Under the pieces are notes generated by a model. The model did no database searches and had not been told where the DNA came from. It was given only the letters and a program-made list of their open reading frames with translations. Positions 1 to 24,813 of a DNA stretch of 24,813 nt are shown in pieces; positions within the stretch are counted from its first letter, which is position 1, and every line of letters begins with the position of its first letter. Location of the stretch: positions 1 through 24,813 of IMG/VR virus record IMGVR_UViG_3300031565_000345. The stretch is one strand, 5' to 3'. A program made the position numbers and the translations under genes. Source of the DNA: a virus.

Positions 1-357
1 AAAAACCTTGAGCTTTTGGATTGGGTAACGATTCACCATCAGTCTTCATTAGATTATACGCCAGACAGACAATTTGAAATTTTTTGCCTTGATAGCGAGC
101 CTTGGTTACGCTTTCACGAGCTAGTCAGGTTTTTTCCTAATTTAAAAGAAGGCGGGTTTGCTTTAATTCACGACTTGCACCACCATTGCGGGCAGGTGGC
201 GGTTGAAGGCAAAGAGTTTGCTTGGCCTTGGGGGAAACTGCCGGAAAAATTAGAGAAACTGGTTCAAGACAAACGACTAACGCCAGTTTATTTTCCATCG
301 CCCAGAGGATTAACGATGTTTTATAAGCCAACAAAGGATGATTATAAATGGATATAA
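1..357 (+). CDS. Class I SAM-dependent methyltransferase, C-terminal part (5' end outside window)
   Basis: The reading frame is open from the first base, so the gene begins upstream; the TTG at 16 is internal. The visible part has the end of a Methyltransf_24-like Rossmann fold: a strand FEIFCLDSE followed by a helix and the segment LKEGGFALIHDLHHH. This matches the pattern 'hhhhD...GGhhhhHD' seen in sugar O-methyltransferases and cephalosporin-hydroxylase-like proteins, and the intact methyltransferase at 3394 has the same pattern. The SAM-binding N-terminal half is not in the window. Its neighbours are glycosyltransferases and a sugar epimerase, so methylation of a glycan or nucleotide sugar is the likely role; the substrate is inferred from context only. 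Confidence 0.7.
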   Translation, partial: KNLELLDWVTIHHQSSLDYTPDRQFEIFCLDSEPWLRFHELVRFFPNLKEGGFALIHDLHHHCGQVAVEGKEFAWPWGKLPEKLEKLVQDKRLTPVYFPSPRGLTMFYKPTKDDYKWI

Positions 358-890
358 GTAATTTATGTCGGGAGCTGAAATTTAAAAGTGAGGCAGTTTT
401 ATATACGCCTCCTGACCCTTTTAGGATTTATGAAAGGCTGGCAAAAATATATATGATAGCCCATGCAGAGCCTACTAAGTTAATTAGTAATAAAAAGGTA
501 TCACCAATTGCTCTTTTTCCAGACGATACTTGGTGGTGGCGGAGTTATGGAGTTAATCCCGATTATAAAACGCCTTTGATGTTTGTTAAATGGGTTTTAC
601 AAGAAATACCAAAGGAGTTTTGGAAATTTAATGTTTTAATTACAGTTAATCTTAAAAGATTGAAAGACTCGGCTAGGAAAAGCGAATTGAGTTATATCTG
701 GATAGATATGAAAAATAGAAAAAGAAAATTGAAGTGTGTAGAAATAAGCGACAATGTGTTAAAAGAATTAAAAAATAAATTATTTTACCTTCCTAGTTAT
801 GAACAAATAGCCAAGGAGGTTAAAAGTTGGGATGACAAATATAAATATAAAGGATGGGGTCTTATCAAAGACCAGAAAGTTAAATTTTGA
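348..890 (+). CDS. Hypothetical protein, 180 aa
   Basis: I do not recognise this family. The ATG overlaps the end of the upstream methyltransferase gene by 10 bases, which suggests translational coupling. The protein is rich in lysine and aromatics, has a WWW run near residue 62, and shows no signal peptide, membrane segment or metal-binding cluster. Its codons are more AT-rich than those of the epimerase and glycosyltransferase genes, like the other orphan ORFs between the glycosyltransferases (4823, 4974, 6384, 8154). It may be moron-type cargo rather than part of the glycan pathway. Confidence 0.65.
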   Translation: MDISNLCRELKFKSEAVLYTPPDPFRIYERLAKIYMIAHAEPTKLISNKKVSPIALFPDDTWWWRSYGVNPDYKTPLMFVKWVLQEIPKEFWKFNVLITVNLKRLKDSARKSELSYIWIDMKNRKRKLKCVEISDNVLKELKNKLFYLPSYEQIAKEVKSWDDKYKYKGWGLIKDQKVKF

Positions 891-905
891 AAGGGGGTGA
901 TATAA

Positions 906-1223
906 ATGGCTAGAAAAAAATCAAAAAGTTTAATAGTTCCAAAAGAGAAATTGGCCAAAGAAGCAATAAAAGGAATTAAAGAAGAAATATTTGGCGAGCA
1001 AGTGGAGATGGTAAGGGATTATATAAAAGGGGCTTATCGTTTTAGGAATGAGAAAGAGAAGACAATTAAAAAACTACAAGAGGAAATTGCAGAGATTGAT
1101 AAAGTAATAGGAGAAGTAGAAAAAGGCAATCCCGAAGCAATAAAACAAGTAAAAGTTCCCGCTAAATATTTATCTGAAAAGACTGTTCGTTTGAATGATA
1201 TGGATTGGGACGAGGAAAATTAA
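906..1223 (+). CDS. Small coiled-coil protein, 105 aa
   Basis: The ATG follows a good ribosome site, AAAGGGGGTGA at 890-900, with 5 bases between. The protein is highly charged. Residues ~45-75 (FRNEKEKTIKKLQEEIAEID and onward) form heptads expected of a coiled coil, the N-terminus is lysine-rich, and the C-terminus is acidic (DMDWDEEN). No enzymatic motif is visible. Small proteins of this type are common in phages, but I cannot assign a function. The gene stands between an orphan ORF and the epimerase. Confidence 0.65.
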   Translation: MARKKSKSLIVPKEKLAKEAIKGIKEEIFGEQVEMVRDYIKGAYRFRNEKEKTIKKLQEEIAEIDKVIGEVEKGNPEAIKQVKVPAKYLSEKTVRLNDMDWDEEN

Positions 1224-1235
1224 ATTAGGAATCTT

Positions 1236-1245
1236 AAACCTTCTA
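1236..1245 (+). promoter_or_regulatory. Recurrent leader box AAACCTTCTA, copy 1
   Basis: Exact copy of the box, ending 12 bases before the epimerase ATG and continuing into CAGAAAG. It is the copy most complementary to the inverted box at 23465-23483: positions 1233-1251 could pair over 19 nt with one G-U. The box can also pair locally with GAAGGTTT at 1260-1267, which overlaps the start codon. Function unknown. Confidence 0.55.
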
Positions 1246-1257
1246 CAGAAAGAAGAA

Positions 1258-2334
1258 ATGAAGGTTTTAATTACAGGAGGGGCGGGTTTTATAGGGTCTA
1301 ATGTTAGTATCGAAGCCATAAAAAGAGGTCATCAAGTGATTGCTTTTGACAATCTCTGGAGGCCAGAGGTTAGTAAAAACCTAGAACTAATGCAAAAAAC
1401 ATACAAGGATAAATACCAGTTTGTCTGGGGTGATGTTAGGAACAAAGAGGACTTTGAAGCATTGCCAAAAGTTGATGCCATCATTCACTTTGCGGCCAAC
1501 CCAGAAGCAATTACAGCGGTTTATTATCCTGTGTATGATTTTAGGTCAAACGCAGTCGGGACTTTTAATGTTTTGGAGTTTGCCAGAAAAAGAAACATTC
1601 CTTTTATCTATGCCAGCACTACAAAAACAATGTCTGACATTATCAATGAATGGCCGATAAAAGAAACGAAAACTAGGTTTGAGCTGGAGACTGTTGATAA
1701 AGCACCAGATTGGCTAAAAGAGCTTTTACTACAAGGGCTAACAGTTGAAGGCGGCAAGGTATTGGCAATTAACGATAAGTTTCCGGTTGATGGTTTTGGC
1801 AAGTGGGGACACTCTCCTTATGGAATAAGCAAGTTGACCGGAGAACTTTATACCCAGGAGTTTCATGTTACTTTTGGCTTGCCAGTGGTAATTTTCAGGA
1901 TGAGTTGTATTTATGGTTTATGGCAAAAAGGAATAGAGGAGCAGGGATGGGTTGCGTGGTTCTTAAAACAGATGATGGGTGGAAATAGAAAAATTAACAT
2001 TTTTGGGAATGGCAAGCAGGTTAGGGACATTTTGGATGGCAGGGATGTAGCCAGAGCATATTTAAACGCCCTAGAGACGATTTCTAAGGTCAATGGACAG
2101 ATATTCACCATTGGCGGAGGCAGGAAATTTAACTATTCATTGCTAGAGGTAATTGCGGAGATTGAGAAGGTAACTGGCAAAAAAGCGGAATTGACTTTTG
2201 AAAAGAAAAGACCGGCAGACCAGGACTGGTATGTGTCTTGCAATAAGAAAGCCAAAGAATTATTAAATTGGGAGCCTGAGATTGGTTTGGGGCGGGCATT
2301 GGAGGATATGAAAAAACAACATGAGCAAAGATAG
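1258..2334 (+). CDS. NAD-dependent sugar-nucleotide epimerase, CDP-tyvelose 2-epimerase-like
   Basis: An extended short-chain dehydrogenase/reductase of 358 aa. It opens with MKVLITGGAGFIGSN, the GxxGxxG NAD-binding loop, and carries the catalytic pair in SPYGISK (Y188, K192) with an upstream Ser/Thr cluster (YASTT). The segment with FRMSCIYG, EEQGWVAWF and GNGKQVRDI resembles the RfbE (CDP-paratose/tyvelose 2-epimerase) branch more than GalE. A long insertion between the Ser/Thr cluster and the tyrosine also fits RfbE-like enzymes. I chose the ATG at 1258 because the Rossmann motif starts there; an upstream in-frame ATG at 1195 would overlap the previous gene. The enzyme would supply a nucleotide sugar in the cytoplasm for the neighbouring glycosyltransferases. 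No classical Shine-Dalgarno is present; the start is preceded by the recurrent box at 1236-1245. Confidence 0.88.
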   Translation: MKVLITGGAGFIGSNVSIEAIKRGHQVIAFDNLWRPEVSKNLELMQKTYKDKYQFVWGDVRNKEDFEALPKVDAIIHFAANPEAITAVYYPVYDFRSNAVGTFNVLEFARKRNIPFIYASTTKTMSDIINEWPIKETKTRFELETVDKAPDWLKELLLQGLTVEGGKVLAINDKFPVDGFGKWGHSPYGISKLTGELYTQEFHVTFGLPVVIFRMSCIYGLWQKGIEEQGWVAWFLKQMMGGNRKINIFGNGKQVRDILDGRDVARAYLNALETISKVNGQIFTIGGGRKFNYSLLEVIAEIEKVTGKKAELTFEKKRPADQDWYVSCNKKAKELLNWEPEIGLGRALEDMKKQHEQR

Positions 2335-3406
2335 CTTTGTTATCAAACAGAATGACGACTGGTGGGAATATGAGGAGAGATACAAAATGAAAAGAAAAAC
2401 TAGGGCGGTGATTATGGGGACTAGCTGTTTTCCCTTCCTTATAAGGTATTGGAGGGAATTGTTTAATAAGTGGGAAAAAACGGTAGATAAGGTTTATATT
2501 TCCCTAGCGCCTTTAGGTGATTATCCTGGTGCTAGGGAATACGCCAAGAGTGTTTTGAAACACCCGAAAATAAGGATAAGGGATAAGAATGAGGGTTGGC
2601 CTACAGGAATGGAAGAAGATGCCAAGGAGGCAAAAGAAGACTTATTGCTTATCTTGCATGACGACACTTTTATCCACAAGCCGGAGTTTTTAGAAGATAC
2701 TTTCAGCATAATGGGTGATAAGGCAATAACGCCGATACATCAAATTTATTCGGAGATAGGATATGTTGAGGAAAACATGAAAAAAAGATATGGCGATATG
2801 CTTCCCTGGAAATGTGCAAGCGGAGAACAAGGTTATTCGTTTCTTTTGTATCTGCTTTTTATTCCGAGGGAACAGCTAATGGAAACAAGCGTCAATTTTC
2901 AGGGATCGGGTTGGAAAAAAGGAGATTATATAAAAGAGCTAGGAATAACAACAGACAGGGACTTTGGCGGGGATACTGGTTTTAAATTGGGACTGGAGTT
3001 ATTGCAAAATGGCGTTATGGTGCAGCCGATACCAAGATATACAACTGCTAATATTCCTCTTGAAAAAAATCCGCTTGAGAAATTAAGAGAACTTCAAAAA
3101 AATAAAGAGGATTTGTTTTCTGATGAAGCTGGCTGGCTTCATATTTGCGGCATGGGGAATAGGTTGGGAGATTGGTTTGATAAAAATAAGAAGGAATACA
3201 AACAGAGTGAACAATTCAAACAAGACTGTATTCTTAAACTTGGCTGGCTGTTTGAGTTTTTGAGCTGTGATGAGTTTAATGAGGTTTCCGATTATAAAGA
3301 ACAAGTAAACAGGGAAGTCGAAAATGTTATTAAAAAATTAAATATTGATTTTAGGAGGGTGAAAGAATATCAAAAAATATTCCATCAATTATTATGGGGA
3401 AAATAG
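2321..3406 (+). CDS. GT-A-like glycosyltransferase (family 2 type), 361 aa
   Basis: The protein has a glycosyltransferase-like layout: an N-terminal strand (RAVIMGTSCF), a second strand (DKVYISLAP), and LLLILHDDTFI with D114-D115 at the place of the nucleotide-sugar/metal-binding DxD motif. The C-terminal half shares a clear pattern with the protein at 5389: NF-x-G followed by KKGDYIKEL, a GGDTGF segment, and a late WLHICG. The two are paralogues. It overlaps the epimerase gene by 14 bases. It presumably transfers a sugar in the cytoplasm; donor and acceptor are unknown. No membrane segment is evident. Confidence 0.68.
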   Translation: MSKDSFVIKQNDDWWEYEERYKMKRKTRAVIMGTSCFPFLIRYWRELFNKWEKTVDKVYISLAPLGDYPGAREYAKSVLKHPKIRIRDKNEGWPTGMEEDAKEAKEDLLLILHDDTFIHKPEFLEDTFSIMGDKAITPIHQIYSEIGYVEENMKKRYGDMLPWKCASGEQGYSFLLYLLFIPREQLMETSVNFQGSGWKKGDYIKELGITTDRDFGGDTGFKLGLELLQNGVMVQPIPRYTTANIPLEKNPLEKLRELQKNKEDLFSDEAGWLHICGMGNRLGDWFDKNKKEYKQSEQFKQDCILKLGWLFEFLSCDEFNEVSDYKEQVNREVENVIKKLNIDFRRVKEYQKIFHQLLWGK

Positions 3407-3960
3407 ATTTTAATTATGTCAACAATCTAGCTTTCAGGGATACGGATATAAACGAGCACCTGCTTGATTTATATGGAGTAGCAGTTGGTATGAACGCTAA
3501 AGTCATAGTTGAGCTTGGGGCTGGACAGTCAACTTATGCCCTAACGGCAGCCGCCAATGAAACTAAGGGCCAACTTTATAGTGTTGATTTGGGTAAAGAC
3601 GCAGTTACCAGGCTTTTTCCGCAAGGAGAAGGAGTATTAGATAAAGAAGAACGCTACCATTTTATCCAAGGTGATGATATGGAAATAGTAAAGACTTGGA
3701 ATACGCCGATTGATTTTCTTTTTTTGGATACCAGTCATTTATACGAAGATACGAAAAAGGAAATCGAGGCCTGGTTTCCTAAAGTGAAAAAAGGAGGGAT
3801 TATAGCCATGCACGACGTTGCCCACGAGGAGGGATTGGGGACAGGTTGCCGGAAAGCTCTTGATGAGTTTATGAAAAGCGAGGAAGGGAAAGATTATAGA
3901 GTATTACAATTACTTGACACAAAGCATCTAGGGATGGCTATTTTAATAAAGCTATTATGA
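3394..3960 (+). CDS. Class I SAM-dependent methyltransferase (Methyltransf_24-like), 188 aa
   Basis: A complete Rossmann methyltransferase. The SAM-binding motif I is VELGAGQST (residues 39-47). SVDLG after the next strand is the acidic post-motif II. FLFLDTSHLYEDT (D112) and KKGGIIAMHDV (133-142) are the characteristic later motifs of Methyltransf_24 and cephalosporin-hydroxylase-like proteins. The length is usual for the family. The ATG lies inside the end of the preceding glycosyltransferase gene (13-base overlap) and the stop overlaps the next start as ATGA, so it is translated within the same glycan operon. O-methylation of a sugar is the likely reaction; it could also act on another small molecule. 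Confidence 0.82.
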   Translation: MGKIDFNYVNNLAFRDTDINEHLLDLYGVAVGMNAKVIVELGAGQSTYALTAAANETKGQLYSVDLGKDAVTRLFPQGEGVLDKEERYHFIQGDDMEIVKTWNTPIDFLFLDTSHLYEDTKKEIEAWFPKVKKGGIIAMHDVAHEEGLGTGCRKALDEFMKSEEGKDYRVLQLLDTKHLGMAILIKLL

Positions 3961-4826
3961 CAAAAACAGTTCTCGTTTGTTTTCACAATTATGTTCCCAT
4001 GTACGACCACAAGTATTTTGACGTGATTTTGGACTATTTCATGCGTAATTTTGAGAAATATTGGCAAGACGAGGTAGATAAACTATACCTTTTGGACTCG
4101 AATTGGGAAGTGAAAGACATTAGCAATCCAAAGGTGGAAGTGATAAAGACAGACCCGAATATGCGTTACTGCAATACCTATAAGGCAGTTTTGCCTACGA
4201 TAAAAGAGGATGCGGTTTTACTTTTGGATAATGACATGGTGATTTACAGAAAAGGAATTGTTAAAGACGCTTTTAAACTAATTGAGAATGGTTTTGATGT
4301 GGTTTCAATTTACGATACGATTGGTGAAAAAACATTTGAAGAATTGGGTGGCAAGTCTAAGTTTTGTCCTTACCTTTTTGCCGTTAAAAAAGATTTGTTG
4401 ATGAAGTTTAGGGATTGCGATTGGGAAGATGATATGCCTCATTATGAAACATTAGGGCAATTAACAGAGGAGATGTTAAAAGCTGGTTTAAAGCCTTTTG
4501 AAATGGAGGAGGATAAAAACTCGATTTACTTTGATGGTGTAAAAGATAAGCCTAAGAATTTGGGTTATTACCATATTCGGGCAGGTTCAACGCCAGCCTA
4601 TTTGTTGACTCACAGAAATTTAGGAAATAGAAAAACCTATGAAGAGTTTATTAAGGGACAACCAAAAAGGGAAATTCTAAGACAGGTAGCCTGGTATTGG
4701 CTGATGGCAGATGAGGCTATAAGAAAAGATGTTATAGAAGTGGTAATGGATTGTGGAATGAGACCTGGTGAATTTAGGTTGTATGTAAGTGATTTTAAGG
4801 AGTTTCATGGATTGGAGGAGAAGTGA
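3957..4826 (+). CDS. GT-A-like glycosyltransferase, 289 aa
   Basis: It starts at the ATGA overlap with the methyltransferase. N-terminal MTKTVLVCFHNYVP and VDKLYLLDSN fit the first strands of a GT-A fold, and VLLLDNDMVIY carries a canonical D91-N-D93 motif for metal and nucleotide-sugar binding. The C-terminal YYHIRAGST parallels the WLH..G segments in the copies at 2321 and 5389. It is one of five divergent members of the same enzyme type in this locus. The acceptor may be a virion protein or host-surface glycan, but the sequence does not show which. Confidence 0.72.
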   Translation: MTKTVLVCFHNYVPMYDHKYFDVILDYFMRNFEKYWQDEVDKLYLLDSNWEVKDISNPKVEVIKTDPNMRYCNTYKAVLPTIKEDAVLLLDNDMVIYRKGIVKDAFKLIENGFDVVSIYDTIGEKTFEELGGKSKFCPYLFAVKKDLLMKFRDCDWEDDMPHYETLGQLTEEMLKAGLKPFEMEEDKNSIYFDGVKDKPKNLGYYHIRAGSTPAYLLTHRNLGNRKTYEEFIKGQPKREILRQVAWYWLMADEAIRKDVIEVVMDCGMRPGEFRLYVSDFKEFHGLEEK

Positions 4827-5020
4827 AAAAAACCATTGGAGAGTTAATTGACGAATTGAGCATCGTAAACTGTAAGATATATCATCTCGTTGAAAAGCAG
4901 CGACAGAATAAACATACTGCTGAAGATTGGACTAAATCAGAAAACTTAAATATTTACCGTTCGAAACTTAAAAATGCTATCAACAAAGAATTTAACCAAA
5001 GACAAGAAATCAAAATTTAA
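4823..5020 (+). CDS. Small protein resembling the N-terminus of DUF4254-type proteins, 65 aa
   Basis: The GTG start overlaps the upstream stop as GTGA and follows GGAGGAG at 4814-4820. The opening TIGELIDELSIVNCKIYHL resembles the pattern I associate with DUF4254 proteins, often found beside glycosyltransferases; I recall this rather than having searched it. The remainder is helical and charged (NIYRSKLKNAI, ending RQEIKI). It is much shorter than full-length members, so it may be a compact phage version or only a look-alike. Its composition is AT-rich. Confidence 0.6.
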   Translation: MKKTIGELIDELSIVNCKIYHLVEKQRQNKHTAEDWTKSENLNIYRSKLKNAINKEFNQRQEIKI

Positions 5021-5396
5021 ACATTCGAAAGAATTTGATATTTTTGTCGAAGTTATCAATAGATTAGAAATAGCAAGATGGGGAAAGGAATATATGAAAA
5101 ACAACAAACTACCTAGTCCATTTGTTCCCCATGTTTGGAGTGAAGCATGCGAGAATTGGTTTAAAAATAAGCTAGAAACTAACAAGGTAATTACAAAAAT
5201 GATATCTAAAGATGAGTTTATTAAAGCAGTTGAAGAATATCAAACCTTAAATAGATGGCAGTGGTTTAGAAAAAGAAAGTTAGAAAAGCAAATTGCAGTT
5301 ACGGCTAAATATTGGTTGGAAGATATAAAAAGTATTAAAAAGAAAGAGAAAATAGTTTTTAAAATTCCTAAAATAAAGGAGATTATAAATGACTAG
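4974..5396 (+). CDS. Hypothetical protein, up to 140 aa
   Basis: I do not recognise this family. The longest frame starts at ATG 4974 and overlaps the previous gene by 47 bases with no ribosome site in front. ATG 5094, preceded by AAAGGAATAT, is a well-placed alternative giving 100 aa, but the residues before it (EFDIFVEVINRLEIARWGKE) look like genuine protein, so I kept the long version. The body is lysine- and tryptophan-rich and mainly helical. The stop overlaps the next glycosyltransferase start by 8 bases. The start is the least certain part. Confidence 0.58.
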   Translation: MLSTKNLTKDKKSKFKHSKEFDIFVEVINRLEIARWGKEYMKNNKLPSPFVPHVWSEACENWFKNKLETNKVITKMISKDEFIKAVEEYQTLNRWQWFRKRKLEKQIAVTAKYWLEDIKSIKKKEKIVFKIPKIKEIIND

Positions 5397-6372
5397 AGCG
5401 GTTTTTTTATCGGCAGGTGGTGATTGCTTTATCGGCCTTTTTACCCACTACCTGTTTAAAAAATACTGGTATGGGGAAGCGGACAAGTTTTATGTTTGTT
5501 TAAACAACCATTCAGGTGTGCCAAAAGAAGTTATTAAAGAATACATTACTAATTTGGTTGACGACCCGAAAGTTGAGCTTATTTACCATCCTAGAGGCAT
5601 AGGTAATGGGATGCCGATAACAGAAATGGTTAAAATCTGCACAGAAGACTTAGTGATGCTGTTAGAGGACGATGGCTATATATTCACATCAGGCAAGGTC
5701 AACCAATATTTTCAGATGATTGAGTCTGATTTAACTGATGCGATTGGTTCACCTCGCTTTTCTTGTGCTGAGGAGATAGCCGAGGTTTCAGCTAAAAAGT
5801 ATAACCTTGATTATTCTGGTTATGGCGACAAAGGCCCTAACTGGTGGCCAAACTTTTTCTTTGTCAAGAGAACCGATTTGTTAAGAACTGACCTTAATTT
5901 CGGCAGTATCCAGTTTAAACCTGGCGATTACTGCAAGGAGCTTGACCATACTTTCAAGGAGATTGCTCATGGGGATACTTTTGTTTATGCCTGTATGCAA
6001 TTAAGGGCTTTGGGATTGCGGTTTTCTACCTGCCCCCAGTTTCACGCAGACCCTTTTGAAATAGAAAGCAAGGGAAAAAAGGAAATGAATTGGGTTGAAG
6101 GCAAGCCCTTTTGGTTGCATGGCGGTAGTTTGTCGGCCTCTTGGAATGGTTATTTAAGCGGTCAAGTGCCGGACATTCAAAGCGAGATTAACGCCAGGGA
6201 AATAGAAAGCAGGGTGGCTTTTTGGACAATCGCTTCCGATGTAGTTGAGGGGTTTGATGATTTTAAGAAACAGTATAAACAAGGGATTGAGAACTTGATT
6301 GTTAATGCCAAACTGGACAGGAAAAGGATAAATGAGAAAATTAGTTTGTATAAAAATTTAATGCAGGTATAA
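5389..6372 (+). CDS. GT-A-like glycosyltransferase, 327 aa
   Basis: A paralogue of the protein at 2321. It begins MTRAVFLSAGG, has ADKFYVCLNN as the second strand, and LVMLLEDDGYIF with E93-D94-D95 at the DxD position. The C-terminal half repeats the shared pattern: LNFGSIQFKPGDYCKEL, then GDTFVYA, LGLRF and FWLHGGS. This region probably contributes the acceptor site and catalytic base, by analogy with GT-A enzymes. The ATG is preceded by AAGGAGATTATAA. No membrane segment is seen, so it should act in the cytoplasm on a soluble or membrane-surface acceptor that cannot be identified here. Confidence 0.7.
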   Translation: MTRAVFLSAGGDCFIGLFTHYLFKKYWYGEADKFYVCLNNHSGVPKEVIKEYITNLVDDPKVELIYHPRGIGNGMPITEMVKICTEDLVMLLEDDGYIFTSGKVNQYFQMIESDLTDAIGSPRFSCAEEIAEVSAKKYNLDYSGYGDKGPNWWPNFFFVKRTDLLRTDLNFGSIQFKPGDYCKELDHTFKEIAHGDTFVYACMQLRALGLRFSTCPQFHADPFEIESKGKKEMNWVEGKPFWLHGGSLSASWNGYLSGQVPDIQSEINAREIESRVAFWTIASDVVEGFDDFKKQYKQGIENLIVNAKLDRKRINEKISLYKNLMQV

Positions 6373-6383
6373 GGAGAGAAATT

Positions 6384-6713
6384 ATGAAAATAAGAACTAA
6401 ATACAATATCAAAGATAAAGTTTGGTATTACATTGAACAATTTAATAAATATGCGTGGGGGAAAATTGAAAGTATAGAGGTGAAGGTTGGTGGATATAAC
6501 GAAAGAATAAGATATTTTATGAAAAATAGATTTTGTGGTGAGAGAAAAAAAAGTTACTATTTTTCCCCTACAGACTTTTATTGTTCTCGTATAGTGGAGA
6601 GAGAAGAAGAAGAACTATTTAAAAACCCAGAAGAAGTCAAGAAATATCTTAACCGACAGCATAAAGAGAAAATGGATGACTTATGTGAATTAAAAAAGGG
6701 TTTATTTGGATAA
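6384..6713 (+). CDS. Hypothetical small protein, 109 aa
   Basis: The ATG follows AAGGAGAGAAATT at 6371-6383. The N-terminus (KIRTKYNIKDKVWYY...GKIESIEV) has the spacing of small SH3-like barrel proteins common in phages, in which a basic strand is followed by 'D-x-V' and 'G-x-I' turns. This is a structural guess only. The C-terminus is charged and helical (VEREEEELFKNPEEVKKYL). The gene directly precedes the Thg1-like gene and shares its AT-rich composition, so the two may have entered together. Confidence 0.62.
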   Translation: MKIRTKYNIKDKVWYYIEQFNKYAWGKIESIEVKVGGYNERIRYFMKNRFCGERKKSYYFSPTDFYCSRIVEREEEELFKNPEEVKKYLNRQHKEKMDDLCELKKGLFG

Positions 6714-6743
6714 AATTACTTTGTATAGGGGGTTGATGGGAGT

Positions 6744-7433
6744 ATGAGTATAAATACAACAATAGGAAGAAAATATGATTTTTATAAAGGTTTAATTGTG
6801 CCTAATGGTTGTTATTTTATGGTGCGATTGGATGGTAATTGTTTTTCAAGATTTACTGAGAGATATGAACGACCGTTTGATAAAAGGTTTTATCAAGCAA
6901 TGCTAGAGGGAACTAAAGAACTTATGACTTATATTCCTGATATTTACAAAGCCCACTTTCACTCAGACGAAATCTCCCTTTACTTTGATAAAAATAGTCA
7001 ATGGTTTGATAGAAGGATAGAGAAGATTATTTCTATTACAGCAGGAATTTTATCAGCAAAGTTTTCTCAAGAAGTAAAAGCCCAGGCTCACTTTGACAGT
7101 AGAATTTTAGTCACGCCAACGAAAAGAGATGTAGAGATTTATGAGAAAGATAGAAGGCTTAATGCTTTTAGGGGTTGTGTTAATTCTTATGCTTATTATA
7201 GTTTACGGAAAAAAGGTTTGACTGAAAGACAAGCTACTAAAAAATTATTAGAGTTGAAATCCAAAGAAAGACAAGAATTATTGTTTAAGGAATTTGGGAT
7301 AAATATTGCTAAAGTTCCAAAGTGGCAAAGGGTTGGTTGTTTTTTAGTTTGGGAGGAATATGAGAAAGAAGGATATAACCCGATTAAAAAGATAAAAGTT
7401 AAGGCTATTAGAAGAAGAATAAAAATATTATGA
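6744..7433 (+). CDS. Thg1-like protein (TLP): 3'-5' RNA nucleotidyltransferase
   Basis: A 229-aa protein with clear signatures of the tRNAHis guanylyltransferase superfamily. VRLDGNCFSRFT contains D30-G31, the first metal-binding aspartate. AHFHSDEISLYF contains D75-E76, the second. FDRRIEKIISI, FDSRI, CVNSYAYYSLRKKGLT and a late KVPKWQRVG follow in the family's order. The VNSYAYY segment, in place of the eukaryotic HINN motif, puts it with bacterial/archaeal Thg1-like proteins. Those enzymes add nucleotides to RNA 5' ends in the reverse direction and repair 5'-truncated tRNAs. A basic tail (KKIKVKAIRRRIKIL) could bind RNA. The start follows GGGGGTTGATGGG. The stop overlaps the next glycosyltransferase as ATGA. 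No tRNA gene is seen in the window. Confidence 0.9.
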   Translation: MSINTTIGRKYDFYKGLIVPNGCYFMVRLDGNCFSRFTERYERPFDKRFYQAMLEGTKELMTYIPDIYKAHFHSDEISLYFDKNSQWFDRRIEKIISITAGILSAKFSQEVKAQAHFDSRILVTPTKRDVEIYEKDRRLNAFRGCVNSYAYYSLRKKGLTERQATKKLLELKSKERQELLFKEFGINIAKVPKWQRVGCFLVWEEYEKEGYNPIKKIKVKAIRRRIKIL

Positions 7434-8140
7434 AACCTGATATTTTGTGCTGCCATCCAAGAGACGTAATCTACCCCTTGTTTATGCACCGGATAAACAA
7501 AGACAGGGAACTTTTTAACAGGATTATTGTAGTGATGACCCAAAAGGCAAGGGATGTGGATTACAGTGGTTACCTGCAAACAAATATAAAAAGGGTAACT
7601 TTGGTAAAAGAATATAAAGATGATGGGAGCGATTGGAGAAATGCCGCTATCAGGGAAGGATTAAGATATATCGGCTCAGGCGACATTTTATTTCTCGAAC
7701 AGGATTTCCTATTTAAAAAGGGGTTCTTTGAAAAATTGATAGAGAAAGCCAACGATTATAATGCGGTGGGTTTTGTTGACGGCAACAGGTTTCACCCCGC
7801 TTGCTTGCTGGTTAAAAGGGAAATATTGAGCAAAACCAGCAGGGATTTTAGCGTTGACAGGGATGTTGGCGACCATTTCGTTAAGTTTAGCAGGGAGTTA
7901 ATGGATTTGGAGAACTGGGCAGATTTGAAGTATCTGGATTTACCTGAATGGAAACATCTTGCTGGACTAACCCAGAATTTCAGGATGAATAGCAACTGGT
8001 ATCATCCACGGGAGTTTTTTACTTATTTGGTTTGTTCGGGTGAGATTGACCAGCCCGAAGAATGGGCGGAATTTGCGGTTAAAAAGTTACATCAAGTAGG
8101 TGAGTATCCGCTTGATGAAAAGATTAAAAGTTTTTTTTAG
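7430..8140 (+). CDS. GT-A-like glycosyltransferase with EQD in place of DxD, 236 aa
   Basis: The protein starts MKPDILCCHPRD, with FNRIIVVMTQ as the second strand, then SDWRNAAIREGLRY (residues 67-80) and DILFLEQDFLF (E90-Q91-D92) where DxD would lie. The same DWRN plus EQD arrangement occurs in the protein at 8495, so these two form a subgroup of the five GT-A-like proteins. RFHPACLLVKREIL parallels YIHPSFWFIKRALL in that homologue. It is shorter than the other copies. It is presumably a cytoplasmic glycosyltransferase; the changed motif could mean altered metal use or loss of activity. Confidence 0.62.
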   Translation: MKPDILCCHPRDVIYPLFMHRINKDRELFNRIIVVMTQKARDVDYSGYLQTNIKRVTLVKEYKDDGSDWRNAAIREGLRYIGSGDILFLEQDFLFKKGFFEKLIEKANDYNAVGFVDGNRFHPACLLVKREILSKTSRDFSVDRDVGDHFVKFSRELMDLENWADLKYLDLPEWKHLAGLTQNFRMNSNWYHPREFFTYLVCSGEIDQPEEWAEFAVKKLHQVGEYPLDEKIKSFF

Positions 8141-8153
8141 GGGGTGAAAAGAA

Positions 8154-8498
8154 ATGAGAGCAGGTAATTCATATAGAGGATTTGTTAATGATATTTTTAT
8201 CGAATATTCAATGATTGACTTATGTTGGAAAATATGGATTTTTGAGAGAAAAAATAACGAGAGGTGGATTGTTCATGGTGATAAAAGAACAATTTATAAA
8301 GATGGTGGGAAGTTGCCAGAGCCAACTATTGTGCTTGAAGACCCAACCTCTTTGAATGATTTAGGTAATTGTTTAAACGAGATGGGGTTTGGCAAGAAAC
8401 CAGAAGATACTACTAAGGAAGTTAAAAGATTAGAAAACCACCTAGAAGACATGAAAACGATTGCTTTTAAACAATTAAAAATTAAGGAGAAAAAATGA
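8154..8498 (+). CDS. Hypothetical protein, 114 aa
   Basis: The start is preceded by AGGGGGTGAAAAGAA, a strong ribosome site of the GGGGGTGA type used elsewhere here. I do not recognise the sequence. The first half alternates hydrophobic and aromatic residues (IDLCWKIWIFERKNNERWIVHG), which suggests a small beta-rich domain. The C-terminal ~35 residues (TKEVKRLENHLEDMKTIAFK) form a likely coiled coil. The stop overlaps the next glycosyltransferase start as ATGA. It is one of the AT-rich orphan genes placed between glycosyltransferases. Confidence 0.62.
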   Translation: MRAGNSYRGFVNDIFIEYSMIDLCWKIWIFERKNNERWIVHGDKRTIYKDGGKLPEPTIVLEDPTSLNDLGNCLNEMGFGKKPEDTTKEVKRLENHLEDMKTIAFKQLKIKEKK

Positions 8499-9253
8499 AT
8501 TGCACTCTTATAACTTGCTGGATAAAGCACTGCGATTATCCCTTATATAGAAGATTTTTGAAGAATTACCGACAATTTTTTAATAAGATAGTAATTCTTT
8601 TTTCAGAGCATAATCGTTGGCCTTATTTTGACCATTTTATTCATGGTTCATTGGCTGACCTAGATATAACATTTTTGGACTCAAAAGAACTGGATTGGGG
8701 CAAGGAAGATTGGCGGAATGTGGCTACCAACGAAATGCTTAAATATTCAGATACCGAATGGGTTGTTTCTATTGAGCAGGATTGGTTTAGCAAAGACTGG
8801 AATAAATTATTAAATGCGGTTGAAGAAGCCAGTAAAGATAACGAGTATATCGGCTGGTGGCAGGAGAGTAATAAATACATACATCCAAGTTTCTGGTTTA
8901 TTAAAAGAGCATTGCTTGATAAGACTAGAAAAGATTTTGCCGCTCATGGTAAACATGACCATTTTGGCTGGATTGCCGAGGATGTTAAGAGTCTGGGCGG
9001 CAAGACTAAAACCACTCAAGAGATGGGGTTTAAGGACTTTGAGGATTGCTTCCATTTAGGCGGGGTAAATCAAAACTACCTTGAGGGACTTAAACCTGAC
9101 TATGTATTTCACAGGCCGGAGATATTTTCCAGTTATAACTATTGGAGTGTTAAAGCAGACGTTAAACAAGACCCTAGACATCTTGAGTTATGCAAAAAGA
9201 TAGCCGAAAGATTACCAGCGCCGGATGATAAATGGAAGGAGTTTTTTAAGTGA
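8495..9253 (+). CDS. GT-A-like glycosyltransferase with EQD motif, 252 aa
   Basis: Homologue of the protein at 7430. MNCTLITCWIKHCDYPLYRR is the first strand and helix, FNKIVILFSEHN the second, then KEDWRNVATNEMLKYS (DWRN at 72-75) and WVVSIEQDWF (E94-Q95-D96). The protein is rich in tryptophan and histidine, with a later FHLGGVNQNY segment that could line an acceptor site. It overlaps the upstream gene as ATGA, and its own stop overlaps a 24-codon mini-ORF as GTGA. Donor and acceptor are unknown. Confidence 0.65.
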   Translation: MNCTLITCWIKHCDYPLYRRFLKNYRQFFNKIVILFSEHNRWPYFDHFIHGSLADLDITFLDSKELDWGKEDWRNVATNEMLKYSDTEWVVSIEQDWFSKDWNKLLNAVEEASKDNEYIGWWQESNKYIHPSFWFIKRALLDKTRKDFAAHGKHDHFGWIAEDVKSLGGKTKTTQEMGFKDFEDCFHLGGVNQNYLEGLKPDYVFHRPEIFSSYNYWSVKADVKQDPRHLELCKKIAERLPAPDDKWKEFFK

Positions 9254-9324
9254 AAATAACAAATAAAGATTTTGAATTGTATAAAGCAGTTAATATTTTA
9301 ATAAATTATATTTTGAAGAAGTGA
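9250..9324 (+). CDS. Putative 24-residue coupled mini-ORF
   Basis: The GTG at 9250 overlaps the upstream stop (GTGA), and its own stop overlaps the next GTG at 9321 (GTGA). The ORF therefore fills exactly the gap between two glycosyltransferase genes. It encodes an N-terminal MKITNKDFELYK followed by a hydrophobic stretch (AVNILINYIL) and two lysines. AAGGAG lies ~11 bases upstream. It could be a real micropeptide, perhaps membrane-associated, or a translational relay carrying ribosomes across the gap. It could also be the remnant of a deleted orphan ORF of the kind found between the other glycosyltransferases. Confidence 0.4.
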   Translation: MKITNKDFELYKAVNILINYILKK

Positions 9325-10367
9325 AAATTTTAGCAGACTTTCATCACGACAGCCTATGGTGGGCATTACACCTGCTTTTTGAAAAGCGGTTAGGCTGGGA
9401 GCTTTACCGGCCTTATGGCGTGGAATGGTTTGACCAGGAATATTTTAAATTGTATGGGCATTTTGCCATGAAAGAACCTTACCGCTTTTTGGCTAAATTG
9501 TATTTAAAAGACATTGTTTTTACTCAAGATGGCGAGAACGGCTATGGTTTGGAAACAAGAATGGGTTGCATTGACTATCCCAAGTTTAAATTAGTTACCC
9601 TTAAAAAAGCTAAAGAAATGGACTTTGACATAATAATTTGCACCATCAACGAGAACGAAAAGTATTTTTACAAGTTCGCCAAAGAGTTTTGTCCGAAAGC
9701 GAAGCTGATAAGGATTACCGGCAATATGAATGATAAGGTTGACCACGAGCTTTATCCTAACCTGATGGCTTCTGATATATCCTCTTACAAAATGTATCAA
9801 GGAGAACACAAGGTTTTATTCAGGCAGGAGTTTGACTTGAACCTGTTTAAGTATTCACCGCCGACCAATACCCATAATTTATACAGCTTTTTGAATGGAC
9901 TTAGGGCAGAGGAAACCGAACCAGGGGTTTTTGGCACCTGGTTTAAGCTTTTGCATTTACTGCCTGAGTTTAAATTCAGGAGTTATGGCGGCAAGTGCGA
10001 GAACGGCCGGATTTTTGGCAAAAGGAAGTTGATTGAGAGAATGTCGGAAGCCTCTTTTTTATACCATGTGAAAAGGATTGACGGCTACGGGCATACTATC
10101 CACAATGCTTTTGCTTTGGGAAGGCCAGTTATTACTTGTTTTGAGTATTACAGAGACAAAATTGCCGAGCCTCTTTTGGTTGATGGCGAAACCGCTATTT
10201 TTACTGATGGCCGGAGCAGCCGGCAGATAGCAGAAATTGTTAGAAGCAAGGCTAACATAGAGGAATTGACAAGGATGAGTGAGAATTGCCGGAAGAAGTT
10301 TGAGGAGAATGTCAAGTTTGATTATGAATTTATGCGGATACAAAAGTTTTTGGAGGAGTTGAGGTGA
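9321..10367 (+). CDS. GT-B-like glycosyltransferase, 348 aa
   Basis: The N-terminal MKILADFHHDSLWWALHLLF and the C-terminal segment GYGHTIHNAFALGRPVIT (about residues 255-272), followed by DGETAIF, match the donor-binding end of GT-B enzymes of the GT4 or CgeB-like type. There, a G-x-x-x-x-E/N-A-hh-x-G-x-P-V loop contacts the nucleotide sugar. The last ~60 residues are helical (EELTRMSENCRKKFEE) as in GT4 C-termini. It is a tandem paralogue of the next gene. The start is a GTG in a GTGA overlap with the mini-ORF; the stop overlaps the next gene in the same way. Confidence 0.72.
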   Translation: MKILADFHHDSLWWALHLLFEKRLGWELYRPYGVEWFDQEYFKLYGHFAMKEPYRFLAKLYLKDIVFTQDGENGYGLETRMGCIDYPKFKLVTLKKAKEMDFDIIICTINENEKYFYKFAKEFCPKAKLIRITGNMNDKVDHELYPNLMASDISSYKMYQGEHKVLFRQEFDLNLFKYSPPTNTHNLYSFLNGLRAEETEPGVFGTWFKLLHLLPEFKFRSYGGKCENGRIFGKRKLIERMSEASFLYHVKRIDGYGHTIHNAFALGRPVITCFEYYRDKIAEPLLVDGETAIFTDGRSSRQIAEIVRSKANIEELTRMSENCRKKFEENVKFDYEFMRIQKFLEELR

Positions 10368-11374
10368 AAGTATTAGCCGATATGCACCACCAGCAGCTTT
10401 TTCATAGCCTAGAGCTTTTGTTTGAGAAAAGGCTGGGCTGGGAGCTTTACACCATGAAAGGGCTTGAGTGGTTTAACGAAGGCTTTTGGAAGGGAGCGGA
10501 AGCCTATGCGAATAATGTTGGAACAGTCGGCCAGTATCTAGGTTTGAGGGGTAAAACACCGGACAGCAACGGCGTTTGCGTGGTTGACGGCACTAAGGGA
10601 TTAACACTTGAGGGATTTAAAACAATGCCTGTAGATATTGTGATTGCCTCGATACCGGCCCATGTTAAGTCTTTTAATGACTTGATAAAAAAATACAAGC
10701 CGCAAGCTAAGCTGATTTATCAAGTCGGCAACCATTTCGGCTCGATTGATTTCAGTTTGGTTAAGAACCTGATGTCCAGCACCATGCCCGAACAAGTGCC
10801 GAGCAATGTCAATGCGGTTTTCTACCACCAGGAGTTTTCCTTAGATGTTTTTAAATACGAACCGCCTCAAGAAAGCAAGGCAATAAGGAGTTTTGTACAC
10901 ACATTGTCAATTGCTGGACATTTTCAAGCCGATTGGCAGGATTTCTTGTCATTGGAAAAAGCTCTGCCTGAATTGAAGTTTGAGGCTTATGGGGCTGGCT
11001 GTCGGGATGGCTGCATTGGCGGAGAAGGAGAGATTGCAAGGTTAATAAGAGAGAGTTTGTTTGGCTTTCATTTAAAGAACATGGCAGACGGCTTCGGCCA
11101 TACCATCCATAACTGGTTTGCGTGCGGACGGCCGGTAATTGTTCGCAAAAGCCAGTATCAAGGGAAACTAGCTGGACAGCTGATGATAGACGGCTTAACT
11201 TGCATTGACTTGGATAAAGGAAGCCTAGAAAGCAATGTCGAAAGGATAAGAAAAGCAAGCCAGCCAGAGGAACATAACAAGATGTGCCAACAGGCTTTTG
11301 ATAAATTTAAACGGGTTTGCGATTTTGACAAAGAGTTTTTAAAAATTAAAACTTTTTTAGAGAAGCTAGGATAG
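10364..11374 (+). CDS. GT-B-like glycosyltransferase, tandem paralogue, 336 aa
   Basis: It begins MKVLADMHHQQLFHSLELLF and shares FEKRLGWELY with the upstream copy at the same position, showing a tandem duplication. The C-terminal DGFGHTIHNWFACGRPVIV (from residue 242) is the same donor-binding loop, followed by IDGLTCIDLD. The two copies have diverged widely outside these blocks, so they probably use different donors or acceptors and are not a recent duplication. The GTG start overlaps the preceding stop (GTGA). It is the last gene of the glycan locus before the packaging genes. Confidence 0.72.
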   Translation: MKVLADMHHQQLFHSLELLFEKRLGWELYTMKGLEWFNEGFWKGAEAYANNVGTVGQYLGLRGKTPDSNGVCVVDGTKGLTLEGFKTMPVDIVIASIPAHVKSFNDLIKKYKPQAKLIYQVGNHFGSIDFSLVKNLMSSTMPEQVPSNVNAVFYHQEFSLDVFKYEPPQESKAIRSFVHTLSIAGHFQADWQDFLSLEKALPELKFEAYGAGCRDGCIGGEGEIARLIRESLFGFHLKNMADGFGHTIHNWFACGRPVIVRKSQYQGKLAGQLMIDGLTCIDLDKGSLESNVERIRKASQPEEHNKMCQQAFDKFKRVCDFDKEFLKIKTFLEKLG

Positions 11375-11384
11375 GAGGTGAGAA

Positions 11385-11630
11385 ATGGACAATAAAGGAT
11401 ATATTTTAGGCTTTTGGAGAAATGTTAAAACCAGATGCCAGAACCCTGAGTGCGGAAGGCCGATTACCAGAGCCTACGAATTAAGACCGAATAGCTATGG
11501 AGATTTGCCTGAAGGCATTAAAGAGATTGCGCCGGTAGGCAGGTATTGCCCCCATTGCGCTAAAAAGATGGTTGAGGCGGTTCAACAGGCAATTAAAGAG
11601 GAGGAGGAAAAAGGAGGTTTGGATTTATAG
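11385..11630 (+). CDS. Zinc-ribbon protein, 81 aa
   Basis: The start follows AGGAGGTGAGAA at 11373-11384. Two cysteine pairs, C18-x4-C23 and C55-x2-C58, are arranged like a zinc ribbon, with RYCPHCAKK as the second knuckle. A charged helix (MVEAVQQAIKEEEEK) follows. No catalytic motif is visible. It sits just upstream of the terminase genes. Small zinc proteins near terminases are common in phages, but no specific role can be assigned; DNA or protein binding is the general expectation. Confidence 0.68.
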   Translation: MDNKGYILGFWRNVKTRCQNPECGRPITRAYELRPNSYGDLPEGIKEIAPVGRYCPHCAKKMVEAVQQAIKEEEEKGGLDL

Positions 11631-11637
11631 TTTCTTG

Positions 11638-11710
11638 AAAGCTGGAGAATAGGAAGGATAGTTAGTAGGTTTTGTCCATGCTTCTGGGTATTAACCTATT
11701 CTTCGGCTTT
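11638..11710 (+). promoter_or_regulatory. Long stem-loop / inverted repeat upstream of the small terminase gene
   Basis: Positions 11638-11653 and 11695-11710 can form a continuous 16-bp stem with only two G-U pairs, closing a 41-base loop. Inside the loop, GGAT (11656) and GTCC (11674) could add 4 bp. The ribosome site GAGGG (11711) follows immediately and then the ATG at 11720. It occupies almost all of the 89-base gap after the zinc-ribbon gene. Possible roles are an RNA translational control element, a packaging RNA, or a DNA site (pac/cos) recognised by terminase. None is proven. Confidence 0.6.
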
Positions 11711-11719
11711 GAGGGAAAT

Positions 11720-12124
11720 ATGACGGAAATAACTGACTTAGAAAAATTACCAAAAGAGAAACAAAAAGTCGTGGCTAAAGTCCTGTATAAAATGGGATGG
11801 GCTTCTAAAAAAATAGAAGAATGGCTTGGTATTTCGGATACAACAATTTGGCGGGCTTCAGAATTACCAACTCCAGAAGAGCTGAAACAATTTGAAATAG
11901 ATTTCCAAGTGGCAGTAAAAGGAATAAAGCAGGAAGGGATTGCGAAGGTTTTAAAACGGATATTGGAAATAATCCCAAAAGAAAAAAAATTAGACCAATT
12001 AGTGAAAGCAGGAGAATATTTGGAGGGGACTAAAACACCCTTAGTAGCCCAACAATTCAACATAGACGAAGTTAAAGTTTCCAAGGAGGAGTATGACAGG
12101 ATTTTCGAGGGGATTGAGGATTGA
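11720..12124 (+). CDS. Candidate small terminase subunit (HTH protein), 134 aa
   Basis: It lies directly upstream of, and overlaps, the large terminase gene, the usual place of terS. Residues 28-46 (ASKKIEEWLGISDTTIWR) look like a helix-turn-helix; the rest is mainly helical, as expected for an oligomerising small terminase. I chose ATG 11720 because GAGGG stands 4 bases upstream. A longer frame from TTG 11672 would run through the stem-loop and starts with implausible sequence. The role would be recognition of the packaging site and loading of the large subunit. The family assignment rests on position and HTH, not on a diagnostic motif. Confidence 0.62.
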   Translation: MTEITDLEKLPKEKQKVVAKVLYKMGWASKKIEEWLGISDTTIWRASELPTPEELKQFEIDFQVAVKGIKQEGIAKVLKRILEIIPKEKKLDQLVKAGEYLEGTKTPLVAQQFNIDEVKVSKEEYDRIFEGIED

Positions 12125-14699
12125 CAATAATCCCAAACTAGCGAAGGTAGTGAAACTGGTTTCTGATAATCCGGTAGAACTTACCAACCGCTTTTTATAT
12201 ACTTTCGACCCAAAAAGAGAACCTTACCATTTGCCTTTTAGATTGTTCGATTTTCAAGAAAAATTGGTGGGGAATATTAAAGACGCTATTGAGAATGGTT
12301 ATGATTTATTTATTGAGAAATGCAGGGAAGTAGGAGCAAGTTATGTAACTTTGGCAACCCTCTTATGGTTTTGGCGTTTTATTCCAGGCTCAAACTTTCT
12401 TTTAGGTTCAAGAAAAGAGCAGTTTGTTGACAATAGAGGCGTGAGTCTTCGCAAAGACCTTGAAGTTTCGAATAAGGAGGAGTCTTTGTTCGGCAAGCTT
12501 CAATATATGTTAGACCACTTAAATCCTCTTTTATTGCCTAAAGGTTTTAATGTCAAAAGGCATTTTACCACCATGTCTTTGAAAAACCCCCAAAACGGCA
12601 ATGTAATATCAGGCGAGTCAAGCAACCCTAATTTTTCAAGGGGCGCAAGATACAAGGCTATTCTATTAGACGAGTTTGCTTTCTGGGAAAATGATTGCCT
12701 AAGAAAAGATACAGAAGTTTTAACTGGACTTGGATGGAAATTAGTTAAAGACTGTACAAAAAAAGATTTAGTTTATTCAATGGATATAGATACTGGCAAA
12801 GCTAAATTAATGCCAATCACTAAATTACATAAGGTATATGCTGAAAAATTATATGAGTTTAAAAACAAAGCTATTGATATTTCTTGTACTGCTAACCATA
12901 AATTGTTGATTAAGAAAAGGTATTTTCCAAAAAACACTAGAAAATTTAAAAATAAGAATAAGGATAAAGGAAAGTATCAACAAAGCAATGGAAAAATGTA
13001 TTTTAGGCGGGCTGATGAAGTATATACCCAAAAACATGACTTTATTCCATTGGTTTCAAATTATGTTGATGGAGAATCTCCAGAGAAGATTTATGGTTTT
13101 AAAGCCAAAGATTTCCTAGAGTTTTTAGGCTGGTATATATCAGAAGGGTGGGGAAGAAATAAACCGCGTAATAGGAGAATCAGTATTTCTCAAACCAAAA
13201 GTAAAAATCGTCAGAAGATAGAAGATTTGTTAAAAAGAATGAATTTGCCCATTGTTTATAATAGTCATGCTTATAATTTAAGCAAAGGCTATTTACCTGA
13301 AAAAATGTTTGATGAATTGATTTCTCTTGGTAAGGCTCATCAAAAACATATTCCAAGAAAGTATCTTAACTTATCAAAAGACCTACTCAAGACTCTTTTT
13401 AATTCTTTAATTTCTGGTGATGGGTGTATTACTGAAAGAAAAAATAGGACAAATAAAATGATGTATGCTACAACTTCAAAACAGTTAGCTGATGATTTTC
13501 AGGAATTGACTCAAAAAGTAGGATTGAAAGCTTCAATATCCCAACAAAGCTATGATAATGGAAAATGGCGGAAGTTATACAGGTTAAATATTGGATTTAA
13601 ACAGCATTCCCAAGTAGCCTGTCTTGATAAAAAAATTGTTCCCTATAATGATTTTACTTATTGTGTAACTACTCCATATCATAGCTTATATGTCAGAAGA
13701 AATGGTCGGGCTAGCTGGTGTGGCAATACATCAGCTTGGGGAGCGACAGCTGATACCACCGCTTGCAGGATTGTTTTAACAACGCCAGGTTCAAGACCGA
13801 GTAAGGCAAAAAGGCTAAGGTTCGGCAAGGATAACGAAAAGATAAAAGTTGTTACCTTAACTTACAATTTAGACCCTAGGAAAACAAAAAAGTGGCTGGC
13901 ACGAGAGAAAAACAGGCGGTCGGCAGAAGATTTTGCAAGAGAGATAATGATAAACTGGGAAACCTCGGTGGCTGGCAGGGTTTATAATGAAATTGAGCAA
14001 GCGGAGGTAGGTAGTTTTCCTTATGATTGGCATTGGCCTTTGTATGTTGTCTGGGACTTTGGCTTGGATGGGACAGCTTTGCAATGGTGGCAGACCAACA
14101 TGGTTAATGGCAAGCCGAGATTAGTTGAGGCTTTTGAGAACAAAGACAAACCGATTGAGTGGTTCTTGCCTTTTTTTCCCAAACAGGATATTGACTCTAA
14201 TTTTTCTTATTCCGATGACGAATTGGAATTGATAAGGAAAGTTAAGGAGTTTAAGATTGCCATTCACTATGGCGACCCTGATGTTTCAAAAAGGTCATTG
14301 ATTACCGGCACTTCGACACGGCAGACTTTGCAGGATAAAGGCATTTATGTTCAGACGAATACTGAGTCTAATGATTTTGTTTCAAGAAGGGAAAAGACAA
14401 AAGTGTTGCTGCAACAGGGAATAGAAGTTAATCAAACAAGAGGAACTGATTATTTTATGGATTGTGTCAAAGAAGCCCGCTATCCTCAAAGGCAGGAAAC
14501 ATCGCAAGTAACCACGCCAGTGAATTTGCCAATTCACGACTGGACTTCTCATAATAGAACAGCTTTGGAATATTTTGCGGTTAATTACGAAGGCAAGCCA
14601 GAACCCAACCCGATTACCCAATCAACGCCAGAAGAAAGAAGGAGAAACCCGAATGAGAATATTATCCCTGACGAGGGAGGAGTAGCAGATTTGTTTTAA
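12093..14699 (+). CDS. Large terminase subunit (TerL) containing an intein, 868 aa precursor
   Basis: The ATPase/nuclease that packages phage DNA. An atypical Walker A lies at residues 75-83 (EKCREVGAS), and Walker B is KAILLDEFAFW with D193-E194. The C-terminal RuvC-like nuclease shows YVVWDFG (D655), HYGDPD (D728) and PIHDWTSH (D816) in the usual order. Residues 202-545 are an intein. Removing them leaves 524 aa, a normal TerL length, with extein junction WEND/TSAWG. The ATG at 12093 overlaps the small terminase gene by 32 bases and is only 3 bases from GGAGG; TTG 12114 is an alternative start. Confidence 0.93.
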   Translation: MTGFSRGLRIDNNPKLAKVVKLVSDNPVELTNRFLYTFDPKREPYHLPFRLFDFQEKLVGNIKDAIENGYDLFIEKCREVGASYVTLATLLWFWRFIPGSNFLLGSRKEQFVDNRGVSLRKDLEVSNKEESLFGKLQYMLDHLNPLLLPKGFNVKRHFTTMSLKNPQNGNVISGESSNPNFSRGARYKAILLDEFAFWENDCLRKDTEVLTGLGWKLVKDCTKKDLVYSMDIDTGKAKLMPITKLHKVYAEKLYEFKNKAIDISCTANHKLLIKKRYFPKNTRKFKNKNKDKGKYQQSNGKMYFRRADEVYTQKHDFIPLVSNYVDGESPEKIYGFKAKDFLEFLGWYISEGWGRNKPRNRRISISQTKSKNRQKIEDLLKRMNLPIVYNSHAYNLSKGYLPEKMFDELISLGKAHQKHIPRKYLNLSKDLLKTLFNSLISGDGCITERKNRTNKMMYATTSKQLADDFQELTQKVGLKASISQQSYDNGKWRKLYRLNIGFKQHSQVACLDKKIVPYNDFTYCVTTPYHSLYVRRNGRASWCGNTSAWGATADTTACRIVLTTPGSRPSKAKRLRFGKDNEKIKVVTLTYNLDPRKTKKWLAREKNRRSAEDFAREIMINWETSVAGRVYNEIEQAEVGSFPYDWHWPLYVVWDFGLDGTALQWWQTNMVNGKPRLVEAFENKDKPIEWFLPFFPKQDIDSNFSYSDDELELIRKVKEFKIAIHYGDPDVSKRSLITGTSTRQTLQDKGIYVQTNTESNDFVSRREKTKVLLQQGIEVNQTRGTDYFMDCVKEARYPQRQETSQVTTPVNLPIHDWTSHNRTALEYFAVNYEGKPEPNPITQSTPEERRRNPNENIIPDEGGVADLF
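12696..13727 (+). mobile_element. Intein with LAGLIDADG homing endonuclease domain in TerL, 344 aa
   Basis: The intein starts with a cysteine in CLRKDTEVLTGLGW (block A). Block B is SCTANHKLL with T65 and H68 (intein numbering). The two dodecapeptides are FLEFLGWYISEGWG (140-153) and LLKTLFNSLISGDG (230-243), each keeping an acidic residue. Block F is YCVTTPYHSLYVRR. It ends ASWCGN before a +1 threonine. The penultimate residue is glycine instead of the usual histidine, a known but less common variant. The insertion site is a few residues after Walker B, a conserved hot spot. The DNA is more AT-rich than the flanking exteins, which fits later acquisition. Confidence 0.92.
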
Positions 14700-14712
14700 A
14701 AGGAGGTGAGTA

Positions 14713-15072
14713 ATGCCGGATAAAAGATGGATGTGTGCCTTGTGTTTTAACGAGAAAACAGGGCCTATGGAATTTGAAACAGAGGAGGATTACAAGGAAC
14801 ACAATAGGAAATATCACCCGACAGGCGAGCCTAATGTGCAAAAGCCTGTGGAAAAACCTAAAATTACAGAGGAATTGCCGGAGCTAGCGAAACCTCAACC
14901 TCAACCTATCCAGTTGACTTACAAATATATCGGGACTTGTTCTTTTTGCAAAGGAGAAGTGGAAACAATCGAGCTTGATGTTGGCGTTAAGATCAAAGAG
15001 CACGTTTGTTTGGCTTGGTGTAATAACTGCAAGAAGAAACTTAGCCAAAGAAAGGTGGTTAAATTATCATAA
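14713..15072 (+). CDS. Zinc-finger protein, 119 aa
   Basis: The start follows AAAAGGAGGTGAGTA at 14698-14712. The N-terminus has a C2H2-type arrangement, C8-x2-C11 and H30-x4-H35. A proline-rich linker (KPQPQPIQ) leads to a second metal-binding part with CSFCKG and a later CNNCKK, a zinc-ribbon pattern. Two different zinc modules joined by a linker suggest a nucleic-acid- or protein-binding adaptor. It follows the large terminase immediately and may assist packaging, but that is only a guess from position. Confidence 0.7.
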   Translation: MPDKRWMCALCFNEKTGPMEFETEEDYKEHNRKYHPTGEPNVQKPVEKPKITEELPELAKPQPQPIQLTYKYIGTCSFCKGEVETIELDVGVKIKEHVCLAWCNNCKKKLSQRKVVKLS

Positions 15073-15073
15073 A

Positions 15074-15286
15074 ATGGAAAGTGTAATAAGCGAGCATAAC
15101 TTTTTAGAATACCTGAAAAAGAACTATCCTTACCTTTGGGACTTTGAGGTGGAAATAAGGAAGGTGGTTGACGAGAGTGGGTTTGGCGATGCTTCAGCAA
15201 GCGTTATTGTTAGGAACAAAAAGGTGTTTTCCTGTGATGTTTCCCATTGGGTTAAAAAGTTATATGAGGAGAAAAAACAAGTTTGA
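15074..15286 (+). CDS. Hypothetical protein, 70 aa
   Basis: The ATG at 15074 lies 1 base after the upstream stop. The longer frame from 14975 runs through the zinc-finger gene in another frame and is rejected. There is no strong ribosome site, so coupling to the upstream gene is likely. The protein is a mixture of short strands and helices (FLEYLKKNYPYLWDFEVEIRK; SASVIVRNKKVFSC) and I do not recognise it. Its stop codon is part of the -35 element of the promoter at 15283. Confidence 0.6.
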   Translation: MESVISEHNFLEYLKKNYPYLWDFEVEIRKVVDESGFGDASASVIVRNKKVFSCDVSHWVKKLYEEKKQV

Positions 15287-15311
15287 CAAACCTTTAACTT
15301 AGTGTTATAAC
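15283..15311 (+). promoter_or_regulatory. Sigma70-type promoter, module A
   Basis: TTGACA (15283-15288), a 17-base spacer, then TATAAC (15306-15311) with an upstream TG giving an extended -10. This is close to consensus. The 10 bases AGTGTTATAA (15301-15310) are identical in module B at 22071-22080. The predicted start is near 15318. Confidence 0.78.
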
Positions 15312-15326
15312 TTTTATTAGTAAAGC

Positions 15327-15345
15327 TCAAAGGAATATATCCGAG
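15327..15345 (+). repeat. 19-nt repeated transcribed element, copy A
   Basis: TCAAAGGAATATATCCGAG is identical at 22096-22114. It lies between promoter and terminator in both modules, about 10-15 bases after the predicted transcription start. In copy A its last five bases form the base of the terminator stem; in copy B only the final base is used. Its conservation therefore is not explained by the hairpin alone. Confidence 0.75.
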
Positions 15346-15367
15346 GACTTAGGTTCTCGGTTTTTTT
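15341..15367 (+). terminator. Intrinsic terminator, module A
   Basis: CCGAGGAC, loop TTAG, GTTCTCGG forms an 8-bp stem with one G-U, followed by seven T. It ends five bases before the next start codon (15373) and only ~50 bases after the predicted start of the promoter at 15283. Confidence 0.85.
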
Positions 15368-15372
15368 GTTAT

Positions 15373-15603
15373 ATGGCAAAAAACACGCTTGAAGAAATCA
15401 AAAAAAAGATAATTACTTCTACCCAGCAAGCTGAAAAGAAATCGGGCTTAAAAATAACCAGACAAGACATTCTTGATGTTTTGGAAATTCACAATGACCC
15501 GAAAAAGAAAAAAGAAAATGTGGAGAAGTTTTTGGACTCGCTTGACGGCATGACCGAAGAACTTAAAAACAAGGTCTTAAATGATTTGGAGAGCTATGGT
15601 TGA
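15373..15603 (+). CDS. Hypothetical helical protein, 76 aa
   Basis: A lysine- and glutamate-rich, predicted all-helical protein (TLEEIKKKIITSTQQAEKK; DPKKKKENVEKFLDSLDG). I do not recognise a family. The start codon follows the terminator T tract after only five bases, and no Shine-Dalgarno is apparent between them. Its translation would depend on transcription reading through the terminator. The stop overlaps the next gene by 8 bases. Confidence 0.62.
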   Translation: MAKNTLEEIKKKIITSTQQAEKKSGLKITRQDILDVLEIHNDPKKKKENVEKFLDSLDGMTEELKNKVLNDLESYG

Positions 15604-15916
15604 GTTTATTATCTTGGCTTTATTGGTAATAGGTTTTGCAGTTTTCGCTTACATTTTCTATACCAAACAAAACAAGCTGACGGAAACATTGGTTAAGAAG
15701 CTAAACGACCAGGCCGAGAAAGCAACTGAGATGATGATGGCCGGAAGTTTGCAGGAATGGCAAAGGATTAAGGAAGGCAGAAAGCCACAGCCAAACAGAA
15801 TTAAAAGCGACCCTAACCTTTTGGAATTAACCGAAGAAAACAGAATCCCTTGGGATGACATTACTGGCGTTAAGATTGACGAAGGGCCGAAAACAAAAGT
15901 TAAAATTTACCATTAG
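15596..15916 (+). CDS. Single-pass membrane protein, 106 aa
   Basis: I chose ATG 15596, after GGAGAGCT, over ATG 15581. From 15596 the protein begins VEFIILALLVIGFAVFAYIF, a clean transmembrane helix at residues 2-21, followed by a charged cytoplasmic tail (KKLNDQAEKATEMMMAG; GRKPQPNRIKSDP). The topology is N-terminal anchor, C-terminal tail. Position between packaging genes and portal is unusual for a lysis gene. It could be a holin-like or membrane-adaptor protein, but no diagnostic motif supports that. Confidence 0.68.
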   Translation: MVEFIILALLVIGFAVFAYIFYTKQNKLTETLVKKLNDQAEKATEMMMAGSLQEWQRIKEGRKPQPNRIKSDPNLLELTEENRIPWDDITGVKIDEGPKTKVKIYH

Positions 15917-15931
15917 TTTGCAGGTTGGCGG

Positions 15932-16003
15932 GGGGGTCTGATTTAATCAGACTTCTAACGGGGTGTAAACCACGCCCCGTCAGCTTACAAAAAAGGATAA
16001 GCT
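15932..16003 (+). promoter_or_regulatory. Three consecutive stem-loops in the portal leader
   Basis: The 123 bases between 15917 and 16039 contain no gene. Stem 1 is GTCTGAT (15936-15942) with ATCAGAC (15946-15952), extendable by G-U pairs into the preceding G run. Stem 2 is ACGGGGTGT (15958-15966) with ACGCCCCGT (15972-15980), 9 bp with one G-U and loop AAACC. Stem 3 is AGCTTA (15982-15987) with TAAGCT (15998-16003). There is no T tract, so this is not an intrinsic terminator. Structured leader RNA or an operator are both possible. Confidence 0.6.
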
Positions 16004-16018
16004 AAAGCTTTTCAATCC

Positions 16019-16028
16019 AAACCTTCTA
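16019..16028 (+). promoter_or_regulatory. Recurrent leader box AAACCTTCTA, copy 2
   Basis: Exact copy ending 11 bases before the portal GTG and continuing into AGAAAG. With its preceding C it could pair over 11 nt with the inverted copy near 23470. Confidence 0.55.
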
Positions 16029-16039
16029 AGAAAGCATGA

Positions 16040-18217
16040 GTGCCGAAGAAAAAGAAAGAAGAAAATAAAAAGCCGGAAGTTATTAAATTAACAACGCTTA
16101 AAAGCGACAAGGAAAAGAAGGCTTTAAAGCGAGTAGCAAACCAGTTTTTAAAATCAAAAGCGGACAGTTTGTTTAAGTCGGCTTTTGAAAGCAGGGAACG
16201 CTATGATTGGGAATGGCTGACAAGGGATTTGTTCAGGCGGGGCTATCATTTCTCCAATTACGACCAGCCTAACAAGACTGTTCTTCTAGCCACCAGGAGA
16301 GGCGTTAAATTTCCGGTAAACCTCTTGTGGTCTCAAATGAGAGGGGTTAAAAACATGGTAACAAACTTCAAACCCAAATGGGAAGTCTTGCCAACCGGCA
16401 AGTCTGAGGAGTCTTTAGCCAACGCCCGCTATTCGGGCAAACTCCTTGATTACTATTACCAGCACTTGGGTTTAAGGAAAATGCTTAAAGAAACAGTTAT
16501 GCAGGGGTTGATGTTCTCCGTTGGCGGGCCTTGGCAGATAGGTTATGACAAAGAGACAGGCGAGGCTTATATTTGGCTTATTGACACTTACGACTTTTAT
16601 GTTGACCCTTTGGCTCCATCCTTAAAAGATGCCCAGTTTTGCGTTAAGGCAGTCAGGAAGAATTTAGACGAGGTAACTACCAATCCCCACTACAAATTTT
16701 ATGAGAGTATTCCCAAAACAGGAGAACCAGTGCTGGCGGTTTCTCCGGCCAAGCAGTTTCTAATCCAGGCATTAAAGCATAAGACTGGCAATACCAAAGA
16801 AGAAGAGGAAGAAGGGGCGATACTTAAAGAGGCCTGGATTAAAACAAGGGTTTCTGACGACAACATTGACGAGATAAAAGAGGAATTGGCTCAAAATGAG
16901 GAGGACACAAAGAATTTAAAGAATGGCGAGGTTTTAATGAGAATTGTCCATTTTACCGACTTTCTCCAAGACCCGCTTTTGGTTCAGCTTAAAAGAAGAA
17001 ATGATTTTCCATTCGCTTTGTACCAAGGGGATATTAACCCCTGCGAGCTTTACGGAGAGAGCTGGGCCAAACACATTATTCCTATCAACAGGGTTTTAAA
17101 CGCTTTGGAGTCCTCAGTTTTTATGTTCAATTACATGGTGGCAGTAGGTCGGGTAATCATTGATAAAAATTCAGGGGTGAGATTGGTTGCAAACCAGCAT
17201 GGCAGTTTCATTGAGAAAAATAGAGGAGCTGACGTTAAAATTCCCCAGCCGCCTTCAGCACCGCCAAGTTTCCAGCAGCAGATTGCAAACTGCTGGAAAT
17301 ACATTGAGGATTTGGGCGGTTTGCATGAGCCTTCCTATGGCAAGTTGCCTTCCAACATATCGGGAATTGCCTTAGCCGAGTTAAAACAAGCGGATGCTAG
17401 TAATTCCAGTGATTTGACCGATAACCTGGAAGAATTTTTGGTTGAGGTAGGGCAAAAGACCTTAAAAGTGGTTTCCCAGAATTATGATGTCCCTAAACTG
17501 ATTAAAGATTTGGGAATGGGCGGGGATGTCAAGCATTTTGCGGTTGTCGGCGAAAGCGGGGCTGGCAGGAGAAGCAACAAAAGGAAAGTTAAGATTGGGC
17601 CGGATAGTTTTGATTTGGCGGTTATCGGTTCTGACAATGAGATAAGGGTAACTATCGGCTCATGGCTGGCTTATACCAAGACCGCAAGGCAGGAGAGATT
17701 GGAAAGTTTGTTTGAAAAAGGCGCTATTGACCAGAAAACTTTACTGCAGCACTGCGAGTTTGCCGACGTGGATAATATTATCGAGAAAACCAGGCAGGAG
17801 GAGATTTTAAAGCAATTCAGGAAAAGCAACGCTCAAGGAGCTGAAGTTTCAGACGAGGAGATAGCAAGGCAGGAAAACGCCATGATGCTTCAGGGAAACG
17901 ATAAAGTAGAGCCTTTAGTAACCGATAACCACATTGTCCATAACATTGTCCATCAGGAGGCTTTGGGTGCGGGCGGAAACCCCATTATTGAGAAACACAT
18001 GAGCTTGCATGAAGCACTGGCCGAAAAACACCCTGAAGGGGAACAAGCACCAGCACAAACGCCAATAGCGACGCCAGCGCCAACGCCAGGGGTGGCAGGA
18101 ATGACCACGCCGCCGCCAGGAGCACCGGCCGGAGGCACGCCAGGCTCACCGGAAGAAGCGGCTTTAATGGAAAGTTTAGCAGGATTGCAAGGAGGTCAAG
18201 GTGGCCAAATTCGATAA
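16040..18217 (+). CDS. Portal protein, 725 aa
   Basis: Size, position after terminase and sequence character fit a phage portal of the large P22-like type. The N-terminal region is basic. Helical segments follow (RERYDWEWLTRDLFRRGYHF), then VNLLWSQMRGVKNMVTNFKP and a strand-rich wing with YIWLIDTYDFYVDP, a typical portal stretch. Long C-terminal helices rich in Q/E/K follow. The last ~60 residues before the end are low-complexity Pro/Ala/Gly (TPAPTPGVAGM, PPPGAPAGG), probably disordered. The portal dodecamer forms the DNA channel at the capsid vertex. The start must be GTG 16040, because TGA precedes it in frame; no Shine-Dalgarno is visible. An ATG at 16036 in another frame opens only a 10-codon ORF. 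Confidence 0.85.
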   Translation: MPKKKKEENKKPEVIKLTTLKSDKEKKALKRVANQFLKSKADSLFKSAFESRERYDWEWLTRDLFRRGYHFSNYDQPNKTVLLATRRGVKFPVNLLWSQMRGVKNMVTNFKPKWEVLPTGKSEESLANARYSGKLLDYYYQHLGLRKMLKETVMQGLMFSVGGPWQIGYDKETGEAYIWLIDTYDFYVDPLAPSLKDAQFCVKAVRKNLDEVTTNPHYKFYESIPKTGEPVLAVSPAKQFLIQALKHKTGNTKEEEEEGAILKEAWIKTRVSDDNIDEIKEELAQNEEDTKNLKNGEVLMRIVHFTDFLQDPLLVQLKRRNDFPFALYQGDINPCELYGESWAKHIIPINRVLNALESSVFMFNYMVAVGRVIIDKNSGVRLVANQHGSFIEKNRGADVKIPQPPSAPPSFQQQIANCWKYIEDLGGLHEPSYGKLPSNISGIALAELKQADASNSSDLTDNLEEFLVEVGQKTLKVVSQNYDVPKLIKDLGMGGDVKHFAVVGESGAGRRSNKRKVKIGPDSFDLAVIGSDNEIRVTIGSWLAYTKTARQERLESLFEKGAIDQKTLLQHCEFADVDNIIEKTRQEEILKQFRKSNAQGAEVSDEEIARQENAMMLQGNDKVEPLVTDNHIVHNIVHQEALGAGGNPIIEKHMSLHEALAEKHPEGEQAPAQTPIATPAPTPGVAGMTTPPPGAPAGGTPGSPEEAALMESLAGLQGGQGGQIR

Positions 18218-19034
18218 AGCGAAACTGCTAGTTTTAAGAAGCAACATTGATACTTATTTAAAAAAACTTGCCGAGCAGGAAAAAGACAGTTACCGCAAGT
18301 TAGCTTCAGGTTATGAGCAGGTTGAGCGTTCTCTTAACCGGATTATCGAGATTTTGTTAAACGAAACAAAAACAGATAAGACAATGGCCGCTTTAAAACT
18401 TTTGAAAAAAGAATTAGGGGAAGCTATCCAAGTAGCCAAACCCGACATGAGCGAAGTTGTGAAAGCGGTTGATAATTTAAGCAAGTCTTTATTAACCCAA
18501 GATAGAAAAGAGGGTGAAGTAGTTAAAAGGCTGGAAGCGATAGAAAAGGTTTTAACTAAAAATACTCCTAAAAAAGAAGTAAAAGCGGTTGACAGGACTG
18601 ACGAAGTAATAAAGGCAATAAAAAGCATTAAATTAAAAGTTCCCGAGTTTGAGTTTCCAAGCGAGGTGAATGTTAATCCTGGTTCTCATTGGCCGCCCCA
18701 GAAAGTCCCTAATCCGGTAACTCATATAAACATAAATTCTTTAAAGGGGAATGTCCACCAGACTACTACTACTGTTACGACAACTTTAACTCCTCTGCCT
18801 AGTTATGGCGTTCTTGATGACAGGAGAGCGATTATTTTCTACAATAACAGTTCTAGTATAACTGTATATATTGGCGGTTCTACTGTAACCGCTTCTACCG
18901 GAACACCGATAGAACCTAAAAGTTTTTCTCCTTCTTTTGACTCAGGCCCTTTGCAGAAATGGTATGGGATAACTTCGTCGGGAACGGCAGATGTGAGGTG
19001 TTTAGAGCTTCCAGACGAAGCTTCGGGCAGATAG
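18201..19034 (+). CDS. Coiled-coil structural protein with beta C-terminus, 277 aa
   Basis: GTG start after GGAGGTCAAG (18191-18200), overlapping the portal end by 17 bases. Residues 1-~125 are long charged helices with heptads (LAEQEKDSYRKLASGYEQVE; VVKRLEAIEKVLTK). A Thr-rich linker (TTTTVTTTLTPLPS) follows. The C-terminal domain has IIFYNNSSSITVYIGGS and WYGITSSGTADVRCLELP, a pattern seen in virion accessory proteins with a small beta-sandwich. It is likely a virion component such as a head fibre, connector or decoration protein; the exact role is not shown. Confidence 0.65.
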   Translation: MAKFDKAKLLVLRSNIDTYLKKLAEQEKDSYRKLASGYEQVERSLNRIIEILLNETKTDKTMAALKLLKKELGEAIQVAKPDMSEVVKAVDNLSKSLLTQDRKEGEVVKRLEAIEKVLTKNTPKKEVKAVDRTDEVIKAIKSIKLKVPEFEFPSEVNVNPGSHWPPQKVPNPVTHININSLKGNVHQTTTTVTTTLTPLPSYGVLDDRRAIIFYNNSSSITVYIGGSTVTASTGTPIEPKSFSPSFDSGPLQKWYGITSSGTADVRCLELPDEASGR

Positions 19035-19045
19035 CCTATAGTATT

Positions 19046-19780
19046 ATGAACTGGAAGGATACTAGTAAACATTGGTCTAAAACAAATCAGAGAAACATTG
19101 TTTTAAGTAAAATAAAACATACTCTTTGGAAAAAAGGGGAACATACTAGCCCTAAGACTGAATTTAAAAAAGGATTGACCCCTTGGAACAAGGGTAAAAA
19201 AGGGGTTATGCCAGTCCCTTGGAACAAAGGGAAAAAGTGTTTTCAGACATCAAAAAAGGCCAAAGAAAATAAACATGGTAACTATTTTAAAGAAGGGGAA
19301 AAACCAGTTTCCCATAAAAAAGGATGTAAGTGTTTTCGATGTACAGGAATTACTTGGAATAAAGGAAAAAGAGGAGTTTATATAACCTCCGAAGAGACTA
19401 AAAGAAAAATGAGTCTTGGGAAAAAGGGTAGGAAACCAAAAAACTTTGATGATTTAATGAAAAAATTACACAGTAAAGAACCAACTAATATTGAGATAAA
19501 AGTATATAAAGAACTTAAAAAAAGAGGTTTTTTGTTTGAAAAACAGAAGATAATAAATGGAAAATTTATAGTTGATGCTTACATTCCAAAATTAAATTTA
19601 GTAATAGAGGCAGATGGTGATTATTGGCATTCACTATTAAAAGCAAAAGAAAGAGATAAAAGAAAAAATGATTACTTACAAGAACATGGATTTAATTTAT
19701 TAAGACTTACAGAAACAGAAATAAATAATGATTTGTTCAAGGAGAAATTACCATGCCACGAATTGGCCATCCAGCTTTAG
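19046..19780 (+). CDS. Free-standing homing endonuclease, PD-(D/E)XK/Vsr-like with NUMOD3-type repeats, 244 aa
   Basis: The N-terminal half contains three repeats of the P/T-W-N-K-G-K type (TPWNKGKKG, VPWNKGKKC, ITWNKGKRG), the DNA-binding NUMOD3-like motif of homing endonucleases, plus a CKCFRC metal knuckle. The C-terminal half has FIVDAYIPKLNLVIEADGDYWHS, then KRKNDYLQEHGFNLLRL, the core of a DUF559/Vsr-like (EDxHD-type) nuclease with D, E and H in place. I chose ATG 19046 because the protein-like sequence starts there. The DNA is AT-rich compared with its neighbours. Its 3' end overlaps the next gene by 28 bases and contains that gene's ribosome site. Confidence 0.85.
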   Translation: MNWKDTSKHWSKTNQRNIVLSKIKHTLWKKGEHTSPKTEFKKGLTPWNKGKKGVMPVPWNKGKKCFQTSKKAKENKHGNYFKEGEKPVSHKKGCKCFRCTGITWNKGKRGVYITSEETKRKMSLGKKGRKPKNFDDLMKKLHSKEPTNIEIKVYKELKKRGFLFEKQKIINGKFIVDAYIPKLNLVIEADGDYWHSLLKAKERDKRKNDYLQEHGFNLLRLTETEINNDLFKEKLPCHELAIQL

Positions 19781-21336
19781 TTAGTAAGGAAGTAATCCAA
19801 GATAATATTGGTAATATTCTGGTTGACACCTCCTCAATTAACTTCACTTATGATGATGCCAACAACCAAATAATGGCTGATGTTTTAGTTGATAACTCCT
19901 CTATTGAAATTGACGCTTCAAACGGACTTCAATTGAAAGCCGATGGCATTAAAGATACCCACATAGATTGGGGAGCTGGCGCAAACCAAGTAAGTGCGGT
20001 AGATTTACCTATTGCCGATGCTGGTTCAATAATTACAGGAACAGAGGTAGAAACCGCCTTGCAGGAAAACAGGACAGCGATTGACTTAAATACTACCCAT
20101 AGGGGTTTAACAAACAACCCCCATTCTGTTACTCTTGCTCAGGTTGGCGGTGCTAGTGCTGCTTTAGACAATTTGGCTTCGGTTGCAATCAATGCTTCAC
20201 TTGTCCCCGCTTCTGACAGTGCTATTGATTTAGGTTCTTCTGCGCCTAAATACTTTGCAAATGCCTATGTTGACAAGATTTACCTTGAAGCAAATAACAC
20301 CATTGAATTTACCACCGACCATATGAGTATCAATAAGTTAGGGGATGGTGGGGTTTACCTTTTTGAAAGTGCTGATGCTGGTTCTATGCCTAACAAGGAA
20401 TTTAGGATTTATGGTTGGGATAGTGATGATGATACAAGACTTGAATATACAAAAATGTATTTAGATACTCTCGGAAATTTATATATAGACTCTACTACGG
20501 GTGGTGGAGGTTCGATTTTCTTTGTTAGCGATATTCGCCCTAGCACTACCTCCTCAAGAGATTTGGGTTCTTCAGGTCTTTATTGGGCTGAGGGTTATAT
20601 TGACAAGATTTATTTAAACGCTACAGCTAGTTTAGATGGTTCTATTGCAGGTTTAACAAATGTAACAGGAGGCATTAAATTAACTTCAACATTGGCAGAT
20701 GCTTATGCTTGGGAAAATGGTGGTGCGGGATTATACATGACCGTTAATAGTTCTTATGATAAATACCAGGCGGCTTTAAGGGGGGCAATAAGCAATACTG
20801 CGGATAATCGTTCTTCCGCAATTATCGGGCTTGATTTTGCAGTCAATCATTGGACAGCAAATGCCCTTGCCAATGCTTTTGGAGTATTAACAACTTTCCA
20901 GACATTTGAAAATAGCGCTGTTTTTACTAACGCTCAGGCTTTGGCAGGCCAGATAGTTTTTAGCGATAAAAGCGGGCAGGAATTTGACAATTATTACTTA
21001 TGTAAATTTCAGGGTATTGATGCTTCGGAAATAGGAGAAAACACTGCCACAATTACTAATTTTTACGGTTTTTATTTGCCGGATTTAACTACTGATAATG
21101 TTACAATTACTAACCGCTACGGAGTTTATATTGCCGATACTGCTGCTTTAAATTACTTTGGCGGAGTAGTAAATACTGCTGCTTCTTATCAAGTTGATGG
21201 TACTCAGGTAGTTTCTAATAGGGTAATTGACGCAAGGTGTGATGATGCTTTAAACTCAGGTGATGCAACAACCGATGGTGTGATTGATGCTTTAAGAGAT
21301 GCCATGATTACACATGGCTTAATTGCGGCAAGTTAG
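19753..21336 (+). CDS. Fibre-like virion protein, 527 aa
   Basis: ATG after AAGGAGAAATTACC. The composition is Asn/Thr/Ser/Ala-rich with few charges, as in phage fibres. Two copies of the shaft motif DLGSS...(F/W)A...Y(V/I)DKIYL occur, near nucleotides 20227-20285 and 20560-20615. Two copies of a (F/R)YG(F/V)Y(L/I)(P/A)D motif lie near 21062 and 21117. Both motif types are typical of tail or head fibre repeats. An N-terminal segment (RGLTNNPHSVTLAQVGG) resembles common fibre adaptor sequence. It probably contacts the host surface. The location between portal and capsid genes is unusual for a tail fibre, so a head fibre is possible. Confidence 0.78.
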   Translation: MPRIGHPALVSKEVIQDNIGNILVDTSSINFTYDDANNQIMADVLVDNSSIEIDASNGLQLKADGIKDTHIDWGAGANQVSAVDLPIADAGSIITGTEVETALQENRTAIDLNTTHRGLTNNPHSVTLAQVGGASAALDNLASVAINASLVPASDSAIDLGSSAPKYFANAYVDKIYLEANNTIEFTTDHMSINKLGDGGVYLFESADAGSMPNKEFRIYGWDSDDDTRLEYTKMYLDTLGNLYIDSTTGGGGSIFFVSDIRPSTTSSRDLGSSGLYWAEGYIDKIYLNATASLDGSIAGLTNVTGGIKLTSTLADAYAWENGGAGLYMTVNSSYDKYQAALRGAISNTADNRSSAIIGLDFAVNHWTANALANAFGVLTTFQTFENSAVFTNAQALAGQIVFSDKSGQEFDNYYLCKFQGIDASEIGENTATITNFYGFYLPDLTTDNVTITNRYGVYIADTAALNYFGGVVNTAASYQVDGTQVVSNRVIDARCDDALNSGDATTDGVIDALRDAMITHGLIAAS

Positions 21337-21349
21337 GCGGTGATATTTT

Positions 21350-21649
21350 ATGGTAAAACAAACCAATTATTCAAAACTTAAAAATCTACTCTTGGTAGTT
21401 AGTTTTAACCAGCCAAGTGGAGAAAATGGTCAAAAAGTCCAACCTATTGTTATTGAGGCTAGGTGTAATGCTTTAACAGATGAAGGGGCGGTTAGGAATG
21501 TATCAACTAAACTTAATGTAGGGGTAGAACAAACTATAAAATTAACCAACAAGGAAATCTACACCAAAGTTAAAGCCTTTAATTCCCAACTAGGAGCTTT
21601 ACTGAAAGATTTAGTCTTGGATGCTTTAGATGAGGATGTGGTAGAATAG
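21350..21649 (+). CDS. Hypothetical protein, 99 aa
   Basis: The start follows GGCGGTGATATTTT. The first half has strands (LLLVVSFNQPSG; VQPIVIEARCNAL), and the last third is helical with an acidic end (LVLDALDEDVVE). I do not recognise the family. Position right after the fibre gene suggests a virion-associated or assembly function, without direct evidence. Confidence 0.65.
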   Translation: MVKQTNYSKLKNLLLVVSFNQPSGENGQKVQPIVIEARCNALTDEGAVRNVSTKLNVGVEQTIKLTNKEIYTKVKAFNSQLGALLKDLVLDALDEDVVE

Positions 21650-21683
21650 AAATAATATTAAATAAGTCCAAAAAGGAGGACAA

Positions 21684-22049
21684 ATGAAAGTAAATATAAA
21701 ACAAGTCTTAAAAGACTACCAGAACAAGGACATGAAAACTTTGGATGAAGAGATTGTTGAAAAAGACGGGAAAGAAGTAAAAATAAAAAAAGAAAGGAAT
21801 TTGCTTTTAAGGGATGCTATCAATTTGGCAGTAAACGGGATAATTTTAAACGCACAAGGCCAGGCATTGCCGAGCAAGCCAGAGGAAAAGGGGAGGATTT
21901 ATCAATTATCAAACAAAATATGGAGTGCTAAAAAGGATGTGGATTTTACCTCGGAAGAAATAACATTTATCAAGAAAAGAGCTAATGAGGTTGCTAATAT
22001 AACCCCATTGGTTTGCGGCAGGATTTGCGATATTTTGGAAAAAAAGTAA
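21684..22049 (+). CDS. Hypothetical phage protein, 121 aa
   Basis: The start follows AAAAAGGAGGACAA. The sequence (MKVNIKQVLKDYQNKDM; NLLLRDAINLAVNGI; EKGRIYQLSNKIWSAKK; FTSEEITFIKKRANEVA) has the look of small helical phage proteins encoded near tail or head genes. I recall similar phage proteins of unknown function but cannot name the family. The gene is followed by promoter/terminator module B. Confidence 0.68.
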   Translation: MKVNIKQVLKDYQNKDMKTLDEEIVEKDGKEVKIKKERNLLLRDAINLAVNGIILNAQGQALPSKPEEKGRIYQLSNKIWSAKKDVDFTSEEITFIKKRANEVANITPLVCGRICDILEKK

Positions 22050-22052
22050 TTG

Positions 22053-22081
22053 TTGACATAATTCATCCAGAGTGTTATAAA
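22053..22081 (+). promoter_or_regulatory. Sigma70-type promoter, module B
   Basis: TTGACA (22053-22058), a 17-base spacer, TATAAA (22076-22081) with an upstream TG. It has the same architecture as module A and an identical AGTGTTATAA core. The predicted start is near 22088. Confidence 0.8.
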
Positions 22082-22095
22082 TTAAATTAGTTCAA

Positions 22096-22114
22096 TCAAA
22101 GGAATATATCCGAG
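22096..22114 (+). repeat. 19-nt repeated transcribed element, copy B
   Basis: Identical to 15327-15345 (TCAAAGGAATATATCCGAG). Here CCGA lies outside the terminator stem, which argues that the sequence itself is selected. Confidence 0.75.
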
Positions 22115-22140
22115 ATTGCCGAGAGGCAATCTTTTTTTTT
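22114..22140 (+). terminator. Intrinsic terminator, module B
   Basis: GATTGCC, loop GAGA, GGCAATC forms a perfect 7-bp stem followed by nine T. The stem sequence differs entirely from module A although the upstream 19 nt are identical. Confidence 0.9.
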
Positions 22141-22156
22141 AAGATAACCTCTCCTC

Positions 22157-22166
22157 AAACCTTCTA
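22157..22166 (+). promoter_or_regulatory. Recurrent leader box AAACCTTCTA, copy 3
   Basis: Exact copy, 16 bases after terminator B and ending 12 bases before the ATG of the HNH endonuclease. It is followed by TACAGAAA. Positions 22154-22166 could pair perfectly over 13 nt with the inverted copy near 23470. Confidence 0.55.
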
Positions 22167-22178
22167 TACAGAAATTCT

Positions 22179-22832
22179 ATGTTATTTAGAAAAGGGCAGA
22201 CACCTTGGAATAAGGGAATTAATAATAAACCACAGTGTACGGATTGTGGAGTTAAGTTAAAAAGTTATGGCTCGATAAGGTGTAAGAGTTGTGCTGCTAA
22301 GAAAAGAGATTTAACGAATTTTTTGAAAGTAGCACGCATAAATAGAATAGGAAAAGTTCCCTGGAATAAGGGTTTAACAACACCAGGTAAAGTGAAAGAA
22401 AAACAGAGTGAGGCACATAAGAAAAATCCTACGAAATATTGGTTAGGAAAGAAAAGGTTAGATATGGTTGGGAATGAATTTGGATTTAAAAGGGGAAACA
22501 TGAAGGGTGAAAAACATTGGAATTGGAAAGGTGGAGTAGGTCGTTTTAGAGATAGGGTTGTTCAGACACTTGAATGGCAAGAATGGAGAAAAAAAGTTTT
22601 TGAAAGGGATGATTATACTTGTCAAATCTGTGGTGAAAGGGGATGTTGTTTACATCCTCATCACAAAGTAAAATCATTTGCCAAAATTTTACAAAATAAC
22701 AATGTAACTACTTTAGGAGAGGCTAGAGAATGTAAAGAACTTTGGAATTTAGATAATGGCGAAACCCTTTGTGTCAAATGTCATCGACAAACTGATACGT
22801 GGGGAGGTAGAGTTATAAAATTTTTACAATAG
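22179..22832 (+). CDS. HNH homing endonuclease with NUMOD3-type motifs, 217 aa
   Basis: The N-terminal half has TPWNKGINN and VPWNKGLTT NUMOD3-like motifs and a CTDC...CKSC zinc knuckle. The C-terminal half is an HNH domain: WRKKVFERDDYTCQICGERG, then HPHHKVKSF (catalytic histidines), LWNLDNGETLCVKCHRQT (Asn and final His). This is the standard layout of phage-borne HNH homing endonucleases. The ATG lacks a Shine-Dalgarno and follows the recurrent box. The element appears to have inserted between that box and the structural gene at 22850. It is AT-rich compared with its neighbours. Confidence 0.9.
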   Translation: MLFRKGQTPWNKGINNKPQCTDCGVKLKSYGSIRCKSCAAKKRDLTNFLKVARINRIGKVPWNKGLTTPGKVKEKQSEAHKKNPTKYWLGKKRLDMVGNEFGFKRGNMKGEKHWNWKGGVGRFRDRVVQTLEWQEWRKKVFERDDYTCQICGERGCCLHPHHKVKSFAKILQNNNVTTLGEARECKELWNLDNGETLCVKCHRQTDTWGGRVIKFLQ

Positions 22833-22849
22833 AAGGGGGGTGAATTACC

Positions 22850-23194
22850 ACGCGTTATACATATATAGCTTCAGATAACAGCACAAGTGATGCAACCGCT
22901 TTTAATGCTGCCGGTAATGATTGTTTTGTCAAAAAGATTATTTTCGGCAACCCGACTGATGCGGATGTTTTACATCTTTACAACAAAGTATCAGCTACAG
23001 GTCATGCTAGTGGAATGGGAAGCGTTAGCACCAATTCTCTTGCTTTAAAGTTTGTCCAACCGACTCATGCGGCTGGTTGTGATTGGGTTTATGAATTGAA
23101 TTTGTCTGGTGAATTTAATCCTGGCCTACAGTTAGACGGCGGATGCGTTCACACAAACGGAGATAATACAACTATTATCTGGGACGACAAATAA
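22850..23194 (+). CDS. Small virion-type protein, 114 aa, apparently starting at ACG
   Basis: An open frame with clear protein character (RYTYIASDNSTSDATAFNAA; CFVKKIIFGNPTDADVLHLY; TTIIWDDK at the end). There is no ATG, GTG or TTG near its 5' end. TGA at 22841 closes the frame upstream, and the first in-frame ATG is 55 codons in. AGAAGGGGGGTGA (22831-22843) lies six bases before ACG 22850, the same spacing as for the starts at 8154, 21350 and 24404. ACG is therefore the best start; ATT 22844 touches the ribosome site. Composition and position suggest a virion protein. An ATG-to-ACG change or sequencing error is possible. Confidence 0.68.
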   Translation, partial: TRYTYIASDNSTSDATAFNAAGNDCFVKKIIFGNPTDADVLHLYNKVSATGHASGMGSVSTNSLALKFVQPTHAAGCDWVYELNLSGEFNPGLQLDGGCVHTNGDNTTIIWDDK

Positions 23195-23228
23195 ACCTTG
23201 ATTTTAGGGGGGAAATATTGAGTTTTAA

Positions 23229-23250
23229 TTGCGACGGGGGGAGTTCGCAA
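23229..23250 (+). promoter_or_regulatory. Hairpin just before the ribosome site of the 45-aa gene
   Basis: TTGCGA and TCGCAA form a perfect 6-bp stem with a 10-base G-rich loop (CGGGGGGAGT). The Shine-Dalgarno AAAGGGAGGG follows directly. It may position or protect the ribosome site. Confidence 0.45.
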
Positions 23251-23260
23251 AGGGAGGGTT

Positions 23261-23398
23261 ATGCCTTTTAAAAAAGTGGGGAAAAATAAGTATAAAAGTC
23301 CATCAGGCAGAACTTATACCAAAAAGCAGGTAAAAGCCTATTATGCGACTGGTGGCTGGAAAAGGAAACCCCATAAGGGAAAAAGAAAAAAGAAGTAA
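23261..23398 (+). CDS. Very basic 45-aa protein
   Basis: The ATG follows AAAGGGAGGGTT. The protein is almost half Lys/Arg: MPFKKVGKNKYKSPSGRTYT, then KKQVKAYYATGGWKRK and a poly-basic end. The core SPSGRTYTKKQVKAYYATGGW looks like a conserved small phage protein; I recall similar short basic proteins near head genes. It likely binds DNA or RNA, or an acidic virion partner. It is short enough to be missed by length filters. Confidence 0.75.
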   Translation: MPFKKVGKNKYKSPSGRTYTKKQVKAYYATGGWKRKPHKGKRKKK

Positions 23399-23418
23399 GC
23401 ACGTTTAAAAACATATTA

Positions 23419-23496
23419 CAAACCTTCTACTCCTTCAGAAGGTTTTCTGGAGGGAATTAAACTTTTTCTGTAGAAGGTTTGAGTTTAATTCTCTCG
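23419..23496 (+). promoter_or_regulatory. Bistable leader RNA containing box copy 4 and an inverted box
   Basis: The 199 bases between 23399 and 23597 contain no gene. Box AAACCTTCTA (23420-23429) can pair with AGAAGGTTT (23437-23445) or, over 12 bp, with GTAGAAGGTTTG (23470-23481). The second pairing frees TCCTTCAGAA to fold with TTCTGGAGGG (23431-23454). A third stem, GAGGGAATTAAAC (23450-23462) with GTTTAATTCTCTC (23483-23495), 13 bp with one G-U, fits only the first arrangement or a pseudoknot. An intrinsic terminator follows, as expected for an attenuator or riboregulator. Confidence 0.6.
23465..23483 (-). repeat. Inverted copy of the recurrent leader box
   Basis: The minus strand reads CTCAAACCTTCTACAGAAA, matching the full extended consensus of the forward boxes at 1236, 16019, 22157, 23420 and 24370. 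As RNA from the + strand it is complementary to all of them. Confidence 0.65.
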
Positions 23497-23527
23497 AAAA
23501 GGCTTTCTGGAAAGGAAGCCTTTTTTT
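23497..23527 (+). terminator. Intrinsic terminator before the scaffold gene
   Basis: AAAAGGCTT and AAGCCTTTT form a 9-bp stem with loop TCTGGAAAGG, continuing into a run of seven T. It ends the bistable leader. Confidence 0.85.
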
Positions 23528-23539
23528 ATTTATTCGCTT

Positions 23540-23583
23540 GTCCGTAACGTTAGCGGACCGACTCATGGCCGTAAGCACATGAG
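23540..23583 (+). promoter_or_regulatory. Two hairpins in the scaffold leader
   Basis: GTCCG (23540) pairs with CGGAC (23554). CTCATG (23562) pairs perfectly with CATGAG (23578-23583) across a 10-base loop. The ribosome site AGGAGGCGG follows a few bases later, before ATG 23598. No T tract is present. Confidence 0.45.
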
Positions 23584-23597
23584 AATAGGAGGCGGAA

Positions 23598-24341
23598 ATG
23601 CCTGATGAAAAAGGCAAAAACCCTGAGAGCGCAGAGACTCAGGATGACTCGCCAACAAACAAAAAAACGCCCGCAGACGACTCTGATAAGGCCGACAGCA
23701 AAGTCGTTAAAAAGCCAAAGTCAGAAGCAGAAAAAGAGTGGGAAGGTTTGAGAGGTTCTACCCAAGACCGAGTTGTTGAGCTTGTTCGCAGAGCGAAAGA
23801 AGCGGAAACAGCACTTGAGAGAACCAAGTTTCAAACACCCAGCAATTTAACACCATCGGATACTCCAACGCCACCCAAGGCTCCATCGCAAGATGAAGTC
23901 AAGGAAGCGGTTAAGCAGCTCATAAAGCCGCTTAAAGATGAGGGAGTAGTTACCAAAGAAGAGTTAAACGCTCTTCAGAACCGTTGGTATTTGGATTTTG
24001 AGCATAACCGCTTGACTACCAAATTCAATGGTTCGGATGGCCGTCCCAAATACCTTTCGGAAGAAGTCGAGGATTATGCCAGAACTCATGGTTATGGCGG
24101 AAATCTTGAGGCTGCTTACGAACAGTTGTACAAAGACGAGTTGTTGGATTTTGAGATAAAACAAAGAGGTTATCAGAAACGCAAAGAACCTTATACTGAG
24201 AAGCCTGTCGCTTCCGTCAAAATAGGTGAAAAAGTGCTGACTAGAGAAACTCTAAGAGAGCGACTAAGACAGCCTGACGGACCCGATTGGTGGGCAAAGC
24301 ATAAGGACAAGATAGACCTTGCCAAACTTTCTCCTCGTTAA
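23598..24341 (+). CDS. Candidate capsid scaffolding protein, 247 aa
   Basis: ATG after AATAGGAGGCGGAA. It lies directly upstream of the major capsid gene, the usual place of a scaffold. The N-terminal ~60 residues are highly charged and disordered (KNPESAETQDDSPTNKKTPA). They are followed by helices (QDRVVELVRRAKEAETALER; EVKEAVKQLIKPLKDEGVV) and a basic, helical C-terminus (TRETLRERLRQPDGPDWWAK), which in scaffolds contacts the coat protein. No protease motif is visible. Identification is from position and composition. Confidence 0.7.
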   Translation: MPDEKGKNPESAETQDDSPTNKKTPADDSDKADSKVVKKPKSEAEKEWEGLRGSTQDRVVELVRRAKEAETALERTKFQTPSNLTPSDTPTPPKAPSQDEVKEAVKQLIKPLKDEGVVTKEELNALQNRWYLDFEHNRLTTKFNGSDGRPKYLSEEVEDYARTHGYGGNLEAAYEQLYKDELLDFEIKQRGYQKRKEPYTEKPVASVKIGEKVLTRETLRERLRQPDGPDWWAKHKDKIDLAKLSPR

Positions 24342-24368
24342 AGTTTTGCTTATTGAATAAAACTTTTT
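24340..24368 (+). terminator. AT-rich hairpin between scaffold and capsid genes
   Basis: AAAGTTTT (24340-24347) and AAAACTTT (24359-24366) form a perfect 8-bp stem with an 11-base loop, followed by a short TT. It overlaps the scaffold stop codon. It would be a weak intrinsic terminator or an attenuating hairpin adjusting scaffold:coat ratios. Confidence 0.45.
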
Positions 24369-24369
24369 C

Positions 24370-24379
24370 AAACCTTCTT
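24370..24379 (+). promoter_or_regulatory. Recurrent leader box, copy 5 (AAACCTTCTT)
   Basis: Nine of ten bases match the box. It is followed by CCACAGGGAAAG and a strong ribosome site. It lies two bases after the hairpin/T run, as copy 3 lies just after a terminator. Confidence 0.5.
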
Positions 24380-24403
24380 CCACAGGGAAAGAGGTGATTA
24401 TAC

Positions 24404-24813
24404 GTGGCAGATACAATTGATGTTACCGATGCCCAGTACTTTATCCCGGAAGTATGGGCTAGTGATGTCTTGATGTTTAGGGAAAGAGCTTTAGTTATGG
24501 CTCCATTGGTTGCCCGCTACGACAATGAGGTAAAGCAAAAAGGAGATTATGTTCACATACCAAATGTCTCCGAGCTGACAGCCAATGATAAAGACGCTAA
24601 TAGCGAAGTTACCTTAAACGTCCCGACAGAAACAGAAAGCACCATCAGTATCAATGTACATAAGGAGTGTTCCTTCGAAGTAGAAGACATTGTTAAAGTC
24701 CAATCTCAGTATCAGTTAAGAGAGATTTATACCAAATCGGCCGGTTACGCAATAGCGAAAGTTGTTGATACCGCCCTTTTGGCTTTATACAGTTCCTTAA
24801 CCTCAACTGATGT
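24404..24813 (+). CDS. Major capsid protein, N-terminal part (3' end outside window)
   Basis: GTG start six bases after GAGGTGA (24391-24397). The 136 visible residues read MADTIDVTDAQYFIPEVWA, VLMFRERALVMAPLVARYD, KGDYVHIPNVSELTANDKDA and VHKECSFEVEDIVKVQSQ. This is the typical opening of an HK97-fold coat protein: an 'IPE(V/I)W' helix, a 'VMAPLV' segment, a 'GDxVxIP' strand and an E-loop-like region. Position after a scaffold gene supports this. The closest subfamily (P22-like or other) cannot be decided from the visible part. Confidence 0.82.
   Translation, partial: MADTIDVTDAQYFIPEVWASDVLMFRERALVMAPLVARYDNEVKQKGDYVHIPNVSELTANDKDANSEVTLNVPTETESTISINVHKECSFEVEDIVKVQSQYQLREIYTKSAGYAIAKVVDTALLALYSSLTSTD

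What the first reader, a model, noticed from the sequence alone, without database searches (positions are those of the whole stretch)
1236..24379. A recurrent box (C)AAACCTTCTA-n-CAGAAA in five leaders
Exact 10-mers lie at 1236, 16019, 22157 and 23420, and a 9/10 match lies at 24370. Four of them sit 11-24 bases upstream of a start codon: epimerase, portal, HNH endonuclease and capsid. A given 10-mer is expected well under once in a window of this size. Three of these starts (1258, 16040, 22179) lack a normal Shine-Dalgarno, and the similarity extends downstream into (C)AGAAA. Two copies directly follow terminator-like hairpins. The box could be a phage-specific promoter, an RNA-processing or protein-binding site, or a translation element.
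Basis: partly seen in the sequence, partly recalled or inferred. Interest (0 to 1): 0.78.

Follow-up and report, generated by a model that had tools for sequence, protein, structure and literature searches.

The report
Phage small-RNA target boxes in leaders
A short sequence repeated in front of several genes of an uncultured phage is matched, in reverse-complement form, by the loop of a hairpin RNA encoded in the same phage, so the repeats look like landing sites through which one phage RNA controls several phage genes at once.

Summary
The box is real and all its forward copies are intergenic. Near-identical contigs add copies upstream of an adaptor-type gene, a tail-type gene and the MRYTYI gene. 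In five leaders without a Shine-Dalgarno (SD) the box ends 10-12 nt before the start codon. It lies wholly in the 16-nt loop of a 15-bp hairpin directly followed by an intrinsic terminator (23400-23530, fold z = -6.2). Complementarity between loop and leaders runs well past the 10-mer (mean -22.9 against -15.8 +/- 0.9 kcal/mol with swapped flanks). A diverged relative (L180, about 60-73% protein identity) has the same arrangement at the same locus with a different word, CAAGCCTTCA. Box and loop changed together, and each lineage pairs best with its own loop. Best explanation: a phage-encoded, multi-target antisense RNA, with the boxes as its mRNA target sites. The sign (probably repression of translation) is inferred, and no transcript has been observed. 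Other relatives lack the system, so it is lineage-specific. Main rival: a start-associated protein-binding motif. New variant of a known kind (phage antisense RNAs).

The parts
1236..1245 (+). box A, epimerase leader (start 1258, gap 12, no SD); pairing with the loop spans about 1233-1253
   Evidence: duplex -29.3 kcal/mol, 21 contiguous pairs
16019..16028 (+). box B, portal leader (GTG 16040, gap 11, no SD)
   Evidence: duplex -19.8, not significant singly
22157..22166 (+). box C, HNH endonuclease leader (ATG 22179, gap 12, no SD)
   Evidence: duplex -24.7
23420..23429 (+). box D, inside the proposed RNA itself, in the stem of hairpin 1
24370..24379 (+). box E (9/10), capsid leader (GTG 24404, gap 24, strong SD between)
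   Evidence: duplex -23.3
23400..23530 (+). proposed antisense RNA region: three hairpins, 3' of the operon that ends at 23399
   Evidence: MFE -46.2 kcal/mol, z -6.2, 0 of 200 shuffles
23420..23445 (+). hairpin 1: box D paired with AGAAGGTTT
   Evidence: z -4.7 alone
23450..23495 (+). hairpin 2: 15-bp stem with a 16-nt loop (23465-23480) that displays the anti-box
   Evidence: z -4.6 alone
23471..23480 (-). exact inverted copy of the box (anti-box TAGAAGGTTT on the + strand), with the CAGAAA extension
23496..23525 (+). hairpin 3: intrinsic terminator with U-run
   Evidence: (13 pairs, 4-nt loop)
18941..18959 (+). weak candidate target inside gene 18201-19034, just before an ATG at 18959; may be chance
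   Evidence: duplex -22.8 in a blind scan

Best explanation
The boxes are target sites, in phage mRNA leaders, of one antisense RNA encoded by the same phage at about 23400-23530, downstream of the gene that ends at 23399. Shown from sequence: the anti-box lies in an open hairpin loop next to an intrinsic terminator; its complementarity to the leaders exceeds the 10-mer; a diverged relative has a covaried version of both partners at the same locus. Inferred: the RNA is made and accumulates; its loop pairs with (C)AAACCUUCUA(C)AGAAA just upstream of start codons; since the duplex would cover roughly -24 to -5, it blocks 30S binding (or attracts RNase III) and keeps portal, adaptor, tail, HNH and epimerase products low, with less effect on the SD-bearing capsid gene. 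The sign (repression) is the least certain step.
For: Anti-box wholly inside the loop of a 15-bp hairpin followed by a terminator, z -6.2. Pairing of seven leaders with the loop -22.9 kcal/mol on average against -15.8 (sd 0.94) with flanks of other leaders and -16.9 with shuffled flanks, 0 of 1000 for both. Blind scan: apart from one coding site, the leader boxes are the best targets on the + strand. L180 has a different word with the same layout: box, 45-nt gap, anti-box in a hairpin loop, same neighbours, and a leader box 10 nt before an SD-less ATG. Own-loop pairing is 6-14 kcal/mol better than cross-lineage pairing. Position -1 of the box is C or T in every copy, both of which pair with the loop G. 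The word in 4 intergenic segments with an inverted copy: 0 of 1000 simulations.
Against: No transcript seen. Box and anti-box are one motif in two orientations, so concerted change of a protein-bound motif would look like covariation. Three sites are not or only marginally significant singly. The D box pairing with the anti-box in the same molecule is only 1.8 kcal/mol weaker than the best fold. Only two lineages are known, and their target genes differ. The constant 10-12 nt gap is tighter than simple occlusion needs.
Confidence: 0.6

Rival explanations
1. Protein-binding, start-associated motif: a phage or host protein binds the 11-mer as DNA or RNA, as proposed for SAS or stoperator-type sites of actinobacteriophages, and the inverted copy at 23471 is one more site.
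For: Short asymmetric core, intergenic, mostly in the direction of transcription, next to starts. Such repeats are known in other phages (PMC3203893, PMC7302621).
Against: Does not explain why the single full inverted copy sits exactly in a hairpin loop by a terminator in two lineages, nor the C/T alternation at -1 and the bulged extension matches.
Confidence: 0.17
2. The same RNA exists but activates: pairing with the box frees an SD (capsid, MRYTYI leader of L032) or otherwise helps initiation at SD-less starts.
For: Box-SD hairpins are predicted in the capsid and L032 MRYTYI leaders (trend only, p about 0.07-0.10). SD-less starts with a fixed 10-12 nt gap suggest a geometric role.
Against: For most leaders the box does not sequester the start region more than shuffled boxes do.
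Confidence: 0.13
3. Promoter element with transcription starting 10-12 nt downstream, giving leaderless mRNAs or very short SD leaders.
For: Box end to start codon, or to the SD in the capsid and L032 MRYTYI leaders, is about 10-12 nt (SD distances read by eye).
Against: No second element at a fixed distance; TTGACA-N17-TATAAN sites are conserved across relatives instead; GTG and TTG starts are poor for leaderless mRNAs (general knowledge).
Confidence: 0.05
4. Recombination boundary sequence: the box marks and guides exchange of cargo genes and has no regulatory role.
For: The HNH insertion abuts box C and a cargo block abuts the box at L030:6603; L032 lacks both insertions. L031 lacks 20-120 nt box-bearing stretches. 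Repeats linked to indels are known in Cluster O phages (PMC4351075).
Against: Does not explain the fixed gap to start codons, the hairpin-loop copy or the covaried system in L180.
Confidence: 0.05

Closest known systems
C4 antisense RNA of phages P1/P7
   Same: Phage-encoded antisense RNA whose complementary stretches are thought to lie in loops and which acts on phage gene expression (PMC12197685).
   Different: No Rfam match at 23380-23600 at gathering score. C4, from general knowledge, has one target in its own transcript; here at least six leaders are spread over about 28 kb.
VpdS and other trans-acting phage sRNAs (PreS, DicF)
   Same: Phage-encoded RNAs that influence mRNAs in trans; VpdS influences phage and host mRNAs (PMC12197685).
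   Different: Here the candidate targets form a repeated, start-associated box in the phage genome; Hfq dependence is unknown and the host is unknown.
Start Associated Sequences (SAS/ESAS) of Cluster K and Cluster EF phages
   Same: Short asymmetric repeats just upstream of many starts, mostly in one orientation (PMC3203893, PMC7302621).
   Different: SAS sits at the ribosome-binding site and carries an SD-like core (GGGATAGGAGCCC, GGGAAAGGACCCC); this box is SD-free and sits at SD-less starts. No complementary loop is mentioned in the SAS passages read.
Stoperators of Cluster A and the 17-bp repeats of Cluster O mycobacteriophages
   Same: Scattered, largely intergenic repeats; in Cluster O associated with insertions and deletions (PMC4351075).
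   Different: Stoperators are proposed to act in transcription termination and silencing; the Cluster O repeat is palindromic, is often inside genes and is not tied to starts.

Membership tests
Trans-acting phage antisense sRNA | A stable structured RNA with an intrinsic terminator | tested here: met
   Predicted only: z -6.2 and terminator 23496-23525
Trans-acting phage antisense sRNA | Accessible seed complementary to several mRNA leaders beyond chance | tested here: met
Trans-acting phage antisense sRNA | Covariation of seed and targets between relatives | tested here: met
   window lineage against L180; only two lineages, and concerted motif change is not excluded
Trans-acting phage antisense sRNA | The RNA is expressed and changes expression of its targets | not testable with these tools
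   needs RNA-seq and reporter assays
C4 antisense RNA (Rfam) | Match to the covariance model | tested here: not met
   no Rfam match at gathering score; C4 not among the permissive hits
SAS of Cluster K/EF phages | Repeat directly upstream of starts, mostly in one orientation | tested here: met
SAS of Cluster K/EF phages | SD-like core at the ribosome-binding site | tested here: not met
   box-associated starts at gap 10-12 have duplex dG -0.1 to -1.7
Sigma-70 or other two-element promoter | Second conserved element at a fixed spacing | tested here: not met
   only the 11-mer core is conserved strongly in 9 aligned copies

The most novel reading that the evidence does not exclude
The SD-less genes are switched on, not off, by the RNA: loop-box pairing would bring a purine-rich stem arm of the RNA (CUGGAGGGAAU in the window, UAAGGGGUAAG in L180) close to the start codon and supply a Shine-Dalgarno in trans. 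That would account for both the missing SDs and the fixed 10-12 nt spacing. Nothing here tests it directly.
Probability: 0.05. Interest if true: 0.92.

Novelty: new variant of a known kind. Interest (0 to 1): 0.66.

Why it matters
Repeated boxes next to phage start codons have been described in several phage groups without a known partner. Here a candidate partner is visible in the same genome: a hairpin loop complementary to all of them, with a covaried counterpart in a relative. If true, one phage RNA sets translation of several structural genes, which is a viral RNA regulon. It also gives a simple search rule, a hairpin loop whose complement recurs in leaders of the same genome, that could be applied to other phages with unexplained leader boxes.

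Tried and rejected
Promoter reading: no partner element at fixed spacing. Search for the box in other viruses: a 14-base pattern was too loose; tandem boxes occurred only in L032 (returned again as L203) plus apparent coding repeats and chance matches. Fixed-gap box/anti-box pattern: eight other contigs, none with recurrent leader copies of its word. A loop-to-leader search in relatives found no other clear multi-target case (part of its output was cut). Cis sequestration of the start region by the box: not significant overall. Host assignment through capsid relatives in genome bins: only distant, mixed hits (Deltaproteobacteria, Gammaproteobacteria, Anaerolineae, Planctomycetes), so the host stays unknown. 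INPHARED has no portal relative. Rfam: nothing at gathering score; permissive hits to leaders and attenuators look like generic hairpin-plus-terminator matches. RNA-guided mobility (HNH gene next to a box) was considered and set aside, since L032 has boxes and hairpin without the HNH gene.

Full report
AAACCTTCTA is at 1236, 16019, 22157 and 23420 on the + strand, and a 9/10 copy is at 24370. The window is a virus record of 24,813 bases. Four exact copies of some 10-mer is not by itself rare when all words are considered: random genomes hold on average 0.83 such words. What is not chance is that one 9-mer is shared by four intergenic segments of the window with an inverted copy (0 of 1000 simulations).

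More of the genome was reached through near-identical contigs. L006/L007 are 99.96-99.97% identical over 13 kb, and the record of L006 extends 9.6 kb upstream of the window, where there is no further exact copy. L030, L032 and L038 extend downstream and carry new copies, all intergenic and on the coding strand: L030:6603 before an adaptor-type gene, L030:7367 before a 502-aa tail-type gene, and L032:237 before the MRYTYI gene. The labels adaptor and tail are inferred from position. In five leaders the box ends 12, 11, 12, 11 and 10 nt before the start codon, and none of these starts has a Shine-Dalgarno (duplex energy -0.1 to -1.7), while most other genes of the phage have one. Two boxes are farther away, before genes with an SD: capsid (24 nt) and MRYTYI in L032 (45 nt). 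The same adaptor protein is preceded by an SD in L032 and by a box in L030/L038. Lack of an SD alone is not special: portal starts of L008 and L009, and several tightly packed genes, also lack one.

The region 23400-23530 folds into three hairpins (-46.2 kcal/mol, z = -6.2). Hairpin 1 (23420-23445) holds a box in its stem. Hairpin 2 (23450-23495) has a 15-bp stem and a 16-nt loop (23465-23480) that contains the whole anti-box. Hairpin 3 (23496-23525) is an intrinsic terminator. A fold in which box D pairs with the anti-box of the same molecule is only 1.8 kcal/mol weaker, so the RNA could also regulate itself.

Complementarity between the loop and the leaders extends beyond the 10-mer. The mean duplex energy over seven leaders is -22.9 kcal/mol, against -15.8 (sd 0.94) when the flanks are replaced by other leader sequence of the phage and -16.9 with shuffled flanks (0 of 1000 for both). 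The epimerase leader pairs over 21 contiguous positions. Taken singly, three sites (portal, L030:7367, L032:237) are not or only marginally significant. In a blind scan of the + strand the leader boxes dominate; one coding position (18940) also scores -22.8 just before an ATG at 18959 and may be chance.

The best support is a diverged relative. L180 (capsid 73%, adaptor 60% identity) carries a different word, CAAGCCTTCA, at 2640, 5248 and 5271, with its reverse complement at 2693-2702 in a hairpin loop between the same two genes and with the same 45-nt spacing (fold z = -4.5). Its box at 5271 ends 10 nt before an ATG without an SD. Each lineage's sites pair with their own loop about 6 to 14 kcal/mol better than with the other's. 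At least three pairs changed on both sides (A-U to G-C, U-A to A-U, A-U to C-G or U-G; read by eye). Because box and anti-box are one motif in two orientations, concerted change of a protein-bound motif would look alike. The loop context, the bulged extension matches and the C/T alternation at position -1 favour RNA pairing but do not prove it.

Other relatives lack the system. L031 has no box in any syntenic leader compared, and a loop-to-leader search of relatives found only these two lineages. So the circuit is lineage-specific, and the set of targets differs between the two lineages.

Mechanism. Best supported: the hairpin RNA, perhaps the processed 3' end of the operon whose last gene ends at 23399, is a phage antisense RNA whose loop pairs with boxes just upstream of start codons. 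The duplexes cover roughly -24 to -5, which should block 30S binding. Products likely needed in few copies (portal, adaptor, tail, HNH) lack an SD, while the abundant capsid keeps a strong SD; that fits repression, but the sign is inference. The fixed spacing is tighter than occlusion requires and leaves room for an activating role.

The boxes also sit at places where genes come and go. L032 lacks the HNH gene at box C and the cargo genes upstream of the box at L030:6603, and box-bearing leaders are longer than their counterparts in L031 and, for the portal, in L008 and L009. This may be a by-product of recombination between repeats, as reported for Cluster O phages (PMC4351075).

Comparison. 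A phage antisense RNA with complementary stretches in loops (C4) and a phage sRNA that influences phage mRNAs (VpdS) are known (PMC12197685). Start-associated repeats without a known partner are known from actinobacteriophages (PMC3203893, PMC7302621). This case combines the two: repeated start-associated boxes with a candidate RNA partner in the same genome. It is filed as a new variant of phage antisense regulation, not as a member of the SAS or C4 families.

Noticed in passing
window 15286-15360 and 22051-22133; L031 about 7826-7900; L180 about 2000-2070: TTGACA-N17-TATAAN promoter-like sites followed within about 80 nt by an intrinsic terminator, the same layout in three lineages. It suggests attenuation or antitermination at operon starts. 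Both window copies share CAAAGGAATATATCCGAG.
   Followed up: partly
window about 22854; L180 2110; L032 292: The MRYTYI gene seems to start with ACG in the window and ATA in L180, each behind a strong SD, but with ATG in L031 and L032, where about 20 nt and a tiny GTG reading frame separate SD and ATG.
   Followed up: no
L032 2121-3082, L038 122-1083; L180 about 3594-4386: The capsid gene is interrupted by an insert that encodes an HNH-like protein and resembles a group I intron below Rfam's threshold (E = 0.00033). L180 has another insert with an endonuclease-like ORF in its capsid gene.
   Followed up: partly
window 12093-14699: The large terminase gene carries an apparent intein with a LAGLIDADG domain.
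   Followed up: no
window 6744-7433: A Thg1-like tRNA-His guanylyltransferase gene in a phage (Pfam E = 6.9e-28).
   Followed up: no
L030 4091-6565 against L032 4552-4809: Strains of one phage differ by a block with a 526-aa surface-like protein that replaces an 85-aa gene; a box sits at its right edge.
   Followed up: partly
L058 6894-7251 and 9255-9467: Tandem repeats of 39 bp and 21 bp inside genes upstream of the window, encoding KAYQKTPKY-type and EAYYKAG-type repeats.
   Followed up: no

Follow-up and report, generated by a model that had tools for sequence, protein, structure and literature searches.

Virion genes in a group of uncultured phages are headed by a compact module in which a promoter, an 11-nt hairpin and a predicted intrinsic terminator follow each other within about 85 nt. 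We identified two such modules in a virus record of 24,813 bases (the whole stretch analyzed here, referred to as the window) and a total of 23 across approximately 13 related phage lineages. The arms of the hairpin are swapped pair for pair between modules, and such promoter-hairpin-terminator heads in front of virion genes point to an undescribed late-gene switch. Outside a few model groups, we know of almost no late-gene switch in phages.

Two modules with the same design in the window

Modules A (15283-15367) and B (22053-22140) share the parts that the original prediction had assigned to them, namely TTGACA, a 17-nt spacer, an extended -10 (AGTGTTATAA, at 22072-22081 in module B) and an identical 19-mer, while their terminator stems differ, as had also been claimed (Table 1). 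The predicted separation of about 6.77 kb agrees with the 6,769 nt between the two 19-mer copies. The 19-mer (TCAAAGGAATATATCCGAG) has exactly two copies in the window; the window has no further match at up to three mismatches, and 100 shuffles gave none. A scan of the window for promoters with TTGACA, 17 nt and an extended -10 returned only the two modules, and so did a joint promoter and terminator scan, for which Markov-shuffled windows averaged 0.05 per 24.8 kb. The placement of the 19-mer outside the terminator hairpin proved wrong, as its last bases (CCGAG in module A and AG in module B) open the 5' arm of the terminator.

Two interpretations of the repeated sequence were abandoned. Exact matches to the 19-mer in viral contigs were near-identical relatives and one coding coincidence (L002), and the 19-mer was dropped as a conserved feature. 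AAAGGAATATAT was rejected as a ribosome-binding site, since no ATG comes after it in modules A and B. At more than 100 other viral loci with a promoter and GGRATATAT, most were similar to a ribosome-binding site with an ATG next, and none had a terminator. A tRNA search returned nothing, and no window match to Rfam exceeded the gathering score; the best sub-threshold match for module A was the greA leader (23.2 bits vs 60).

Table 1. Positions of module parts and neighboring genes in the window
Feature	Position	Strand	Remarks
sm1, small conserved gene	15074..15286	+	ends on the -35 box of module A; kept in relatives just upstream of module A; candidate factor by position
Module A promoter	15283..15311	+	-35 TTGACA 15283-15288, 17 nt, -10 TATAAC 15306-15311, extended -10 (TG)
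19-mer, copy A	15327..15345	+	
Module A 11-nt hairpin	15332..15342	+	GGA-AUAUA-UCC; 2-nt overlap with terminator arm
Module A predicted intrinsic terminator	15341..15367	+	8-bp stem, U7; stem-loop 15341-15360, T-run 15361-15367
First gene behind module A	15373..15603	+	76 aa; ATG 5 nt past U-tract; heads portal operon
Small conserved gene of portal operon	15596..15916	+	N-terminal membrane segment
Portal protein gene	16040..18217	+	PHROG portal family, E 1.1e-24
Module B promoter	22053..22081	+	-35 TTGACA 22053-22058, 17-nt spacer, -10 TATAAA 22076-22081, extended -10 (TG)
19-mer, copy B	22096..22114	+	
Module B 11-nt hairpin	22101..22111	+	GGA-AUAUA-UCC; 1 nt 5' of terminator arm
Module B predicted intrinsic terminator	22112..22140	+	GNRA-type loop GAGA, U-tract; stem-loop about 22112-22133, T-run to 22140
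HNH endonuclease gene	22179..22832	+	between module B and decoration gene; PHROG HNH, E 9e-14
Decoration-type protein open frame	22843..23194	+	preceded by module B in relatives; homologue directly behind module B in G003, L175, L176 and L178
Scaffold-like gene	23598..24341	+	upstream of major capsid gene (MCP), which is next in relatives L168 and L166

The conserved element is a covarying 11-nt hairpin

The sequence of the 19-mer is not kept in relatives, and the conserved element is instead an 11-nt hairpin within it (GGA-AUAUA-UCC in the window), which has a stem of 3 bp and a loop of 5 nt. The modules were collected by promoter and terminator, or by position and terminator, with the hairpin disregarded; the one exception is L201, which was found with the hairpin. 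A hairpin of this shape ending between -6 and +2 nt from the terminator arm was present in all 22 aligned modules, compared with 4.3 expected from shuffled leaders (2000 trials, maximum 11 of 22). Loops of 3, 4, 6, 7 and 8 nt occurred 8, 4, 1, 5 and 2 times, with 4.2-4.5 expected.

Nine different stems were observed (GGA/UCC, GUG/CAC, GAU/AUC, UAG/CUA, GUA/UAC, AGA/UCU, GAG/CUC, GGG/CCC and GCG/CGC), all of them perfectly paired. All 66 cells of the ungapped alignment pair, with 24 two-sided changes and no one-sided change, counts that include related phages and hence are not all independent events. The covariation score was 0.990, vs 0.277 (SD 0.055) for shuffled and at most 0.24 for slid alignments. 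Several of the stem changes fall between two modules of one phage (G003, G009 and G010), and the two hairpins of G003 are GGA-AUAUA-UCC and GUG-GUAAA-CAC. Of the "specific recognition element" in the original prediction, what stands is a specific, selected feature between promoter and terminator; this feature is the covarying hairpin and not the 19-mer, and it lies against the terminator or partly within it.

The loop reads AUAUA in the window and [AU][UG]AAC in the wider clade, and loops are more varied in the window's own clade than in the wider one. Both modules of G008 have the loop AGAAC, as do both of G012, and [AU]UAAC is kept in G009 and G010. In L178, a close relative of the window, the module B hairpin is GGA-ACAUA-UCC. 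A guessed GUG-AUUA-CAU hairpin in L019 was discarded given that the 5-nt loop held in every module, and pairing of the loop with downstream sequence in a pseudoknot, assessed by eye, was not consistent across modules.

A scan for hairpin plus terminator that ignored promoters recovered the modules, all of which lie behind promoters, together with a handful of other matches; the corresponding null was 4 matches in 254 kb of shuffled sequence. Unrelated viral DNA (1.23 Mb) contained 43 hairpin-terminator pairs, of which only one had a promoter-like sequence, and that one was weak. A covariance model of the hairpin was also built and carries too little information for searching.

Modules precede late operons in related phages

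The proposed check for further modules in relatives was carried out through portal relatives, capsid-protein searches and whole contigs, and it produced the 23 modules from about 13 lineages. All relatives are metagenomic contigs, several of them fragmentary, and the same-sample pairs L021 and L175, and L019 and L176, are assumed to be one phage each. Contigs nearly identical to the window carry the same modules, and portal relatives at 59-67% identity have a module at the same site, between the terminase block and the portal. G003 has a second module immediately ahead of the genes for decoration protein, scaffold and capsid, which is the site of module B. There are two conserved sites, one before the portal operon (sm2/TM/portal) and one before the decoration/scaffold/capsid operon (deco/scaffold/MCP). 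The sole module off these sites is a third copy in G010, located before a glucosaminidase endolysin gene. A clear module was not seen in L018, a relative contig starting at this region.

As every module precedes portal, decoration/scaffold/capsid or, once, endolysin genes, the module belongs to the late genes. The circuit is indeed repeated, but the "genome-wide control circuit" of the original prediction is too strong a term for two (once three) copies per phage that are restricted to late operons. Relatives of the portal or capsid protein were not found in genome contigs searched for a host, and no phage isolate carrying the portal was found.

The HNH endonuclease gene of the window has no counterpart in L178, whose downstream genes are about 99% identical. 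Relative to L178, it takes the place of about 70 nt behind module B and has acquired the ATG of the decoration gene. Between the decoration and scaffold genes of the window (23430-23530), a structured leader comes with a second intrinsic terminator that is also strong (stem 23496-23525). Neither a promoter nor a mini-hairpin accompanies this terminator, which may separately attenuate the scaffold and capsid genes. A different terminator is found at the decoration-scaffold gap in G003, L175, L203, L245 and L217.

Other features of the window and its relatives

A DUF559/NUMOD3 gene, like the HNH gene of homing-endonuclease type, lies behind the portal operon (window 18959-19780). Sequence reading suggests intein-like insertions in the terminase large subunit (window 12093-14699; L020 819-3329) and in the portal of L021 (3266-6451). 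The terminase large subunit is one frame in the window and appears as two open frames, with the gene for the zinc-finger protein discussed below between them, in L021 (244-2455), L231, L236 and L238. The capsid gene is broken near its start in L175 (3828-5205), L176 (2693-4106) and L178 (about 2120-3083); L175 and L176 each have an endonuclease-like frame immediately ahead of the remaining capsid sequence, perhaps an intron.

Judging from the translations, the first part of the window (1-11374) has a series of glycosyltransferase-like genes, accompanied by genes for a sugar epimerase and a methyltransferase, in a quantity that is unusual for a phage; G010 has a similar series. The early genes of G008-G010 and G001 include families of TET-associated glycosyltransferases, amidoligases and class-II glutamine amidotransferases, which may point to modified DNA bases. 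A long serine-proline repeat (SPSISPSVSPS) occurs at L166 11883-14962 and L020 12013-15156, in proteins whose genes lie upstream of module B in G003.

Proposed mechanism

The best reading of the module is promoter-proximal attenuation of a known type, here with a recognition hairpin. A promoter, a short leader and an intrinsic terminator ahead of the first codon, all kept in relatives, are the layout of an intrinsic attenuator. With somewhat better than even confidence, we regard the module as a late-operon attenuator that is opened when a factor recognizes the hairpin. A host-type RNA polymerase would start at the strong extended -10 promoter and transcribe a leader of about 20 nt, then the hairpin and then the abutting or overlapping terminator, where by default it would stop after about 40-50 nt. 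If a putative trans-acting factor of phage or host origin recognizes the loop of the emerging hairpin, the terminator presumably cannot fold or act, and the polymerase would read on into the portal, capsid or lysis genes. Terminator activity and its relief, the reading of the loop by a factor, and the action of the hairpin as RNA are what we infer from the sequence. More tentatively, and with considerably less confidence, we suggest that the modules could contain antitermination signals of a new class, in which the pentaloop of an 11-nt stem-loop is read, as RNA or in the non-template strand, by a factor from an undescribed family; such signals would gate all late operons of this uncultured phage group.

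The hairpin lies at a nearly fixed distance from the terminator but 7-31 nt after the -10; it keeps its spacing to the terminator and not to the promoter, which ties it to termination. It is never closer than 7 nt to the -10, so the whole hairpin is within the transcript, as expected if it must be transcribed. Portal-type and endolysin modules have their first codon 0-17 nt past the U-tract, which leaves no room for a promoter behind the terminator, and transcription must therefore cross the terminator.

Candidates for the factor were sought among the phage genes. No NusG-like protein or paralogue was found in ten phage records of the group, several of which are fragments, and 65 early proteins yielded no antiterminator family in Pfam and none among the PHROG matches listed. 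N-like, Q-like and ANTAR families were likewise absent from the listed matches of the early proteins scanned. The sm1 protein and a zinc-finger protein, both conserved just upstream of module A, are candidate factors by position only. The sm1 protein has no Pfam family; its model is helix-helix-strand-strand (pLDDT 80), and comparison with the PDB gave no convincing match, the best being GnsA (Foldseek E 0.33, Z 3.2). The model of the zinc-finger protein is poor (pTM 0.35).

Alternative explanations

The hairpin could also do without a factor, as a cis competitor or pause signal that fixes the read-through ratio and tunes late gene dosage. We consider this rather unlikely, even though no factor gene was found among the early proteins and phage records searched, and in 14 of the 23 modules the hairpin and the terminator arm have bases in common, an overlap that would give kinetic competition without a protein. 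The other nine modules have no overlap, and simple mutual exclusion can therefore not be the whole mechanism. As free RNA, the hairpin has hardly any stability (-2.4 to +1.7 kcal/mol), which implies that something must hold it, and at about 0 kcal/mol it could hardly compete unaided with terminator stems of -7 to -18 kcal/mol. Moreover, a conserved loop on free arms is what recognition predicts.

Recognition of the element as a non-template DNA hairpin is a less probable possibility still. It would be in line with the lack of G-U pairs in the mini-hairpins (0 of 69, vs 18 of 195 in the adjoining terminator stems; p 0.005), with the size of 11 nt, which fits a bubble of 10-11 nt, and with the base run GG...CC followed by G in the window and G003, which resembles a consensus pause. 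In the ops element, only C3:G8 is thought to form in the bubble, and the outer pair was judged impossible in a bubble of 10-11 nt (PMC5995543), a geometry with which a 3-bp stem over 11 nt fits badly. Furthermore, the ten phage records, several of them fragments, yielded no NusG paralogue, and the minimum spacing of 7 nt after the -10 agrees with a hairpin that is transcribed.

It is very unlikely that the module yields a terminated small RNA of 40-50 nt that acts in trans, with the downstream genes read by other means. A strong promoter with an immediate terminator would give a short, abundant RNA, and the two window copies have 19 nt in common; the two modules of other phages, however, have little common sequence, as the hairpins of G003 illustrate, and the position of the first codon in portal-type modules means that every transcript of those genes must cross the terminator. 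Least probable, and in our view close to dismissible, is a Q-type protein bound at the promoter DNA that would load onto a polymerase in a sigma-dependent pause, with the element as pause signal: although a promoter with a close terminator before late genes is the lambda pR' layout, and AGTG 5' of the -10 is conserved in the window's clade, a promoter-loaded pause should hold its spacing to the -10, the covarying stem is needless for a -10-like pause sequence, and no Q-like family was found among the matches listed.

The module is compact and sits at fixed places in many uncultured phages, and its clean covariation lends itself to tests in a standard reporter. Should the hairpin be read by a dedicated factor, that factor would be a novel antiterminator whose target is very small. 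The combination of hairpin and terminator can also serve to flag late operons in further contigs of the group.

Comparison with known systems

In lambda N/nut boxB, the stem is longer, the loop is GNRA-like and there is a boxA partner. The boxB hairpin resembles the element described here as a phage hairpin with a 5-nt loop near a promoter and with a loop that is more constant than the stem. The modules differ in their 3-bp stem, their ANAAC-type loop and their leaders, which are too short for a boxA; the loop length agrees with the boxB GNRNA loop, but AGAAC, AUAAC, UUAAC and AUAUA do not fit its sequence.

Lambda Q at pR'-tR' and AlpA act at a late promoter with an immediate terminator that has to be bypassed (PMC6606751, PMC9371919), and this arrangement is shared by the modules. 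Recognition in those systems occurs at promoter DNA, whereas the conserved element here travels with the terminator; a recognition element at a set position in the promoter or initial transcribed region, as in lambda Q control, has no counterpart in the modules.

In ANTAR/EutV regulation, a hairpin overlaps the 5' part of the terminator, and its stem is needed while the stem sequence is free (PMC8934654), an arrangement that the modules resemble. ANTAR/EutV targets consist of two hexaloops with A1 and G4; the modules have a single pentaloop and no conserved G4, and no ANTAR protein family was present among the early genes scanned in the phages.

RfaH reads ops, a very small hairpin in which pairing is required and base identity is not (PMC5995543), and the modules similarly keep pairing while their bases vary. 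In ops, the hairpin forms in non-template DNA and has a loop of 4 nt and a single functional pair, in contrast to 3 bp and a 5-nt loop here, and the ops consensus GGCGGTAGnnTn is absent from all 23 modules.

In the dfn/mln leader of Bacillus velezensis, recognition by LoaP of a small leader RNA hairpin ahead of an intrinsic terminator results in read-through (PMC12691694). A leader hairpin before an intrinsic terminator and the first gene is common to both systems, with read-through being presumed for the phages. The dfn hairpin has a UNCG tetraloop and lies in a leader of 417 nt; the phage hairpins have 3 bp and a 5-nt loop, abut the terminator and lie in leaders of about 45 nt, and a UNCG-type tetraloop does not occur in the modules. 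LoaP is a NusG paralogue, a type of protein not encountered among the ten phage records, several of them fragments. The modules are set apart from LoaP/dfn, ANTAR, N/boxB and Q because each of these systems has one testable defining feature that the modules do not share.
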